Counted from the stretch's first letter, positions 1 through 64,000 are shown. The stretch: DNA of 64,000 bases from an uncultured bacterium (GCA_902797985.1 CADBUZ010000003.1:1-64000); one strand, 5' to 3'. Translations and numbers: made by a program. The notes: generated by a model not told the origin, from the letters alone.

Positions 1-41
1 CTTTTCTTTTCTTTACCGTCGCAATATAAAGAAAAGAAAAG
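1..41. repeat. perfect 15-bp inverted repeat at window edge
   Basis: Bases 1-15 (CTTTTCTTTTCTTTA) are exactly complementary to 27-41, with an 11-base loop. It could be the terminator or 3' hairpin of a gene lying left of the window, but there is no T-run directly after it, so its role is open. The rest of 42-378 holds no gene: it contains two GTAGG-type hairpins (separate entries) and the ddh leader. Confidence 0.6.
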
Positions 42-165
42 TACATAACAAAAAATAAATAATTATAAATTATTAATTTATAAAATTTTTATATTCAAAT
101 CTCACCCGAATTTCTAAACTCGTATCTCGTTAAGAAATTCTACCCTCTCCTACTCTTTAGTAGTC

Positions 166-198
166 GGTAGGTTGTGGTAAATCTGTGATTTACCGCAA
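166..198 (+). repeat. REP-like GTAGG hairpin
   Basis: A GTAGG foot is followed by a palindrome (TGTGGTAAATC, loop TGT, GATTTACCGCA). It has the layout of REP elements, where a GTAG tetranucleotide precedes a palindrome and is recognised by RAYT transposases. A second, oppositely oriented copy lies at 214-247, so the pair is head-to-head as in a REPIN. Confidence 0.5.
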
Positions 199-213
199 CA
201 TAATAATAAAAAA

Positions 214-247
214 GATGCGGTAGATTTCAAATCTACCGCATCCTACG
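214..247 (-). repeat. REP-like GTAGG hairpin, inverted partner
   Basis: On the minus strand a GTAGG foot precedes the palindrome GATGCGGTAGAT/ATCTACCGCATC (12-bp perfect stem, 5-base loop). On the minus strand a T-rich tract follows it, so it could also stop transcription leftward. It forms an inverted pair with the element at 166-198. Confidence 0.5.
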
Positions 248-378
248 TTCTATTTAATAATTGTGTATTTATTATAAACATTAAAGCATTATATTAATTT
301 TTTATAAAAAAATCAGCATAAATTAAGTATTTAGGTATATATTTATAAAGAAATACGAGAAAAGAGAGAGGTAATACA

Positions 379-1356
379 ATGAGAATAGGTATTTTAGGGT
401 ATGGAAATTTAGGCAGAGGGGTAGAAAATGCAGTAAAGCAAAATCCTGACGCTGAATTAGTTGCAGTATTTACAAGAAGAAACCCTGCGGATTTAAAAAT
501 AAATTCTGATGCAAAAGTTTTAAACGTATCGGAAATAGAAAACTGGAAAGACAAAATTGATGTATTAATATTATGCGGAGGAAGTGCAACAGACTTACCT
601 GAACAAACTCCGAAATACGCAAAAATGTTCAACGTAGTAGATAGTTTTGATACACACGCAAGAATCCCTGAACATTTTGCAAATGTTGATAAATCAGCCA
701 AAGAAGGCGGCAAGGTAGGAATAATCTCCGTAGGTTGGGATCCGGGATTATTTTCATTAAACAGAATGTATGCTAATGCTATTCTTCCTGAAGGATCAGA
801 TTATACCTTCTGGGGTAAAGGTGTAAGCCAAGGTCACTCTGATGCTATCAGAAGAATTGATGGGGTATTAGATGCAAAACAATACACTATTCCTGTTGAA
901 AAAGCACTACAAGCTGTTAAAAATTGTGAAAATCCTCAACTTTCTACAAGAGAAAAACATACAAGAGAATGTTTCGTTGTTGTAAAAGAAGGGGCAGATA
1001 AAGCTCGAATTGAAAAAGAAATAAAAGAAATGCCTAATTATTTCTCTGATTATGATACAACTGTTCATTTTATTTCAATGGAAGAATTAAAGGCAAATCA
1101 TTCAGGGATACCTCACGGCGGTTGTGTAATCAGAACAGGTGTAACAGGTGCTAACAAAGAACACAATCACGTTATTGAATACAATCTTAAACTTGATTCA
1201 AACCCTGAATTTACTTCAAGTGTATTGATTGCGTACGCACGTGCTATTTATAGATTGTCCAAAGAAGGTCAATCAGGTGCTAAAACAGTATTCGATATTC
1301 CACCTGCTTATTTAAGTCCAAAATCAGGCGAAGAACTAAGAAAAACAATGTTATAA
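379..1356 (+). CDS. ddh: meso-diaminopimelate D-dehydrogenase
   Basis: This NADPH-dependent enzyme (EC 1.4.1.16) makes meso-diaminopimelate from tetrahydrodipicolinate and ammonia in one step, bypassing the acyl-intermediate routes of lysine and peptidoglycan synthesis. The 325-residue product has the N-terminal Rossmann start MRIGILGYGNLGRGV and the family segment GWDPGLFSLNRMYANA near residue 120; length is normal for the family. The ATG is preceded by a GAGAGAGG ribosome-binding site. It is transcribed alone, convergent with the next gene after only about 20 bases. Confidence 0.93.
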   Translation: MRIGILGYGNLGRGVENAVKQNPDAELVAVFTRRNPADLKINSDAKVLNVSEIENWKDKIDVLILCGGSATDLPEQTPKYAKMFNVVDSFDTHARIPEHFANVDKSAKEGGKVGIISVGWDPGLFSLNRMYANAILPEGSDYTFWGKGVSQGHSDAIRRIDGVLDAKQYTIPVEKALQAVKNCENPQLSTREKHTRECFVVVKEGADKARIEKEIKEMPNYFSDYDTTVHFISMEELKANHSGIPHGGCVIRTGVTGANKEHNHVIEYNLKLDSNPEFTSSVLIAYARAIYRLSKEGQSGAKTVFDIPPAYLSPKSGEELRKTML

Positions 1357-1377
1357 TCTTACATACATTATGAGAAT

Positions 1378-2532
1378 CTATTCTACTGTTGTTGTATTAA
1401 TGACAGTAGAATTTTCTTGTGGAGTTTTATCGAGTTTTGCTTCTCTTATTGTATTTCTATGCTTAATATACAATTCTGTAACATTATCAATTTGCGGACC
1501 GACATATTTATCCACAATGACATTTTCTACAAAATTATCAATAGGTTTTGCCATAACAGCTAACGCTGTAAATCCGCCAATAGTCTTAATAATTTTATTT
1601 TTAAACATTTTTTTCTTTTCAAGATTTCTGATTGAATCATAAACAATACTTTGTTTTTCTATAGTAGAAGTATCTATTGTAGCTTTTTGGAAACGTTTAA
1701 ATGCCTTTTCTGACATTGTTTTCGGTTTTTTACCCTGTAATAATGCTAACCTATTTTTAGAAATACGATTAACAACTTCTTGTGTATAATCTTGAATAAT
1801 TTTTTCATCTATATTGTATCTGGCAAAAGGTTTTTTTATAAAATCTAGTGCGGCATAAAGTGGTTCCATCATTTTTTTATGCGTATTTTTATGTCGTTTT
1901 TGTTCAACAAACTTACCATATATTGAATTCTTAAATAAAGTCGTTTCTATGCTTCCATCTATAGCAAGGTGTTTTTTATGTTCACCAGAATTCATAGAAT
2001 CTAATACAAGATTAGAAATATTTTCTCTTTCATTAAACGATAATTTCGTAGAGGTTAAAACCCCTGTGGCATTGGCTATGTGTTGTCCTATTTTTACGGC
2101 TACAGTAGGAAGCAAAACACTTGCAAACAATTGAGTAGAGAATTGTTTAAGTGCACGTCTTTTACTTGGAGTATGTTCGGCATATTCGTCTTGTTTGTAT
2201 TTATCAGCTATATCAGCTCCAATATATCCAATTGCAGGAAGCCATGACAAGTTTGCCACAACAGGACTAACCGGTCTTAACGCTTCACCAAATTCATTCG
2301 CATATCCCAATAAACGTATTGGCATTTTGGCATACATGTCGTTTCGTTTTATTTTTTCAAGCTCTTGTGCCGTTTCTTTTTTTTCTTCTATTTTTTCAAG
2401 CTCAACAACAGCCTCTTTTTCAGCCTCTTGAATCGGTGCTTGAACCGGCTCTTGTTTTTCTTTTATTTCTTCTTTTACTTCGTTCGACTTATAACTTATA
2501 GGCTTTATGCCTGAAATCGCATTTATATTCAA
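1378..2532 (-). CDS. lineage-specific protein with hydrophobic segments
   Basis: I do not recognise a family. I start it at the TTG at 2532 (GAAAGG six bases upstream), giving 384 residues. A longer reading frame to 2595 would begin upstream of the promoter-like element at 2560-2591 and has no ribosome-binding site. The N-terminus MNINAISGIKPISYKS resembles the F-x-G tag seen on other proteins here (S-Y-K-S in place of S-F-K-G). A Glu/Lys-rich coiled stretch follows (about residues 20-70). Then come three hydrophobic segments (near LSWLPAIGYIGADIADKY, FASVLLPTVAVKIGQHIA and IIKTIGGFTALAVMA). The middle is rich in basic helices. It is probably membrane-associated. Confidence 0.7.
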   Translation of the reverse strand: MNINAISGIKPISYKSNEVKEEIKEKQEPVQAPIQEAEKEAVVELEKIEEKKETAQELEKIKRNDMYAKMPIRLLGYANEFGEALRPVSPVVANLSWLPAIGYIGADIADKYKQDEYAEHTPSKRRALKQFSTQLFASVLLPTVAVKIGQHIANATGVLTSTKLSFNERENISNLVLDSMNSGEHKKHLAIDGSIETTLFKNSIYGKFVEQKRHKNTHKKMMEPLYAALDFIKKPFARYNIDEKIIQDYTQEVVNRISKNRLALLQGKKPKTMSEKAFKRFQKATIDTSTIEKQSIVYDSIRNLEKKKMFKNKIIKTIGGFTALAVMAKPIDNFVENVIVDKYVGPQIDNVTELYIKHRNTIREAKLDKTPQENSTVINTTTVE

Positions 2533-2559
2533 AATAAACCTTTCACACAATATGATATT

Positions 2560-2591
2560 TATATAACGACTGACTAAAAATATTTTTGCTA
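2560..2591 (-). promoter_or_regulatory. repeated promoter-like element, copy 1
   Basis: Read on the minus strand: TAGCAAA, 15 bases, TCGTTATATA (8 of 10 match to ACTTTATATA). It ends 27 bases before the TTG start at 2532 and is one reason to prefer that start. Confidence 0.55.
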
Positions 2592-2634
2592 CCAAACAAA
2601 AATATTGTTACAAACAAAAATATTTTTATTGTAA

Positions 2635-3636
2635 TTAATACATTTTTATAAGATTTCTAACTTCAGTTAAAACCTTACCGGCTTCAACTCTTGCCTTTTG
2701 AGAACCAAGTTCTAAGATTTCTTTAACTTCATCAATATGATTTTCATAATAAGAACGTTTTTCTCTTATTTGTTCAAATCTTTCATTGATTTTAGCCCCA
2801 AGTTCTCTTTTACATTGAGCACAACCTCTCAAACCTTGTTCACATTCACTGCGGACAGTTGAGATTTCTTTTTCATCCCCAAATATTTTCCAATATTTAT
2901 AGGCAACTTCGCACTCATCAGGGTGTCCAAGGTCATCTTTTCTAAGACGACTTCTGTCTGTAATTGCTGTCATAACCTTTTTAGCAGTTACCTCAGCAGT
3001 ATCAGATATTTTTATATCATTATTATAAGATTTACCCATCTTATTACCATCAAGACCGCATATTAAAGAACAATTATTTAATTTTGGCTGTGGTTCATTG
3101 AAGAAATTTGTACTATATACATTATTAAATCTTCTTGCAATATCTCTTGTAAGCTCAACGTGTGCAACCTGATCAATTCCGACAGGAACTAAATCCGCAT
3201 TAAACATTAAAATATCTGCCGTCATCAAAACAGGATAACCCATCAAACCATAACCAATCTGGGAATTTGTTCCCTCTTTAGATTTTAAGATTTTAGCCAT
3301 ATCCTTTAAGGTTGGATCTCTCTCTACCCAATTTTGAGGAGTAATCATACTTAAATACAAATGTAGCTCAGCTATTTCAGGAACGTGAGATTGAACATAT
3401 ATTGTAGCTTTTTCCGGATCAATTCCTGATGCGAGCCAATCCATAGCAACATTCAAAACATCTTGTCTTAACTCATCAGTTTTATCATATTTTGTAGTTA
3501 AAGCGTGCCAATCTGCCACAAAGAAAAAGCATTCATAATTATTTTGAAGCTGAACCCAATTATCAATAACCCCTAAATAATGTCCTAAATGTAATTTTCC
3601 TGTCGGACGCATTCCTGATACTATTCTTTGTGCCAT
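2635..3636 (-). CDS. trpS: tryptophanyl-tRNA synthetase
   Basis: Charges tRNA-Trp (class I synthetase). The 333-residue product shows the HIGH-type motif as HLGH near the N-terminus (RIVSGMRPTGKLHLGHYLG) and the KMSKS-type loop as KMGKS, with the family's GIDQVAHVELTRDIARRFN segment. I start at the ATG at 3636 because AAGGAG lies seven bases upstream; an in-frame ATG six codons earlier has no good site. Divergent from the alcohol dehydrogenase. An ordinary promoter is likely; no copy of the repeated element is present. Confidence 0.95.
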   Translation of the reverse strand: MAQRIVSGMRPTGKLHLGHYLGVIDNWVQLQNNYECFFFVADWHALTTKYDKTDELRQDVLNVAMDWLASGIDPEKATIYVQSHVPEIAELHLYLSMITPQNWVERDPTLKDMAKILKSKEGTNSQIGYGLMGYPVLMTADILMFNADLVPVGIDQVAHVELTRDIARRFNNVYSTNFFNEPQPKLNNCSLICGLDGNKMGKSYNNDIKISDTAEVTAKKVMTAITDRSRLRKDDLGHPDECEVAYKYWKIFGDEKEISTVRSECEQGLRGCAQCKRELGAKINERFEQIREKRSYYENHIDEVKEILELGSQKARVEAGKVLTEVRNLIKMY

Positions 3637-3728
3637 AAATAATTTCTCCTTCAAAACTTATTTTATCATAAATCATTTATTTTTGTCTTATAATACTTTT
3701 AAGTGTTTATATGAGAAAGGAGAGTTCT

Positions 3729-4940
3729 ATGAGTCAAGTTATGTGGGAAAAAGATCAAGATATTTATTCTGTAAAAGAAATTAGAACAAGAACCAATGTT
3801 TATTTTGGGTGTGGTGCTATCCATAAAATAGAAGATATCGCAAAAGATTTTGCATCAAAAGGAATTGACAAAGTAGTTGTAATGTCAGGAAGAAACGCAT
3901 ATAAATCAACAGGAGCATGGGATGTTGTTGAAAAGGCATTAACCTCAAATGGCATTGGATATATAAATTATGATAAAGTTACTCCAAATCCGACAACTGA
4001 AGCAATTGATGAAGCAACTAAAATGGCTAAAGATTTTGGAGCAAAAGCTGTAATAACAATTGGCGGAGGTTCTCCTACCGATGCAGGTAAATCTGTTGCT
4101 ATTTTGCTTAAATATCCTGATAAAACAGGTGCTGATTTGTATGAATTTAAATTTAATGCGGAAAAAGCAGTTCCTATTGTTGCTATCAATTTAACGCATG
4201 GTACAGGTTCGGAAACAAACAGATTTGCTGTTGCAACTATTTTAGACAAAAATTACAAACCTGCAATTGCATACGATTGCATCTATCCAACATATGCAAT
4301 AGACGATCCTGAACTTATGAAGGGATTATCACCAAAACAAACAAGATATGTATCAATAGATGCAGTAAACCACGTTATAGAAGCAGCAACATCTAAAGTA
4401 ACTTCTCCTTATGCTGTAACTCTTGCAAGAGAAGTTATTGAAATGGTTGCAAAATACCTGCCAAAAGCAATAGCAAACCCTGAAGATTTAGAAGCAAGAT
4501 ATTATCTTTGCTATGCAGCAATGATGGGTGGCGTTTGCTTTGACAACGGATTATTACATTATACACACGCTCTTGAACACCCGCTAAGTGCTATGAAACC
4601 TGATTTTTCACACGGCTTGGGCTTAGCTATTTTACTTCCTGCAGTGATAAAAAATATATATCCTGCTTGTGCTAACACATTAGCTTATATCCTTGAACCT
4701 ATTGTAAAAGGGTTAGATCCTGACGCTAAAGATGCACAAAAAGCTTCTGAAGGAGTTTATGCATGGCTAAAATCCGTTGACGTACCTAATAAACTAAAAG
4801 ATGAAGGGTTTACAGAAGCTGACGTTAAAAAATTAACAGAACTTGCTTTCACAACTCCATCATTGGACGGTTTGTTAGGAATTGCACCTACAAAAGCTAC
4901 TAAAGAAGTAGTTGCTGAAATTTACAAAAATTCTTTATAA
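3729..4940 (+). CDS. iron-containing alcohol dehydrogenase
   Basis: Group III (Fe-type) NAD(P)-dependent alcohol dehydrogenase, 403 residues. The nucleotide-binding GGGSPTDAGKS is near residue 115. The metal ligands are visible as Asp and His in DAVNHVIEAA, then His in HALEHPLSAMKPDFSHGLG (two candidates). The start at 3729 follows AAAGGAG; an in-frame ATG at 3711 is too close to the promoter. Substrate is unknown; in a fermentative gut bacterium it would fit reduction of an aldehyde to an alcohol. It stands alone and ends in a strong terminator. Confidence 0.88.
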   Translation: MSQVMWEKDQDIYSVKEIRTRTNVYFGCGAIHKIEDIAKDFASKGIDKVVVMSGRNAYKSTGAWDVVEKALTSNGIGYINYDKVTPNPTTEAIDEATKMAKDFGAKAVITIGGGSPTDAGKSVAILLKYPDKTGADLYEFKFNAEKAVPIVAINLTHGTGSETNRFAVATILDKNYKPAIAYDCIYPTYAIDDPELMKGLSPKQTRYVSIDAVNHVIEAATSKVTSPYAVTLAREVIEMVAKYLPKAIANPEDLEARYYLCYAAMMGGVCFDNGLLHYTHALEHPLSAMKPDFSHGLGLAILLPAVIKNIYPACANTLAYILEPIVKGLDPDAKDAQKASEGVYAWLKSVDVPNKLKDEGFTEADVKKLTELAFTTPSLDGLLGIAPTKATKEVVAEIYKNSL

Positions 4941-4960
4941 AAATGAATACATAGTAAGAA

Positions 4961-4993
4961 ATCGGGTTGTTATAGAGCAACCCGATTTTATAC
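4961..4993 (+). terminator. intrinsic terminator after alcohol dehydrogenase
   Basis: Nine-bp stem ATCGGGTTG/CAACCCGAT with an 8-base loop, followed by TTTATACTATTTT. Confidence 0.85.
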
Positions 4994-5056
4994 TATTTTA
5001 TTTTAAATTCAAAATTAACTTATTTATGATAAAATGATAACGTAAAGGAGAAAAAG

Positions 5057-5302
5057 ATGACTTCACAATACTTACCACAGCAAAAAACAAGAACAGCGTT
5101 AGTTCTTTTTTTAAAAGGAGTAGCGACACCTGTGTTATTATATTTTGACAATCCGCAAGCTGTATATCTTGAAATGAAACAGCTGATGAAAAACCCATCA
5201 CCTGTTTTAGTAGAAAAAGAAGCTAATGGACCTGTTAAAAAAATAGCTTTCGTTTCTACCCAAATATCAGGAGTAGTTTTACAGGAAGAAACATATGTAT
5301 AA
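5057..5302 (+). CDS. hypothetical protein, 81 aa, first gene of fatty-acid cluster
   Basis: Small protein of unknown function with a good ribosome-binding site (AAAGGAG, 6-7 bases before ATG). It has a short hydrophobic stretch (TALVLFLKGVATPVLLYF) and a C-terminus STQISGVVLQEETYV. It overlaps the DUF177 gene by 8 bp, so the two are translationally coupled and probably functionally linked. No Cys pairs, no signal peptide. Confidence 0.75.
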   Translation: MTSQYLPQQKTRTALVLFLKGVATPVLLYFDNPQAVYLEMKQLMKNPSPVLVEKEANGPVKKIAFVSTQISGVVLQEETYV

Positions 5303-5780
5303 AATATCTATCGATGATATCGAACAAGAAAGAGATAAAACATTACACTATGAATTTGACGATGAATTACCTGAAATCAAGGCAGTAGTGAATGCAAGTC
5401 TGGATTTAATTTCATTAGGTGATGTAATAGAAGTCAAAGGTCATGTTAAGGGTTCAATAAAATTAGAATGTGACTTATGCCTTAAAGAATTTGAACAAAA
5501 ACTTGATTTTGACATAGATGAAATGTATGCAAAAGATTCACTTTATGAAGAATACGGACAAGAAACAGAACTCAAGGAAGGACAGTTTATAACTGACTTA
5601 AACGGTACAAATGAAATAGACATTTATGACTTATTGTATCAATCTGTAATATTACAGTTACCAAATAAAAAGGTTTGTGGTATAAATTGTAAAGGGGATA
5701 AATTTCTTCGTGATGATGAAGAATTTATCCAAGATGAGAGAATGGCTGTTTTTAAGTCGATTAAGATTGAAAAGAAATAG
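5295..5780 (+). CDS. yceD: DUF177 / YceD family protein
   Basis: 161 residues. DUF177 proteins are regularly encoded just before rpmF, and plant and bacterial members are implicated in 23S rRNA or ribosome maturation. The diagnostic Cys pairs are present: CDLCLKEF near residue 58 and CGINCKG near residue 135, likely binding a metal. Overlaps the upstream small gene by 8 bp and precedes rpmF by about 180 bp, a gap filled by a palindromic repeat. Confidence 0.87.
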   Translation: MYKISIDDIEQERDKTLHYEFDDELPEIKAVVNASLDLISLGDVIEVKGHVKGSIKLECDLCLKEFEQKLDFDIDEMYAKDSLYEEYGQETELKEGQFITDLNGTNEIDIYDLLYQSVILQLPNKKVCGINCKGDKFLRDDEEFIQDERMAVFKSIKIEKK

Positions 5781-5789
5781 TCATTTAAT

Positions 5790-5925
5790 TAAATTGAAAA
5801 TTGAAAATATCTTGGTCAACTTTGTTGATTATTGAACATCTTATAATATTATTTTAGGATTAGTTCAATTTTAGCCGATAGGCTACTAAATAATTTTCCA
5901 TTTTCCATTTATAAAAAGCGAAATA
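5790..5925 (+). repeat. palindromic intergenic element, copy A
   Basis: Begins with heptamer units (ATTGAAA), contains ATCTTGGTCAA, ATTGAAC...GTTCAAT and AGCCGATA, and ends in heptamers ATTTTCC. A diverged copy with the same order of blocks lies at 7495-7630. The A-rich start and ATTTTCC end are partly complementary, so the transcript could fold into a long hairpin. Confidence 0.7.
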
Positions 5926-5963
5926 TAAATAGTTAAAATAGATAAAAAGAAAGGCATAGAAAA

Positions 5964-6356
5964 ATGGCAGTACCAAAGAAAAGAACAGGGCATAGTGCTC
6001 AAGGCAAAAGAAGAGCAAATTGGAAGGCAACAAAGCCTGAAACAACCGTATGTTCAAATTGCGGACAACCTGTGTTGGCACATACAGTATGTACAGCATG
6101 CGGATATTATAAAGGACAACCTGTAAGTCTAAAAGATAAAGCAGCAGCAGAAAAAGAAGTAAAAAAACCTGCTAAGAAAGCAAAAGCAGAAGCTCCTGCA
6201 GAGGAAGCACCAAAAGCTGAAGAAACTGCGGTTGAAGAAGCTGAAAAAGCTCCTAAGAAAACTACAAGAAAAAAAGCTGCAGCTAGTGCAGATGAAAAAC
6301 CAAAAGCTAAAAAAACTACTAAAAAAGCAGTAGAAAAAGAAGATGCTGCTGAATAA
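5964..6356 (+). CDS. rpmF: 50S ribosomal protein L32 with long basic/acidic tail
   Basis: Residues 1-55 are a complete zinc-ribbon L32: MAVPKKRTGHSAQGKRRAN, then CSNCGQP...CTACGYYKG (four Cys). The family is usually about 57-60 residues; here a further 70 or so residues follow, a Lys/Ala/Glu/Pro-rich tail (runs such as KKPAKKAKAEAPAEEAPKAEE). There is no internal stop or frame change, so the tail is translated. It lies between yceD and plsX as in many bacteria. Confidence 0.92.
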   Translation: MAVPKKRTGHSAQGKRRANWKATKPETTVCSNCGQPVLAHTVCTACGYYKGQPVSLKDKAAAEKEVKKPAKKAKAEAPAEEAPKAEETAVEEAEKAPKKTTRKKAAASADEKPKAKKTTKKAVEKEDAAE

Positions 6357-6420
6357 GGTTGTAAAGTAGTTAAAGGAGCTATCTTTTAACTACTTAATCT
6401 TTTCGAAATAAGGGGAGAAC

Positions 6421-7479
6421 ATGACAAGAATAGCTGTAGATGCAATGGGTGGTGATCACGCACCGGGAGAAATCGTAGCCGGTGCAGTTTGGGCTGCTCA
6501 AGAATATGGAATAGGACTTGACCTTGTCGGAAGAGAAGACGAAATTAAAGCAGAATTAGACAAAATCGCTAAAGTTGGCGGTATATATTCTGATTGCGGG
6601 AAAAAAGGTCGCAAACGCAAGGTTAAAATTGATCTTTCAAAAATTGATTATATTATTACTCATGCATCAGAAGTTATTGAAATGGGCGAAGCTGTCGGAC
6701 AAGCAATTAGAAAGAAAAAAGATTCTTCAATTGTTATGGCTGTTAAATCTGTTGCAGATGGTCGTTCAGATGGTATTGTAGCAGCAGGTTCAACCGGAGC
6801 TGCCATGGCTGCTAGTTTGTTTGGACTTGGCAGACTAAAAGGAATAACAAGACCTGCTATTGCAGTTACTCTTCCTACAGTTGAAAAACCAATTATCCTT
6901 ATTGATGGTGGTGCCAATAGTGATGCAACTGCTCAGATGCTTAAACAGTTTGCTATTATGGGCTCAACATACTCAAAACATGTTTTAGAGATTGATAATC
7001 CTCGTGTTGGGGTTATGAATATCGGAGAAGAAGTAGAAAAAGGAAATCCACTTGCAAAAGAAACTCATAAACTTTTAGAAGAAGATTCGGAAAATATTAA
7101 TTTTGTAGGTAACATCGAAGGTAAAGAAATTTTCTTATCAAAATGTGACGTTGTTGTATGCGACGGTTTTGTCGGAAATGTTGCCTTAAAAGTAACAGAA
7201 GGTGCTTCTTCTATGTTGTTCTACTTGTTACAACAAGAATTAAAATCTGACATCTTAGGCATGCTTATCGGACTTCTTGCAAAACCATTTATGAGAAGAG
7301 TGTACCAAAGAATTAACTACGAAGAATTTGGCGGCTGTCTATTACTGGGGGTTAAAGGTATCTCTGTTATAGCTCACGGAAGAAGTAAGGCTTACGCTAT
7401 TAAAAATGCTGTAAGAGTAGCAAAAGAAGCTGTTGAAAGAGATGTTAACAGAAAAATCTCTGAATTTATCGAAGGTTAA
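6421..7479 (+). CDS. plsX: phosphate acyltransferase PlsX
   Basis: Converts acyl-ACP to acyl-phosphate for the PlsY route of phosphatidic acid synthesis. The 352 residues begin with the family signature RIAVDAMGGDHAP and keep KKDSSIVMAVKSVADG and the glycine-rich GAAMAASLFGLGRL. A basic insert (CGKKGRKRKVKIDLSK, near residue 60) sits between the usual first strand pair and the HASEVIEMGE motif. ATG follows AAGGGGAG. Same strand and probably same operon as rpmF and fabH. Confidence 0.94.
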   Translation: MTRIAVDAMGGDHAPGEIVAGAVWAAQEYGIGLDLVGREDEIKAELDKIAKVGGIYSDCGKKGRKRKVKIDLSKIDYIITHASEVIEMGEAVGQAIRKKKDSSIVMAVKSVADGRSDGIVAAGSTGAAMAASLFGLGRLKGITRPAIAVTLPTVEKPIILIDGGANSDATAQMLKQFAIMGSTYSKHVLEIDNPRVGVMNIGEEVEKGNPLAKETHKLLEEDSENINFVGNIEGKEIFLSKCDVVVCDGFVGNVALKVTEGASSMLFYLLQQELKSDILGMLIGLLAKPFMRRVYQRINYEEFGGCLLLGVKGISVIAHGRSKAYAIKNAVRVAKEAVERDVNRKISEFIEG

Positions 7480-7494
7480 ATAAAATAAACTGAA

Positions 7495-7630
7495 AATTGA
7501 AAATTGAAAATTGAAAATATCTTGGTCAATTTCATTGACTATTGAACATTTTGTATATCATTCCAACATTAGTTCAATTCATAGCCGATATGCTATTTGA
7601 TAATTTTTCATTTTCCATTATCCGTTTTCC
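7495..7630 (+). repeat. palindromic intergenic element, copy B
   Basis: Diverged direct copy of 5790-5925: three ATTGAAA heptamers, ATATCTTGGTCAA, ATTGAAC, AGTTCAAT, AGCCGATA, then ATTTTCC-type heptamers. The two copies flank rpmF-plsX. Confidence 0.7.
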
Positions 7631-7636
7631 ATTAAA

Positions 7637-7668
7637 AAAGTAGGCTGGGCATACTTGTCCAACAAATT
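7637..7668 (+). repeat. REP-like GTAGG hairpin, weak
   Basis: GTAGG is followed by an imperfect palindrome TGGGCA/TGTCCA (one G-U pair) and ACAAA. It lies just upstream of fabH. Confidence 0.35.
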
Positions 7669-7687
7669 AAAATAAGGGGTAAGTATA

Positions 7688-8809
7688 ATGAGTAATTTTA
7701 CACCGGTAAAAATAGCAGGAGTTGGGTATTGCGTACCTCAAACGGTTGTTACTAATGATGATTTAACCAAATTATACGAAACCTCTGATGAATGGATTTA
7801 TACAAGAACAGGTATAAAAGAACGTCGTGTTGTATCAGGCAATGAAACTGCCATTGATTTAGGGCTTGATGCAGCAAAAAAAGCTTTAGAAAAATCGGGT
7901 ATAGAACCAAACAATATCGATTGTATTATTGCTGCAGCTTCTGTTCCTCCACAATTATATCCTACACTTGCTTGTACCCTGCAAGCTAAACTTGGAATAG
8001 AAAAAACTATTCCTGCCTTTGACCTTACTGCTGCTTGTACAGGATTAATATATGCTCTGCAAGTTGCCAGAGGCTTTATCCATTCAGGAATATACAAAAA
8101 CATTCTGATTGTTGCAGCAGACAACAATTCTAAAATAACCAATTGGGAAGATAGAGGAACATCTATTTTATTTGGCGATGGCGCCGGTGCAATGGTTTTG
8201 ACTGTTGCAGAAGATGGAATAGATGATATTTTATCAATAAAAATTAGTGCGAATGGTGCTATCGGACAAATGATTCAAACAAATATGCCATCTCAATGTT
8301 GTCCATTAGTAAAACAGGCTGACGAAGTAGGAAGCGGAAAAATAATTATGGATGGAAAAGAAGTTTATAAATTTGCCGTTACTACTGTTCCAAAATATGT
8401 TGAAGAATGTATAGAACTTTCAGGCTTGAGCGCTGAAGAGATTGATTATCTTATCCCTCATCAAGCAAATCAAAGAATTATTGAATCTATCCAAAAAAGA
8501 CTAAAATATAGTGATGATAAAGTAGTATCTAATATAAAATACTACGGTAACACATCTGCGGCATCTATCCCTATTGCATTAGTGGAAGGTGTAGAACAAG
8601 GAAAAATAAAACTGGGTTCAACTGCTGTTTGGTGCAAAAAATTGCACCCTACTCACTATTTGACGTTGACTAAAACTTATAAAACAAAAATCGGATATTT
8701 AAAAATCCGATTTTCGTTTTTAAAACATAGTTATATTAATATTTATAAATTATTCTGGCTTTTGAGCAGTTTCTTTAAGTTGCTGCAATCTTTCATGATG
8801 TTGTTTTAG
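7688..8809 (+). CDS. fabH: beta-ketoacyl-ACP synthase III with replaced C-terminus
   Basis: FabH condenses acetyl-CoA with malonyl-ACP to start fatty-acid synthesis. The catalytic triad is visible: Cys in DLTAACTGLIYAL, His in IPHQANQRI, Asn in [11 protein letters not shown]. After residue 314 (GSTAV, ending 8629) the frame leaves the family: the expected last strand [11 protein letters not shown] is missing. About 59 unrelated residues follow, running through a REP-like hairpin, a terminator and into the opposite-strand gene. The missing end is found at 10577-10629 beyond a 1.95-kb insertion. Loss of the C-terminal core strand probably inactivates it, unless the tail is cleaved or another FabH exists. 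Confidence 0.85.
   Translation: MSNFTPVKIAGVGYCVPQTVVTNDDLTKLYETSDEWIYTRTGIKERRVVSGNETAIDLGLDAAKKALEKSGIEPNNIDCIIAAASVPPQLYPTLACTLQAKLGIEKTIPAFDLTAACTGLIYALQVARGFIHSGIYKNILIVAADNNSKITNWEDRGTSILFGDGAGAMVLTVAEDGIDDILSIKISANGAIGQMIQTNMPSQCCPLVKQADEVGSGKIIMDGKEVYKFAVTTVPKYVEECIELSGLSAEEIDYLIPHQANQRIIESIQKRLKYSDDKVVSNIKYYGNTSAASIPIALVEGVEQGKIKLGSTAVWCKKLHPTHYLTLTKTYKTKIGYLKIRFSFLKHSYINIYKLFWLLSSFFKLLQSFMMLF
8531..8629 (+). repeat. 99-bp direct repeat within fabH, left copy
   Basis: Identical at every base to 10478-10576. It codes for fabH residues from about 282 to 314. The perfect identity indicates a recent duplication created with the insertion between the copies. Confidence 0.95.
8631..8652 (-). 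repeat. REP-like hairpin at left insertion border
   Basis: Perfect stem GGTGCAA/TTGCACC with a 4-base loop, followed on the plus strand by CCTAC, so on the minus strand it reads GTAGGGTGCAA. It begins one or two bases after the fabH repeat ends. Confidence 0.6.
8687..8719. terminator. bidirectional terminator
   Basis: Stem AAAATCGGAT/ATCCGATTTT with an 8-base loop. T-runs follow in both directions; it serves the leftward EF-hand gene and may stop transcription from truncated fabH. Confidence 0.75.
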
Positions 8810-9958
8810 TATATCTTTTGGGTTTTCACTTGGTCGCAATGCATCTTTTATATATTTTTCTTCTGATTTTAATTCTGAATCAGAAATATACGTTTGACTT
8901 GTAAAATTAGCAAGATGATTTAGCAAACTCATTTGTGTATCGTGGTCTTTTGATGACTCAATAATTTGTTGGCGTAATGTTGCTACTTTGTTAGGAATTT
9001 CAGTTGTAAAAAATGTTTTTGCACTTAAATTATCAGAAATTCGTTTTGATACTACATCAATTTCCTGTGTTTGTTGAGCATTATTTTTTATTTCATGAGT
9101 GAGTTTTGTTTGTGTCATTTCATGATTCAAATCACTATTTTTTCTTGTAGCTTCGTGCTGTTGATTAGTATTTTCCATAACAATACCTGCAGCATTATAA
9201 GTTGCATCAAGTTGAACACCCAGATTATAATCCATATGTTGATGTATTGCATTTGCTTCATCTCGTACTACACGAATAACTCTGTTTGCATTATTAAATA
9301 CAGCTCTAATTACTTGACCATTTGCTGTTCTTATTTCTTTAATAATGCCGTCTTCAACTTTACCAAGTTCATTTATAATAGTTGCTGTTCCGTCTTTTAA
9401 ATCTTGATTAAGTTTTTCTATAGATTCAAGAATTTTTTCTGTGTTTTTATCATTATGTTCATTTACAATTTGGGCAAAAGATTTATCCAACGCATTTTCA
9501 ACATCATCTGCCCAATTATCAAGTGCTTTTTTATATCCTTCTGCATCCCCTGCATAATCTGCCATATCGGGTCTGCCTGCAATTGCATCATTTAATATTT
9601 GAGAAGATTGCATTCCTTTTAATTTTTTAAATGCATTTATAACACGACGGTTTGCTTCACCTTCATCTGCTTTAACCTGTGCCATATTTTCTTTTCCAAA
9701 ATATGCACCATATAATTTTTCTTCTTCTTTTTGCGCTCTTTTTATATCTTTTGGATCATTACCTATGTAATTACCTTTGTTTGCCTTTTCTTGTTCTACC
9801 TTTAAACCTTCATCTTGGCGAAGATTTGCACCGTTAATAAATTGATTAAATAACTTTACTTCTTTTTCATCAATTAACAAATCATTATTTTGATCCGCCG
9901 CTAAAGCAAAGGCTTTTACTGCCCCTTCTAAATTATTGATATTAATACCACCTGTCAT
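8750..9958 (-). CDS. EF-hand, coiled-coil protein of unknown function
   Basis: 402 residues. Near residue 22 a canonical calcium-binding EF-hand loop is present, DQNNDLLIDEKE (Asp1, Asn3, Asp5, Asp9, Glu12). The rest is almost entirely charged and Gln/Asn-rich helix, with coiled-coil character from about residue 150 to 330 and no membrane segment. The start has AAAGGAG and a perfect copy of the repeated promoter-like element 36 bases upstream. It is the main cargo of the insertion that breaks fabH. Function unknown; calcium-dependent assembly or surface/scaffold role are guesses. Confidence 0.75.
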   Translation of the reverse strand: MTGGININNLEGAVKAFALAADQNNDLLIDEKEVKLFNQFINGANLRQDEGLKVEQEKANKGNYIGNDPKDIKRAQKEEEKLYGAYFGKENMAQVKADEGEANRRVINAFKKLKGMQSSQILNDAIAGRPDMADYAGDAEGYKKALDNWADDVENALDKSFAQIVNEHNDKNTEKILESIEKLNQDLKDGTATIINELGKVEDGIIKEIRTANGQVIRAVFNNANRVIRVVRDEANAIHQHMDYNLGVQLDATYNAAGIVMENTNQQHEATRKNSDLNHEMTQTKLTHEIKNNAQQTQEIDVVSKRISDNLSAKTFFTTEIPNKVATLRQQIIESSKDHDTQMSLLNHLANFTSQTYISDSELKSEEKYIKDALRPSENPKDILKQHHERLQQLKETAQKPE

Positions 9959-9994
9959 AAAAGTACTCCTTTCTTCTTTTTAAACTTCACTTTT

Positions 9995-10026
9995 ATATAA
10001 AGTTTTTTAATATTGACCAATTTCAA
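9995..10026 (-). promoter_or_regulatory. repeated promoter-like element, copy 2
   Basis: Minus strand: TGAAATT, 15 bases, ACTTTATATA. It ends 36 bases before the EF-hand gene start. Confidence 0.7.
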
Positions 10027-10082
10027 TAATATCAACATGTTGTAACATGTCTTTACAATTTATTAGCCATTTAAATAAATAA

Positions 10083-10117
10083 TTAGTTGATTAAACTAAT
10101 TAGCCAAGTAGTATAAT
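10083..10117 (+). promoter_or_regulatory. promoter and candidate operator of XRE gene
   Basis: Inverted repeat TTAGTT-5-AACTAA overlaps a TTGATT -35-like box; TATAAT lies 19 bases on and only 8 bases before the ATG, so the mRNA should be leaderless. The palindrome is a natural autoregulatory operator for the XRE protein. Preserved at 20582-20616. Confidence 0.5.
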
Positions 10118-10125
10118 CTTTAGTT

Positions 10126-10440
10126 ATGGATTATCAAAAGTTATTAAATTCAAATATTAAACAATTGAGAGTTAAACAAGGCTTAACACAAGAAGAATTT
10201 GCTGAAAGAATTGGAATCAGCATACAAGGGTTATCCAATCTTGAAAGAAACAGATATCAGCCCACTTCTGCTACAATAGATAAAATTTGCAACGTATTTC
10301 AAATTACGCCTATAGAGTTATTACTAACTAAAAATAAAACAAATGATGATTTAATGGAAAAAATAAATTCTTTATTAAAAAGTTATTCACTTAAAAAATT
10401 AAAACAAATTTATGAAATAATTTTAATTTTAAACAAATAA
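10126..10440 (+). CDS. XRE-family HTH transcriptional regulator
   Basis: 104 residues. A Cro/CI-type helix-turn-helix fills residues 8-65 (IKQLRVKQGLTQEEFAERIGIS, then IQGLSNLERNRYQPTSATI). A short basic C-terminal helix (KSYSLKKLKQIYEIILIL) probably dimerises. No ribosome-binding site: it appears leaderless. It lies inside the insertion between the two fabH repeats and is duplicated, in deleted form, at 20625-20729. Confidence 0.88.
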   Translation: MDYQKLLNSNIKQLRVKQGLTQEEFAERIGISIQGLSNLERNRYQPTSATIDKICNVFQITPIELLLTKNKTNDDLMEKINSLLKSYSLKKLKQIYEIILILNK

Positions 10441-10455
10441 TACGGTTTTTGAGAT

Positions 10456-10477
10456 GTAGGTTGGGTGAAACCCAACA
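10456..10477 (+). repeat. REP-like hairpin at right insertion border
   Basis: GTAGG foot, then TTGGGT-GAA-ACCCAA, ending two bases before the second fabH repeat. It is in opposite orientation to the hairpin at 8631-8652; in both, the palindrome abuts the fabH repeat. Confidence 0.6.
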
Positions 10478-10629
10478 AATATAAAATACTACGGTAACAC
10501 ATCTGCGGCATCTATCCCTATTGCATTAGTGGAAGGTGTAGAACAAGGAAAAATAAAACTGGGTTCAACTGCTGTTCAGGCATGACTTGGGGTGGAGCAG
10601 TTATCAGACTTCGTGAAGGTATTTGTTAG
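10478..10629 (+). pseudogene. fabH: displaced 3' end of fabH
   Basis: Bases 10478-10576 repeat fabH exactly. Bases 10577-10629 then encode the missing family C-terminus [16 protein letters not shown] and a stop. In the fabH frame a stop appears three codons after the repeat; adding one T (GTTT in place of GTT) restores TAVSGMTWGG. The intact ancestor would have been about 331 residues. This remnant has no start of its own. After it, 10630-10737 holds nothing I recognise. Confidence 0.9.
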
Positions 10630-10737
10630 GAATTAATTTTTGAAATGTTTTGTGTAAAATTTAGTAACCTTGTTAAATTACACAATAACATAATCATGTC
10701 TATTATATTATTTATACTAAATTTAAATGATATATAT

Positions 10738-11019
10738 TTATCCAACAGTATGCATTGAATCAAAGATTTCTTTTCTTTGAACCCATACTTCCATATCCAT
10801 TTTATTACATTCTTCCTTAAGAATAGTTTGAATATCTTTTAAAGATTTATTTGTATTTGCAATACTACATAACATAAACATCACAAAATGACCTTGCATA
10901 AGAGTTTGCTTTATATCTTCAATATTGATTTGACATTCAGCCAGTAATGTAGCTACTTTCGCAACAATACCCACTTTATCTGCACCCGATACAGTTATAA
11001 TAATTTTATCACTTTCCAT
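10738..11019 (-). CDS. ACT domain protein (UPF0237 type)
   Basis: 93 residues consisting of one ACT domain: IIITVSGADKVGIVAKVATLLAECQINIEDIKQTL matches the beta-alpha-beta ligand-binding pattern (Asp/Gly at the D-K-V-G-I turn). Small single-ACT proteins are thought to bind an amino acid or similar metabolite; the ligand is unknown. Good start context. Transcribed leftward toward the fabH remnant. Confidence 0.85.
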   Translation of the reverse strand: MESDKIIITVSGADKVGIVAKVATLLAECQINIEDIKQTLMQGHFVMFMLCSIANTNKSLKDIQTILKEECNKMDMEVWVQRKEIFDSMHTVG

Positions 11020-11092
11020 AATTTACCCTCTGAATAAAAAGATTTCCAGTAAAAATTTTATCAAAAATATAATATTAAACAAACAAATTAAT

Positions 11093-11120
11093 AAAAAAAA
11101 TCGGTCACGAATGACCGATT
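11093..11120 (-). terminator. terminator of GGDEF/HD-GYP gene
   Basis: Stem AATCGGTCA/TGACCGATT, 4-base loop, followed leftward by eight T on the minus strand. Confidence 0.88.
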
Positions 11121-11143
11121 AAACTTATGTAGATAAATAAACA

Positions 11144-12988
11144 CTAGATTTTTGTAACAAGGGAAGGAGCGATTTGGATAAATTTTCTAACCAAAGCTGA
11201 ATCCCATTGTGAGCCTGCCCCTTTAATAAGGATGTCGCAAGCAGTTTCAAGACCAAGACCTTTTCTGTAAGGTCTGTCACTAACTAAAGCGTGGAACGCA
11301 TCCGCAACGGCAACAATTTTTGCTGAAAGCGGAATTTCATCACCTTTCAAATGTTCAGGATAACCTGTCCCGTCAACATGCTCGTGGTGATATTTTACAA
11401 TCGGAATTAAATCTCTCAACGATTCATTCGGTTGTAACACTTTTTCTGCACCAATAACAGGGTGTTGTTTCATAATATTCCATTCTTCATCAGATAATCT
11501 ATCCGGTTTCTTCAAAACGTTTTCCGGAATACCGATTTTTCCAACATCGTGTAACAATGCACCTAAAGAAATTCTTTCAACTTCATCTTCCGGAAGATTA
11601 ATTGCTCTTGCTAATGCTTCAGAATATCTTGAAACAGAAGTTGAATGACCTTTTGTATATGGATCTTTTGCATCAATTGCGCCTGCTAATGATTTTGCAA
11701 GTTCTTCCAAGTGATTTTGAGAACTTATTTGTTCTGAGTTAAATTGATGTAACAATTCTTCTTCAAAATTGATACCAATTTGTGCGTGACGTTTTGAAAT
11801 AATTTCTGCATATGATTTTAATGCTGCATCATCCCAGAAATTGAAATCAGCTGAAGAAATAATAGCAGACATACCGTCTTTATAACCTTTTGCTTGAGAA
11901 ATATACATTGCTTGTTCTGCTAAGATAAGTAATTTTTCTTGTGATTTTGCACATTCAGGATATGATGCAATACCAACTGCCACTTTAACCGGCCCCACAT
12001 CATCAACAAAACAACATGACAAACTATATGTAATATATTCTGCTATATATTTTGCTTCTGATACATCTGTGTTTGGAAGAATTATAGCAATCTCATCTCC
12101 ACCATATCTTCCTGCAATATCAGATTTTCTTAAATTATGTTTTACTTTTTCTGCAACAAGTTTAATAACTTCATCACCTTTTACGTGTCCTAATTCTCTA
12201 TTGATTTTAGAAATATTATTAACATCCAACATAACAACAGAAAGATTAGAATTGCTGTCTTCAGCTTTTTGAAGCTCTTTGCTCAAAAATTCTTGGAACC
12301 CTCTGTGATTATATAATTGAGTTAAAGTATCAGTATTGATGTGTTCTTGACTTTTCTCTACCAAATCAACATTATCAATAGTCATAGCAACATAATTAGC
12401 AATAAAATTATACAACCTTTCGTGAGTTTCGATTTTTCTATCGGCAATCATCATAACCCCAATGCATTTATTAACAGAAATCATTGGAAGGATACTAACG
12501 GTATGTCCTTTAAAATAAGACATATTCAAGAAATCCGTATTATCCTTATATATCAATTTTCTGGTATAAAAACATTGAGATATAGGGTTTTCGCTATCTG
12601 AACCAAAAATTTTGGAAGAATAAACATTTTCTAATCTGTCAACAAGTTTCAAATTGATACAATTGGACGTTTCATTAAACAGCCCGCAAGCTGTAAATGA
12701 ACAGTCCAAGTATCTTGATAAAATTTTGTGTACAGCTAAATAAAACGAATGCACATCTTTAATAGATGATATTGATGCCAGGCTGTCAACCATAGATTTG
12801 TAGTCTACATTTATCTTCTGAGGAACTGCAGCACTACTTCGCACACCTGACTTGTGCGGTTTAGAAGGCGCAATAGCTAAAGAATTAACTTTTGCTACTA
12901 ATCTAGTCGCTGATAGTGGTGATGTCACATTAGACATATCTAAAGAACTTCTACGTTCTTCCTGTTTGTATGATTGACCTTGTTCCAA
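11144..12988 (-). CDS. GAF-GGDEF-HD-GYP signalling protein
   Basis: 614 residues combining a GAF-like sensor (about 70-215), a diguanylate cyclase domain (about 220-375, active-site variant YGGDEI near residue 297) and an HD-GYP phosphodiesterase domain (about 425-614, HDVGKIGIPE and HHEHVDGTGYP intact). It could both make and degrade cyclic di-GMP in response to a small ligand or redox signal. No transmembrane segment, so cytosolic. The start is a TTG with a weak site; the ATG 17 codons on is an alternative. Nearby upstream TTGGCA and TATAAT look like an ordinary promoter. Confidence 0.9.
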   Translation of the reverse strand: MEQGQSYKQEERRSSLDMSNVTSPLSATRLVAKVNSLAIAPSKPHKSGVRSSAAVPQKINVDYKSMVDSLASISSIKDVHSFYLAVHKILSRYLDCSFTACGLFNETSNCINLKLVDRLENVYSSKIFGSDSENPISQCFYTRKLIYKDNTDFLNMSYFKGHTVSILPMISVNKCIGVMMIADRKIETHERLYNFIANYVAMTIDNVDLVEKSQEHINTDTLTQLYNHRGFQEFLSKELQKAEDSNSNLSVVMLDVNNISKINRELGHVKGDEVIKLVAEKVKHNLRKSDIAGRYGGDEIAIILPNTDVSEAKYIAEYITYSLSCCFVDDVGPVKVAVGIASYPECAKSQEKLLILAEQAMYISQAKGYKDGMSAIISSADFNFWDDAALKSYAEIISKRHAQIGINFEEELLHQFNSEQISSQNHLEELAKSLAGAIDAKDPYTKGHSTSVSRYSEALARAINLPEDEVERISLGALLHDVGKIGIPENVLKKPDRLSDEEWNIMKQHPVIGAEKVLQPNESLRDLIPIVKYHHEHVDGTGYPEHLKGDEIPLSAKIVAVADAFHALVSDRPYRKGLGLETACDILIKGAGSQWDSALVRKFIQIAPSLVTKI

Positions 12989-13081
12989 AATTTACCTACA
13001 CTATTATTATACTATATTTAACACATGAATTAAACCTTTTTTGCCAAAATTTTCTGGTTTGTTAAGAAATTTTAAGCTTTA

Positions 13082-14551
13082 TTATACTATATTTTTTAAA
13101 TCAGAATACATTCTATCGAATATTTCATCCCAGTTTCCGCTTTCTTTTTGTCTATATAATTTGACTGAATCATACCAATCACATTTAGTTAAATCTAAAT
13201 GCCATCTCCAATTATATAAATACGGAAGCAAAATCCAACAATGTTTATTCATTGCGCCTGCCAAATGTGCTAATGATGTATCATTGCAAATTATCAAATC
13301 CATATTTTCAAGCGCACCTGCTGTATCTGAGAAATTTTTTACTGTTTTTCCAATATCAACAATATCGTAGTCATTAATTATTTCATTCAAATCCTCTGCC
13401 CCTTCAAAGGTTTGAAAAGAATAAAATTTTGTATTAGGAATATTAAATAATTTTGTAAAAGATTTTATATCAATAACTCTATCCATCTCATAGTGAGTGT
13501 TTCCTCGCCATTTTATTCCTATTTTAAAGCTATCATTGTTAAAATATTCTTTTTTATATCGTTCAACAATTTCATTATCTGCCTTTAAATAACCTGATTT
13601 CCCTACAAACATATCGTTTTCATTCAAACCCAAAGCATACGGCAAACTTAAAATCGGAATATGATAATCAAACTCCATATCTGCTTCTTGTTTAAAAAAG
13701 CGGACAATTTCTATTTCAGGAAAATTATATTCGAACAATTCTACAAGTGGAACTTGAGGTTTGAAAATTATCTTTTTGCAGCGTTTTTGAAGCAGAGGAA
13801 GATATCTCGAAAACATTAAAACATCTCCAAAACCCGCTTCATAATATGTATAAATTGTTTTATCGGGAACATTTTCTCCTTGCCAAATTGGCTTTTCATT
13901 AAACAAATTCGGATATGTATTAGCCTGAGTCACAATTGCTGTTTGTCTGCATAAACGACTTTCAAAATATGGTAATCCATGCCCGTAATCTCTATTTTTA
14001 AAATAAGAAAGCGAGGTAAAATATCTCGTTTCCATATCATCAGGCGAAAGTTCAATTGCTTTTTTATAATATTTTATTGATTCTTGCGGTTGACCAATAT
14101 TATCGTATATTAATCCTAAATTAAAATACGTATCCTGATGATTAGGATTAACTTTTATTGCTTTTTTGTATGTTTCTATCGTCTTTTCAACATTTTTAGC
14201 TAATTTATATGCCGTTGCCAAGTTAAACAAATAGTCAAAATTATCTTCTGATAATTTTAAAAGCTCAGAATATATTGTTATAGCCTTTTCGCTATCTTCT
14301 TTTTCTAAGTATACTTTCGCTAAATTTTCCAAAAAATATTTATTAGGATTAATGTCTATTGCTTTTAAAATATATTCTTCTGCTTTAGAAAGCTGAAATT
14401 TTTGCATACAAATCATACCTAATAAGTTCAATATTTCGGCATTTTGAGGAGTTTCCTCTAATATTTCGAGATACACTTTTTCGGCATCATCAAGTTTTCC
14501 TTGTTTATGAAGCTCGAACCCAAAATTAAATTTTTCTTTCAAATCAGCCAT
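13082..14551 (-). CDS. TPR protein with C-terminal glycosyltransferase-like domain
   Basis: 489 residues. Residues 5-185 form five or so tetratricopeptide repeats (for example EKFNFGFELHKQGKLDDAEKVYLEIL and HQDTYFNLGLIYDNIGQPQESIKYYKKAI). Residues 200-489 resemble the GT9/OGT-like glycosyltransferase fold of bacterial TPR-GT proteins, including the nucleotide-sugar site ICNDTSLAHLAGAMNKHCWILLP. The acceptor is unknown. Monocistronic on the minus strand. Confidence 0.82.
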   Translation of the reverse strand: MADLKEKFNFGFELHKQGKLDDAEKVYLEILEETPQNAEILNLLGMICMQKFQLSKAEEYILKAIDINPNKYFLENLAKVYLEKEDSEKAITIYSELLKLSEDNFDYLFNLATAYKLAKNVEKTIETYKKAIKVNPNHQDTYFNLGLIYDNIGQPQESIKYYKKAIELSPDDMETRYFTSLSYFKNRDYGHGLPYFESRLCRQTAIVTQANTYPNLFNEKPIWQGENVPDKTIYTYYEAGFGDVLMFSRYLPLLQKRCKKIIFKPQVPLVELFEYNFPEIEIVRFFKQEADMEFDYHIPILSLPYALGLNENDMFVGKSGYLKADNEIVERYKKEYFNNDSFKIGIKWRGNTHYEMDRVIDIKSFTKLFNIPNTKFYSFQTFEGAEDLNEIINDYDIVDIGKTVKNFSDTAGALENMDLIICNDTSLAHLAGAMNKHCWILLPYLYNWRWHLDLTKCDWYDSVKLYRQKESGNWDEIFDRMYSDLKNIV

Positions 14552-14630
14552 ACAATAAATTATTACATAAATAGCAATAAAACGCCTTAAGTTTAAGTTT
14601 GTAAAGTCATGTTACAAGATTTTTTCTTAT

Positions 14631-14662
14631 TGAAATTAAAGATTTCTCAAATACTTTACATG
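14631..14662 (+). promoter_or_regulatory. repeated promoter-like element, copy 3
   Basis: TGAAATT, 15 bases, ACTTTACATG (8 of 10). An AAGGAG follows four bases on, pointing to a small gene at 14680. Confidence 0.55.
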
Positions 14663-14679
14663 ATTAAGGAGCGAAAGAT

Positions 14680-14844
14680 ATTAATTTCTCCATAACAATG
14701 GAAATGCATCCGGAACTAAAAAATGTATCGGGAAATGTAACCGTAGATGACGTTAATAACATAATCACAGCGACGTATGAAAAAGACGGTCAACAAATTA
14801 CAATTAAAATTGATGGAGCAACAGGTAAAGAAATAACTGAATAA
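14680..14844 (+). CDS. small protein, possible ATT start, or 3' remnant
   Basis: Open frame of 54 residues if started at the ATT eight bases after AAGGAG (14666-14671), or 48 residues from the ATG at 14698, which has no site. Sequence reads (M)NFSITMEMHPELKNVSG, then NVTVDDVNNIITATYEKDG and a short beta-rich end with KIDGATGKEITE, a PepSY-like flavour without a clear match. It has its own promoter-like element and terminator, which supports a real transcript. Alternatively it is the tail of a larger gene whose start was lost. Confidence 0.45.
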   Translation: MNFSITMEMHPELKNVSGNVTVDDVNNIITATYEKDGQQITIKIDGATGKEITE

Positions 14845-14883
14845 TCAAAGAAGATAAAATTGGCAAAATGAAAAATTATGGGT

Positions 14884-14915
14884 AAAAAACATCTCTTAAA
14901 AAAGAGGTGTTTTTT
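14884..14915 (+). terminator. bidirectional terminator
   Basis: Stem AAAAAACATCTCTT/AAGAGGTGTTTTTT (one G-U pair), following the small frame at 14680. Confidence 0.8.
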
Positions 14916-14973
14916 ATATATGTAGATTTAGTAATATATTGGGTATTTAAATAAAATATGCTAATATATAAAT

Positions 14974-15612
14974 ATGGATTTTGACGAGCAATATGGAAAT
15001 GATGAGGAAGAAGAAATGTCTGATTCAATATTTGAGGATAGTTTAAATAAACCTTTAAATAAATTTGAGCTGGGATCATCCTCTAATATCAAATACAATG
15101 CTCCTCAAAATGGCAGTCTTATTTTGAAATTTTTTGATGCTGTATCATCAAAATTAAATGAAATATCAAATGAAAAAAATATTAAAAACCTTCAAAAAGA
15201 AGCAGATAAACTATTTGAAGGGAATGAAGAAATTTTTAAAGTATTTCATAGTTTTGGATGTAAGCTTGTATATGACAGAACCTCATTTAAAATAATATGT
15301 GAACCGTTAAAACTTACAGGCACAATAAAAATCAGCAAACAACAAGAACTCGAATGGGATGAAAATGCAAAAAAAATTATAGAATATATTTCAAATGTTG
15401 TAATTAGTTCGAACTCTCTTGAAAGTACTCTTGATAATTATGAAAAAGAAGGATTTTTACCTGTAGGAGAGATGGAATTAAAAAAAATAGAAATAAATGG
15501 TGCAGAAAGAGAAGTATTAGTTGGAATTTTAAAAAATAGTGCAGGAGAAGAAAAAACCATTTATTACTATAATGGCAGAGAAATTTTTCTTAAACCTGAT
15601 GAAGAAGAATAG
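14974..15612 (+). CDS. acidic hypothetical protein upstream of helicase
   Basis: 212 residues, unrecognised. The N-terminal 35 residues are strongly acidic (DEQYGNDEEEEMSDS). The C-terminal half looks like an alpha/beta domain (FKIICEPLKLTGTIKIS, then a C-terminus YYYNGREIFLKPDEEE). There is no ribosome-binding site: TAATAT lies six bases before the ATG with TTGGGT 17 bases upstream, so it is probably leaderless. Only 27 bp separate it from the helicase gene, so a partner or regulator role for that helicase is likely. Confidence 0.7.
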   Translation: MDFDEQYGNDEEEEMSDSIFEDSLNKPLNKFELGSSSNIKYNAPQNGSLILKFFDAVSSKLNEISNEKNIKNLQKEADKLFEGNEEIFKVFHSFGCKLVYDRTSFKIICEPLKLTGTIKISKQQELEWDENAKKIIEYISNVVISSNSLESTLDNYEKEGFLPVGEMELKKIEINGAEREVLVGILKNSAGEEKTIYYYNGREIFLKPDEEE

Positions 15613-15639
15613 TTTTAATAGGAGATAGTTGAAACAAAA

Positions 15640-17946
15640 ATGTTTGGATTTCCGTTTGAATTAGACGAATTTCAAAAAGATGCATGCAAATGTATAGAAA
15701 ACAAAGAGAGTGTTGTAGTTTGTGCTCCGACAGGAGCAGGGAAAACAGTTATTGCAGAATTTGCAATCCAACAAGCAATAAAAAATGATGAAAGAATTTT
15801 TTATACAACCCCTTTGAAAGCCTTGTCAAATCAGAAATTTTATGATTTTTCAAACAAATATGGAGCAGATAAAGTAGGACTACTTACCGGAGATTCATCA
15901 TATAATCGCAATGCGCAAATTGTCGTTATGACAACAGAAGTTTTTCGGAATATGTTATATTGTACCAATTTTGGTTCAATATCGGATAATATGAAAAATG
16001 TAAGATATGTTGTATTGGATGAAGTTCATTATATGAATGACGAGCAACGGGGCACAGTTTGGGAAGAAAGTATTATATATTGCCCAACCGATGTACAAAT
16101 TATTGCACTATCGGCAACAGTCGCAAATGCGGACAAATTAACGGAATGGATAAATACGGTTCATTCAAAAACTACGCTTATAAACACAGATTTCCGACCT
16201 GTTCCGTTAAGATACTATTATTTTGACAGCTCACAACCTGATAATTTGTTACCGCTTTTGTCACCCGGAGGGTTATTAAATAAAAAAATAAAACCTGAAA
16301 AACGGGATTTTCGCCGAGGTCCGAGAGGAAAAGCACAACAAAAAAGTCATGTAAGACAAATTATTCGTAATTTATTCAACAAAGATATGCTGCCTGCGAT
16401 ATATTTTACATTTTCACGTAAAAAATGTGATGAACAAATGGAAAAATGTGTATCATTAGAGTTGGTGACAAAAGAAGAACAAGAAAAAATCAAAGCCTTC
16501 ATAGATGAATATATAGCAGAAAATCCTTATTTATATAACAACAAGCATATAGAATACTTAATGCAGGGAGTAGCATCACACCACGCCGGATTACTACCTT
16601 CGTGGAAAATTTTAGTAGAAAAATTGTTTCAACAAGGATTGATAAAAGTTGTATTCGCAACAGAAACATTAGCAGCAGGGATAAACATGCCTGCCCGCTC
16701 AACAGTAATAAGTTCAATCAGTAAACGAACAGACAGCGGACACAGAACATTGACACCGAGTGAATTTTTACAAATGTCAGGACGTGCAGGAAGAAGGGGA
16801 ATGGATGAAGTAGGTTATGTTACAATCGTGGGAACACCTTTCCAATCACCGCAAGAAGTTGCAGATTTAGTGTTATCAGATGCAAATCCACTGGAAAGCA
16901 GATTTGCACCAAGTTATTCAATGGTATTAAACCTTCTCCAAAGATTTACTCTTGATGAAGCAAAGGAACTTATTTTAAAAAGTTTTGGATATTTTTCATC
17001 AAGTTCAAGATTGGCCGGCTTGCAAGCTCAAATCGATATAAATAATGAAAAAATACTTGAAGCATCCGAATTCAAGTGTCCTTATAATTTATCTCTCAAT
17101 GATATAAAAGAATACAACAAAATTAGAGATAATTATGTTCAGAATAAGCAAGTATTAAAAACAATATATAAACAGGAAAAAGGCAAAAAACGGCAACTTC
17201 CGTCTGAAGCATTAGAATTTGAAAAATTTGTAAAAGGATTATTACATAAAATGCATTCCTTCAAATGTGGTCAATGTAACCGATATAAAAAACATATGAA
17301 ATCAATTGATTTACTTGAAAGATATGAAAAACGAGGCAGTCAACTTGAAAAAGAAATCGAAACACAAAGAGATATTTTCTGGAATAAATTCCTATCACAT
17401 AGAAATGTTTTGATTGATTATGGATATTTGAAGGATGATTATCCGACAGAACGAGGGAAAACGGCCTCACAAATTCGTTCGGAAAATGAATTATTCATAT
17501 CAGAAATAATGTTTTCAGGTATACTGAATGAACTTACCCCTGCGGAACTGGCATCAGTAATATGCGCAGTTACAACTGAAGATGTCAGAAACGATATGTA
17601 CTCATCAGGACTACCGCTATCGCCTATCGTTAGAAAAACTTTGAATAAAATAAAAGATATTCGAAGAAAACTTGAAAAGAAACAAAACGATAATAATGTT
17701 GAAGACAGCATGTATATAAACTCTTTTTACTCTGCATTAATAGAGCTTTGGGTAGTTGGAGAAGATTGGGAATACATAATAAATCAAGTTCAAGACATAG
17801 GTGAAGGCGATATTGTAAGATGTTTTAAACGAGTTGTAGATGTCCTAAGACAATTCACAACTATTGATAATGTTCCTGACGAACTTGTATTTACTGCAAG
17901 AGAAGCAATAAACGCAATTTTACGTGAACCTATTGATGTTGATTAA
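15640..17946 (+). CDS. Ski2/Mtr4-like DExH RNA helicase
   Basis: 768 residues. Motifs: Q-motif region at the start (FPFELDEFQKDA), Walker A APTGAGKT (residue 31), DEVH (near 126), SAT (ALSATVANADKLTEWI), motif V ATETLAAGINMPARS, motif VI QMSGRAGRRGMD. The C-terminal part holds a CGQC...-type Cys pair and helical domains as in cyanobacterial and plastid Ski2-like proteins. Expected to unwind structured RNA for turnover. Co-transcribed with the acidic gene upstream. A paralogue lies at 31821-34193. Confidence 0.9.
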   Translation: MFGFPFELDEFQKDACKCIENKESVVVCAPTGAGKTVIAEFAIQQAIKNDERIFYTTPLKALSNQKFYDFSNKYGADKVGLLTGDSSYNRNAQIVVMTTEVFRNMLYCTNFGSISDNMKNVRYVVLDEVHYMNDEQRGTVWEESIIYCPTDVQIIALSATVANADKLTEWINTVHSKTTLINTDFRPVPLRYYYFDSSQPDNLLPLLSPGGLLNKKIKPEKRDFRRGPRGKAQQKSHVRQIIRNLFNKDMLPAIYFTFSRKKCDEQMEKCVSLELVTKEEQEKIKAFIDEYIAENPYLYNNKHIEYLMQGVASHHAGLLPSWKILVEKLFQQGLIKVVFATETLAAGINMPARSTVISSISKRTDSGHRTLTPSEFLQMSGRAGRRGMDEVGYVTIVGTPFQSPQEVADLVLSDANPLESRFAPSYSMVLNLLQRFTLDEAKELILKSFGYFSSSSRLAGLQAQIDINNEKILEASEFKCPYNLSLNDIKEYNKIRDNYVQNKQVLKTIYKQEKGKKRQLPSEALEFEKFVKGLLHKMHSFKCGQCNRYKKHMKSIDLLERYEKRGSQLEKEIETQRDIFWNKFLSHRNVLIDYGYLKDDYPTERGKTASQIRSENELFISEIMFSGILNELTPAELASVICAVTTEDVRNDMYSSGLPLSPIVRKTLNKIKDIRRKLEKKQNDNNVEDSMYINSFYSALIELWVVGEDWEYIINQVQDIGEGDIVRCFKRVVDVLRQFTTIDNVPDELVFTAREAINAILREPIDVD

Positions 17947-18007
17947 TAAAAATATATTTGAATTTTCGAAACTTTGTTGTCGGTTTCTTTGCGAAGAGCA
18001 AAAAAAA

Positions 18008-18031
18008 AGCGACTGAAAAAAATCAGACGCT
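18008..18031 (-). terminator. terminator of 57-aa gene
   Basis: Stem AGCGACTGA/TCAGACGCT with one A-A mismatch; eight T follow leftward on the minus strand. Confidence 0.75.
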
Positions 18032-18065
18032 AAAACTAAGTTAGTGGGAATTAAGTTGAGTTAAG

Positions 18066-18239
18066 TTAAGTTGTTTTTTTGTATAATCCTAAGTTGAATC
18101 GCTGCATATTGTTCACTGCCATTATTCGCATTTCTTCAAACAATACCGTCGATTTGTCTTCTGAATTTTCGACTCTCATCAATTCTTCAGAAATTTCATT
18201 TGCTTTCGCATTTATGTCGTATGTGTTTAATACTGACAT
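18066..18239 (-). CDS. small hypothetical protein, 57 aa
   Basis: Starts MSVLNTYDINAKANEISEEL and ends MQRFNLGLYKKTT; predicted mostly helical with an acidic middle. A GAGAGAG stretch precedes the ATG. A perfect copy of the repeated promoter-like element lies 50 bases upstream and a terminator follows the stop, so a discrete small transcript is well supported. Function unknown. The rest of 17947-18483 is the two terminators' and promoters' DNA and otherwise blank. Confidence 0.65.
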   Translation of the reverse strand: MSVLNTYDINAKANEISEELMRVENSEDKSTVLFEEMRIMAVNNMQRFNLGLYKKTT

Positions 18240-18289
18240 CGCTCTCTCTCGTCCTCTTGTTTATTTAGTGTTTGCTTAACGCTTACATA

Positions 18290-18321
18290 TATATAAAGTA
18301 TATAAAAAGTATCTAATTTCA
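18290..18321 (-). promoter_or_regulatory. repeated promoter-like element, copy 4
   Basis: Minus strand: TGAAATT, 15 bases, ACTTTATATA (exact). Ends 50 bases before the 57-aa gene. Confidence 0.7.
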
Positions 18322-18483
18322 CATGTTGATTTTATTGTTACAAAAGTTAACATTACTTCCATAAAATCAATTAACAGTAACATTTACAATCAATATATCA
18401 TCCATTTAAAGGATTTGATTTTTTTTGTAGATGTTATTCTATAAGAGTAAATTTACCTACATATATTTAGAAAGGATAGTTTA

Positions 18484-19005
18484 ATGGAAATTAAATCTAT
18501 AGTTGGAGCTAGATTAGGCTCTTTAACTTTTAATAAATCAACGTCTACAAATCCGTTTGAAAGAACCAGTTTTAAAGGAAAAGCTTTTGGAGGAAGTGTG
18601 CTTCCATTTGCTGATGTTTTCCAAAAGATAAAACCTGTAGAAATACAAAAACCAAACAAAATTAAAATGGTTTCAGGTGCTGTAATTGGTGCTATTGTTG
18701 ATTTTAAAACTCGTTTAACACAACCGATTGCTCTTTTTGCCAGTCGTGTAAGACAAAATATTGCTCTGGGTATTGATAGAGTTAGGGAAATGAAAAATTC
18801 TATGATTGCAATGGGCAAAAATATGCATGGCAGAATTGCTCAAGTATTTGATTGGCATAAGGTTGAAGAATCAACGGTTAGCGGTGCAAAAATTTTGAGT
18901 TTAAAACATATTAATGAAAAAGCACCTGTTCATGATTTAAAAGCAACATGGATTGCAGAAAATGAAAAAATTGCTTCTAAATCAGAAGGAAAGGCAGTGG
19001 CATAA
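18484..19005 (+). CDS. F-x-G tagged hypothetical protein
   Basis: 173 residues, unrecognised. The N-terminus contains NPFERTSFKGKAFGG, the short tag shared with several other proteins in the window. The remainder is basic and helical with a weak hydrophobic stretch (VSGAVIGAIVDF). AAAGGA precedes the ATG. The stop codon overlaps the start of the next gene by one base, so the two are translationally coupled. Confidence 0.7.
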   Translation: MEIKSIVGARLGSLTFNKSTSTNPFERTSFKGKAFGGSVLPFADVFQKIKPVEIQKPNKIKMVSGAVIGAIVDFKTRLTQPIALFASRVRQNIALGIDRVREMKNSMIAMGKNMHGRIAQVFDWHKVEESTVSGAKILSLKHINEKAPVHDLKATWIAENEKIASKSEGKAVA

Positions 19006-19364
19006 TGAATAATAAAATTGAAAAAATTATAGAAGCTTTAGAAAAGCATGAAGATTTAGAATCTATTAATGTGCTTGAAGAGTTAGGTACAAATTCCCCT
19101 GATAATGAAATCAGAGAAATGACTTCAAGGGCACTTGTCAGAAAAAATATTCATGACTCTTTGAAAGTTGTCATTATAAATCAAGGCAAAGGTATTAATG
19201 ATCTCAGTCCTACTGTTGCTATGAGCACGGTTAATGAAATACTTGCTCTTGATGATAAAAGTGAAGTTATTAAAATATTAGACGATACTATTAATCTAAA
19301 TTCTATTGATGAAGTTAGAGAAAATGCAATGTCAGTCAAATCTTTATTGACATTGAGTGAATAA
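19005..19364 (+). CDS. small helical protein coupled to tagged protein
   Basis: 119 residues, helical and acidic, possibly HEAT-like (EALEKHEDLESINVLEELGTN, then MSTVNEILALDDKSEVIKIL). No known family. It starts in the TAATG overlap with the upstream tagged gene, suggesting a binding partner or chaperone of that protein. Confidence 0.7.
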   Translation: MNNKIEKIIEALEKHEDLESINVLEELGTNSPDNEIREMTSRALVRKNIHDSLKVVIINQGKGINDLSPTVAMSTVNEILALDDKSEVIKILDDTINLNSIDEVRENAMSVKSLLTLSE

Positions 19365-19383
19365 TTTATCATATCAAACAGCA

Positions 19384-19418
19384 AAGAACCCCCTTTTTTT
19401 AAAGGGGGTTCTTTTTAT
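19384..19418 (+). terminator. strong terminator
   Basis: Stem AAGAACCCCC/GGGGGTTCTT followed by TTTATT. Confidence 0.9.
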
Positions 19419-19468
19419 TGTCCGGTCAGGTAATATATTCTGACGGGAAATAATAATAATATATTTTT

Positions 19469-20185
19469 ATGCGAATAAAATATTTTTTTGTGTTTATATT
19501 TATTTTTTCTTTATGTTGTTATGCAGGAGATAACTACAGGGTATTATTAAATCCAAAGGGTTCTGATATAGAAACGGAAATATCTCAGTATACTTTATTT
19601 ATATTGGATTATTCAAACAGTATGAACGAAATGTTGGTTGATAAAACTAAGTATGAATTACTTTTAGAGAGTATGAAATCTATATTGAACAATTTATCTT
19701 CTGAAAACAAAGTAGGTGTTAGAATATATGGGCACAGGTGGGGGTTCACTCCCTATGATGCTTGCAGAGCATCTAATTTAATTGTTCCAATTGGAAAAGA
19801 AAGTCATGTATATATTTCAAAAAGTTTATCTAAGTATTCTCCTCGAGGGATGACTCCAATTACTTATTCTTTAAAACAGGCAGTTAAACACGATTTAAAA
19901 GGTATTGAAGGTGAAAAACAGATAGTTTTAATTACAGATGGTGGAGAAAATTGTGATGAAAGTCCTTGTAAGTATGCAATGGAGCTTGTTAAATACCGAA
20001 AAGATATCAAAATTGATGTTATCGCTTTCAATATCGGAAATGAAGCAGATTTAGATCAATTAGAGTGTGTTGCAGGAGTGACAAAAGGTCGGCTTTATCA
20101 TGCTGATACTAAAGCAGAGCTAATGCATAGTCTAAACCGTGCGTTTAAAGCTAAGAGAAATGTCGATGCAAAAATAATAAAATAA
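19469..20185 (+). CDS. secreted von Willebrand factor A domain protein
   Basis: 238 residues. A signal peptide (RIKYFFVFIFIFSLCCYAG) precedes a complete vWA domain: MIDAS DYSNS near residue 48, the Thr in RGMTPITYSL and Asp in LITDGGENCDESP. Such domains bind protein ligands through a metal ion outside the membrane. No MoxR ATPase or partner lies nearby. Cys residues in the signal region do not form a convincing lipobox. The upstream region has an imperfect inverted repeat (GTCAG/CTGAC). Confidence 0.85.
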   Translation: MRIKYFFVFIFIFSLCCYAGDNYRVLLNPKGSDIETEISQYTLFILDYSNSMNEMLVDKTKYELLLESMKSILNNLSSENKVGVRIYGHRWGFTPYDACRASNLIVPIGKESHVYISKSLSKYSPRGMTPITYSLKQAVKHDLKGIEGEKQIVLITDGGENCDESPCKYAMELVKYRKDIKIDVIAFNIGNEADLDQLECVAGVTKGRLYHADTKAELMHSLNRAFKAKRNVDAKIIK

Positions 20186-20367
20186 AGTATAAATATATAA
20201 TTACCAAAAATTTTATTAGCAATATTACTTCCTGTCCCGCTTATAGTATATGTAAGATGTAAGTTGGGGGATTTACTTCAACAAAAGACAAGGGAATGAA
20301 TTATAAAAACTTGCAAGTATTGGTGTTTAAGAATGGAAACCTTTTAAAAGAGCATTAAGTCATATCG

Positions 20368-20589
20368 TTGAAAATCGCAGGGGGGTATCAGAGTGTAATT
20401 ATTCAGCCTCACGGTGAAGAAATGATAGACAGTTTTAAAACTGTAGGTTTTATAAACACAGGTCATACCCTTAAGAACGAAACATACAGCATAGCAGGAT
20501 TGGTTGATGCATACTATCGTGATATGTACGGAGTGCTTGACCGGACTTATCATAGGGCTAAAGGTATAGTTAAAAAAATAATTAGTTGA
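20368..20589 (+). pseudogene. ORF remnant truncated by XRE unit
   Basis: Open frame of 73 codons beginning with a TTG without a good site, containing YQSVIIQPHGEEMIDSFKTV and GLVDAYYRDMYGVLDRTYHRA. Its 3' end runs straight into the left end of the XRE unit, so the original C-terminus is probably lost. I do not recognise the family. Confidence 0.4.
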
Positions 20590-20740
20590 TTAAACTAATT
20601 AGTCAAGTAGTATAATCTTTAGTTATGGATTATCAAAAGTTATTAAATTCAAATAAATTTTTATTAAAAAGTTATTCACTTAAAAAATTAAAACAAATTT
20701 ATGAAATAATTTTGATTTTAAACAAATAATACGATTTTTG
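20574..20740 (+). mobile_element. XRE-gene unit, internally deleted copy
   Basis: Same flanks as 10076-10455, including the operator palindrome, TATAAT and the terminal ATACGATTTTTGAG. Followed by a GTAGG hairpin after about ten bases. Confidence 0.5.
20625..20729 (+). pseudogene. XRE gene with 210-bp in-frame deletion
   Basis: The first ten codons (MDYQKLLNSN) are joined directly to the last 24 or so (LLKSYSLKKLKQIYEIILIL), removing the whole helix-turn-helix. Frame is kept, leaving a 34-residue peptide. Short AAAT repeats at the junction suggest slippage. The surviving C-terminal helix could in principle still pair with the intact regulator. Confidence 0.75.
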
Positions 20741-20751
20741 AGCTGCAGTTG

Positions 20752-20773
20752 TAGGTCAGGCTGTGCCTGACAT
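20752..20773 (+). repeat. REP-like GTAGG hairpin
   Basis: GTAGG followed by TCAGGC-TGT-GCCTGA and CATG. Confidence 0.55.
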
Positions 20774-20946
20774 GTTAAGGTATCACGAATTAATAAATTT
20801 TTCTATTCACTACTTGTTATAAACAAAATTTTATATTTACCCCTATTATGCTTATAGTATAATAAAATAGGTTACACAATAGATTATCTATTGCTGTTCA
20901 ACGGTTCAACAATTCAAAAATAATACATAAAAGGAGAAAAATAATT

Positions 20947-21891
20947 ATGAAAAAAATAGCATTTATTTTTCCCGGTCAAGGGGCACAAGCTGTTGGCATG
21001 GGGAAAGATATTTACGAAAGTTATGAAAATGCAAAAAAAGTATATGAAACAGCAGACAATGTTTTAGGTAAAAGCGTTTCAACAATTTGTTTTGAAGGAC
21101 CGGAAGAAGATTTGAAACTGACTATAAACACACAACCTGCAATAGTTACGACATCTATTGCATTGTCAGAGGCTTTAAAATCTGAATTGGATATTACACC
21201 TGACTATACGGCAGGTCATTCATTAGGTGAGTATTGTGCTATGTACACAGCAGGGGTTATGAGCTTGGAAACAACATTGAAGCTTATCCAAAAAAGAGCT
21301 GATTTGATGGGACAAACAAAGGGCGGTTCTATGGCAGCAGTTCTAAACGCAACAGAAGAACAGTTAAAAGCAGGCTTGGAAGAAGGTTCAAAAGTTGGTT
21401 ATGTTGACGTTGCAAACTACAATTCACCTGTTCAAGTAGTTATCACAGGCGATGAAAACGCAGTTAAGGCAACAAGTGAATATTTGCTTGCAAACGGTGT
21501 AAGAAGAGTTGTTCCTCTTGCCGTTTCAGGTGCTTTCCACTCTAAATTCATGGAAAATGCAGGGAAAAGTTTTGGTGAATATTTACAAGAATTTGAACTA
21601 AATGATGCAAAATTACCTGTTATTACAAACGTTGATGCAAATGAAACAACTTTAGCAAGTGATTTTAAATCAAAAATGCCAAAACAGATTTATTCATCAG
21701 TACATTGGACACAAACCATCCAAAAAATGATAGCAAACGGAGTTGATACATTTGTAGAAATCGGACCGGGTAAAGTTCTTGCAGGTTTAAACAAAAAAAT
21801 CAGCATGGATATTACAACTTATAATGTATTTGATAAAGAATCATTAGAAAATACAGTCAATGCATTGAAAGAGCAATTGGCAGGAGTGTAA
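20947..21891 (+). CDS. fabD: malonyl-CoA:ACP transacylase
   Basis: Loads malonyl groups on ACP for type II fatty-acid synthesis. 314 residues with FPGQGAQAVGMG at the start, the nucleophile in GHSLGEY, the conserved Arg (QKRADLMG) and the His in SGAFHSKFM. Starts after AAAGGAG. First gene of the downstream half of the split fatty-acid cluster. Confidence 0.95.
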   Translation: MKKIAFIFPGQGAQAVGMGKDIYESYENAKKVYETADNVLGKSVSTICFEGPEEDLKLTINTQPAIVTTSIALSEALKSELDITPDYTAGHSLGEYCAMYTAGVMSLETTLKLIQKRADLMGQTKGGSMAAVLNATEEQLKAGLEEGSKVGYVDVANYNSPVQVVITGDENAVKATSEYLLANGVRRVVPLAVSGAFHSKFMENAGKSFGEYLQEFELNDAKLPVITNVDANETTLASDFKSKMPKQIYSSVHWTQTIQKMIANGVDTFVEIGPGKVLAGLNKKISMDITTYNVFDKESLENTVNALKEQLAGV

Positions 21892-22034
21892 ATTAAAGTT
21901 TATCGAGCGAAGCTCGATAAACTTTAAAGTGATTAAGTGATTAAGTGACTATGTGAATAAGAATTATGCTTTGTCACCTATTCACCTATTCACCTATTCA
22001 CTGTTTAGCAAACTTTGTTTGCTAAACTATAATT
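21890..22034 (+). repeat. 140-bp inverted repeat element, left copy
   Basis: Order: hairpin AGTTTATCGAGC-GAA-GCTCGATAAACT, four octamers of GTGATTAA type, a short unique core, octamers TCACCTAT, then hairpin TTTAGCAAAC/GTTTGCTAAA. The reverse complement of the whole recurs at 24716-24851 with one octamer fewer. Confidence 0.9.
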
Positions 22035-22060
22035 TATTTAAACAAATGTAAATAAAAATA

Positions 22061-22092
<32 letters not shown>

Positions 22093-22146
22093 AGAATAGT
22101 ATAGGGATAAGAAGATAGAAATTTATCAATAAATAAGGAGATAAAT

Positions 22147-22878
22147 ATGAGTGAAAGAAAAATAGCTTTAATCACAGGCGGATCACGCGGTATTGGTTTC
22201 AGCTGTGCAAAAGAACTTGCTAGTGCAGGATGCGACATTATTATTAACGATATATGTGATGCAGAAAAAGCACAACCTGCAATTGATGAAATCAAATCAT
22301 TAGGTGCAGATGCTTGGTTCTATCAATTTGATGTGTCAAATGATGAACAAGTACATGCAGCAGTAGAAAAAATGATAGCAGAACACGGTCATATTGATAT
22401 CTTGTTAAATAACGCAGGTATCACAAAAGACGGTTTATTCGTAAGAATGGATGCTGAACAATGGGAAAGAGTTATCAATATTAACTTAGGCAGTGCATAT
22501 TATGTAACACATGCTGTAATCAAACACATGATGAAAGCAAGACAAGGTTCTATTATTAATATGTCATCTGTAGTAGGTTTACATGGTAACGCAGGTCAAG
22601 CAAACTATTCAGCTTCTAAAGCAGGTTTGATTGGTTTGACAAAAACTTTAGCAAAAGAATTTGGTAAACGTAATATCAGAGTTAACGCAGTATGTCCTGG
22701 TTTTATTCAAACAGCTATGACAGCTGAACTTGGCAACACGGATGAATATATGAAGTTAATCCCAATGGGTAGACTTGGTACTCCTGAAGATATTGCTAAA
22801 GTTGTAAAATTCTTAGCTCTTGATACAGATTATGTAACAGGACAAGCTATAGAAGTTTCAGGTGGTTTAATCATTTAA
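22147..22878 (+). CDS. fabG: 3-oxoacyl-ACP reductase
   Basis: Short-chain dehydrogenase, NADPH-dependent first reduction of the elongation cycle. 243 residues: GGSRGIGFSCA cofactor loop, NNAGIT, catalytic Ser (INMSSVVG) and YSASK. AAGGAG before ATG. Lies between inverted repeats with acpP and fabF. Confidence 0.95.
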   Translation: MSERKIALITGGSRGIGFSCAKELASAGCDIIINDICDAEKAQPAIDEIKSLGADAWFYQFDVSNDEQVHAAVEKMIAEHGHIDILLNNAGITKDGLFVRMDAEQWERVININLGSAYYVTHAVIKHMMKARQGSIINMSSVVGLHGNAGQANYSASKAGLIGLTKTLAKEFGKRNIRVNAVCPGFIQTAMTAELGNTDEYMKLIPMGRLGTPEDIAKVVKFLALDTDYVTGQAIEVSGGLII

Positions 22879-22907
22879 TAAAACTTAAAACTGAATTGTA
22901 AAAGTTT

Positions 22908-22935
22908 TTTGCAAAAAAAACTTTTATAGTATAAT
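22908..22935 (+). promoter_or_regulatory. probable acpP promoter
   Basis: TTTGCA/TTGCAA followed after 15-16 bases by a perfect TATAAT, in the gap between fabG and acpP. It would give the high ACP level extra transcription. Confidence 0.45.
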
Positions 22936-22982
22936 GTTAAACGAATAGTGTAGTAAATTAATATGAAAATGAGGATTTAAAA

Positions 22983-23213
22983 ATGAGTACATTAGACAAA
23001 GTAAAAAAAGTTGTAGTTAATCAATTAAGCGTTGATGAAGCATTAGTTACTCCAGAAGCAAGCTTCTCTGGTGACTTAGGTGCAGATTCATTAGACACAG
23101 TTGAATTAGTAATGGCTTTCGAAGAAGAATTCGGTTGCGAAATTCCTGAAGAAGAAGCTGAAAAAATTCAAACAGTTCAAGACGCTGTTAACTATATTGA
23201 TGCTCATCAATAA
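22983..23213 (+). CDS. acpP: acyl carrier protein
   Basis: 76 residues, acidic, with the phosphopantetheine attachment Ser in [11 protein letters not shown]. Carries the growing acyl chain through FabD/G/F and donates to PlsX. Has its own promoter and a terminator-like hairpin after the stop. Confidence 0.96.
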
Positions 23214-23227
23214 TTTTTAGTTAAAAA

Positions 23228-23256
23228 CGAAGGGGGGAATTTCCCCTCTTTGTTTT
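23228..23256 (+). terminator. probable terminator after acpP
   Basis: AAGGGGGGAA/TTTCCCCTCTT hairpin followed by TGTTTTTT. Confidence 0.6.
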
Positions 23257-23262
23257 TTAAAT

Positions 23263-23335
23263 GGAAAGTGGGTAATTGAAAAGTTGAAAATAATAATGCT
23301 AGGCATTTTCCATTTTCAACTTTCTTTATTTTCTT
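23263..23335 (+). repeat. palindromic heptamer-rich element
   Basis: GAAAAGTTGAAAAT and ATTTTCCATTTTCAACTTTC form an imperfect long hairpin between acpP and fabF. It resembles the ends of the elements at 5790 and 7495. Confidence 0.5.
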
Positions 23336-23459
23336 CCATGCTCACAGAATTTTGGATTCGTCACTTTGTGCCTGTTAACAAAATCTGTTTGCTATCCGGC
23401 ATAAATGCCGTACAGAAAATCGCTTTCCGTTACTCATTATAGAAGGAGAAAGACGAAAT

Positions 23460-24716
23460 ATGAATAAAAGAAGAGTTGTAGTTACCGGTATGGGTGCAGT
23501 TACACCTTGCGGAACAAACGTAAAAGATTTTTGGAATTCAATGTTAGAAGGTAAAAGTGGCATTACTACTTTTGAAAACATTTCTACAGAAGGTCATACA
23601 GTTACTATTGCAGGTGAAATTAAAGCAAAAGATTTTAACCCTGAAGAATTAATCGGTCCAAAAGATGCAAAACGTATGGATAGATTTACACAATTTGCAA
23701 TGGTAGCAGCTGACGAAGCAATTGCCGATTCAGGTATTGATGAAGCAGATATAGATCCATACAGAATTGGTGTTATAGTTAGTTCAGCGGCAGGCGGATT
23801 TAAAACATTTGAACAAAACCACATTGCAATGCAAACAAAAGGCCCAACAAAAGGTTCACCTTTTACTGTACCTATGTTGATTGTTGATATTGCATCAGGC
23901 AGAGTTTCAATAAAACACGGATATAAAGGTTTAAACAAATGCGTTGCATCTGCGTGTGCAACAGGTACTCACTCAGTTGGAGATGCTTTCAGAAGTATTC
24001 AATGGGGTGATGCCGATGTAGTTGTTGCAGGTGGTTGCGAAGCTACAATTACAACTTTAGGGGTTGGCGCATTCACAGCATGCCGTGCATTATCAAAACG
24101 TAACGACGAGCCAGAAAAAGCATCAAGACCTTATGACAAAGACAGAGATGGATTTGTTATGGGTGAAGGTGCAGGGGTTCTTGTTCTTGAAGAATATGAA
24201 CATGCTAAGAAACGTGGGGCAAAAATTTATGCAGAAATCGTTGGGTATGGTCAAACTGCTGATGCACATGATATTGTTGCTCCGGATCCTGAAGGCAAAG
24301 GTGCTTTAAAATCTATGGAATATGCCCTTGCTGATGCAGGCTTAAAACCGGAAGAGATTGATTACATCAATCCTCACGGAACAAGTACTGGTTTAGGTGA
24401 TATCGCTGAATCTCAAGCTATTGAAAAAATCTTTGGTGATAAAGAAAAAAATCCTAACTTGTTGGTAAGTTCAACAAAGAGTATGCATGGTCATATGTTG
24501 GGAGCCACAGGTGCTGTTGAGGCTATCGTTTGTGTTAAAACGATTACTGACGGAGTTGTTCCTCCAACAATTAACCTTGATAACCAAGATGAACGTGTTG
24601 CTAACTTAGATTACGTTCCTCATGTTAAACGTAAACATAAAGTACACGCTGCTTTATCTAATTCTTTCGGATTTGGTGGACACAATTGTACTTTAGTTTT
24701 CAAAGAAGTTGAATAA
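23460..24716 (+). CDS. fabF: beta-ketoacyl-ACP synthase II
   Basis: Elongating condensing enzyme, 418 residues. Catalytic Cys in SACATGTHSV, His in NPHGTSTGLGD and His in STKSMHGHMLGATG. Strong AGAAGGAG. If fabH is dead, this enzyme might also have to prime synthesis (malonyl-ACP decarboxylation is known for FabF-type enzymes). Confidence 0.95.
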   Translation: MNKRRVVVTGMGAVTPCGTNVKDFWNSMLEGKSGITTFENISTEGHTVTIAGEIKAKDFNPEELIGPKDAKRMDRFTQFAMVAADEAIADSGIDEADIDPYRIGVIVSSAAGGFKTFEQNHIAMQTKGPTKGSPFTVPMLIVDIASGRVSIKHGYKGLNKCVASACATGTHSVGDAFRSIQWGDADVVVAGGCEATITTLGVGAFTACRALSKRNDEPEKASRPYDKDRDGFVMGEGAGVLVLEEYEHAKKRGAKIYAEIVGYGQTADAHDIVAPDPEGKGALKSMEYALADAGLKPEEIDYINPHGTSTGLGDIAESQAIEKIFGDKEKNPNLLVSSTKSMHGHMLGATGAVEAIVCVKTITDGVVPPTINLDNQDERVANLDYVPHVKRKHKVHAALSNSFGFGGHNCTLVFKEVE

Positions 24717-24851
24717 ATTATAGTTTAGCAAACAAAGTTTGCTAAATAGTGAATAGGTGAATAGGTGACTACGTATAATTCTTATTCACATAGTCACTTA
24801 GTCACTTAATCACTTTAAAGTTTATCGAGCGAAGCTCGATAAACTTTAATT
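24716..24851 (-). repeat. 140-bp inverted repeat element, right copy
   Basis: Reverse-complement copy of 21890-22034, bounded by the same two hairpins. Together they enclose fabG, acpP and fabF. Confidence 0.9.
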
Positions 24852-24938
24852 TACAAACATTAACTTTTTGACCGATGTCGAAATATTCTATAAAATTATA
24901 ATTGTAATTAGGTAATATAACTATTGAGGAACTAAAAA

Positions 24939-25301
24939 ATGAAAAAACTTTTACTCTTTTTATCAATAATGTGTTTATTTGTTATTGGATTAAATCACCA
25001 AGCAATAGCAGATTCTGAACCAACAGAAGTCAGAGCAAGCCACATTCTTGTATCTTCAATGTATCAAGCAAACCAAATAAGACAAAATATTGTTGACGGT
25101 AACGGTACATTTGAAACATACGCACAATTATATTCAAAATGTCCTTCCGGAAAAAACGGAGGAGATTTAGGATATTTCAAACGAGGACAAATGGTTCCTC
25201 AATTTGAAGTTGTTGCGTTCAATCTTCCTGTCGGAGAAATATCTAAACCGGTATGGACTCAGTTTGGATGGCATTTAATTAAAGTCACAGATAGAAGATA
25301 A
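24939..25301 (+). CDS. exported parvulin-type peptidyl-prolyl isomerase
   Basis: 120 residues. Signal peptide (KKLLLFLSIMCLFVIGLNHQAIADS) then a single rotamase domain of PpiC type: RASHILVSSMYQANQIRQNI, CPSGKNGGDLGYFKRGQMVPQFE and a C-terminal FGWHLIKVTDRR. Helps fold proteins outside the cytoplasmic membrane. No SurA-like chaperone region. Confidence 0.88.
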   Translation: MKKLLLFLSIMCLFVIGLNHQAIADSEPTEVRASHILVSSMYQANQIRQNIVDGNGTFETYAQLYSKCPSGKNGGDLGYFKRGQMVPQFEVVAFNLPVGEISKPVWTQFGWHLIKVTDRR

Positions 25302-25325
25302 CCTATTTTGTACAATTTTATAAAT

Positions 25326-25351
25326 AAAAAAAACTCCTCTTTTTGAGGAGT
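25326..25351 (-). terminator. terminator, stronger leftward
   Basis: Stem ACTCCTC/GAGGAGT; on the minus strand it is followed by eight T, so it fits the short leftward transcript starting near 25425. Confidence 0.75.
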
Positions 25352-25428
25352 AAATTTTTCATTTAGGAAGGGTTTCTCTCTTAATTTAAACGGTTCTTGT
25401 TTTCGATAGTAATCATTCTTATCGTATA
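25326..25428 (-). ncRNA. short leftward transcript, 11-codon ORF
   Basis: Between the exact promoter-like element at 25429-25460 and the terminator there are only about 100 bases. The sole frame is 25416-25381, MITIENKNRLN, with a poor ribosome site. Either a small RNA or a very small peptide gene. Confidence 0.4.
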
Positions 25429-25460
25429 TATATAAAGTTTATATAATATATTCGATTTCA
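25429..25460 (-). promoter_or_regulatory. repeated promoter-like element, copy 5
   Basis: Minus strand: TGAAATC, 15 bases, ACTTTATATA (exact second box). Confidence 0.65.
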
Positions 25461-25541
25461 AGAGCCAAAAAAATTGTAATATGTCTTTACATAAAAAATA
25501 AAAAAAGCATTTTCCAATTAAAATAGAAACAGGTGTATAAA

Positions 25542-25784
25542 ATGGCAAACAGAAAATGTGTAGGTTGTGGTAAGATAAGACCACAAGAAGAAATGGTAAA
25601 AATAACAAAACGTCATTCTGACGGAAAGATAGTCATAGAGCCTGATTCAAAGACATTTGGCAGATCAGCATATTTTTGTTATAATAAAAACTGTCAAGAG
25701 CTTGCGTTAAAGAAAAATAAACTTAACAGAGCACTAAAATCCTCAGAGGATTTGAAAGGGTTATTGAATGGACGAGAATATTAG
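25542..25784 (+). CDS. ylxR: YlxR (DUF448) RNA-binding protein
   Basis: 80 residues. Family start MANRKCVGCGKIRPQEEM with GRSAYFCYNKNC near residue 50. YlxR proteins are reported to bind RNA or RNase P and normally sit between nusA and infB. I use the ATG at 25542 (AGGTG 7 bases upstream), not the GTG three codons earlier. Overlaps infB by 17 bp. nusA is absent from this locus. Confidence 0.9.
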   Translation: MANRKCVGCGKIRPQEEMVKITKRHSDGKIVIEPDSKTFGRSAYFCYNKNCQELALKKNKLNRALKSSEDLKGLLNGREY

Positions 25785-28260
25785 AGTAAGTGAATTAGCT
25801 AAAGAACTGGGTTTAACCAGCAAAGAGGTGATTGAAAAATTTGCACAAATTTCAATTACAGTAAAATCACACTCTAATTCAGTAACACCATTGCAAATAC
25901 AAAAACTTAAAGACTTTATCGCCGGCGGATCAAAACTACCAAGTAAAAAACCAAAGGCGTTTATTGTTAAAAAGAAAAAAGATGTAGCACCAACAGAAGC
26001 TAATACACCTAAAGAAACCGAGGTTAAGGAAGAACCTAAAAAAGAAATACCAAAAGTTGAAAAAGTTGAACGCAAACAGGTTGAAATAGTAAAAAAAGAA
26101 CCTCAAAAAAGATTAGAAATAGTAAAAAGAGTTCCTCTAAAACGTGTTGAAATTGTGCAACAAGGAAAAGGTAAAAAACCTATTCAAAAAGTTGTTGAAA
26201 CAGCTGCACTTAAAAAGGAAAACTCTAAAAATAACGAAGAAGCTAAAAATGATAAACCAAAACGTCCGATAGAAAGACACATTATTCCTCAGGATATTTA
26301 TGAAAATAAAGGTTTTTCTAAGAAAAAAGGTTCATCAGACAAGAAAAAAGACAAAGATTATAATTCTAAAAAAGAAGCTCAAGAAATGATTTCTCTTGAG
26401 AAGGCTGCTGCGCAACATCACAAGAAAAAAGTTGTTAAGGCAGAAGAAGTTGAAGAAGTCAAATCAATTGTTGTTGACAGAGCTATGACAATTAGCGAGC
26501 TTGCTGATAAAATTCATAAAACACCTGCCGAAATCGTTAAATTTTTGATGTTCCAAGGTGTTATGGCAACAGTAAACCAACTGATTGATGTTGACGTTAT
26601 CAAAAAAGTTTGCGCTGAATATGAGCTTGAAGTATTGGAAGAAGACTTAGAAGCTTATATAGCAGAAGAAGAAAAGAAAGAAGAAATCAAAAAACAAATT
26701 ACCGAAGTTGACAAAAAGTTATTGAAAAAACGTGCACCTGTTGTAAGTATCATGGGACACGTTGACCACGGTAAAACAACCTTATTGGATAGCATTAGAG
26801 CTTCTAAACACAAAATTGTATCTACTGAGGTTGGTGGTATAACTCAGTCAATCGGTGCGTACACAGTTTATCTCGACAACAAAAAAGAAAAGAAAATTGT
26901 GTTTGTAGATACTCCTGGTCACGAAGCATTTACGGAAATGCGTGCCAGAGGTGCAAAAGCTACAGACATAGCAATTCTTGTTGTTGCTGCCGATGACGGT
27001 ATAATGCCTCAAACAATAGAAGCAATTAACCATGCTCGTGCAGCAGAGGTTCCAATTATTGTTGCAGTTAACAAGATTGATAAGGCAGGGGCTGACCCTG
27101 ATAGAGTTTTGACACAATTAACAGAACACAATCTTGTTCCAGAAGAATGGGGCGGTGACACAATTACTGTAAAAGTTTCTGCTTTGCAAGGAACAGGTAT
27201 AGATGATTTATTGGAATATATATGGTTGTTAGCTGACTTAAAAGATTTAAGAGCAAATCCTAAGGCTGAAGCATCAGGTGTTGTAATTGAAGCAAATCTT
27301 GATAAAGGAAAAGGCCCTGTGGCTACATTGTTAGTTCAAAACGGTACGTTAAGAGCAGGAAATTGTATTGTAGTAGGAACAGCTTGTGGTCGTGTAAGAG
27401 CATTGCTTTCAGACTCAGGAGAAAGAATAAAATCAGCTGAACCATCCACTCCTGTTGAGGTACTTGGTTTATCAGAAGTTCCGTCACCTGGAGAATATTT
27501 TGAAGTTGTTAAAAATGAAAAAGAGATGAAAGCAATAGTTACGGAACGTCAAGAAAAAGCAAGACAAACAAGACTTGACGCAATGCTTCCTGCACATATC
27601 AGAAAAGAAAGTGGTGCTACAGGTGTTGGTGAAGAAGAAATTCCACACCTTAACCTTATCATTAAAGCTGATACATACGGCTCTGCAGAGGCTGTATCTC
27701 AAGCTATTGCACAATTTGAATCTAAAGAAATCAGCACCAAAATTATTCACGTTGGTGTCGGTGATATATCAGAAGCAGACGTTATGCTTGCATCAGCTTC
27801 CAGTGCATTAATTCTCGGTTTTGGTGTTAAAGAAGATAATAACGCACTTATTGCTGCAGGAAAAGAAAATGTAACTATTAAAAAATATGATATTATCTAT
27901 CAAATTTTAGAAGATATTGAAAAGACAATGATTTCACTTCTTTCACCTGAAACTAAAGAAGTTGTTGTTGGTACAGCTGAAGTTAGACAAGTGTTTACTA
28001 TCGGTAAAACTATTAAAATCGCAGGATGTTATGTTACTGACGGTAAAATCAACCGCAACAATAAAGCCATCGTTAAACGTAACGGTCAAGAAATATTCAA
28101 TGGTAATGTTGATCAACTTAAACGTTTCAAAGATGATGTTAAAGAAGTTGCTCAAGGTTATGAATGCGGTATTTCTTTAGTTAAGTTTAATGATATTGAA
28201 GAAGGCGATATTATTGAATTTGTTGCAACAGAAGAAATAGAAAGAACCGAACTCGAATAG
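25768..28260 (+). CDS. infB: translation initiation factor IF-2
   Basis: 830 residues. An N-terminal IF2_N motif (RVSELAKELGLTSKEVIEKF), a long Lys/Glu-rich linker, a second IF2_N-like segment (near 235), then the GTPase domain with GHVDHGKTT at residue 330, DTPGHE, NKID and SALQGTG, and domains II-IV. Brings fMet-tRNA to the 30S subunit. Translationally coupled to ylxR. Confidence 0.96.
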   Translation: MDENIRVSELAKELGLTSKEVIEKFAQISITVKSHSNSVTPLQIQKLKDFIAGGSKLPSKKPKAFIVKKKKDVAPTEANTPKETEVKEEPKKEIPKVEKVERKQVEIVKKEPQKRLEIVKRVPLKRVEIVQQGKGKKPIQKVVETAALKKENSKNNEEAKNDKPKRPIERHIIPQDIYENKGFSKKKGSSDKKKDKDYNSKKEAQEMISLEKAAAQHHKKKVVKAEEVEEVKSIVVDRAMTISELADKIHKTPAEIVKFLMFQGVMATVNQLIDVDVIKKVCAEYELEVLEEDLEAYIAEEEKKEEIKKQITEVDKKLLKKRAPVVSIMGHVDHGKTTLLDSIRASKHKIVSTEVGGITQSIGAYTVYLDNKKEKKIVFVDTPGHEAFTEMRARGAKATDIAILVVAADDGIMPQTIEAINHARAAEVPIIVAVNKIDKAGADPDRVLTQLTEHNLVPEEWGGDTITVKVSALQGTGIDDLLEYIWLLADLKDLRANPKAEASGVVIEANLDKGKGPVATLLVQNGTLRAGNCIVVGTACGRVRALLSDSGERIKSAEPSTPVEVLGLSEVPSPGEYFEVVKNEKEMKAIVTERQEKARQTRLDAMLPAHIRKESGATGVGEEEIPHLNLIIKADTYGSAEAVSQAIAQFESKEISTKIIHVGVGDISEADVMLASASSALILGFGVKEDNNALIAAGKENVTIKKYDIIYQILEDIEKTMISLLSPETKEVVVGTAEVRQVFTIGKTIKIAGCYVTDGKINRNNKAIVKRNGQEIFNGNVDQLKRFKDDVKEVAQGYECGISLVKFNDIEEGDIIEFVATEEIERTELE

Positions 28261-28293
28261 GGGTAAAGAGGTAAAGGGGTAAAGGGGTAAATA
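28258..28293 (+). repeat. octamer tandem repeat
   Basis: Four consecutive copies of GGGTAAAG-type octamers directly after the infB stop; related GGTAAA pieces recur at 28684-28710 before truB. Confidence 0.7.
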
Positions 28294-28340
28294 TATAAAT
28301 AACCCAAACCGAAAATAACTATCACAAATAAGGTATAAAA

Positions 28341-28685
28341 ATGACACTTAGAAATGAACGAGTAAGAAAAGAATTAATGAGAGAAATATCCGATATCCTC
28401 AGAAAAGAAGTCAGAGGATTAGAAGGAGTTGTATCAATTGTTGATGTGGAAGTTTCTCATGATAATTCTTATGCTAAAGTAAAATACAGTATTCTTGGAA
28501 CTCCTGAACAAGTGGAAAAAGATAAACTTGTAATTGAAAAAAGTACTCCAAAAGTAAGATATGAAGTAGGAAAAAGAATTAGATTAAGACTAACCCCTGA
28601 AATCAAATTTGTTTATACAGATGCTTTAGAACAAGGCTCCAGAGTGACTGAGCTTATTGATAAAATTTCAAGAGGCGAAATATAG
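28341..28685 (+). CDS. rbfA: ribosome-binding factor A
   Basis: 114 residues; KH-type fold with the family segments NERVRKELMREISDILRKEV and LTPEIKFVYTDALEQGSRV. Helps 16S rRNA 5' end maturation. Typical infB-rbfA-truB order. Confidence 0.93.
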   Translation: MTLRNERVRKELMREISDILRKEVRGLEGVVSIVDVEVSHDNSYAKVKYSILGTPEQVEKDKLVIEKSTPKVRYEVGKRIRLRLTPEIKFVYTDALEQGSRVTELIDKISRGEI

Positions 28686-28717
28686 GAGTAAGGGTAAATA
28701 TAGAGGTAAAATAAAAA

Positions 28718-29590
28718 ATGTTTGGTTTTATCAATGTTTACAAACCTGTTGGTATGACTTCTCATGATGTTGTGGGATTTCTTCGCCGTATAACAAAAAT
28801 AAGGCAAATCGGACATACAGGAACCCTTGACCCTTTTGCAGAAGGTGTTTTACCTATTGCAATCGGGAAAGCTACCAGACTAATTGAATATCTTAACGAT
28901 GATAAAGCATATATAGGAAGATTTTGTTTCGGAAAATCAACCGATACTTACGATATTGAAGGTAATGAAGTAAATATCTTTGAGGGAAAAATATCTAAAC
29001 CTGAAATAATAAATATTCTCTCACAATTTTGTGGAAACATTGAACAATATCCGCCAATTTATTCTGCAAAAAAAATCAACGGTAAAAAAATGTACGAACT
29101 TGCAAGAGCAGGAATAGGGGTAAATGATATTGAAATAAAACCTTGTAAGGTAAATATATATAAAATAGAAATGTTAGAGTTTAATAAAGAAGAACAATGG
29201 GCAGATATTTATATTGAATGTTCAAAGGGAACATATATAAGAAGTATTGCAAATGATTTAGGTAAAGCTCTCAATAACGGTTGCTACTTATCTAAACTTA
29301 AACGGGTACAAGCAGGTAAATTTTCCGTTGAAAACAGTGTCAAGTTAGACGATTTAAAAACTTCAGAAGATGTTCAAAAAGTTTTATTAAACCCTCTTGA
29401 TTATTTACCTCAGTTAACTCAAGAACTAAATAAAATAGAATACGAACGAATTTCTCATGGAATGAACATTTTCAACCGCATTAATTCAAAAGAAAATGAT
29501 ACTATTATGTTAATCAAAAATAACCAACTCGTTGGAATTGCACAAACAACATCAGATGGATTAAAACCTAAAAAAGTTTTCATTAATTAA
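28718..29590 (+). CDS. truB: tRNA pseudouridine-55 synthase
   Basis: 290 residues with KPVGMTSHDVV, the catalytic Asp in GHTGTLDPFAEGVLPIAIG, YPPIYSAKKINGKKMYELAR and CSKGTYIRSIANDLG. Last gene of the infB operon; its end overlaps the convergent gene by four bases. Confidence 0.95.
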   Translation: MFGFINVYKPVGMTSHDVVGFLRRITKIRQIGHTGTLDPFAEGVLPIAIGKATRLIEYLNDDKAYIGRFCFGKSTDTYDIEGNEVNIFEGKISKPEIINILSQFCGNIEQYPPIYSAKKINGKKMYELARAGIGVNDIEIKPCKVNIYKIEMLEFNKEEQWADIYIECSKGTYIRSIANDLGKALNNGCYLSKLKRVQAGKFSVENSVKLDDLKTSEDVQKVLLNPLDYLPQLTQELNKIEYERISHGMNIFNRINSKENDTIMLIKNNQLVGIAQTTSDGLKPKKVFIN

Positions 29591-30654
29591 TTATTTTTAT
29601 TAATTTTAGTAAAACTATGTTGTACAAGCTTTTTAGGATTTGTTTCTCCTCTTTTTAATTCATAATCTATAACGGGGTTAGCTAATTGAATTTCTCCGTT
29701 ATTGTATATAATATGTTGACCGGAACGCCATTCAAAAAGACTTGCTGTACCATTTTTATATTTTTTAGCATTTTCAACATTAAAAGAGGTTGCTCGTTTA
29801 AACTGCCCGTACAATACATTATCGCCGGTTTTATAACTTGAAAAAGGAACATTTTCTGTAGCCAAAAGGTCTATTATATTGTTATATTGTTTATTACTAA
29901 AGTAATCGTCCTCACAAGAACCGATAACAAAAGCTTTCGCATTTTTTCCTTGTTGTTCAAGCTGGTCTAAAAGCTCCCACTCAATATATCTAAAATCTGC
30001 ATTTGCTCTATTATTAGGATTTAAATGGTTCAGACTTAAACCTTTATCCCCATATATTCCAACAACAGTACACTCTTGAACAGAATCAGTCCCGCAGCGC
30101 TCGTTTGTTGTGATACTTTCTTTTAATGTCCATGGCGCACCAACATAATGTTTTTCATCAAGATTTTTCCGCTTATCTATATACTCTGCAGTAGAAATAG
30201 GCTTGATTTTTAAACCCAATTTATCTATATATACACCATCTGACTGCAAAAAATTATTTTTTTTAACATCTTTCCCATAATATGAAAAACGAACAGGATA
30301 CCCGTCTTTTGCATGATAAAATCTCCAAGTTTCTCCTTTTTCTTCTCCATTTGGAGAAATTGTTTTTTGTTTTATTTCAGAAATCTTACTTTCTTCCGAT
30401 TCTCTTTTAATATACTCATATTCTCTTATTTGTATATTTTTTTCTTTTGTTTTTTTATTAACATTATTTTTTTGCTGAGTAAGTCGCAAGTTTTTTCTAT
30501 CTTTAAATGTAAACATTTCAGTATATTCATTCTTTTTAGGAATAAATATATGCTCAACTGTATCAGCTTGTTCAGGAATACTAACGCCTTTCCTTTTAAG
30601 CCATTTTACAGAGTCTTTGTTTATTCTTATATTGACATGAGAAAGATTTAACAT
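29587..30654 (-). CDS. hypothetical protein with CheD-like segment
   Basis: 355 residues, no firm family. The N-terminal 130 residues are basic and charged. From about residue 205 the order C-TVVGIYGDKGLSLNHL-P, then KAFVIGSCEDDYFSNKQYNNI and GQFKRATSFNV, resembles the CheD deamidase layout: a Cys, a His 15 residues later, and a second strand-helix. If right, it would be a papain-like glutamine deamidase or amidase. This is pattern reading by eye; other folds are possible. A repeated promoter-like element ends 25 bases upstream of the ATG. Confidence 0.5.
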   Translation of the reverse strand: MLNLSHVNIRINKDSVKWLKRKGVSIPEQADTVEHIFIPKKNEYTEMFTFKDRKNLRLTQQKNNVNKKTKEKNIQIREYEYIKRESEESKISEIKQKTISPNGEEKGETWRFYHAKDGYPVRFSYYGKDVKKNNFLQSDGVYIDKLGLKIKPISTAEYIDKRKNLDEKHYVGAPWTLKESITTNERCGTDSVQECTVVGIYGDKGLSLNHLNPNNRANADFRYIEWELLDQLEQQGKNAKAFVIGSCEDDYFSNKQYNNIIDLLATENVPFSSYKTGDNVLYGQFKRATSFNVENAKKYKNGTASLFEWRSGQHIIYNNGEIQLANPVIDYELKRGETNPKKLVQHSFTKINKNN

Positions 30655-30679
30655 ACATTACCACACAAAATATTTTGAT

Positions 30680-30711
30680 TAAATAAAACCTACACATAAA
30701 AATATTTGCTA
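30680..30711 (-). promoter_or_regulatory. repeated promoter-like element, copy 6
   Basis: Minus strand: TAGCAAA, 15 bases, GTTTTATTTA (7 of 10). Confidence 0.45.
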
Positions 30712-30782
30712 GCATGTTTATGAAATTGCCCGGTTGACTTAACATATGTTATTATATTAAATGAGTTGAGATAATTTATACT

Positions 30783-31742
30783 ATGAAAAATATTCGCAAA
30801 AAAAATAAAGAATATTTTACTCCTATAGCAATTTCTGTTTGTATAATTGCCATAATTTTTGGGTTGGTGTCATATTTTACTGATTACAAAATCTCAAATG
30901 ATGCATACATAGAAGGTAAACTTTTATCGGTTAATACAAAAGTAGGCGGTCTTGTTCTTCACCTTTATGCCGAAGAAAATCAAGAGGTAAAAAAAGGTGA
31001 TTTACTTATGGAAATAGACCCCCGACTTTATTATGAAAACCTAAGAAAATTAGAAACGGATTTAAAAGACACCCGAAACAAACAAGCCTTGGAAAATGCT
31101 CAAAACGATATTTCACAACAACAAACAGGCATAAAAACAATCTTTTCAAAATTCAAGTTTGGACAAAATCAATTCAATGATTACCATACAAAATACGGAG
31201 AAGATATTTTCCCTAAAGAAGAAAAAGAAGAAGTTGATCCTAACAGTTTAACAGCACCTAAAACAGAAATAAAAAAGGACACAAAACAAACAATTACAAA
31301 AGAAAAAGAAACAAAAGAAGAAAAACTTCCTAAACCACCTATTGATATACAAAAACTAGAAGCAGAATTAGAACAAGCAAAGTTAGACTTATCATACACA
31401 AAAGTTTTTGCTCCGCAAGACGGAATAATATCTGTATGTAGTATACAAGAAGGTGAGTACGTATATATAGGACAAAGTGTTATATCAATAATCCCTAAAC
31501 GTGTTTGGATTACCGCTAATTTTTCACCTAAGGACGCTGAAAAAATTGATGTAGGACAACCTGTTATTATTAAAATAAAACAATATCCTATAAGATCTTT
31601 TAAAGGAGTGGTTGATTCCGTTCAAAGAACAGGAAATAATTCTTCCCAAAAAATACCGGTAAGAATTACTTTTACTGAAGATTATTCTGATTTTAACCTT
31701 TCTCCGGGCAGTCAGGTAACGGTTAAAATTAATGTTAAATAA
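30783..31742 (+). CDS. HlyD/EmrA-type membrane fusion protein
   Basis: 319 residues. One N-terminal membrane helix (PIAISVCIIAIIFGLVSYF), the lipoyl half-motifs (NTKVGGLVLHLYAEENQEVKKGDLLMEID and FAPQDGIISVCSIQEGEYVYIGQSV) and a C-terminal beta-barrel domain. Between the halves there is a Lys/Glu/Pro-rich linker instead of a long coiled coil. Such proteins bridge an inner-membrane pump to an outer-membrane channel; no pump or TolC gene is adjacent. Confidence 0.85.
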   Translation: MKNIRKKNKEYFTPIAISVCIIAIIFGLVSYFTDYKISNDAYIEGKLLSVNTKVGGLVLHLYAEENQEVKKGDLLMEIDPRLYYENLRKLETDLKDTRNKQALENAQNDISQQQTGIKTIFSKFKFGQNQFNDYHTKYGEDIFPKEEKEEVDPNSLTAPKTEIKKDTKQTITKEKETKEEKLPKPPIDIQKLEAELEQAKLDLSYTKVFAPQDGIISVCSIQEGEYVYIGQSVISIIPKRVWITANFSPKDAEKIDVGQPVIIKIKQYPIRSFKGVVDSVQRTGNNSSQKIPVRITFTEDYSDFNLSPGSQVTVKINVK

Positions 31743-31820
31743 TGTAAAAATAACAGATAAAATTAACAAAAATATTGAATTAAATGTATTAATCCAATAA
31801 CAATATATTGGAGAAATACT

Positions 31821-34193
31821 ATGTTAACAATCAACCAACTAAATCCTGTAAAATCAATTGACAGTAATAGAGAAAAAACTCATCAGAGGCAAAATAAATT
31901 AACCACAAACAGTATAAACAGTTCTAATATAAACAGTTTAAACTATTTTAATAAATCTTTAGTATCATTTAAAGGAATAAATTATTACAAAACATTAAAT
32001 GATAATTATTTTGAGTTGCCAATAGATAAAACAACAGGTGAACCGTTTAAACCTGATATTTATCAAAAAGCTGCAGCAGAAAATTTGTATAAGGGAAATG
32101 ATGTAATTGTTACTGCTCCAACAGGAACAGGGAAAACAGCTATTGCTCATTACATAATTAATAAAAATATGGAGGATGGTAAAAAAACTTTTTATACTAC
32201 TCCGCTAAAAGCACTTAGTAACGATAAAGTTAGGGAATTCCAAAAAATATATGGAAAAGAAAACGTTGGTTTAATCACAGGAGATAGAAAAATAAACACA
32301 GACGCTCCTGTAATCATTATGACAACAGAAGTCTATAGAAACATGGTTGTTAATAATGAACTCAAAGAAAAAAATTCTTTATTAAATAATCTTCAAACGG
32401 TGGTATTTGATGAATTACATTATTTAGGAGATGCAGATAGAGGTGGAGTTTGGGAACAAGCTATAATGTTTACAAATCCTAAAACACAAATACTATCATT
32501 ATCAGGAACAATGGCAAATCCGGAGAAAGTTACTGATTGGATGGCAAATATAAAAGGTCATAAATACGCAGAGAAAATAACACCAAGTGAAAATTATAGA
32601 GCAAATGACAAAGGTGTTCATACTGTATTGATTAATGTACCGTCAAAAAATAGACATGTGCCTCTCAAATTTGAAATCGTAAATGTTGAAGCGCACAGAC
32701 CACACGGTGGCGGTGGCGGTGGCTCAAGGGCAGAAAGAGCAAAAGCCAAGAAAAAAGCAAGACAAATTGCTCAATCAGATTCTGCAGCACCTACTAAGGA
32801 AAGTTATGTAAATATGGTGGAAAAACTTAAAGATGAAGATAAACTGCCTGCTATTTTCTTTATCTTTAGTAAACGTGAAGGTAAAGCGGTAATGAAGTAT
32901 TTATCTGAAAATGCACCTAAACTAACTTCAAAAAAAGAAACCAAACAAATAGAACAATCTATTGAAGAATTTCAAGCTAACGGTAAATACTTAGGAGAAA
33001 CCTTAGATTACAGAGCATTGAAAAACGGTTATGCATTGCATAATGCAGGCATGCTCCCTGAACAAAAAGAATTAATTGAAGAATTATTCCAGAAAAAATT
33101 ATTAAAAGTTGTTATATCAACAGAAACATTATCAGCAGGGATAAACATGCCCGCACGTTCAACAGTAATAACTGCATTAAGAAAACCAACAGATACACCT
33201 GATGGCGATGATCATAAACGTTATTTATCACCTAACGAATTTCATCAAATGGCAGGTCGTGCCGGCAGACGTGGTATCGATACAACCGGTTATTGCTTTG
33301 CTATGGCTACAAACAAATCTCAAAAAGGTAAATTTGAATCATTAATCAAAACCCCATCCAATGATATTAATAGCCATTTTAAAATAGATTACTCCTTCGT
33401 TGCTACAGCGAATAATGCGTATAGAGATAAAAATAATCTTAAACCAATCTTTATGAAATCTTTGTATGCATATGATGATAATCCTGAAAAATTAAATCAA
33501 GTCGCAAATGATATGGTAAAAGAATTTACGACGAAAGAAAAAATATTGAGAGAATATGATTATTTGGATAATGATAATAATTTAACTAAAAAGGGACATC
33601 TTTTAAAACAATTAAACGGTTACGAACAAATACCTGTAATAGACAGTATTGCAAGCGGAGAGTTATTCGGACTTGATTCTGTTCAACTTGCAGGATATGC
33701 AGCAGGTTTAGCGAATTTAGAGCATATTCCTCAAACAGATTTACCAAACAAAAAAGATGATTCATTTTTTATAAAAGACGGTCTTATTGATGATTTGGTA
33801 TATGACTTTGATTCAAAAATATATGAATACAATAATGATATTTATCTTCCGCAAGGTCAAATCTTAAAACAAAATAAAAATGCAATTGCTCATGTATATG
33901 AATGGGCTGACTTAAATAGTGAAAATGAAGATTCAAAGGCAAATTGGAAAGAGTTATATTCCGGTGATTTGAAAAAAACAATCCGTGATGAAGGAACATT
34001 ATTCAGAGAAATTGTTATGACAACGGATTTATTAAAACAAATGGATGAAATTGCTAAATTAGGATATGAACTTTCTGAAAACGAAAAAGACAAAAAATAT
34101 TATAGTTACTTATCAGATACTATCAAAGGTTCAATTGAATTGATAGATAAATCTCCGGCAAATAGCCGTGAACTAACAGAAGAAACTTTTTGA
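31821..34193 (+). CDS. second Ski2-like DExH helicase with N-terminal F-x-G tag
   Basis: 790 residues. Core motifs match the 15640 helicase: APTGTGKT (near 99), DELH, SGTMANPEKVTDW, STETLSAGINMPARS, QMAGRAGRRGID. It differs by a 65-residue Asn/Ser-rich extension ending in NKSLVSFKGINYY, the tag seen on unrelated proteins here, and a Gly-rich insert (HGGGGGGS). The tag suggests that this copy works at another place or is exported. TTGGAG before ATG; the upstream region has at best a weak version of the repeated promoter. Confidence 0.88.
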   Translation: MLTINQLNPVKSIDSNREKTHQRQNKLTTNSINSSNINSLNYFNKSLVSFKGINYYKTLNDNYFELPIDKTTGEPFKPDIYQKAAAENLYKGNDVIVTAPTGTGKTAIAHYIINKNMEDGKKTFYTTPLKALSNDKVREFQKIYGKENVGLITGDRKINTDAPVIIMTTEVYRNMVVNNELKEKNSLLNNLQTVVFDELHYLGDADRGGVWEQAIMFTNPKTQILSLSGTMANPEKVTDWMANIKGHKYAEKITPSENYRANDKGVHTVLINVPSKNRHVPLKFEIVNVEAHRPHGGGGGGSRAERAKAKKKARQIAQSDSAAPTKESYVNMVEKLKDEDKLPAIFFIFSKREGKAVMKYLSENAPKLTSKKETKQIEQSIEEFQANGKYLGETLDYRALKNGYALHNAGMLPEQKELIEELFQKKLLKVVISTETLSAGINMPARSTVITALRKPTDTPDGDDHKRYLSPNEFHQMAGRAGRRGIDTTGYCFAMATNKSQKGKFESLIKTPSNDINSHFKIDYSFVATANNAYRDKNNLKPIFMKSLYAYDDNPEKLNQVANDMVKEFTTKEKILREYDYLDNDNNLTKKGHLLKQLNGYEQIPVIDSIASGELFGLDSVQLAGYAAGLANLEHIPQTDLPNKKDDSFFIKDGLIDDLVYDFDSKIYEYNNDIYLPQGQILKQNKNAIAHVYEWADLNSENEDSKANWKELYSGDLKKTIRDEGTLFREIVMTTDLLKQMDEIAKLGYELSENEKDKKYYSYLSDTIKGSIELIDKSPANSRELTEETF

Positions 34194-34228
34194 TTTTACA
34201 TAATAAATATTTAAAATAAAAATAAATT

Positions 34229-34305
34229 AATAACCCTCTTGTATTTTTAAAATATTCGTGTAGAATATATATAAGGGCTGAGGGTTATTTGTTTTTAGTG
34301 CCCTT
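34229..34305 (+). promoter_or_regulatory. leader with two mutually exclusive stems
   Basis: AATAACCCTC (34229-34238) pairs with GAGGGTTATT (34280-34289), followed by a TTTGTTTTTAG tract; AAGGGC (34273-34278) pairs with GCCCTT (34300-34305). The two stems cross, so they compete or form a pseudoknot. It may be the terminator of the helicase gene or an attenuator for the SNF2 gene. Confidence 0.4.
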
Positions 34306-34375
34306 TCTGTTATGAGATTAAGAATAACCGTTTTTATATTAGACTAAGAACCCGAAAAGGATTAACTCACTTAAG

Positions 34376-37300
34376 ATGAGTAAAGTTTCTAAATTTAATT
34401 ACAAATTTATTAAAGATAATGCGTCTGCCGGTAGTTGGAGACGCGGATATGAGTATTATAAAAAAGATATGATACTTGAAACTTCTCCTATTAAAAACTT
34501 TTATCAAGGTAAGGTTAAAGGAAATTTTCAAGATTTTTATGCAACAGATTTAATTTTTAAGAAAAATGCTGTTGAAACACGTTGTAATTGTCCGTTAAAA
34601 GAGGATTGGTGTAAACATACAGTTGCAATTGCTTTAAAAGCTATTGATGAACATGCTTATGAAGATTGGTTAGAAACAAAATATGGTTCAGAATATGAAT
34701 TTGATTATCCTGATGAAAATACTGCTTTAACAGAAGAACCAAAAGGTAGTTATATTTTTCATTTTAATAATAAACGTCGTCAAAACTTTTTCTCTATATT
34801 GATAAAAGATAGACACACAGGTAAGATTATTCGTTCTCTTGAAAGCATTTTAAGAGCGCTCATTGAATCACAAAAATCTGATGTTGGTTTTGAACTTAAT
34901 GATTCACAAAAAGCAGAATTAGCCGTATTCGAATTGATATTGAAAATTGCACGTCAAGATAAAAAGGCGGGTTGGTATGATATTCCAATTACTAAATTTA
35001 TGCCTATGTTTCCTTTGCTTGCAAAAGTAGATGAAGTTCTTGATGAAAGAACGAAAGAACGCATTAAATTTACAGACGATGTGTGGAATTTGACAATGGA
35101 GGTTACTGCAAATAATAATGGAGCATTAACTCTTGCATTGTATTGGGACAGACCAAATAGTGATGATGTATATCCGTTTGAAGAAGTAAAATATTTTTCT
35201 CGTCAGTTGAAATGGGGACGTTATAAGAATATTATTTTCCCTATAAATGTTGCTATGAACGAGCTTCCTCAATATATAATTAAGCAAACATTCACTGATT
35301 TAAAAGATTCTGAAGGTGGAAAATTTATTTATGAAGAACTTCCTAAGATTAGAGAAATAATGCCGGTGAAAGTTTCCGAACAAATTTCTAAATTTATGTT
35401 AGAGGAACGTCCACCTATAAATGTTGTTACTCTTGGTATTGATTATGATCAGTCTTTGAAAGCAGAGTTAGAGTTTGAATATGACGGCGTACGTGTTCCG
35501 TATACAAAACAAGGTGATAATAAATCTCCATATGTTGCTGTTACGACTAAACAGGATGGCGAAGATTTTGTATATTGGATAAAAAGAAATTATAAGCATG
35601 AGCAATCTGCTTATGCGATGCTTCTGGCATGTAAATTTGTTCCAATGCAGACAAATAATCTTGCACAAGAAAAAGAAACTGCCATTGATTTTTATAATTA
35701 TTATATGAAGCAAGCAGGTGAGGGCTGGAGATTTGAAGAAAAAGATGATATGAGTTTCTTCAAATTAATGGAGCAGCCATTCAAAATGTGTGCAAAGATG
35801 GATTTCTGTGACGATGCAGTAGACGAATTTGAAATTCAGTTGTATGGTCAAGTTGGTGATGAAGTAATTGATTTTGACACTATTTTTGAAACTATTCAAA
35901 ATGGCGAAAAATATAGCCGTGTCCGTAGTTTAGGCTTTGTTGAATATCCTGCGCAGAATATTTATCAAATGTTGAAATCATTTAATTCATTTGATGCGTA
36001 TAGAAACAATGAGAATAAATTTAGAATTAAAACATACCGTACAGGTTTGGTAAAAGAGCTTGAAAATTTGGGATTTGAACTTGTTATGAGTGATGAATTT
36101 AGCAAGTTTTGGAAACAAATATCAACGTTTTCAACTACAGAAATTACAGAATTGCCAAAAGTTAATGCAAAATTCCGTGATTATCAGCTTAAAGGGTTTA
36201 GCTGGTTATGGTTTATGTATAAGTATGGTTTAAATGGTATTTTAGCGGATGATATGGGGCTTGGTAAAACATTGCAGGCATTAAGTTTACTTCAAAAAGC
36301 GAAAGAGGTCGACGGTCCTCAGCCTACATTGGTTATTGCACCTACTACAGTTGTATTTAACTGGGAAGCTGAAATTGAAAAATTTACTCCGGATTTAACT
36401 TGTTTAAAATTGTCTGGAGTAGATAGAGCAAAATTGTTTGATAAAATCCCTGAGTATGATATTGTTATTACCAGTTATGCGCTTATAAGACGTGATATTG
36501 CTAAGTTTAGAAAACATAATTTCAGATATATTATTTTGGATGAATCTCAAAATATTAAGAATGCTATTTCTCAAACAGCTCAAGCTGTTAAAACTTTAAA
36601 TGGTACTCATAAATTAGCACTTTCAGGTACGCCAATTGAAAATAAATTAGAGGAATTATGGTCTGTATTTGACTTTTTAATGCCCGGATTTTTATTTAGT
36701 ATGCCTGAATTTAATTCAAGATATGTTACACCTATTATGGAAAAACAAGATAAGACTGTTGAGAAACGTCTAAAATTACAAATTTATCCATTCATATTAC
36801 GTCGTATGAAACGTGATGTTGCGAAGGATTTACCTGATAAGGTTGAAAATATGGCATATTGCGAAATGACGCCTGAACAAAAGGATTTCTACTTAGACGT
36901 CTTAGATTCTACGAAGGAAGAATTGTTCAAGAGTATAGAAATGAATGGTTTAGAAAAGAGCAGAATGTCTATTTTCTCTGCTCTGCTTAGACTTCGTCAG
37001 ATTTGTTGTCACCCTAAATTGTATGATAAAGAACATAAAAAAGGTGTTATTCAATCAGGTAAGTTTGAATATCTTAAGGGTATGCTTGAACAAATTATTG
37101 AAGAAAAACATAGAGTGCTTTTATTCAGTCAATTTGTTGACATGTTAGATATTATCAAAGGTTGGTTGGAAAGAACAGGTATTGAATATGAATACTTAAC
37201 CGGTAAAACTAAGGATAGAAAAGCTGCCGTTGATAACTTTAACAATAATACTAATGTTAAAATATTCTTGATTAGTTTGAAAGCCGGTGGTACAGGTTTG

Positions 37301-37567
37301 AACTTAACAGGTGCAGATTACGTTATTCATTATGACCCTTGGTGGAACCCTGCTGTTGAGGATCAGGCTACTGACCGTGCGTACCGTATCGGACAAACTA
37401 AAAAAGTATTTGTATATCGTATTATTACTAAAAACTCTGTTGAAGAACGTATTCAAAAACTTAAAACTAAAAAACGTGACTTGGTTGATAGCGTTATTTC
37501 AGTTGATAGAAATATTACAAAATCTCTTACTATGGAAGATATTAAAGAGTTATTCTCTGTTGATTAA
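34376..37567 (+). CDS. SNF2-family helicase with SWIM zinc finger
   Basis: 1063 residues. SWIM motif CNCPLKEDWCKH near residue 68 (C-x-C-x6-C-x-H), a long middle region, then SNF2 ATPase motifs: DDMGLGKTLQAL (about 622), DESQNIKN, SGTPIENKLEELWSVFDFL, and the helicase C domain with LISLKAGGTGLNLTGAD and DRAYRIGQ. Such proteins are common in bacteria and remodel protein-DNA or RNA-polymerase complexes. The base composition of the gene matches its neighbours. Confidence 0.92.
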   Translation: MSKVSKFNYKFIKDNASAGSWRRGYEYYKKDMILETSPIKNFYQGKVKGNFQDFYATDLIFKKNAVETRCNCPLKEDWCKHTVAIALKAIDEHAYEDWLETKYGSEYEFDYPDENTALTEEPKGSYIFHFNNKRRQNFFSILIKDRHTGKIIRSLESILRALIESQKSDVGFELNDSQKAELAVFELILKIARQDKKAGWYDIPITKFMPMFPLLAKVDEVLDERTKERIKFTDDVWNLTMEVTANNNGALTLALYWDRPNSDDVYPFEEVKYFSRQLKWGRYKNIIFPINVAMNELPQYIIKQTFTDLKDSEGGKFIYEELPKIREIMPVKVSEQISKFMLEERPPINVVTLGIDYDQSLKAELEFEYDGVRVPYTKQGDNKSPYVAVTTKQDGEDFVYWIKRNYKHEQSAYAMLLACKFVPMQTNNLAQEKETAIDFYNYYMKQAGEGWRFEEKDDMSFFKLMEQPFKMCAKMDFCDDAVDEFEIQLYGQVGDEVIDFDTIFETIQNGEKYSRVRSLGFVEYPAQNIYQMLKSFNSFDAYRNNENKFRIKTYRTGLVKELENLGFELVMSDEFSKFWKQISTFSTTEITELPKVNAKFRDYQLKGFSWLWFMYKYGLNGILADDMGLGKTLQALSLLQKAKEVDGPQPTLVIAPTTVVFNWEAEIEKFTPDLTCLKLSGVDRAKLFDKIPEYDIVITSYALIRRDIAKFRKHNFRYIILDESQNIKNAISQTAQAVKTLNGTHKLALSGTPIENKLEELWSVFDFLMPGFLFSMPEFNSRYVTPIMEKQDKTVEKRLKLQIYPFILRRMKRDVAKDLPDKVENMAYCEMTPEQKDFYLDVLDSTKEELFKSIEMNGLEKSRMSIFSALLRLRQICCHPKLYDKEHKKGVIQSGKFEYLKGMLEQIIEEKHRVLLFSQFVDMLDIIKGWLERTGIEYEYLTGKTKDRKAAVDNFNNNTNVKIFLISLKAGGTGLNLTGADYVIHYDPWWNPAVEDQATDRAYRIGQTKKVFVYRIITKNSVEERIQKLKTKKRDLVDSVISVDRNITKSLTMEDIKELFSVD

Positions 37568-37666
37568 GAAAATCAACCTCTAATTAATGTGTAGTGAATA
37601 ATTAATATATTAGTTAAACTTTACAAATTCAATTGTTTATTCAAAAATAGTTATGGAGATACAAAA

Positions 37667-38506
37667 TTGAATCAAGTATTATTACTAGTATATGTTACAG
37701 CATTAGCAGGAATAGGCGGAACAGGTTTAGGCGGTATAATTAGCGGTCTGTTTAAACGTGATTCTGTCAGAACGGCAAGTTTGCTGCTTAGTTTTGCGGG
37801 CGGTGTAATGACTGCTATTGTTTGTTTTGATTTGATTCAAAGTGCAATAGCAACCCACATTCATATATTGAAAATATGTTTTGGAATTATTATGGGGGTA
37901 GCTGTTGTCTATAGTTTGAATTTATTTATTGATAAAGTTACAAATGTTGAAGTTAGACATATAACTAAAAAACATCCGCAAACTGCTGATAATTTGGATG
38001 AAATAATTCATAGTAATCATTTATCTGTTCATTTAAAAAGACACGATACAAAAATAGCATTATTAGGTGCAGGAACTATAATGGCTTGTGCAATCGCATT
38101 ACATAACCTTCCGGAAGGTATGACTATTGGTGCTTCATATGCAAATACAAGCGGAGTTATGGAAGGTTCTGCTCTTATTCTTGCTATTCTTATAGGTTTA
38201 CATAATATTCCTGAAGGTATGGCGATAGCTGTTCCTCTAATTAATGGCGGAATTAAGCGTAGAATGGCTATCCTTATTACAGCTCTTAGCGGAGCTCCTA
38301 CTATTATCGGGGCATTACTCGGATATTGGTTAGGCGATATTAGTCCTTTAGGACTCGCACTCAGTTTGAGTTTCGCCAGTGGTGCAATGTTATATGTTGT
38401 ATTTGGTGAAATTTTACCTCAGTCTATTCTTATGTATAGAAGTAAACTTCCTGCATTTTCTGTTATATTAGGAATAATTATTGGGCTTCTGGTAATATAT
38501 CTATAA
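37667..38506 (+). CDS. ZIP-family metal transporter
   Basis: 279 residues, eight hydrophobic helices. Metal-binding signatures HNLPEGMTIG and HNIPEGMAIA on helices IV and V. Imports zinc, iron or similar divalent metal. TTG start with GGAG seven bases upstream. Its end overlaps the convergent DUF3326 gene by 29 bp. Confidence 0.9.
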   Translation: MNQVLLLVYVTALAGIGGTGLGGIISGLFKRDSVRTASLLLSFAGGVMTAIVCFDLIQSAIATHIHILKICFGIIMGVAVVYSLNLFIDKVTNVEVRHITKKHPQTADNLDEIIHSNHLSVHLKRHDTKIALLGAGTIMACAIALHNLPEGMTIGASYANTSGVMEGSALILAILIGLHNIPEGMAIAVPLINGGIKRRMAILITALSGAPTIIGALLGYWLGDISPLGLALSLSFASGAMLYVVFGEILPQSILMYRSKLPAFSVILGIIIGLLVIYL

Positions 38507-39452
38507 GGCTTTGATAATTATTTAATTCAATTATATTGGGGTTTATAGTCGTTTTTGTTATGTCTAAAACTGTAGAATTTTCTTTTATTGCATAAACTTT
38601 TATTCCTCGCTTGACAGATTCTAAAACAGGTATTGAGCCCAAACAATTGTATGGCATAACCAAAAAATCTAAATCAGATATATCTATACCGTTATCTTCA
38701 CTTAGTTGAGGAGCTTGAGAAAGTCCCAATAAAATACAAGGTAAATATGTCGGGGTAATATATTCTGCTGAACATCTTGAATCTACAATTTCTTGTGAAA
38801 TAGTTATGTCGTCAAATGCAGGTGAGTGCGCACAAGGTACTTTTAACTCTCTTGATACATAGTGAGAAATAATTGCCTCCACTCCGCCTACAGGGTCTAC
38901 TCCTATTCCGTTTGAGTAATTGTCAAAATCATCATCCTCAAAGCGGCATACTATTGCTAATGCTGTTGCGCCTTCTTTTAGTAACTTTTCCCCTGAGTCA
39001 ATAACTGTTTGCATGTTTTGGACTGAACCGGTTGAAATTCCTGTTTTATCTACACAAAATTCAACTCCCACATTCTCTTTTGTGATGTCGTATCCTATAA
39101 TATCGCAACCGTAGATTGTTTTTACGGCATTGATTGTGTTTATATGAACATTAATAATCCCCTCAGGAATAGATTTATCGAATATTACACCTATTTTGTT
39201 TTTGTTTTGTACAGGCAATAGCTTAAGTTTTCCTTTGAAAAATTCATCAAGAGAATATCCCTCTACGTAAAGCATATTTTCTGTTATTCCGGAAAAACAA
39301 CCTGCATTAACCACATTAGGATTAACAATTAGGGTGTTATTCTTCGCAAATTCTCTTGCCCAATAGCTTGCATCACCTGCGTATCCGCCAATGGATGCAC
39401 CTACACCCGTCGGTACAATAAAAGCTCCTAAGTTTTTATCTCTTTTTTTCAT
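38478..39452 (-). CDS. DUF3326 protein
   Basis: 324 residues, with the family opening AFIVPTGVGASIGGYAGDAS and NPNVVNAGCFSG. DUF3326 is best known from cyanobacteria and plastid-bearing eukaryotes; its function is not established. Its presence supports a cyanobacterial-sister lineage. Next to the CCA enzyme and RsmE on the same strand. Confidence 0.82.
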   Translation of the reverse strand: MKKRDKNLGAFIVPTGVGASIGGYAGDASYWAREFAKNNTLIVNPNVVNAGCFSGITENMLYVEGYSLDEFFKGKLKLLPVQNKNKIGVIFDKSIPEGIINVHINTINAVKTIYGCDIIGYDITKENVGVEFCVDKTGISTGSVQNMQTVIDSGEKLLKEGATALAIVCRFEDDDFDNYSNGIGVDPVGGVEAIISHYVSRELKVPCAHSPAFDDITISQEIVDSRCSAEYITPTYLPCILLGLSQAPQLSEDNGIDISDLDFLVMPYNCLGSIPVLESVKRGIKVYAIKENSTVLDITKTTINPNIIELNNYQSLIDILPEAQ

Positions 39453-39479
39453 ACTTTCAGAATACTTAAAATAAAAAAA

Positions 39480-40889
39480 CTATGCAATATTGTAATTTTT
39501 TACAAATTCGATTGCTTCTTCTTTTGTTCTCACATTTCCATCTTGTTGCGCTTCCATAAGGGCATCAATAATATCTCCCAATTCTTTTGACGGTTTCATT
39601 TTTCTTATTTTCATTATTTGGTTTCCATCTAAAAGTTTCGGTAAAGGTTTTAAAGTCGGTTTTATTTTTAAATAAAATTCCTGTAATTTATTAAGTCCAT
39701 TAATATTATTTGCAATCATTTCCTTGCTAATAGCAACTCCTCTTGCTGATAATCTGTCAGCTTTTGCTATTGTTATTAAATCTATTGAATTGTCTTGTGC
39801 TTTTCTGATATAGCGCATATATATTTTATCAGTAATATTTGGGGCGGAAATTACTGCAGACGGATATATATGGTTGCGAATTATAAACCCAATATAATCT
39901 ATTTGTTTTTTGGAGAATTTTTGTTCTTTTAAAATTCCTTTTGCAAGTTGTTCTCCAATTTCATCATGTCTGATAAAACGATGTCGTCCGTTATCTTCAA
40001 TTGTCCAAGTTGAAAATTTACCTATATCGTGTAAAAATCCTCCAAGTTTTAAGTGTGCAAGTCTTGTATCCCCGCCAAAATCAATTCTGTCTAAGTGTTC
40101 TTGAACTTCTTTTGAAGATGTTTCATAAATTTCTTGAATATTTCTTACTGTTTCAATCGAATGATGAAATAAATCTAAATGATGGTGTGTATTTGATGGA
40201 ACTTTTTTTACGTCCAGCATAATTGGGAAAATAATGTCAATTATCCCTGCTTTATCCATTTCTTCAATTACTTTATCCGTATATTTCCCGCCAAATAGTT
40301 TCATTATTTCGCAATTTCTTCGCTCTACTGCAGGCATTAATATCAGATTTTTATGCTTTTTTATCATTGTTTTTGTTTCTGAATCTATTTCAAAACCTAA
40401 AGTAGATGCAAATCTGTATGCTCGAATTATTCTTAGAGGATCATCAATAAAATTTTTTTCTGAAATTGCTCGTATTTTTTTATTTTTTATATCTTTAAGT
40501 GCATCTGTATAATCTATTATTTCGTTTGTTTTTATATTAAAAGCAAGGGCATTAATTGTTAAATCTCTGCGGTATATGTCCTCTTTTAGAGAGTTATTTA
40601 TCGGGTTAGTAACATCAATATAATTTATTTTATCTTTTAAAATAATTCTATAAATATTATTTTCTTCATCTAATGTTATTACCGTTGTCACTTCATTTTC
40701 ATTAGCAAATTTTTTAGAAAAATCTTTTGCAGGAATGTTTTCGACAATAATATCAAAATCGTGGATGTTTTCAGGGTTTTTCCCAATTAGAATATCTCGT
40801 ATTGCACCACCAACAATATAAATGTCATCATTATACTGTTTTAGCAAATTATATATTTTATTTTTTTCAAAACTTTTAGCTAAATTCAT
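39480..40889 (-). CDS. cca: tRNA nucleotidyltransferase / poly(A) polymerase with HD domain
   Basis: 469 residues. N-terminal pol-beta-type head with YIVGGAIRDILIG and the metal pair in HDFDIIVE, RRDLTINALAF, then an HD phosphohydrolase domain (GGFLHDIGKFSTW). Adds or repairs the CCA end of tRNA. Start at the ATG at 40889, overlapping the rsmE stop region; a TTG two codons earlier is the alternative. Confidence 0.9.
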   Translation of the reverse strand: MNLAKSFEKNKIYNLLKQYNDDIYIVGGAIRDILIGKNPENIHDFDIIVENIPAKDFSKKFANENEVTTVITLDEENNIYRIILKDKINYIDVTNPINNSLKEDIYRRDLTINALAFNIKTNEIIDYTDALKDIKNKKIRAISEKNFIDDPLRIIRAYRFASTLGFEIDSETKTMIKKHKNLILMPAVERRNCEIMKLFGGKYTDKVIEEMDKAGIIDIIFPIMLDVKKVPSNTHHHLDLFHHSIETVRNIQEIYETSSKEVQEHLDRIDFGGDTRLAHLKLGGFLHDIGKFSTWTIEDNGRHRFIRHDEIGEQLAKGILKEQKFSKKQIDYIGFIIRNHIYPSAVISAPNITDKIYMRYIRKAQDNSIDLITIAKADRLSARGVAISKEMIANNINGLNKLQEFYLKIKPTLKPLPKLLDGNQIMKIRKMKPSKELGDIIDALMEAQQDGNVRTKEEAIEFVKNYNIA

Positions 40890-41607
40890 AAACAATGTTT
40901 CCGATAGCAGTTATAACTGCTGTTTCTGCTTTTAATATTAAATCACCTAAAGAAAGCATAGGCAAATTTTTATTTCGCATAAGTTCAAATTCTTTTTCGG
41001 AAAAACCACCTTCGGGCCCTATTATTACAAGTATGTTTTCGTTAGGTTTTATAGAATTTTTTCTAAGATATGTTTTTAAATCTCCGTTAGTATTTCTTTC
41101 GCATAATGCAATTATTTTATCGAATTTTTTATTTTCAATAACAGTTTCTAAATCTGTAAGCGGGAAGCAAGTAGGTATGTTCGCTCGTTCACATTGTTTA
41201 GAAGCTTCATACATAATTTTTTGCCATTTTTCTATTTTTGATAACGCAACAGTTTTCTTTAATGCACAATTATCTGTATAGATAGGATAAATTCCTCTTA
41301 CTCCAAGTTCTGTTGCTTTTTCCATAATAACAAGTTGAGAATCACTCCTTAGTGGTGACTGTGCAAGATATAAATTATAATTCAAATCTCTTTTTGATTT
41401 TTCTTTACCGGAAATGCTCACCTTTATATAGTTTTTTTCTATATTGGTTATTATTGTTTTATATTCGATTTCATTTTCATCAATCAGTAATAGATTTTCC
41501 CCTATCTTTGCTCGAAGTGATTTAACTATATGGTTATAGTTTTCTTTATCATCTATTATGATTTCAGTATCAGTTACTGATGTTGATTTTATAAAAAAAT
41601 GCGGCAT
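40876..41607 (-). CDS. rsmE: 16S rRNA m3U1498 methyltransferase
   Basis: 243 residues, SPOUT methyltransferase with VIIGPEGGFSEKEFELM and the knot loop LSLGDLILKAETAVI. Overlaps cca by about 14-20 bp and follows the M16 protease gene closely, so likely one operon. Confidence 0.92.
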   Translation of the reverse strand: MPHFFIKSTSVTDTEIIIDDKENYNHIVKSLRAKIGENLLLIDENEIEYKTIITNIEKNYIKVSISGKEKSKRDLNYNLYLAQSPLRSDSQLVIMEKATELGVRGIYPIYTDNCALKKTVALSKIEKWQKIMYEASKQCERANIPTCFPLTDLETVIENKKFDKIIALCERNTNGDLKTYLRKNSIKPNENILVIIGPEGGFSEKEFELMRNKNLPMLSLGDLILKAETAVITAIGNIVYEFS

Positions 41608-41617
41608 ATCTTTTATC

Positions 41618-44221
41618 TTACTTTTTGTCTGTTACTATAGATAATATATAATTATCATTAAAATATTTATTTGCAATTTCAACAATGTCTGAAGCTGTTA
41701 CAGAATTAATTAAATTTGCATATTCGTCTATAAACTTAAACCCTCTGCCTGATGCCTCAAACCAACCAAGTGTAGCAGCTTTGTCAGAATTTGTTTCTAA
41801 GGCTATTACATATTGACCTAAAATTCTGTCTTTAGCTTCTTGAAGTTCTTTATCACTAACAAATTCTGTTTTGAATTTCTTGATTTCAATCAATGCTTTA
41901 TCGATGGAATGCTGCATGGTTGAAGGGTTTGTTCCTATGTAAATAATGAATGAACTTGCAAGCATATTAGGTGAGTAACTTGAACCAAGTTGATATGCAA
42001 GCCCTTCTGCTTCTCTTAGATTTACAAATAATCTTGAGCTCATACCTGAACCGAGAATTGTGTTTATAACATTCAAGGTTGCGTATTCTTTCAAATTTTC
42101 AATTGTTATGCCGTTTGTTTGCCATCCTAAGATTACCCATGCTGTTTTTTGGTCGGTTAATCGAATATCTTTTATTGTTTTTTTGGTTATTTTTGGAATT
42201 GAATATTTTGTATAATCAAACTTTTGGGTGTTTTCTGTTCTGAATAATTTCCCCATTAAATTTATAAGTTCTTGTTTGTTTTCAACATTTCCTGTTACAG
42301 AGATAACAATATTTTTTGGATTTAAAATAGTATCTTTGTAATTCAATATATCTTTTCTTGAAATTGTTGGGATTGTTTTTGTTAAAACAGAGTTTGAACT
42401 GTTATAAACAGAAGTCCCATATATCATAGAACGGAAACCGTCTAAAGATAATTTTAAAGGATTATCTTGTGTTTGTTTTATTTGGCTCAAAATATGTTCT
42501 TTTGTTTTGTTAAGTTCAGATTCATCAAAGATAGAATTGTTTATAATTTCATTTAAAATTTCTAATGTTGTATTAAGATAAGTTTTCGTTGTTAAAACAT
42601 CTATTTTGAAGCAATCTGATGTGCCTGATGCTGAGATGTGGATACCTTTTTCTTCTAAAATTTGTGCGAGTTCTACAGCGGTGTGTTTGGTTGTTCCCTT
42701 TAATAATAAATCTCCAAAAATTGTTGAAGTTCCTTTTTTAGGACTTAAGAAATCTCCGCCTTTTGCGGTAATGCTGATTGCGATTATATCATTGTATGAA
42801 GCATCACTCATAAGCAGAGTTAAACCATTATCGTATGTGTATTTTTGTGTTGTTGTATTATTATCTGTGATTTTTGCGTTGTTTGTTTGATTGTTTACAT
42901 TTTTCATATTATTATCAACGCTTGAGTTTTTGTAACTCTTTGGAAGAATTACGGAAACTGCGCTGTTGTTTTTGTATAAATATTTATTAGCTACTCTCTG
43001 TACATCTGCACAAGTAACTTTATTTATATTTTTAAGGTAATCTTCATAATATTTTGTATTTCCGGTAAGGATTATTGTATAACCCATTTCTGTTGCAATG
43101 TTTGAAATAGACTCCCTTTCATAATATGTAGTGCTTTCTATCATTTTTTTAGCTGTATTTAGCTCTACTGCCGATATACCACTTTTTCGTATATTGTTTA
43201 TCTCATCGAAAATACCGTTTTCCACTATGTCTAAATTTTGAGGTTTAAAGGTTGATTTAACCACAAACATACCATCATCACGCATAGTTGCATTGTATGT
43301 GGAGATAGAGTTTACCAGTTGTTTTTTGTCTTTTAGTGATTGGTATAATCTTGAGGTTCTTCCTGTTCCTAATATTGTTGATAAAACGTCAAGTGCATAA
43401 TTGTCTTTTTCTGAAATGTCTGCACTTCTAAAGCCAATTAACATATAGCCTGTTTCTTTTTCTGTATAGGTTATATTTCTTTTTTGTTCCGTTAACAATT
43501 TTTCTTTTTTAAAAGAATTTATGACAGGTTTTTTGTATGGTGAATCAAAGTATTTTTTTACAATTTCAAGTGCGTGTTCAGGCTCTACGTCGCCAACAAC
43601 AAGTGTTACCATGTTTGAAGGAGTGTAATATGTGTTGTAATATTCAAGAACTTCTTCTCTTGTTACATTTTCAACTACGCTTTCAAATCCTAAAACTCTT
43701 CTTGAATACGGATGGTTTTTATACATTAGTTTTACTAAGTTTTCATAGCAAATAGTTTCAGGAACATTCGCACTTTTTGCTATTTCTTCTATGACAACTT
43801 TTCTTTCTTTTTCCATTTCTTTTCTGGGAATTTGAGGGTGAAGCAGCATGTCTGCGTGTAATTCTGTTGCTAAATCAAAATAATTTGAAGCTATAGTTAT
43901 ATAGTAATGAGTGAAATCTTTGCTTGTTGCTGCATTTGTAACTGCACCTTTCGATTCTAATATTTTGTCAAACTCTCCTGTAGGATGTGTCTGTGTTCCT
44001 TTGAAGAAAAGATGTTCTAAGAAGTGTGATATTCCGGAATTTTTATCTGTTTCATTAATTGAACCCGTTCTTACCCAAGTGTCAATTGTCACAATTGGGT
44101 TGTTTTTTATTTGTTCTATTATTACAGTTTGTCCATTGTTTAGTTTATGCACACTAAAATTCGAAGCAAATGTTAAATTCCCTATGAATACAAGTAATAA
44201 ACTAATAAAAATTTTCTTCAT
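41618..44221 (-). CDS. exported M16-family zinc protease, two-module
   Basis: 867 residues with a signal peptide (KKIFISLLLVFIGNLTFAS). First module has the inverted zinc motif HFLEH near residue 63; the second module (from about 430) has lost it (GTSTIFGDLLLKGT), as is usual in fused M16 proteins. Cleaves peptides in the envelope. Start at 44221 after AAAGAGGTG. Confidence 0.9.
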   Translation of the reverse strand: MKKIFISLLLVFIGNLTFASNFSVHKLNNGQTVIIEQIKNNPIVTIDTWVRTGSINETDKNSGISHFLEHLFFKGTQTHPTGEFDKILESKGAVTNAATSKDFTHYYITIASNYFDLATELHADMLLHPQIPRKEMEKERKVVIEEIAKSANVPETICYENLVKLMYKNHPYSRRVLGFESVVENVTREEVLEYYNTYYTPSNMVTLVVGDVEPEHALEIVKKYFDSPYKKPVINSFKKEKLLTEQKRNITYTEKETGYMLIGFRSADISEKDNYALDVLSTILGTGRTSRLYQSLKDKKQLVNSISTYNATMRDDGMFVVKSTFKPQNLDIVENGIFDEINNIRKSGISAVELNTAKKMIESTTYYERESISNIATEMGYTIILTGNTKYYEDYLKNINKVTCADVQRVANKYLYKNNSAVSVILPKSYKNSSVDNNMKNVNNQTNNAKITDNNTTTQKYTYDNGLTLLMSDASYNDIIAISITAKGGDFLSPKKGTSTIFGDLLLKGTTKHTAVELAQILEEKGIHISASGTSDCFKIDVLTTKTYLNTTLEILNEIINNSIFDESELNKTKEHILSQIKQTQDNPLKLSLDGFRSMIYGTSVYNSSNSVLTKTIPTISRKDILNYKDTILNPKNIVISVTGNVENKQELINLMGKLFRTENTQKFDYTKYSIPKITKKTIKDIRLTDQKTAWVILGWQTNGITIENLKEYATLNVINTILGSGMSSRLFVNLREAEGLAYQLGSSYSPNMLASSFIIYIGTNPSTMQHSIDKALIEIKKFKTEFVSDKELQEAKDRILGQYVIALETNSDKAATLGWFEASGRGFKFIDEYANLINSVTASDIVEIANKYFNDNYILSIVTDKK

Positions 44222-44412
44222 TAACACACCTCTTTCTTCTTTTTATATAATATCATGATAATTGTGGTTTCGTCCAAGCCAACCGGATAAATTTTTGGTT
44301 AATATGTGTATTAATTAGTTGTTTGTTGTATTTTTTATAGCGTAAAATTAGTATAATTGTGATATTATTAATTCAAGCACTTTTATTTCAGTTAATAATA
44401 TAGGAGTTAATA

Positions 44413-45906
44413 ATGTTAGAATTTACAGCATTTGGGAAAAATGATATTAGAGGAATTTACGGTAAAGATATAACAGAAGAATTGTTTTATTATACAGGAA
44501 AAGGTTTTGTATCTTATTTATCATACAATTTGGGTAAACGTCCGGAAGAAATTTGGATAACAGTTTGTAGGGATGCAAGAACCCATTCTCCTTCTTTAAC
44601 ATCATCATTAATTCGCGGGATTAGATCTTTTGGCGCTAATGTAGTAGATTTAGGACTCGCTCCAACTCCTATCGGTTATTATTCTGAAGTTGTCGGTGTT
44701 CCTGCTCAGTATACAGGCGGAAATCCTATTGACGGTGCTATGATTGTCACAGCAAGTCACAATCCGAGTCAATATAATGGGATGAAAATGACATTTAAAA
44801 AACAATCTCTTAATGAAGAACAAATTAGAATTGTTAAAAATTATACAATGGAAGAATATCAACATCCTCATCAAAGTTTAGGAGAGGGTAATTATGTTGA
44901 ATATGATATTATTCCTCAATATACAAAAGAAATTTTAGCTTCATTTAGTAATCTTTCAATAAACGGTGATATAAAAGTTGTTGTTGATAGCGGAAATGGT
45001 ACAGGCGGAGTAGTTGCACCATCTTTATATAGACAATTAGGGTGTAAGGTCGTTGAATTATTTTCAAATCCTGATGGAAGATTTCCTAATCACCATCCAA
45101 ATCCCAGTGATCCTAAAAATCTCGAAGATATTAAAAATGCTGTCATTGAAAATAATGCCGATTTAGGTATTGCATTTGATGGTGATAGTGACAGAATCGG
45201 GGTTGTTGATTCTAAAGGCAGACAGTTGACAGGAGATAAATTATTGTTAATTTATGCCCTTGATGTTATTGAAAAATACAAAGCTTTAGGACAAAAACCT
45301 ATCATTGTGTCAGAAGTAAAATGCTCACAAGTACTGTATGATACAATCGATAGAATGGGCGGTGAATCTGTTATGTGTAAAACAGGTCACGGATATATTA
45401 AATCAATGATGAAGGAAAGAGATGCAATTCTTGCAGGTGAAATGAGCGGTCATACTTTCTTTAAAGACAGATATTACGGTTTTGATGATGCTGTTTATGC
45501 AGGGGTTAGAATTATTGAAATACTTTCAAAACATAAAAGAGAAAATAAGGAATTTGTTATAGAAAATCTTTTGACTCCGTTTGATGAAGTGTTTACATCT
45601 CCTGAGTTAAGGCTCCCTTGTCCGAATGAATTGAAAAAACCTGTTCTTGAAGGATATATGGACTATGTAAAAGAAAATCCTCGTTGTTTTGGTAATCCAA
45701 TAAAAGATGTAATTACTATGGATGGGATGAGAATTGTTTTTGACGGCGGGTTTGCTTTGATTAGACAAAGTAATACTGAACCTGTGTTTACTTGTCGTTT
45801 TGAAGGTAAAAATGAAAAAGAAGTTGAAATTTATAGAAATTCTATGGTTGAAACTTTGAATGAATTAATATCAGAATTAGATAAAAAACTCGGAGTTAAA
45901 AATTAG
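44413..45906 (+). CDS. phosphomannomutase/phosphoglucomutase
   Basis: 497 residues. Alpha-D-phosphohexomutase with the phosphoserine loop TASHNPSQYNGMKM near residue 113, metal loop FDGDSDRIGVVD, sugar loop GEMSGHTFFKD and phosphate loop RQSNTEP. Supplies hexose-1-phosphates for surface polysaccharide or glycogen. Confidence 0.92.
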   Translation: MLEFTAFGKNDIRGIYGKDITEELFYYTGKGFVSYLSYNLGKRPEEIWITVCRDARTHSPSLTSSLIRGIRSFGANVVDLGLAPTPIGYYSEVVGVPAQYTGGNPIDGAMIVTASHNPSQYNGMKMTFKKQSLNEEQIRIVKNYTMEEYQHPHQSLGEGNYVEYDIIPQYTKEILASFSNLSINGDIKVVVDSGNGTGGVVAPSLYRQLGCKVVELFSNPDGRFPNHHPNPSDPKNLEDIKNAVIENNADLGIAFDGDSDRIGVVDSKGRQLTGDKLLLIYALDVIEKYKALGQKPIIVSEVKCSQVLYDTIDRMGGESVMCKTGHGYIKSMMKERDAILAGEMSGHTFFKDRYYGFDDAVYAGVRIIEILSKHKRENKEFVIENLLTPFDEVFTSPELRLPCPNELKKPVLEGYMDYVKENPRCFGNPIKDVITMDGMRIVFDGGFALIRQSNTEPVFTCRFEGKNEKEVEIYRNSMVETLNELISELDKKLGVKN

Positions 45907-45987
45907 TCTTTTCTTTGTAATACTTGCATTTTTAATAAATATATATTAGAATTTGATTATCGAAAGAAAGGTTTAAATAAAAGGGAA

Positions 45988-47325
45988 ATGGCCCAGAGTA
46001 TTTATTATAAAGTTTTATTAATAATTCTGTTAATACTAGTAAATAGTTTTTTTGTTACATCAGAATTTGCGATGGTAAGAGTTAGAAAAACCAGATTAGA
46101 GCAGTTATCTTCAGAAGGAAATTCAACAGCAAAAATAGCATTAAAACTTGCGGAAAATATTAATGATATGCTTGCTGCAGCTCAGTTGGGGATTACCCTT
46201 GCAAGTGTGGCTTTAGGTTGGGTTGGTGCAAAAACATTAGATACTATTTTAACTCCAATAATAAGAGATATTCTTCCCTTTGAAAGTGTTGCATTTTGTA
46301 CAATTTTAACGTTTGCAATTTCTTTCATAACAATAACATTTTTAGAGGTGCTCGTTGGAGAGCAGCTTCCTAAATGTATATCACTTCAAAATACAGAAAA
46401 GGCTGCTTTGTTTGTCGCAAGACCTATGCAGTTTGTAATGAAAATATTTAGACCGTTTGTTTGGTTCTTATCAGCTTGCAGTTCTAAAATTTTGAACATG
46501 CTTCACCTTAACTCTTGTTCTAATGATTTGGCTCATACTCCCGAAGAACTGGATATGCTTGTTGATGCAAGTTATAATGAAGGTGAACTTAATAAAACAG
46601 AGGCAGAAATGCTTCATAATATGTTTAATTTCTCTGATTTAACAGCAAAGCAAGTTATGACTCCGAGAACCGATATGATGTGTATTGATGCAGATACTAA
46701 TATAGAAGAAATTAAAAATTATACAGCTGAAAATCAATATACAAGATATCCTGTGTATGAGGAGAGTGTTGATAAAATATTAGGTTTTATACACGTAAAA
46801 GATTTGTATTCTAATATATTAGAGAATGAAGATATAAAACTTAAAGATATAATCAGACCAATTATGCTTGTTCCCGAAACAATGACATTAGATAATTTAG
46901 TGATTGAGTTTAGAAAACGCAAAAGTCAGATTGGTATTGTTGTTGATGAATTTGGCGGTACTTCCGGTTTGATTACTCTTGAGGATGTTATAGAAGAAAT
47001 TGTTGGTGAAGTTCAAGACGAATTTGATGAAGAGGAAGAAATCGATATTAGAGAGGTTGCACCTAATACATATGTCGCAAATGCTATGATGAGAATTGAT
47101 GAAATTGCAGAGTTTTTCGATATAGAAGAAAATCAGTTTGATTTTGAAGATGTTGAAACAATAGGCGGACTTGTTGTTAAGATATTAGGTAAAATTGCTC
47201 AAGTAGGCGATACTGTAGATATAAAAGAACAAGGTTTAACTTTTACTGTTCAAAAAGTCGAGGGTGCCCGTATTACAAGATTAGTTATCCAAAAAGATAA
47301 AGCTGTTTCAGAAGAAGATAAATAA
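45988..47325 (+). CDS. CorC/HlyC-type CNNM domain protein with CBS pair
   Basis: 445 residues. DUF21 membrane part with three to four helices (LLIILLILVNSFFVTSEFAMVRVRK), two CBS domains (VMTPRTDMMCID and IGIVVDEFGGTSGLITLEDVIEEIVGE) and a C-terminal CorC_HlyC domain. Members act in magnesium or cobalt homeostasis. Confidence 0.92.
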   Translation: MAQSIYYKVLLIILLILVNSFFVTSEFAMVRVRKTRLEQLSSEGNSTAKIALKLAENINDMLAAAQLGITLASVALGWVGAKTLDTILTPIIRDILPFESVAFCTILTFAISFITITFLEVLVGEQLPKCISLQNTEKAALFVARPMQFVMKIFRPFVWFLSACSSKILNMLHLNSCSNDLAHTPEELDMLVDASYNEGELNKTEAEMLHNMFNFSDLTAKQVMTPRTDMMCIDADTNIEEIKNYTAENQYTRYPVYEESVDKILGFIHVKDLYSNILENEDIKLKDIIRPIMLVPETMTLDNLVIEFRKRKSQIGIVVDEFGGTSGLITLEDVIEEIVGEVQDEFDEEEEIDIREVAPNTYVANAMMRIDEIAEFFDIEENQFDFEDVETIGGLVVKILGKIAQVGDTVDIKEQGLTFTVQKVEGARITRLVIQKDKAVSEEDK

Positions 47326-47351
47326 TCTTGATTAAAAATAATTATATTCAA

Positions 47352-47379
47352 AACGGCAGAGATTTTTATCTCTGCCGTT
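47352..47379 (+). terminator. hairpin after CNNM gene
   Basis: Perfect 12-bp stem AACGGCAGAGAT/ATCTCTGCCGTT with a 4-base loop; no strong T-run. 47380-47705 holds no gene; a weak promoter-like element (TGTATGA, 15, ACTATATATA) lies at 47545-47576. Confidence 0.65.
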
Positions 47380-47705
47380 CCATATCATAATCAACAGCTA
47401 TTGCGAATTTTTATCCGCTTTATAACAACTTAGTTTGTTATCGTTTTATTTTTTGTTCATATTTGATAAATTGGACTAATTTCTTATGTTTTTATTATGA
47501 ACTATTTTTTTTATTTTGTAAAGTGCAAATTTTTCTCAACCAAATGTATGAAAATTTTTAATAAGTACTATATATAAATATTATTTTGTCGTCAATCGTT
47601 ATGTATAAAACTACTAAAAATATTGACTTTTCATGAAAAAACCTTAATAGAAGTCATGTAGTGAGAAGTTATAGACCCCAAAAAGAGAGATAGGAGAACA
47701 TACCA

Positions 47706-49364
47706 ATGGGTATGGCAGCATCACAAGCAAGATACTTACAGCTATCTGCAAGAAAAACTAACACAGAGTACGAAGGGCAACAGCTTAATCAAGAGCGTGT
47801 TGTACTCGCTAATCGTACGGCAGATTTATTCAATCAGATGTTAACGATGTCTGTTCCTACTTGTCCTGATAGTAATGATTTTACCAAAGTTCAGTATTCT
47901 TGGTCTGATGGTTATAATGATGCCGTTCTTTCTGATTATTATCAATTGAGTACAGCTGATGAAGAATATAATTATGTTGTAACAAGTTATCATTATGAAG
48001 ATGTTTATACAGGTTCTCGCAGACAAATAAACGACCCTAAAATCCAATCTGATAGAACTGTAGAGTACAAATACGATAGTACTTATAATAAAAATTTAGA
48101 ATTTATTGTATCTGCTATGCAGTACAATTTAAAAGATGATACATATATCATTATGAATGAAAAAAGAGTCCAAAAAACTTTTGAAAGAGCATTAGATGGT
48201 GGGGATGTTCGTCTTGAGTTAGATTCTATATTTGGAAGAACTAAAAAAGCGTCATCGCAAGATTTCACGTTGGACGAAGCAACCGGAAATTATATATATA
48301 ATACCGGTGAAGTCGATGAAGAAGGTAAACCAATAACACTTACATATGTTCCAGTTGATACTGAATTGGATGATGAAAAGGTTAAATTATTAAAAGCAAC
48401 ATATAAAACAGAATATAACCCTGAAAACGCATATTTTTACAATGAAGAAACAGGTACTTTCTTTGTTGATGAAGGCATTGAAAGATTAAAACTCAACATG
48501 GGTATGCCGCCTGAAATTACAATTAGAAAACAAGATGACGGCACAGTTTATTATACCGATGGTGAAAGATATGTTACGTTAGCTGAGTTACAAAATATTA
48601 CACCTGAAAATAACAAGCTTGTTTTGAAACAAGCAATTGAGAGCATGTATTTTTCTAATTTTGCATATGTTGGAAATTGTAAGCTTCATCAATTAACATT
48701 GGAAGATTATCAAGACGAAGATATTCAGACAGAATTGAGACAAATCATTATTGATATGCATGATGAAGAAAAAGGTCATAAAGTTTCTGCAGCAAATTTG
48801 GATGCTTGCTTTGATCCTGTTACAGATGAGTATAAAGGTGGAATTTATACTTTTAAAATGAATAATGTAGTATATTATACAACATTGGCTGATTTGGAAG
48901 CATCTGCGCAAAGTGCATTTGAAAATGATAACCAAAAAATTATTGCAGATAATAATATTGATCCTCAAACAACTAAACTTGCTTATTATAAAGCAGTTTA
49001 TCTAAATACAAAAATTGAAGATACAACAAAAGCATTGTTAGAAACGGATGGTAAAGGAAGATTTAAATCTGTCAGATTTGAGGATGATTCAACTGTATAC
49101 ACATTAAATACAGAAACAATAACTGATGAAGATGCATACAGAGATGCAATGAATCAGTATTATTACAAACAAGAAAAATATGATAAAGCAATAAGAGATA
49201 TCAATGCTAAAACAGAATTGATACAAGCTCAAGACAGAACTCTTGAGTTGAGAATGAAACAGCTTGATACCGAGCAAAACGCTTTACAAACAGAGATGGA
49301 AGCAGTTAAAAAGGTTATCAGCAAGAACGTCGAAACGACATTCAAGACATTCTCCGGCGGTTAA
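47706..49364 (+). CDS. large protein with conserved coiled termini
   Basis: 552 residues, no known family. N-terminus MGMAASQARYLQLSARKTNT with a following helix (QQLNQERVVLANRTADLFNQM); C-terminus is a long coiled coil (LIQAQDRTLELRMKQLDTEQ onward). The 430-residue middle is acidic and beta/loop-rich. The same termini, without the middle, make up the 114-residue protein at 50898-51242. No signal peptide. This terminal-helix/variable-middle plan is that of flagellin-like and needle proteins; an appendage or secreted role is inference. GATAGGAG before ATG. Confidence 0.65.
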   Translation: MGMAASQARYLQLSARKTNTEYEGQQLNQERVVLANRTADLFNQMLTMSVPTCPDSNDFTKVQYSWSDGYNDAVLSDYYQLSTADEEYNYVVTSYHYEDVYTGSRRQINDPKIQSDRTVEYKYDSTYNKNLEFIVSAMQYNLKDDTYIIMNEKRVQKTFERALDGGDVRLELDSIFGRTKKASSQDFTLDEATGNYIYNTGEVDEEGKPITLTYVPVDTELDDEKVKLLKATYKTEYNPENAYFYNEETGTFFVDEGIERLKLNMGMPPEITIRKQDDGTVYYTDGERYVTLAELQNITPENNKLVLKQAIESMYFSNFAYVGNCKLHQLTLEDYQDEDIQTELRQIIIDMHDEEKGHKVSAANLDACFDPVTDEYKGGIYTFKMNNVVYYTTLADLEASAQSAFENDNQKIIADNNIDPQTTKLAYYKAVYLNTKIEDTTKALLETDGKGRFKSVRFEDDSTVYTLNTETITDEDAYRDAMNQYYYKQEKYDKAIRDINAKTELIQAQDRTLELRMKQLDTEQNALQTEMEAVKKVISKNVETTFKTFSGG

Positions 49365-49387
49365 GGGTAAATAAATTACTTTATAAA
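49356..49387 (+). promoter_or_regulatory. repeated promoter-like element, copy 7
   Basis: GGCGGTT (overlapping the previous stop), 15 bases, ACTTTATAAA (9 of 10). Ends 35 bases before the Gly-rich gene. Confidence 0.5.
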
Positions 49388-49422
49388 ACAAAATTTACTA
49401 AAAAATTAAAAAGGATAAAAAA

Positions 49423-50274
49423 ATGGCTTACAAAAATGACGGAATGTTAGTAATAGCGAACAAATATGGCGCAGCATCAGCAGATGCTAAATGTATGCTA
49501 TACGAAACATATGACAGATTAAGAGATTTGACAGTATCGGGATCTGCAAGTTCAGGTACAGGTTTTGAAGCTGCAGGTGGCTTTTTATATCAACTTGCAA
49601 GTTTGTTTGCACCGTCAGCCTTTATGAATACATTGGGCGGAACACAGTCATTCAATATCCCTGGTACATCATACTGGTCACCATATTCAGGTGGGACAGG
49701 TACAATGAATGCAGGCTATGCCTCATTCGGATTAAGTGGATTAGGTAATTATTCGGGTTTCCCAAGCGGTGCAGCAAATGTATCGTGGGGGTTAGGATCC
49801 GCCACAGGTGGAGCATCAGAGATTGACGGACTTATTTCAGGATTAGGCTCTGCTAGTGGTTCAGCAACCGGATATGCGTCAAGTATCGGTAGCGTGGCAG
49901 ATGTAGCAAGTGCTGCTGCATACGGTTTGGGAACCGCGAATGGTTACGGTATTGGTAAGCAAGGTATCTTGATGCCTATTGCAGGTCTTGTTTCAGGTTG
50001 GGGCGGTATTATGACTGCTGCTGCACCTTATTTGGGTGAATTTGGTCTTCCTGCTGTCGTTATGGGTAACTTGATGCAAGGTACTTCCTCTGCTGCACTT
50101 GCTGCTTACGAATCTGTTGCTAACAACGTTTTAAGTAATGCTGATACTATCCTTTCTCAAAAGGTTGCTAATATTGAAACTGTTGTTAAAATGTTAGATA
50201 CTCAAGGCGAAGTCGTTAGAAAAATGTTAAAAGAATCTATCGAAGGCGATAGTAAGGAAATTCAAAACTTATAA
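49423..50274 (+). CDS. Gly/Ala/Ser-rich hypothetical protein
   Basis: 283 residues. Middle (about 35-180) is low-complexity Gly/Ser/Ala/Tyr-rich (for example YSGGTGTMNAGYASFGLSGL). It has a hydrophobic segment near 190 and a helical C-terminus (ETVVKMLDTQGEVVRKMLKES). There is no signal peptide. Codon use in the first half differs from the second, which looks more like highly expressed genes. It may be a structural or surface protein of the cluster. Confidence 0.65.
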   Translation: MAYKNDGMLVIANKYGAASADAKCMLYETYDRLRDLTVSGSASSGTGFEAAGGFLYQLASLFAPSAFMNTLGGTQSFNIPGTSYWSPYSGGTGTMNAGYASFGLSGLGNYSGFPSGAANVSWGLGSATGGASEIDGLISGLGSASGSATGYASSIGSVADVASAAAYGLGTANGYGIGKQGILMPIAGLVSGWGGIMTAAAPYLGEFGLPAVVMGNLMQGTSSAALAAYESVANNVLSNADTILSQKVANIETVVKMLDTQGEVVRKMLKESIEGDSKEIQNL

Positions 50275-50276
50275 TA
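50245..50276 (+). promoter_or_regulatory. repeated promoter-like element, weak copy
   Basis: GGCGATA, 15 bases, ACTTATAATA, inside the end of the preceding gene. Confidence 0.25.
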
Positions 50277-50286
50277 GGTAGGGTAT

Positions 50287-50505
50287 ATGCAGGTTAGAAC
50301 TTTTCTAAGAATTTTATTTAATAAAATTATTCACGATAATATTTTTGTTAACGTAATTCGTTCTTTTGTAAATTTTTGTTGCGAATTGGATGTTATTAGC
50401 TATAAACAGTTAAAGTATAATAAAGAAATGCCGTTATCTTTGAAAGATGCTAAGAAAAATATATTTTTTCAAAGTATCGGCGGTGATAGAATAGACTGTA
50501 AATAA
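50287..50505 (+). CDS. small basic protein of appendage-like cluster
   Basis: 72 residues, helical and basic (LRILFNKIIHDNIFVNVIRS). AGGTAGGG precedes ATG; 12 bp after the Gly-rich gene. Unknown; size and position suggest a chaperone or adaptor. Confidence 0.55.
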   Translation: MQVRTFLRILFNKIIHDNIFVNVIRSFVNFCCELDVISYKQLKYNKEMPLSLKDAKKNIFFQSIGGDRIDCK

Positions 50506-50538
50506 TATTAAGACATGTTACGAACATGGCTAAAAGTA

Positions 50539-50570
50539 AGCAATTATCATGGTTTGCATGTTTTTATATA
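50539..50570 (+). promoter_or_regulatory. repeated promoter-like element, copy 8
   Basis: AGCAATT, 15 bases, TTTTTATATA (8 of 10), 31 bases before the ATG at 50602. Confidence 0.5.
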
Positions 50571-50601
50571 TATGGAAGTCTAGAAATTGGGAATTAATAT
50601 A

Positions 50602-50871
50602 ATGTTAGACTCAGTAAAGGCCTCCCTCAAGCGAATAAAAAACTTTGTGAATTTTACCAGAGCATTCTTTATCCGGAAAAATCCATTTAAGTTATTCCTT
50701 GATGAGATAGTGAACTCCTTAAAAGAAATGTTCAGTATCAGACAAAAATTGAAGATGGCTCAATATAGAGTCAATTATCACAAACATCAGTTAAGTAAGA
50801 TGGAAAGTCTGATAGCAGAAAGTAATGAACACACATTCTTGAAAGGAAAGAACTTAAACGAAACAAGGTAA
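50602..50871 (+). CDS. small basic coiled protein, 89 aa
   Basis: Helical, Lys/Arg-rich (DSVKASLKRIKNFVNFTRAF; KLKMAQYRVNYHKHQLSKME). I use the ATG at 50602; a TTG five codons upstream (50587) is possible. Unknown function, same cluster. Confidence 0.55.
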   Translation: MLDSVKASLKRIKNFVNFTRAFFIRKNPFKLFLDEIVNSLKEMFSIRQKLKMAQYRVNYHKHQLSKMESLIAESNEHTFLKGKNLNETR

Positions 50872-50897
50872 GTTAAAAAACAAGAAAAGGTGTCAAA

Positions 50898-51242
50898 ATG
50901 GGCGTTCTTGCATCAACAATGCGTTTAATGACTCTTACGGCAACTAAGAACGATTTAGAGTTCAGGTTGATGAGCATCACAGAAAAGATGTCTGCTTTAA
51001 CTGCTCAAATAGCGGAAAAAGACGAGTTCTGTGCTGATTTGGATCCGGAAAGTACTACCGTTAGACAAATGGAAGCTGAAAAGAAACGGCTTAATGAACT
51101 TGAAAGAAAGCTTGATATGCAGCAAAAAATGTTGCAAGCCAGATTACAACAAGTTATGCAAGAAATGCAGGCATGTCAACAAATGCTCGGTGCTGATATC
51201 CAAAGCGGTATGTTTAGCTACGGTATGGGCATGGGCAGATAA
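50898..51242 (+). CDS. small coiled-coil protein sharing termini with 552-aa protein
   Basis: 114 residues. N-terminus MGVLASTMRLMTLTATKNDL parallels MGMAASQARYLQLSARKTNT of the 47706 product; the C-terminal coil (ELERKLDMQQKMLQARLQQV) parallels that protein's end. AAAAGGTG before ATG. Ends with a Met/Gly-rich tail and a terminator. Possibly the short core subunit of the same assembly. Confidence 0.65.
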   Translation: MGVLASTMRLMTLTATKNDLEFRLMSITEKMSALTAQIAEKDEFCADLDPESTTVRQMEAEKKRLNELERKLDMQQKMLQARLQQVMQEMQACQQMLGADIQSGMFSYGMGMGR

Positions 51243-51265
51243 TAAATTTCCCCTCGATTTACTAG

Positions 51266-51299
51266 AAGAACTCAAACAAAAATGTTTGAGTTCTTTTAG
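51266..51299 (+). terminator. terminator of cluster
   Basis: Stem AGAACTCAAAC/GTTTGAGTTCT followed by TTTAGTTTAT. Confidence 0.88.
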
Positions 51300-51320
51300 T
51301 TTATATAACTATTATTATAT

Positions 51321-51887
51321 TTATCCTAAATAATCCATCATAGCTTCTTGGATAGAATTATTTACTGTTTCTGCCCCTATGTGTGCGGCTCCTGGTGAGT
51401 GTAAATATTCTACAGCTTGTTTTAAATTAATTGAACTATCTGCTTTGGCTACAAAGTTCATTGCGTAACCTACGCCTGTGCCTCTTAAAAAATCTTCACT
51501 TTCTAAATAATCTTTATTCACTATAAAATCATCTTTTTTCTTTGCTTCAATGTTTTTTGTTACTTTTGCAAGATATGTAAACATTGGAAGGCTTGAATCA
51601 TTAATCGGTAATTTTTTGCTGTTAAGGAAAAATTCGTAATCAGGAGTTTCAAATTCCCCCTCTTTGTTTTGTTTGCACGATGCTATTGTTATTAATCCTG
51701 TATTAATCGGATTTATGTAATTTTCTTTAGTATCCATTTTTTTGATTGCATTTTTAAATTCATCTAAATCATTTCCACTACGATCATTTGTTACTTGAAA
51801 TGATAAAACATCGTTTTCCGTATTGGTAAATTGATTTTGAATCTTCATATATCCTATGTTCTTAATACCTGTAAAATTGACAGTCAT
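51321..51887 (-). CDS. F-x-G tagged hypothetical protein
   Basis: 188 residues beginning MTVNFTGIKNIGYMKI, a compact version of the tag. The remainder is a soluble alpha/beta-looking protein (ENDVLSFQVTNDRSGNDLDE; C-terminus with PGAAHIGAETVNNSIQEAM). AGGAG before ATG and a promoter-like element 25 bases further up. Function unknown. Confidence 0.65.
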   Translation of the reverse strand: MTVNFTGIKNIGYMKIQNQFTNTENDVLSFQVTNDRSGNDLDEFKNAIKKMDTKENYINPINTGLITIASCKQNKEGEFETPDYEFFLNSKKLPINDSSLPMFTYLAKVTKNIEAKKKDDFIVNKDYLESEDFLRGTGVGYAMNFVAKADSSINLKQAVEYLHSPGAAHIGAETVNNSIQEAMMDYLG

Positions 51888-51912
51888 AAAATTCTCCTAA
51901 TTTCTTATATAG

Positions 51913-51944
51913 GTTATAAAACACGTAAATATTTTTTTTTGCTA
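51913..51944 (-). promoter_or_regulatory. repeated promoter-like element, copy 9
   Basis: Minus strand: TAGCAAA, 15 bases, GTTTTATAAC (6 of 10). Confidence 0.35.
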
Positions 51945-52061
51945 TTTTCTTCTTTTTATAAAAAAATAATTGATAATTTTTTTGTATAATTTATCTTGAC
52001 AAGTTTTGGTGTATAGTTCAAAATGAAGATAAATTTTTATTAAATAAAAAAGGAGGGATTT

Positions 52062-53027
52062 ATGGGGTTAATAATTTTTTTGGCAATTGCTGTTTTATTA
52101 ATAGCAATAAAAGGTGTTATTATCGTTAAACAGGCAGAAGTTGTTATTGTTGAAAGATTAGGTAAATTTAACAGAGTTTTAGAATCAGGGTTTAATTTTA
52201 TTATTCCTTTTATTGATACTCCAAGGGGTATTTTGTGGAAAACAACACAAAAAGCTCTTGATGGAAAAACATATTCTTTTGTTAGAGAAATAAACAGAAT
52301 TGATTTGAGAGAAACTGTTTATGATTTTCCTCGTCAAAACGTAATTACAAAAGACAATGTTTCTATAAGTATAAATGCTCTTTTGTATTTTCAAATAGTT
52401 GATCCAAAATCTGCAACATATGAAATACAAAATCTTCCTGATGCAATAGAAAAATTGACTCAAACAACGTTAAGAAACCTTGTTGGGCAAATAGATTTAG
52501 ATGAAACATTAGTTTCACGTGACAAGATTAATCAAGAGCTGAGAATAATTCTTGATGATGCCACAAATAAATGGGGTGTAAAAATCAGCCGTGTAGAACT
52601 TCAAGATATTATTCCTCCGGTAGATATTCAGACGGCAATGGAAAAACAAATGAAGGCAGAGCGTGACAGACGTGCAGCGATTTTAGAAGCTGAAGGTTTG
52701 AAAAAGTCAGCAATATTGAAAGCAGAAGGTGAAAAAGAATCGGCTATAAATATTGCAGAAGGTCAAAAACAAGCAGCTATATTAAAGGCTGAAGGTGTAG
52801 CTCAAGCAAGAATTGTGGAAGCTGATGGTGAAAAACAAGCTATTGAAAAGATTATTAATGCTCTTTCTGATAAAGGACAACCAGACAAGTATCTTATTGC
52901 AATGAAATATCTTGAAACATTAAAGACCATGACAGATGGTAAAGATAATAAGGTTGTTTATATGCCTTATGAAGCAACAGGAATTTTAAGTTCGGTTGAC
53001 GGTATAAAGCAAATGTTTGATAAATAA
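52062..53027 (+). CDS. qmcA: SPFH/stomatin-like protein
   Basis: 321 residues. N-terminal membrane segment (LIIFLAIAVLLIAIKGVIIV), SPFH/band-7 domain (QAEVVIVERLGKFNRVLESGFNFIIPF), then an Ala/Glu/Lys coiled coil (AEGLKKSAILKAEGEKESAI). Forms oligomers on membranes, thought to organise microdomains. The usual NfeD partner is absent. AAGGAGGG before ATG. Confidence 0.92.
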   Translation: MGLIIFLAIAVLLIAIKGVIIVKQAEVVIVERLGKFNRVLESGFNFIIPFIDTPRGILWKTTQKALDGKTYSFVREINRIDLRETVYDFPRQNVITKDNVSISINALLYFQIVDPKSATYEIQNLPDAIEKLTQTTLRNLVGQIDLDETLVSRDKINQELRIILDDATNKWGVKISRVELQDIIPPVDIQTAMEKQMKAERDRRAAILEAEGLKKSAILKAEGEKESAINIAEGQKQAAILKAEGVAQARIVEADGEKQAIEKIINALSDKGQPDKYLIAMKYLETLKTMTDGKDNKVVYMPYEATGILSSVDGIKQMFDK

Positions 53028-53033
53028 ATTAAG

Positions 53034-53066
53034 AAAAGAGGTTGTCTATTTCGGACAACCTCTTTT
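53034..53066 (+). terminator. terminator after stomatin gene
   Basis: Stem AAAAGAGGTTGTC/GACAACCTCTTTT. Confidence 0.9.
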
Positions 53067-53079
53067 AAAAAGTATGCTG

Positions 53080-53403
53080 TTATTTAATGTGAGCTTTTGC
53101 TAATAATGTTAAACCTGAAATCACAGCAGTCACTACACCACCTGCTGCTGCACTGAATGCCGTTCCAATGGCAATACCCTTTTTAGTTTTTTTATTAACT
53201 TCTTCGACAGTTGTAAAACCATCCCACATTTTACCATCTTTTGTCATCCCGCCTGTTGGAATTTTACCGCCGTTTGCATCTGCTATTTTTTGAGCATTTG
53301 CAACAACCATCTTACGAGCTTTATTCCCATTATATAAAGATAAACCGCCTGCAGCCATTGCACCTGTTGCTGCCATTATTCCAACACACTTTACTGATGA
53401 CAT
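53080..53403 (-). CDS. small membrane-associated hypothetical protein
   Basis: 107 residues with two Gly/Ala-rich hydrophobic segments, at the start (VGIMAATGAMAAGGLSLY) and end (AIGTAFSAAAGGVVTAVISG), separated by a polar loop. GGAGGT before ATG. Unknown family. Confidence 0.6.
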   Translation of the reverse strand: MSSVKCVGIMAATGAMAAGGLSLYNGNKARKMVVANAQKIADANGGKIPTGGMTKDGKMWDGFTTVEEVNKKTKKGIAIGTAFSAAAGGVVTAVISGLTLLAKAHIK

Positions 53404-53437
53404 AAAATAACCTCCAAAAAATTTTTACTATATGCTA

Positions 53438-53469
53438 TCTATAATGCATCAAATATAAAAATTTTGCTG
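53438..53469 (-). promoter_or_regulatory. repeated promoter-like element, copy 10
   Basis: Minus strand: CAGCAAA, 15 bases, GCATTATAGA (7 of 10), 34 bases before the 107-aa gene. Confidence 0.4.
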
Positions 53470-53503
53470 ATATGTAAATCTTTTTGATTTAAAACGTTAC
53501 ATT

Positions 53504-54856
53504 TTATTTTTTTAACTTTTCAACTAAAATTCTGGCAGCTGAAATTAAAGGATCTATACTTGTAGAAAATGGTGGTGCATAAGTTATATCTGCGCCTGCA
53601 AGTTCTTCTGCCGTTATACCTGCAAGAATTGCAGCCGACAAAGTATTAATTCTTTTATCAGCATCTCCGCACCCTATAGCTTGTCCACCCATAAGTTGAT
53701 GTGTCCTTCTGCTTGCAACTAATTTTAAAGTAACATTTTCGGCATCCGGCATATACCCCGCTTTATCTCTCTTTGTAATCATAACTGTTACAGGATCGTA
53801 TCCGTTTTGTTTTGCATATTTTTCTGTATAACCTGTCATAGATATAGTTAACCCGAAATATTTTGTAACAGCAGAGCCTAATATTCCTTCAAAATCCTCA
53901 GGAAACCCACATAAATTCATAGCAGCGCTGCGTCCTTCTTTATTAGCATTAGAACCTAATGGTATCCAAACCGCAGCTCCTGTCATTGCATAAACATTTT
54001 CTATACAATCTCCACAAGCAAATATGTTTTCTATATTTGTTTGCATCCTGCTATTTACTTTTATAGCACCTGTCTTACCGATTACAATTCCAGCCTCTTT
54101 TGCTATATCAACAACAGGTCTGACTCCTGCGGCGACAAGCACCATATCTGTTTCAATAATTTTACTATTTTTTGTTTTTACTGCATTAACTTCGTCTTCT
54201 CCAATAAATTCTGTAACTTCATCATTAGTTATAATCTTTGTTCTTTCAGGATATAGTGTGGATACAAAATCCTGTACAAGTTCTCCAATTTCTTCATCCA
54301 GAATAGACATGATGTGTTGAGAACGTTCTATCAAGGTTGTATGAACTTTATTAGCAACAAATGCTTCTAATAACTCCAGTCCAATATATCCACCGCCTAA
54401 TATAACCGCACGTTTCGATTTTCTTAATTTCTCTCTTATTGCAATACCGTCTTCTAGTCGTCTTAGAGTAAAAATGTTTTTCAAATCGATATTCTTTATA
54501 TTCGGACGGACTGGAACTGCTCCCGTTGCAATTACTAATTTGTCATACTCAACTTCAAAAACAATATCTTTATCTAAATCACGAACAACTATTTTGTTTA
54601 AATCAGGCAAAATTTTTTCAACACGATGGTAAAGGTGTACATCAATCCCATCTTTTTCAAATCGCTCAGGAGTTCTAATGATTAAATTATGATAATCTTC
54701 AAAATTGCCTTGAATATAATATGGCATCCCACACGCAGAATAAGACACGTGGGAATCTTGTGTATAAATATCAATTTTTGAATCAGGAACCAATCTTTTT
54801 GATTTTGCAGCAGCCTTTGCTCCCGCTGCGACTCCGCCTATTATTACAATTTTCAT
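53504..54856 (-). CDS. CoA-disulfide reductase / NADH oxidase-like flavoprotein
   Basis: 450 residues. FAD-binding VIIGGVAAGAKAAAKSKRL, the single redox Cys in SYSACGMPYYI, NAD-binding AVILGGGYIGLELLEAF and the ACGDC FAD motif. Members reduce CoA disulfide, oxygen or polysulfide; which applies here cannot be told. Likely oxidative-stress or redox function in an anaerobe. Confidence 0.9.
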   Translation of the reverse strand: MKIVIIGGVAAGAKAAAKSKRLVPDSKIDIYTQDSHVSYSACGMPYYIQGNFEDYHNLIIRTPERFEKDGIDVHLYHRVEKILPDLNKIVVRDLDKDIVFEVEYDKLVIATGAVPVRPNIKNIDLKNIFTLRRLEDGIAIREKLRKSKRAVILGGGYIGLELLEAFVANKVHTTLIERSQHIMSILDEEIGELVQDFVSTLYPERTKIITNDEVTEFIGEDEVNAVKTKNSKIIETDMVLVAAGVRPVVDIAKEAGIVIGKTGAIKVNSRMQTNIENIFACGDCIENVYAMTGAAVWIPLGSNANKEGRSAAMNLCGFPEDFEGILGSAVTKYFGLTISMTGYTEKYAKQNGYDPVTVMITKRDKAGYMPDAENVTLKLVASRRTHQLMGGQAIGCGDADKRINTLSAAILAGITAEELAGADITYAPPFSTSIDPLISAARILVEKLKK

Positions 54857-54923
54857 AATAAAATTATTCTTTGTCAGTTTATATTTAACAATTCGACAAT
54901 AGGATAATTATTTGAAAAATAAG

Positions 54924-54949
54924 CAAAAAAAAACGGTATTTTCATACCG
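54924..54949 (-). terminator. leftward terminator
   Basis: Short stem CGGTAT/ATACCG with T-run on the minus strand. No gene of size lies upstream of it on that strand; it closes the short transcript below. Confidence 0.55.
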
Positions 54950-55046
54950 CAACTTACACACTTACACACTATTATTACAATCTTTTTTGTAGTTTGAATT
55001 ATTTCATCATAACTAAATATATTCCTTAATTAACTAACCTTACATT
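54934..55046 (-). ncRNA. candidate small RNA
   Basis: About 110 bases between a perfect promoter-like element (55047-55078) and a terminator, with no open frame longer than three codons behind the AAGGA-like sequence. 54857-55166 otherwise holds no gene. Confidence 0.4.
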
Positions 55047-55078
55047 TATATAAAGTATTTCTATTTTAAGAAATTGCC
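55047..55078 (-). promoter_or_regulatory. repeated promoter-like element, copy 11
   Basis: Minus strand: GGCAATT, 15 bases, ACTTTATATA. Divergent from the copy at 55115. Confidence 0.65.
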
Positions 55079-55114
55079 ATTTATGTTAAGGAATGTAACA
55101 TAAATTTCCATGCT

Positions 55115-55146
55115 TGAAATCATAAAAATTTTTAAACCTTTATATA
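55115..55146 (+). promoter_or_regulatory. repeated promoter-like element, copy 12
   Basis: TGAAATC, 15 bases, CCTTTATATA (9 of 10), 20 bases before the ATG at 55167. Confidence 0.6.
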
Positions 55147-55166
55147 ATAGAGAGGATAATTTAAAT

Positions 55167-55505
55167 ATGGCACTTGGATTTACTTCACACTATACAAAAT
55201 CAGAACAACCTTTTGGAACATTATTGTTAAGTAATACAGAAAGTGAAACAGCAGGTTCTGTAGCATATAACGATAATTCTTTTTCGACAGGTTTATTATA
55301 TAATAGCAACGTTTTTGATAGTTGCGAATTTTCTGTATCAGTAAATATCGATTATAGTCAGTATGCGAACTATGGTTCATCATCCGGATCTACGGAAACA
55401 GCAGGCTCTATGGCATTTTCCGGTGGGGCTGTTAGTACTGCGTCAACAGTATCTTCATTCTCTGGTGGCGGATGTTCTGTTTCCAGCGCTTCGTTTACTT
55501 GTTAA
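55167..55505 (+). CDS. small Ser/Gly-rich protein with ETAGS repeats
   Basis: 112 residues from the ATG at 55167 (GAGAGGA upstream; the frame also runs 19 codons further up across the promoter element, which I reject). Two ETAGS(V/M)A(Y/F) units (near residues 27 and 78) and a Ser/Gly/Cys-rich end finishing SSASFTC. No signal peptide. It could be a structural or surface peptide or a modified-peptide precursor; no modifying enzyme is adjacent. Confidence 0.6.
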   Translation: MALGFTSHYTKSEQPFGTLLLSNTESETAGSVAYNDNSFSTGLLYNSNVFDSCEFSVSVNIDYSQYANYGSSSGSTETAGSMAFSGGAVSTASTVSSFSGGGCSVSSASFTC

Positions 55506-55565
55506 TTATAATTAGTTGGTTTTCAAAAAAAACGAGCCTTATTTTTGTAAGGCTCATTTTTTATT

Positions 55566-55829
55566 TTATTTTGATGCTTCAAAACATTCTTTACATAAAA
55601 CTTCTCTATCAGGTTTTGGCTTAAATGGAACTTGAGTTTGTGCTCCACATTTAGTACAAACTGCATCAAACAGCTTTTTCTTATTTTTTTGTCTTCTTTT
55701 TTTTCTACACTCAGGACATCGTTTTGGTTTGTTTGTAAGACCTTTTTCAGCATAAAATTCTTGTTCTCCTGCAGTAAAGGTAAATTCTGCAGAACAGTCT
55801 TCACAAACGAGTGTTTCATCTTCGTACAT
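55566..55829 (-). CDS. zinc-ribbon protein
   Basis: 87 residues with three Cys pairs: CEDCSAEFTFTAGEQEFYAEKG, RCPECRKKRR and CTKCG...CKEC. This is the small probable zinc-binding family with the FTAGEQEFY signature; role unknown, perhaps nucleic-acid binding. Confidence 0.88.
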   Translation of the reverse strand: MYEDETLVCEDCSAEFTFTAGEQEFYAEKGLTNKPKRCPECRKKRRQKNKKKLFDAVCTKCGAQTQVPFKPKPDREVLCKECFEASK

Positions 55830-55929
55830 TTGCAGTTTCTCCTAAAATTATTGTGTAACCATGGTTACTTTTAGACCATAACTCATTTTAGCCTTTTTTT
55901 TAGCATTTTGCAAGTGTTTTTAATTATTA

Positions 55930-56508
55930 TTAGACGAAATAATACATTTGACTTTGAAAATTATCAGACAATGACTCAAAATTATTTTTTTTATAAAAAT
56001 CAATTGCACTTGGAACAGAATTTACAAAAATATCTTTTTGGTTATACGTTTCTTTAAGAAAATCCAGCATCGCTGTCCCAATTTTCTTATACTCACGTTG
56101 ACCATTTCTTTGTGTTTTCAAATCCGGTCTTACTTCCAAATAACTTAATTCATTATCACAAGAATCTAATTCAGAAAAAAGTGCAACACCAATAATATCT
56201 TCTGCTCTTAAATTATCAAATTTATTTTTTTGTTTTGTAATAGCGAGATAATGTTCTTTTTCAACATTAGGATAATTATTGTCTTTTGTTGCATCAAAAA
56301 ATATGCTTGATATATGTGTAGCACCATTTAAATTCCAATTTACGGATGCTTTATATAATGCCTTTAAATCAGAAGAATCATTTTTATCTAATTCAACCAA
56401 GGCTACTTTTTCATTTTTATATGTATCCTTATCACGCTTTAAGACGGGAACATCTTTTATATGAGTTGCTGTAAAATTTATACGATTCATATTTGATAGA
56501 AAACTCAT
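55930..56508 (-). CDS. GNAT acetyltransferase with F-x-A tag
   Basis: 192 residues from the ATG at 56508. The frame continues 22 codons further, but those codons lie in the yebC terminator hairpin, so a start there is unlikely. N-terminus MSFLSNMNRINFTATHIKD carries the short tag. GNAT features: acceptor-binding start, SYLEVRPDLKTQRNGQREYKKIGTAML (loop variant) and VPSAIDFYKKNNFESL. Substrate unknown. Confidence 0.65.
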   Translation of the reverse strand: MSFLSNMNRINFTATHIKDVPVLKRDKDTYKNEKVALVELDKNDSSDLKALYKASVNWNLNGATHISSIFFDATKDNNYPNVEKEHYLAITKQKNKFDNLRAEDIIGVALFSELDSCDNELSYLEVRPDLKTQRNGQREYKKIGTAMLDFLKETYNQKDIFVNSVPSAIDFYKKNNFESLSDNFQSQMYYFV

Positions 56509-56527
56509 AAAAATATTTTTTGCCACA

Positions 56528-56560
56528 AAAAAACTGTGAATTAAAAATCCACAGTTTTTG
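56528..56560 (-). terminator. terminator of yebC
   Basis: Stem AAAAACTGTG/CACAGTTTTT, with T-runs on both strands. Confidence 0.8.
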
Positions 56561-56579
56561 TTTATTGTTTTCAATATTA

Positions 56580-57329
56580 TTAATAATCTAATTTTTCCAT
56601 CAACTCATCAGAAATATCAAAATTCATATACACATTTTGAACATCATCGTGTTCATCTAATCTTGTATATAAACGCATTATATTAGTAGCAATTTTTTCA
56701 TCAGTTATTTCGATTTCATTTTGAGGTATTCTGGTAAATTCAGCCGTAATTGATTTAAATCCTTCTTTTTCTAAACCTTCAGTAACTGATTGTAAATTTT
56801 CAAAAGAAGTAATTACTCTATAATTTTCTTCATCATCTTCTATATCTTCTGCATCAAGATTAATAGCTGCTTCAAATAATTCTTCGTAATTAACAGATTT
56901 ATCAAAAGTAATACAGCCTTTTTTATCAAACATCCACCCAACACAACCGGTTTCGCCAAGGTTTCCGTTGAATTTTGTGAAATAACTTCTAATATCACCG
57001 GCTGTTCTGTTTTTATTATCAGTCATAGCTTCAACAACAACAGCAACCCCGCCTGCTGCGTATCCTTCATATACAATTTCTTCATAATTATCAGCACTTG
57101 ATTGTCCTGCACCTTTTTCAATTGCTCTTTTTATATTATCATTAGGCAACCCTGCTGCTTTAGCTTTTTCTATTGCTGTTCTTAACCTGAAATTTCCCGC
57201 TGGATCAGGACCGCCCAACTTAGATGCAACAATCAATTCTCTTGAATATTTTTGAAATACTACGGCTCTTGCTGAGTCTGTTTTAGCTTTTTTATGTTTT
57301 ATAGTTGACCATTTTGAATGTCCGCTCAT
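56580..57329 (-). CDS. yebC: YebC/PmpR family protein
   Basis: 249 residues. Family start MSGHSKWSTIKHKKAKTDS and GGPDPAGNFRLRTAIEKAKA. Members act as transcription regulators or relieve ribosome stalling at prolines. Well-formed start region. Confidence 0.95.
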   Translation of the reverse strand: MSGHSKWSTIKHKKAKTDSARAVVFQKYSRELIVASKLGGPDPAGNFRLRTAIEKAKAAGLPNDNIKRAIEKGAGQSSADNYEEIVYEGYAAGGVAVVVEAMTDNKNRTAGDIRSYFTKFNGNLGETGCVGWMFDKKGCITFDKSVNYEELFEAAINLDAEDIEDDEENYRVITSFENLQSVTEGLEKEGFKSITAEFTRIPQNEIEITDEKIATNIMRLYTRLDEHDDVQNVYMNFDISDELMEKLDY

Positions 57330-57527
57330 GTTTACCTCTCTTTATTCTTTTCCATATTCATAATATCAAATCAATGAAAAATTTAAAACGAATTTTATAA
57401 AATTATTATAATTCTTAAAATTTTAATAATTTTTTCTAAACCATTCAATATATATTTTATATTTTTTATTGAAAATATTTAAAAATTTTCCGTTATTAAA
57501 AATACAATTATCACAAGGAGGAATATT

Positions 57528-57701
57528 ATGGCAAGAATTATTGAAACAACAACAAAAGGAAGACGCACTATAAAACTTTCCACAGATGATATTTTATCCA
57601 TAGTCCAAGAATACCAACAATTAACAAAAGGTTTAAAATATCTTGAAAACATCAGAGATATTCTTGAAAATAAAATTATATATATCCCAGAAAGTAATTA
57701 A
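57528..57701 (+). CDS. small hypothetical protein, 57 aa
   Basis: MARIIETTTKGRRTIKLSTD at the start, then a helix DILSIVQEYQQLTKGLKYLE and IIYIPESN at the end. A near-perfect AAGGAGGA lies seven bases before the ATG, the best site in the region. A TTGAAAAT plus 15 bases plus GTTATTAAAA upstream is a weak promoter-like match. Too short for most gene finders; unknown function. Confidence 0.7.
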   Translation: MARIIETTTKGRRTIKLSTDDILSIVQEYQQLTKGLKYLENIRDILENKIIYIPESN

Positions 57702-57712
57702 TGTAGTATAGA

Positions 57713-58312
57713 TTATTTTATTTTATATGTATAAATATCATCGGGGGTGACTTCTATTTCTTTATAATCATATCCCAATAAATAATTCACAACTTCTTTT
57801 GGGCTATTTGCAAAGTAGTAGAGTTTATCTGCACTATTTTTGGCAAAACTTTGTGAAATAATATTGTCAAAAAAGTTTTTTAAATTATCAAAAAAGTTAT
57901 TTGTATTCAAAAAAACTATTGGTTTATTATTGTATCCTAACTGTTTTTGTACGATAATTTCTGCAACTTCATCTAATGTTCCGAATCCGCCTGCCATAGC
58001 TATTACTCCATCAGATAATTCGTCTAATTTAGCTTTTCTGTTTCGCATGTTATCTGTTAAATAGTATTCGTCGCATTCTTCTGAATATACTCCAAAACTA
58101 TGTAGTTTTTTCGGCATTACGCCATATATTTTTGCATTGTTTTGTTTGGCTGATTTTGCTATAGAATACATAGTGCCTACATTACTTCCCCCATATACAA
58201 GGTTAAAGCCGGCTTGCCCCAGTAATTCTCCTAATGCTTCTGCGTCTTCATAATATTTTTTATCTAAAGTATTAGATGATGAACAAAATACGCATATATT
58301 TTTTTTATTCAT
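57713..58312 (-). CDS. LOG family protein (TIGR00730)
   Basis: 199 residues. FCSSSNTLDKKYYEDAEALG, YGGSNVGTMYSIAK and the signature GGFGTLDEV (PGGxGT-type) mark the LOG nucleoside-monophosphate phosphoribohydrolase family. Start at 58312 after GGAG; the frame opens four codons earlier with TTG. Confidence 0.88.
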   Translation of the reverse strand: MNKKNICVFCSSSNTLDKKYYEDAEALGELLGQAGFNLVYGGSNVGTMYSIAKSAKQNNAKIYGVMPKKLHSFGVYSEECDEYYLTDNMRNRKAKLDELSDGVIAMAGGFGTLDEVAEIIVQKQLGYNNKPIVFLNTNNFFDNLKNFFDNIISQSFAKNSADKLYYFANSPKEVVNYLLGYDYKEIEVTPDDIYTYKIK

Positions 58313-58345
58313 AAAGCACTCCAATAACTTTACAAGTACAATAAT

Positions 58346-60577
58346 TTAGGTCGTTTGTTTATAACCGCATGCACGGTTTGAACATTCGATTACTTCACCG
58401 CTTTTTAGGGTGCGTTTTGTTAATAGAGAACCGCAATCCGGACATTTTTCACCTGTTGGTTCATTCCATAGAACATAGTCACAATCAGGATATTTGTTAC
58501 AGCCGTAAAATACTACACCCCTTTTTGATTTTCTCTCTATAATTTCACCTTCTCCACATTTAGGACAAGTTACTCCTGTGGATTTTACAATGCTTTTTCT
58601 GTCTTTGCAGTTTTCACATTCTGTATATCTGCCGTAAGGACCAATTTTTATGTATAAGTCGCCGCCGCATTTTTCACATTTTTCTTCTGATTTTTCGGGT
58701 GCTTCATTGTTATTTATAACTGCACCGGATTTATCTAAAGATAAAATAGTTTTACATTCAGGATAACCTGAACAACCTAAAAATTGACTTCCAAAACGGT
58801 TCGTTCTGACTATCATTTTACGTCCGCAATTTGGACAAGTTACATCACTTTCAATTCTTACTTTTTGAGCATTAGACATAACATCATTTACTGTATCAAT
58901 AAATGGGGTATAAAAATCTTGTAACACTTGATTCCATACAGCTTTTTTATCCGCTATTTTATCAAGCTTTTCTTCCATTCCTGCAGTAAATGCATAGTCC
59001 ATAATATCTGCAAACTGTGTAACAAGCTGTTTACATACTGTTTTACCTAAGAAAGTAGGGACTAATGCTTTATCTTGTTTTTCAACGTACTGACGTTGTT
59101 GTATTTTTGTAATAATGCTTGCATAAGTAGAAGGACGACCAATGCCGTACTCTTCTAACGCTTTAACTAATGATGCTTCTGAATATCGTGGAGGCGGTTG
59201 GGTGAAATGTTGTTTAGGAAGAATCTCTTTCATATTTAATTTGTCACCTTCTGATAAATCAGGAATTTTTGTTTCTGCTCCATCTTCAGCATCTTGATAT
59301 AATTTCAAGAACCCATCAAATAAAACTTTACTTGTGCCAACTCTAAGCTCATAATCACCCGCAGTAATATCAACCGTTTTATTTGCGATTTTAGCTGGCG
59401 CCATCTGTGACGACATGAATTTATTCCATATCAGTTTATATAATCTGTACTGTTCATTAGTTAAATACGGTTTTAAACTTTCAGGTGTTCTGTCAGGATA
59501 AGATGGTCTGATGGCTTCGTGAGCATCTTGAACATTCTTTTTCCCTTTTGCATAATTATTTGGGGTACTTGGGTAATATTTTTCGCCATAATTATTTATA
59601 ATATAATCTTTCGCCATTGCCTGTGCATCATCAGATATACGGACACTATCGGTTCTCATATAAGTGATTAAACCGACAGAGCCTTCTTCCAGCTCAATAC
59701 CTTCATATAATTTTTGTGCAATTTGCATTGTTTTAGAAACGCCATATCCTAATTTGGAACTTGCTTCCCGTTGTAAAGTTGATGTTATAAATGGTGCGGT
59801 TGGTTTTCTTGATGTTTCTCTTTTTGCAACATTTGATACAACATATTCAATCTCAGGACTTTCAAGTGCCTCTTTTATTTTTAAAGCTTCTTCTTCATTG
59901 CTTATTTCAATTTTACTTCCGATGAATTTTGTTAATTCTGCATCAAATCTTTTGCCTTCTTTTTCCAGTTGTGCAGTGATTGTCCAGTATTCAACAGGAA
60001 TAAATGCATCAATTTCTTCTTCTCGTTCACATATCATTCTAAGTGCAACTGATTGAACTCGACCGGCGGAAAGATGATAATTTCCTAATTGTTTCCACAA
60101 AACAGGTGATAATCTATATCCTACTAATTTGTCAAGAATTTGTCTTGTCTGTTGTGCTTGTACTTTATCCATATCTATTTGACGAGGATGGTCAACAGCA
60201 TATTTTACAGCTTTTGGAGTAATTTCATTAAACTCTATTCTATATATTTTGTCTTCAGGCACTTTTAATACTTCTTTTACGTGCCATGCAATTGCTTCCC
60301 CTTCTCGGTCAGGGTCGGATGCTAAATATATTTTGTCTGATTTTTTCGCTATTTCATTTAGTTTTGATACAACTTTTCTTTTTTCCGGAAGAATGACAAA
60401 TGATGGCTTAAAGCCGTTATTAACATCAAATCCTAATTCATTCTTCGAAGATAAATCTCGTACATGACCAAGACTCGCTTCTATAGAAAAGTTGTTCCCT
60501 AAAATCTTTTTAATGGTTTTTGATTTTGCAGGTGACTCAACTATTACTAATGCTTTTTCTTTTGATGTTGTTCCCAT
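58346..60577 (-). CDS. topA: DNA topoisomerase I
   Basis: 743 residues, type IA. TOPRIM start KALVIVESPAKSKTIKKILG, active-site Tyr in GLITYMRTDSVRIS (near residue 305) and four C-terminal zinc fingers (CPNCGRKM, CEKCGGDL, CPKCGEGE, CPDCGSLL). Relaxes negative supercoils. Confidence 0.96.
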   Translation of the reverse strand: MGTTSKEKALVIVESPAKSKTIKKILGNNFSIEASLGHVRDLSSKNELGFDVNNGFKPSFVILPEKRKVVSKLNEIAKKSDKIYLASDPDREGEAIAWHVKEVLKVPEDKIYRIEFNEITPKAVKYAVDHPRQIDMDKVQAQQTRQILDKLVGYRLSPVLWKQLGNYHLSAGRVQSVALRMICEREEEIDAFIPVEYWTITAQLEKEGKRFDAELTKFIGSKIEISNEEEALKIKEALESPEIEYVVSNVAKRETSRKPTAPFITSTLQREASSKLGYGVSKTMQIAQKLYEGIELEEGSVGLITYMRTDSVRISDDAQAMAKDYIINNYGEKYYPSTPNNYAKGKKNVQDAHEAIRPSYPDRTPESLKPYLTNEQYRLYKLIWNKFMSSQMAPAKIANKTVDITAGDYELRVGTSKVLFDGFLKLYQDAEDGAETKIPDLSEGDKLNMKEILPKQHFTQPPPRYSEASLVKALEEYGIGRPSTYASIITKIQQRQYVEKQDKALVPTFLGKTVCKQLVTQFADIMDYAFTAGMEEKLDKIADKKAVWNQVLQDFYTPFIDTVNDVMSNAQKVRIESDVTCPNCGRKMIVRTNRFGSQFLGCSGYPECKTILSLDKSGAVINNNEAPEKSEEKCEKCGGDLYIKIGPYGRYTECENCKDRKSIVKSTGVTCPKCGEGEIIERKSKRGVVFYGCNKYPDCDYVLWNEPTGEKCPDCGSLLTKRTLKSGEVIECSNRACGYKQTT

Positions 60578-60680
60578 TTTTCTCCCATAAAATACGTGGT
60601 CGCTTGTTGTGACATATCCTTATTTATATATTGTAAATGGAACATAGAAAAAGTAAAATTATAAATTTTCTATTAAATAG

Positions 60681-60706
60681 AAAAAGACGGATTTGAATCC
60701 GTCTAA
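60681..60706 (-). terminator. terminator of GNAT gene
   Basis: Stem AGACGGATT/AATCCGTCT with leftward T-run. Confidence 0.8.
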
Positions 60707-60732
60707 TACACATAAAACCTAACTAACCTTAA

Positions 60733-61380
60733 TTATAATAAATTTCCGTTATACATCATTAATTTTTTGATGTGATTTTTAGGAAGGTACATTATTCCTG
60801 TTACTTTTGGAGAATCTGTATTTTCATTTTTTCTTAACCATTCTTCCATAGTTTCATTTAATGATTTGTCTACAAATCTGAATCCTAATTTGTAGAAAAA
60901 TCCTGCAGGAGAGGTTTGTCCGTCTGTGATTTCTGCCAAAACAACAAGTCTGCCTTCTGTTTCTTTATCTGCTAAGCTTCTTTCTAAAACAGTTTGAACA
61001 GCCTTTGTGCCTGCACCTTTATGTCTTTGTGGTGCTTCGATGCTATCAATTTTATAACAATGTTTTAGATATGTATAAATCTTTTTAGAAGGAACTTTGA
61101 ATGTAATTAAACGGTATCTGTTCATAAGTTCCATATTTTTTTCTAATTCTTTTGATGATGCTTCAACTTCTACTTTGTATGTATAATCTTCAGTCCATTC
61201 TCCTTGTACTAAATATTTATCTGAAGATTTAATTTTGTGGAATTTTATTTTAGCGTCTTGAACTTTTTCAGGTTTTTTTTCTTCTTCTTTTTTTCCGTTG
61301 AATTTAACAGGAACAGTTGCTCCAACGGTTGAACCGTGTCCCGGACCTATTGTGATATTGTAATTAGCTGAACTTACCAT
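60733..61380 (-). CDS. GNAT acetyltransferase with F-x-G tag
   Basis: 215 residues. N-terminus has the tag as VPVKFNGKKEEEKK near residue 28, followed by a Lys/Glu linker. The acetyl-CoA loop is APQRHKGAGTKAVQ and a late motif SPAGFFYKLGFRFVD is typical of GNATs. Substrate unknown. An exact copy of the repeated promoter-like element ends 31 bases upstream. Confidence 0.75.
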   Translation of the reverse strand: MVSSANYNITIGPGHGSTVGATVPVKFNGKKEEEKKPEKVQDAKIKFHKIKSSDKYLVQGEWTEDYTYKVEVEASSKELEKNMELMNRYRLITFKVPSKKIYTYLKHCYKIDSIEAPQRHKGAGTKAVQTVLERSLADKETEGRLVVLAEITDGQTSPAGFFYKLGFRFVDKSLNETMEEWLRKNENTDSPKVTGIMYLPKNHIKKLMMYNGNLL

Positions 61381-61411
61381 ATCTCTTAATTCCTTATCCC
61401 ATCAACTTACT

Positions 61412-61443
61412 TATATAAAGTTTTATATATAGTAGAAATTGCC
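61412..61443 (-). promoter_or_regulatory. repeated promoter-like element, copy 13
   Basis: Minus strand: GGCAATT, 15 bases, ACTTTATATA. Confidence 0.7.
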
Positions 61444-61521
61444 ATGAATTTATGGTTTTGTAAAGATATGTAAACATGTTCAATCCCATGTTATTATTGA
61501 GATTGAGAGTTTTTAATCAAT

Positions 61522-61553
61522 AAAAAAGTCGGAATGAAAATTCCGACTTTTTT
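61522..61553. terminator. bidirectional terminator
   Basis: Stem AAAAAAGTCGGAA/TTCCGACTTTTTT, ends the symporter gene. Confidence 0.85.
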
Positions 61554-61570
61554 ACTTATTTTTTTAGTTA

Positions 61571-62893
61571 TTAAATAATCTCATTATAGGATGAAGGATT
61601 AGTTAATAAATCATAATTTATTTCATTTTCATTATCAGCAATTGCAGCAGCTACAACTGCATCAGAGGTAACATTGATAAGGGTTCTCATCATATCTGTA
61701 ATTCTTTCGATAGTGAATAAGAACGCAAATCCTGCTACTAATTGTTCAGGACTTAATCCCAGACCGTTTAAGATAAGAGCAATTGTAATTAAACCTGCTC
61801 CAGGAATACCTGCACTTGTAGATGATGCCACAATTGCAAGTAATGCGATTTGAATAATCAATAACGGAGTTAGTGCAACACCGTATGCTTGTGCTAAGAA
61901 CATAACAGCAACAACTTGAAGTAATGCTGTTCCATCCATATTTAATGTTGCACCAAGTGGTAATACAAAGCTTGATACTTTATGAGAAATACCTCTTTTT
62001 TCGCAACAAGCAATCGTTAATGGTAATGTTGCTGATGAACTTGCCGTACCAAAAGCAACCATCATTGCTTCTGCTATTGCTGCGTATAACATTAATACAG
62101 GTACTTTTGAGAATATTTTTAAGAAAATAGGATATACAATGAATAATTGGATAGAAAATCCTATTAAAAGTACCATTAAATATTTAGAAATACTTACGAA
62201 TATATCAGCACCGAATGAAGAAACAGAAAGTGCTGTTAATGCGAATACGCCGGGTGCGGCGAAATACATAATCCAATCTGTAACTTTCATTGTAGCTGCA
62301 AAAACAGATTCAAAGAATGATACTAAAGATCTGTTTACATCACCAACTTTAGCTAATGCAATAGCAAACATTACTGTGAATACAATTATTTGAACCATAT
62401 CACCGTGAGCAACTGCTTCAAGTGGATTTTTAGGTACGAAATTTAGGAATAATTCAATAATTTGACCTTGTTGGGAAGCAATTGTGGATGCTACCGTGTT
62501 TTGAATATCGTGAGCAGTGCCTTGTGCTATGTAATGCGCAGCACCAAGTCCCGGTTGGAATAATAGCGCTAGCAAAGCACCAATAGTTACTGCAGCTGTT
62601 GTGATAATACCGTAGTATATTATCATCTTTTTACCGAATTTTCCGAGTTGTTTGTTATCACCAACACTTGTAATACCAATTACTATCGCTGATATAACAA
62701 GCGGGATAACAACCATTTGTATTAATCTGATAAATAACTGCCCAATGATGGTTAATAATCCCATAATTACAGGGTTTTGGTGTGTATGTAAAAAGATACC
62801 CACAATAATACCCGCAATTAAACCAAAGAATATGTGCCAGTTACGTTTTAGCCCTAACCCGAGAGCAATAAGCACATGCATGTGTAATTTCAT
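61571..62893 (-). CDS. dicarboxylate/amino acid:cation symporter (DAACS)
   Basis: 440 residues, eight or more hydrophobic helices. Signature segments FGTASSSATLPLTI (Ser-rich hairpin), GATLNMDGTALLQ (binding) and AGIPGAG. Takes up glutamate, aspartate or C4 dicarboxylates with H+ or Na+. Ordinary promoter. Confidence 0.92.
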   Translation of the reverse strand: MKLHMHVLIALGLGLKRNWHIFFGLIAGIIVGIFLHTHQNPVIMGLLTIIGQLFIRLIQMVVIPLVISAIVIGITSVGDNKQLGKFGKKMIIYYGIITTAAVTIGALLALLFQPGLGAAHYIAQGTAHDIQNTVASTIASQQGQIIELFLNFVPKNPLEAVAHGDMVQIIVFTVMFAIALAKVGDVNRSLVSFFESVFAATMKVTDWIMYFAAPGVFALTALSVSSFGADIFVSISKYLMVLLIGFSIQLFIVYPIFLKIFSKVPVLMLYAAIAEAMMVAFGTASSSATLPLTIACCEKRGISHKVSSFVLPLGATLNMDGTALLQVVAVMFLAQAYGVALTPLLIIQIALLAIVASSTSAGIPGAGLITIALILNGLGLSPEQLVAGFAFLFTIERITDMMRTLINVTSDAVVAAAIADNENEINYDLLTNPSSYNEII

Positions 62894-63059
62894 ATTATAA
62901 ATCCTCTCATTACTTAAACACTATCTAATGAATTTATTGTACTAAATTAGTTGGAATTTTTCAACACGTTTACATCGGAATTATGGAGGATTTTTATAAA
63001 ATTTTTTATTTTTAATAACGTCTAAAACAAGTAATAATTTTATGTGATATTATGTTAGT

Positions 63060-64000
63060 ATGGCAAATCTCTTTACAGAACTTGAAAATATAAATAAACA
63101 AGTACCGTTGGCAGAAATAATGCGTCCAAAAACATTGGAAGAATTTTTAGGTCAATCGAATGTTATAGCACCTAATTCTCCTTTGATGAATTTGATAAAA
63201 TCACAAAGACTTTTTTCATTAATTTTATGGGGAACTCCGGGGTGTGGAAAAACAACATTGGCAAGGTTGATTGCAAATCAGGTTAATGCGAATTTTGTTG
63301 AGCTTTCTGCTGTATCTTCAGGAATTAAAGATATTAAAGAAACTGTTGAAAAAGCAAATGAAGCCCTTAGGTATGGTCAAAAAACTATTCTGTTTATTGA
63401 TGAAATTCACCGTTATTCAAAAACTCAACAGGATGTTTTGTTACCATATCTTGAGGATGGCACTTTGTATCTAATAGGTTCGACTACTGAAAATCCTTCT
63501 TTTCAGGTTGCACCTGCGTTGATTTCAAGAGTTCAGATAATTAGGCTTAATTCTATTGATGATGAAAGTATGGAAAAAATTGTTAATAACGGATTTAATT
63601 ATTTGGAAAAAAATCATCAACCAATAGAATATGATGAAGAAGTTACAAAATTCATAATAAATAATGCAAGAGGGGATGCCAGAACTGCTTTAAATATGGT
63701 TGAGAACTCTTATTTTGCAAGTAATTTTTCGAATAATTTCAGAAAGTTGTCTGTAGAAATATTGGAAAGTATTACTCAAAAAAGAAATACAAGATATTCA
63801 AGGCAGGAGCATTATGATTGTGCGTCAGCTTTTCAAAAAAGTTTAAGAGGGAGTGATCCTGATGCTGCAATATACTATCTTGCAAAAATGATAGAAGCAG
63901 GTGAAGATCCCAGATTTATTGCAAGGAGATTAATAGTATGTTCGGCAGAGGATGTCGGTAATGCAGATCCGAATGCATTAAATGTTTCGTTGAATGCATA
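63060..64000 (+). CDS. rarA: replication-associated recombination protein A, 3' cut by window
   Basis: 313 codons before the window end. AAA ATPase of RarA/MgsA type: PLAEIMRPKTLEEFLGQSNV, Walker A WGTPGCGKTT, FIDEIHRYSKTQQDVLLPYLE, STTENPSFQV and the Arg finger in ALISRVQI, then EDVGNADP of the C-terminal domain. Acts at stalled replication forks. TATTAT lies six bases before the ATG with no ribosome-binding site, suggesting a leaderless mRNA. Confidence 0.93.
   Translation, partial: MANLFTELENINKQVPLAEIMRPKTLEEFLGQSNVIAPNSPLMNLIKSQRLFSLILWGTPGCGKTTLARLIANQVNANFVELSAVSSGIKDIKETVEKANEALRYGQKTILFIDEIHRYSKTQQDVLLPYLEDGTLYLIGSTTENPSFQVAPALISRVQIIRLNSIDDESMEKIVNNGFNYLEKNHQPIEYDEEVTKFIINNARGDARTALNMVENSYFASNFSNNFRKLSVEILESITQKRNTRYSRQEHYDCASAFQKSLRGSDPDAAIYYLAKMIEAGEDPRFIARRLIVCSAEDVGNADPNALNVSLNA

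What the first reader, a model, noticed from the sequence alone, without database searches (positions are those of the whole stretch)
2560..61443. A repeated bipartite promoter-like element marks a lineage-specific regulon
Seen directly: a seven-base box (TGAAATT/C, GGCAATT, AGCAATT or TAGCAAA), exactly 15 bases, then a box close to ACTTTATATA. Strong copies (minus strand unless noted): 9995, 18290, 25429, 55047, 61412, and plus 55115; good copies: 2560, plus 14631, plus 49356, plus 50539, 30680, 53438; weaker: 51913, plus 50245. All lie before hypothetical or tagged genes or tiny transcripts, mostly 10-50 bases upstream of the start. trpS, topA, gltP and the fatty-acid and translation genes lack it. 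Geometry fits -35 and -10 boxes. Inference: an alternative sigma factor or activator controls a coherent set of lineage-specific proteins.
Basis: partly seen in the sequence, partly recalled or inferred. Interest (0 to 1): 0.88.

Follow-up and report, generated by a model that had tools for sequence, protein, structure and literature searches.

The report
Family-wide promoter class in gut melainabacteria
A repeated DNA control element, found in dozens of copies in the genomes of non-photosynthetic gut relatives of cyanobacteria, looks like a dedicated promoter with a binding site for RpaB, the regulator that controls photosynthesis genes in cyanobacteria, here placed in front of lineage-specific proteins of unknown function.

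Summary
The core observation holds and extends well beyond the window. The exact element [GT][CA]AATT-N15-ACTTTATATA occurs at spacing 15 (5 in window, 5 in 370 kb outside) and almost nowhere at other spacings. The whole genome has 47 copies with at most 1 mismatch against 5 in a reversed control, and all Gastranaerophilaceae searched are enriched. Before one orthologous gene it is present at 71 of 78 loci, against 0 of 78 reversed.

It resembles the cyanobacterial HLR1 box, and the genome encodes an RpaB ortholog with an identical recognition helix.

Best model: RpaB-activated promoters read by an alternative sigma factor. The leading sigma candidate, a divergent group-2 factor, is not in this draft assembly. 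FliA/sigma28 is disfavoured by flagellin promoters. Export of the products through the retained flagellar apparatus is conjecture. No transcription data exist.

The parts
9994..10024 (-). class I core promoter GAAATT-N15-ACTTTATATA
   Evidence: 29.2 bits; exact match
10041..10056 (-). HLR1-like direct repeat GTAAAG-N4-GTTACA
8750..9958 (-). gene downstream, 402 aa, no Pfam family
18290..18320 (-). class I core promoter
   Evidence: 34.1 bits
18336..18351 (-). HLR1-like direct repeat GTTAAC-N4-GTAACA
18066..18239 (-). gene downstream, 57 aa
25429..25459 (-). class I core promoter
   Evidence: 26.2 bits
25475..25490 (-). HLR1-like direct repeat GTAAAG-N4-ATTACA
25325..25422 (-). putative small RNA ending in a hairpin with T run; ends inferred
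   Evidence: sequence
55047..55077 (-). class I core promoter
   Evidence: 43.5 bits
54924..55040 (-). putative small RNA ending in a hairpin with T run; ends inferred
   Evidence: sequence
55084..55100 (.). HLR1-like repeat shared by the two divergent promoters
55116..55146 (+). class I core promoter
   Evidence: 14.7 bits
55167..55505 (+). gene downstream, 112 aa
61412..61442 (-). class I core promoter
   Evidence: 24.8 bits
61459..61474 (-). HLR1-like direct repeat TTTACA-N4-TTTACA, 12 of 12 half-site positions
60733..61380 (-). gene downstream, 215 aa, no Pfam family
14632..14662 (+). class I core promoter, weaker
   Evidence: 13.7 bits
14601..14616 (+). HLR1-like direct repeat GTAAAG-N4-GTTACA
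50540..50570 (+). class I core promoter, weaker
   Evidence: 11.7 bits
50507..50522 (+). HLR1-like direct repeat ATTAAG-N4-GTTACG
50602..50871 (+). gene downstream, 89 aa
2560..2591 (-). class II promoter TAGCAAA-N15-TCGTTATATA
30680..30711 (-). class II promoter
51913..51944 (-). class II promoter before MTVNFTGIKN... (188 aa)
53438..53469 (-). class II promoter (CAGCAAA)
56494..56525 (-). class II promoter (TGGCAAA) before MNRINFTATH...
31764..31795 (+). class II promoter, weaker (TAACAAA)

Best explanation
The element is the core of an activator-dependent promoter class of the family. Box 1 ([GT][CA]AATT) and box 2 (ACTTTATATA), exactly 15 bases apart, are the -35 and -10 elements for an alternative sigma factor, with transcription inferred to start about 6-7 bases after box 2. 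A tandem repeat TGTWAM-N4-TGTWAM, inferred to lie about 52-70 bases upstream of the start, is an HLR1-type site bound by the RpaB ortholog, placed about where RpaB activates in cyanobacteria. A sister class with TAGCAAA as -35 shares the upstream half-sites. Together they control a regulon of lineage-specific proteins without Sec-like N-termini, plus some small transcripts. The sigma factor is most likely one of the primary-like group-2 factors, with a divergent fourth one ('type 4', altered regions 2.4 and 4.2) as first candidate. Shown by sequence: the elements, their spacing, their conservation and the RpaB orthology. Inferred: promoter activity, RpaB binding, sigma identity and the fate of the proteins.
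For: Unique spacing inside and outside the window; 47 against 5 genome-wide and enrichment in all 35 family genomes searched; matrix 56 against 2 at 12 bits or more in 895 kb (matrix trained on part of these sites); intergenic placement, median 38 nt before a start codon; the motif before 71 of 78 orthologous genes, 0 in reverse, with boxes conserved and flanks not. Upstream repeat 8 SD over shuffles, strongest at period 10, at fixed position. RpaB equivalog passed at 360 bits against a cut-off of 330, the two other OmpR-type regulators not; recognition helix DTRVVDVHISRLR identical to cyanobacterial RpaB. HLR1 consensus and activating position from PMC13421787 and PMC11633204. Type-4 sigma: changed residues at positions that read -12/-13 and -35 in sigma70 (residue roles from own knowledge), not found in the class member without the motif.
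Against: No transcript or binding data. Many upstream repeats match HLR1 only in part: 15 of 58 reach 10 of 12 positions, 2.8 expected. The second half-site is degenerate before the orthologous gene. Type-4 sigma is not in this assembly, although its neighbourhood in a congener maps close to a contig end; families with few motifs also carry a version of it.
Confidence: 0.6

Rival explanations
1. The promoters are read by the FliA/WhiG (sigma28) ortholog, whose specificity drifted after flagellin was lost.
For: FliA is kept in a genome without flagellin, is present in nearly all relatives and has D-K/R-x-R where FliA and WhiG of other bacteria have D-E-x-R; no canonical sigma28 sites are enriched (3 against 3); 15-base spacing is also that of sigma28 promoters (own knowledge).
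Against: In relatives that have both flagellin and the motif, the flagellin upstream regions lack the motif, and several carry sigma28-like TAAA-N15-NNCG[AT]TA by eye. The changed residue also occurs in families with few motifs.
Confidence: 0.12
2. An ECF factor or the SigF-like factor reads the boxes.
For: Box 1 with its T-rich run resembles ECF -35 elements such as TGAAAC-TTTT (own knowledge); ECF-A is in nearly all genomes.
Against: ECF-B is missing in a 99% complete genome that has the motif (G022); the SigF-like factor is not found at E 1e-20 in G015, 98% complete; ECF-A also occurs in the relative without the motif.
Confidence: 0.13
3. The housekeeping holoenzyme starts at these sites with the help of the activator, and boxes 1 and 2 are partly activator contacts.
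For: RpaB-activated promoters of cyanobacteria use primary-type sigma factors (own knowledge); TTGAAATT sites contain a near -35 hexamer.
Against: Box 2 offers no TANNNT hexamer in good register to box 1 and is far more conserved than sigma70 -10 boxes.
Confidence: 0.13
4. The copies are dispersed repeats or mobile elements rather than independent promoters.
For: Several sites lie near contig ends and a few are near-identical copies.
Against: Spacer and flanks differ between nearly all copies; orientation and distance to starts are uniform; the motif is conserved before orthologous genes.
Confidence: 0.02

Closest known systems
RpaB-HLR1 regulon of cyanobacteria (PMC13421787, PMC11633204)
   Same: Orthologous regulator with identical recognition helix; tandem TTACA-type half-sites, period 10; upstream position close to the activating range -66 to -45.
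   Different: Targets are not photosynthesis genes; half-sites are looser (TGTWAM); coupled to an unusual -35/-10 pair.
Sigma28 (FliA) promoters
   Same: A short -35 box, 15 bases, a long -10 box.
   Different: Boxes differ (TAAA/GCCGATAA by own knowledge) and flagellin genes of relatives do not use this motif.
E. coli aer promoter, CRP plus sigma28 (PMC2859248)
   Same: An activator bound upstream of an alternative-sigma promoter (site centred at -49.5 there).
   Different: Different activator and boxes; a single promoter, not a regulon.
WalR and PhoP direct-repeat boxes (own knowledge)
   Same: Direct repeats of TGTWAH or TTWACA type read by OmpR-family regulators.
   Different: Period about 11 there, 10 here.

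Membership tests
RpaB response regulator | passes the curated RpaB equivalog model NF045944 | tested here: met
   360.3 bits, cut-off 330
RpaB response regulator | DNA-recognition helix of cyanobacterial RpaB | tested here: met
   DTRVVDVHISRLR identical in eight orthologs, not in the two other regulators of the genome
HLR1 element | KTTACAWW-N2-KTTACAWW | tested here: inconclusive
   period-10 repeat highly significant, 12 of 12 positions at 61459..61474, but only 15 of 58 sites reach 10 of 12
HLR1 element | activating position -66 to -45 from the start | not testable with these tools
   transcription start is inferred only; would give about -70 to -52
HLR1 element | bound by RpaB | not testable with these tools
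   needs a binding assay
Sigma28 (FliA) promoter | TAAA-N15-GCCGATAA consensus | tested here: not met
   canonical sites not enriched; motif boxes differ
Sigma28 (FliA) promoter | used by flagellin genes | tested here: not met
   none of 20 flagellin upstream regions carries the motif
Sigma70 housekeeping promoter | TTGACA-N17-TATAAT | tested here: not met
   box 2 ACTTTATATA without a TANNNT hexamer at standard spacing from box 1
Type III secretion substrates | no Sec signal, N-terminus rich in S/T/N and poor in L/I/K | tested here: inconclusive
   0 of 40 hydrophobic N-termini against 18.7%; S+T+N+G 0.31 against 0.247, p = 0.0002; composition alone does not show export

The most novel reading that the evidence does not exclude
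In Gastranaerophilales the photosynthesis regulator RpaB was rewired to a dedicated sigma factor with changed promoter specificity, and the pair controls a family-wide set of proteins exported through a flagellar apparatus that has lost its filament.
Probability: 0.2. Interest if true: 0.88.

Novelty: new variant of a known kind. Interest (0 to 1): 0.72.

Why it matters
Non-photosynthetic Melainabacteria keep RpaA, RpaB and NblS, and since 2013 it has been unknown what for (PMC3787301: 'may have another function'; PMC4040986; PMC5877343). The promoter class gives RpaB a concrete set of predicted targets in gut bacteria and turns that question into a binding experiment. It also supplies a promoter signature that groups otherwise featureless lineage-specific genes into one regulon, and a clear reason to look for the sigma factor that reads it.

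Tried and rejected
FliA as the sigma factor: attractive from phylogeny and region 2.4, disfavoured by the flagellin promoters. SigF-like L037: fast evolving and not found in G015 (98% complete), which has the motif. ECF-B: missing in genomes with the motif. Pfam on ten proteins of the window (most of them motif-linked) gave no hit over a curated cut-off. Rfam gave no hit in the window and only tRNAs in five loci, two of which hold small-transcript candidates. Refining the class II matrix by iteration lost specificity, so only the seed matrix is quoted. A first site scan had a filter error and returned nothing (redone). No structure prediction was run: without ortholog alignments a model of these proteins would say little.

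Full report
Observation. Eight stand out (11.7 to 43.5 bits, none reached by the reversed window) and six do not. Spacing 15 is unique: 6 hits with box 2 at one mismatch or fewer and none at any other spacing from 5 to 30. In 370 kb of the same genome that had no part in choosing the boxes there are 5 exact hits at spacing 15 and one at all others. The window lies in contig C3 of a 1.86 Mb draft genome. With at most one mismatch that genome holds 47 sites against 5 for the pattern read backwards.

Anatomy. Aligning 41 sites gives G/T, C/A, A, A, T, T (then a T-rich run), 15 bases, then ACTTTATATA with a nearly invariant C, then tATGTAAG. The 3' extension suggests a start at the purine 6-7 bases after box 2; this is inference. 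Sites are mostly intergenic, and the next start codon is 38 nt away in the median. Two sites in the window, 25459(-) and 55077(-), precede a hairpin with a T run within about 80-120 bases and no sizeable ORF, so small RNAs are likely products.

A third element. Upstream of box 1 lie two copies of TGTWAM, 10 bases apart, at -35..-31 and -25..-21. The period-10 repeat scores 8 standard deviations above dinucleotide shuffles, and periods 8, 9, 11, 12 and 13 score less. The divergent promoters at 55077(-) and 55116(+) share one such site. This is close to HLR1, KTTACAWW-N2-KTTACAWW, the site of cyanobacterial RpaB, which activates from about -66 to -45 (PMC13421787; PMC11633204). The site at 61459..61474 matches all 12 half-site positions.

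The regulator. The genome has three OmpR-type regulators. One passes the curated RpaB equivalog model and the other two do not. Orthologs run through the phylum, at about 61-74% identity for the best match in other classes, and the recognition helix is identical in the eight that were read. That RpaB and its relatives persist in Melainabacteria is known; their targets are not (PMC3787301, PMC4040986, PMC5877343).

Two classes. Several of these genes encode proteins with an N-terminal NFTG-like stretch (MTVNFTGIKN, MTVSFTGVKN, MINKINFTGRE, MTINFTANL). Upstream half-sites lie at about the same distance.

Conservation. All 35 family genomes searched are enriched in class I; families f7, f4 and f6 are enriched less, f2, f3 and f5 little, and one other member of the class not at all. 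A ribbon-helix-helix gene of the regulon has relatives in many Gastranaerophilales genomes: 71 of 78 loci with enough upstream sequence carry the motif above 9 bits and none in reverse. In 70 aligned cases the boxes, a stretch just downstream and the upstream TGTTAA are conserved while the region beyond -45 is not. A few genomes contribute two loci, and related genomes are not independent.

Which sigma factor. Seven sigma70-family genes are in the assembly: RpoD, two primary-like factors, FliA/WhiG, a SigF-like factor and two ECF factors. FliA fits by phylogeny and by a changed region 2.4. It fails a direct test: 20 flagellin upstream regions of relatives lack the motif, and several carry sigma28-like sites. 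ECF-B and probably the SigF-like factor are excluded by genomes that have the motif without them. A fourth primary-like factor, found in sampled genomes of most families of the order, has WWIKQxxFK in region 2.4 and VTKECIRQTE in region 4.2, changes at residues that read -12/-13 and -35 in E. coli sigma70 (residue roles from own knowledge). It is my first candidate. It is not in this assembly; the congener's gene neighbourhood ends here close to a contig end, which permits but does not prove a gap.

The regulated proteins. They have few known domains; a sample of ten window proteins, most of them motif-linked, gave no Pfam hit over a curated cut-off. None of 40 has a hydrophobic N-terminus against 18.7% of other proteins, and their first 25 residues are rich in S, T, N and G. 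The genome keeps a flagellar export core (FliE, FliF, a weak FliG, FliH, FlhA) but has no flagellin match. Export of the regulon's products through that core is a conjecture, not a result.

Verdict. The promoter class is real (about 0.95). An HLR1-type activator site read by RpaB is likely (about 0.65). Type-4 sigma as the partner is the best of several candidates (about 0.4). The combined statement is rated 0.6 because it leaves the sigma assignment open.

Noticed in passing
L081:10638-16720 (G000 C19) and L083:7956-9416 (G000 C32): A flagellar export core (FliE, FliF, weak FliG, FliH, FlhA) is kept in a genome without flagellin, and a second, shorter FlhA-like gene with an unrelated N-terminal part sits elsewhere.
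   Followed up: partly
window 47706-49364 and 50898-51242; L080:9269-10792; L058:16731-17240: Proteins that start MG-x-x-AS-x-x-R-like (MGMAASQARYLQLSARK, MGVLASTMRLMTLTATK, MGLAVSQVRLLALTNRK, MGFLMMLARKIQLQDRK) look like one divergent family; only the last is preceded by a class I site.
   Followed up: no
L062:14937 and L047:5086: Two nearly identical copies of a class I promoter plus about 140 bases of downstream sequence without an ORF, possibly a duplicated small RNA; no Rfam match.
   Followed up: partly
L119-L148 and L179-L197 (FliA/WhiG orthologs): Nearly all FliA/WhiG orthologs of the order have K or R in place of E in the D-E-x-R stretch of region 2.4 found in FliA and WhiG of other bacteria, while sigma28-like flagellin promoters persist.
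   Followed up: partly
window 10095-10126 and 20594-20626: Two copies of a stretch ATTAACTAATTAG(T/C)CAAGTAGTATAATCTTTAGTTATGGATTATCAAAA, one before a helix-turn-helix gene at 10126.
   Followed up: no
L074:16200-16989 (end of G000 C9): The contig ends in low-complexity and repeat-like sequence 770 bases after a gene that in a congener lies about 1.5 kb from the type-4 sigma gene.
   Followed up: partly
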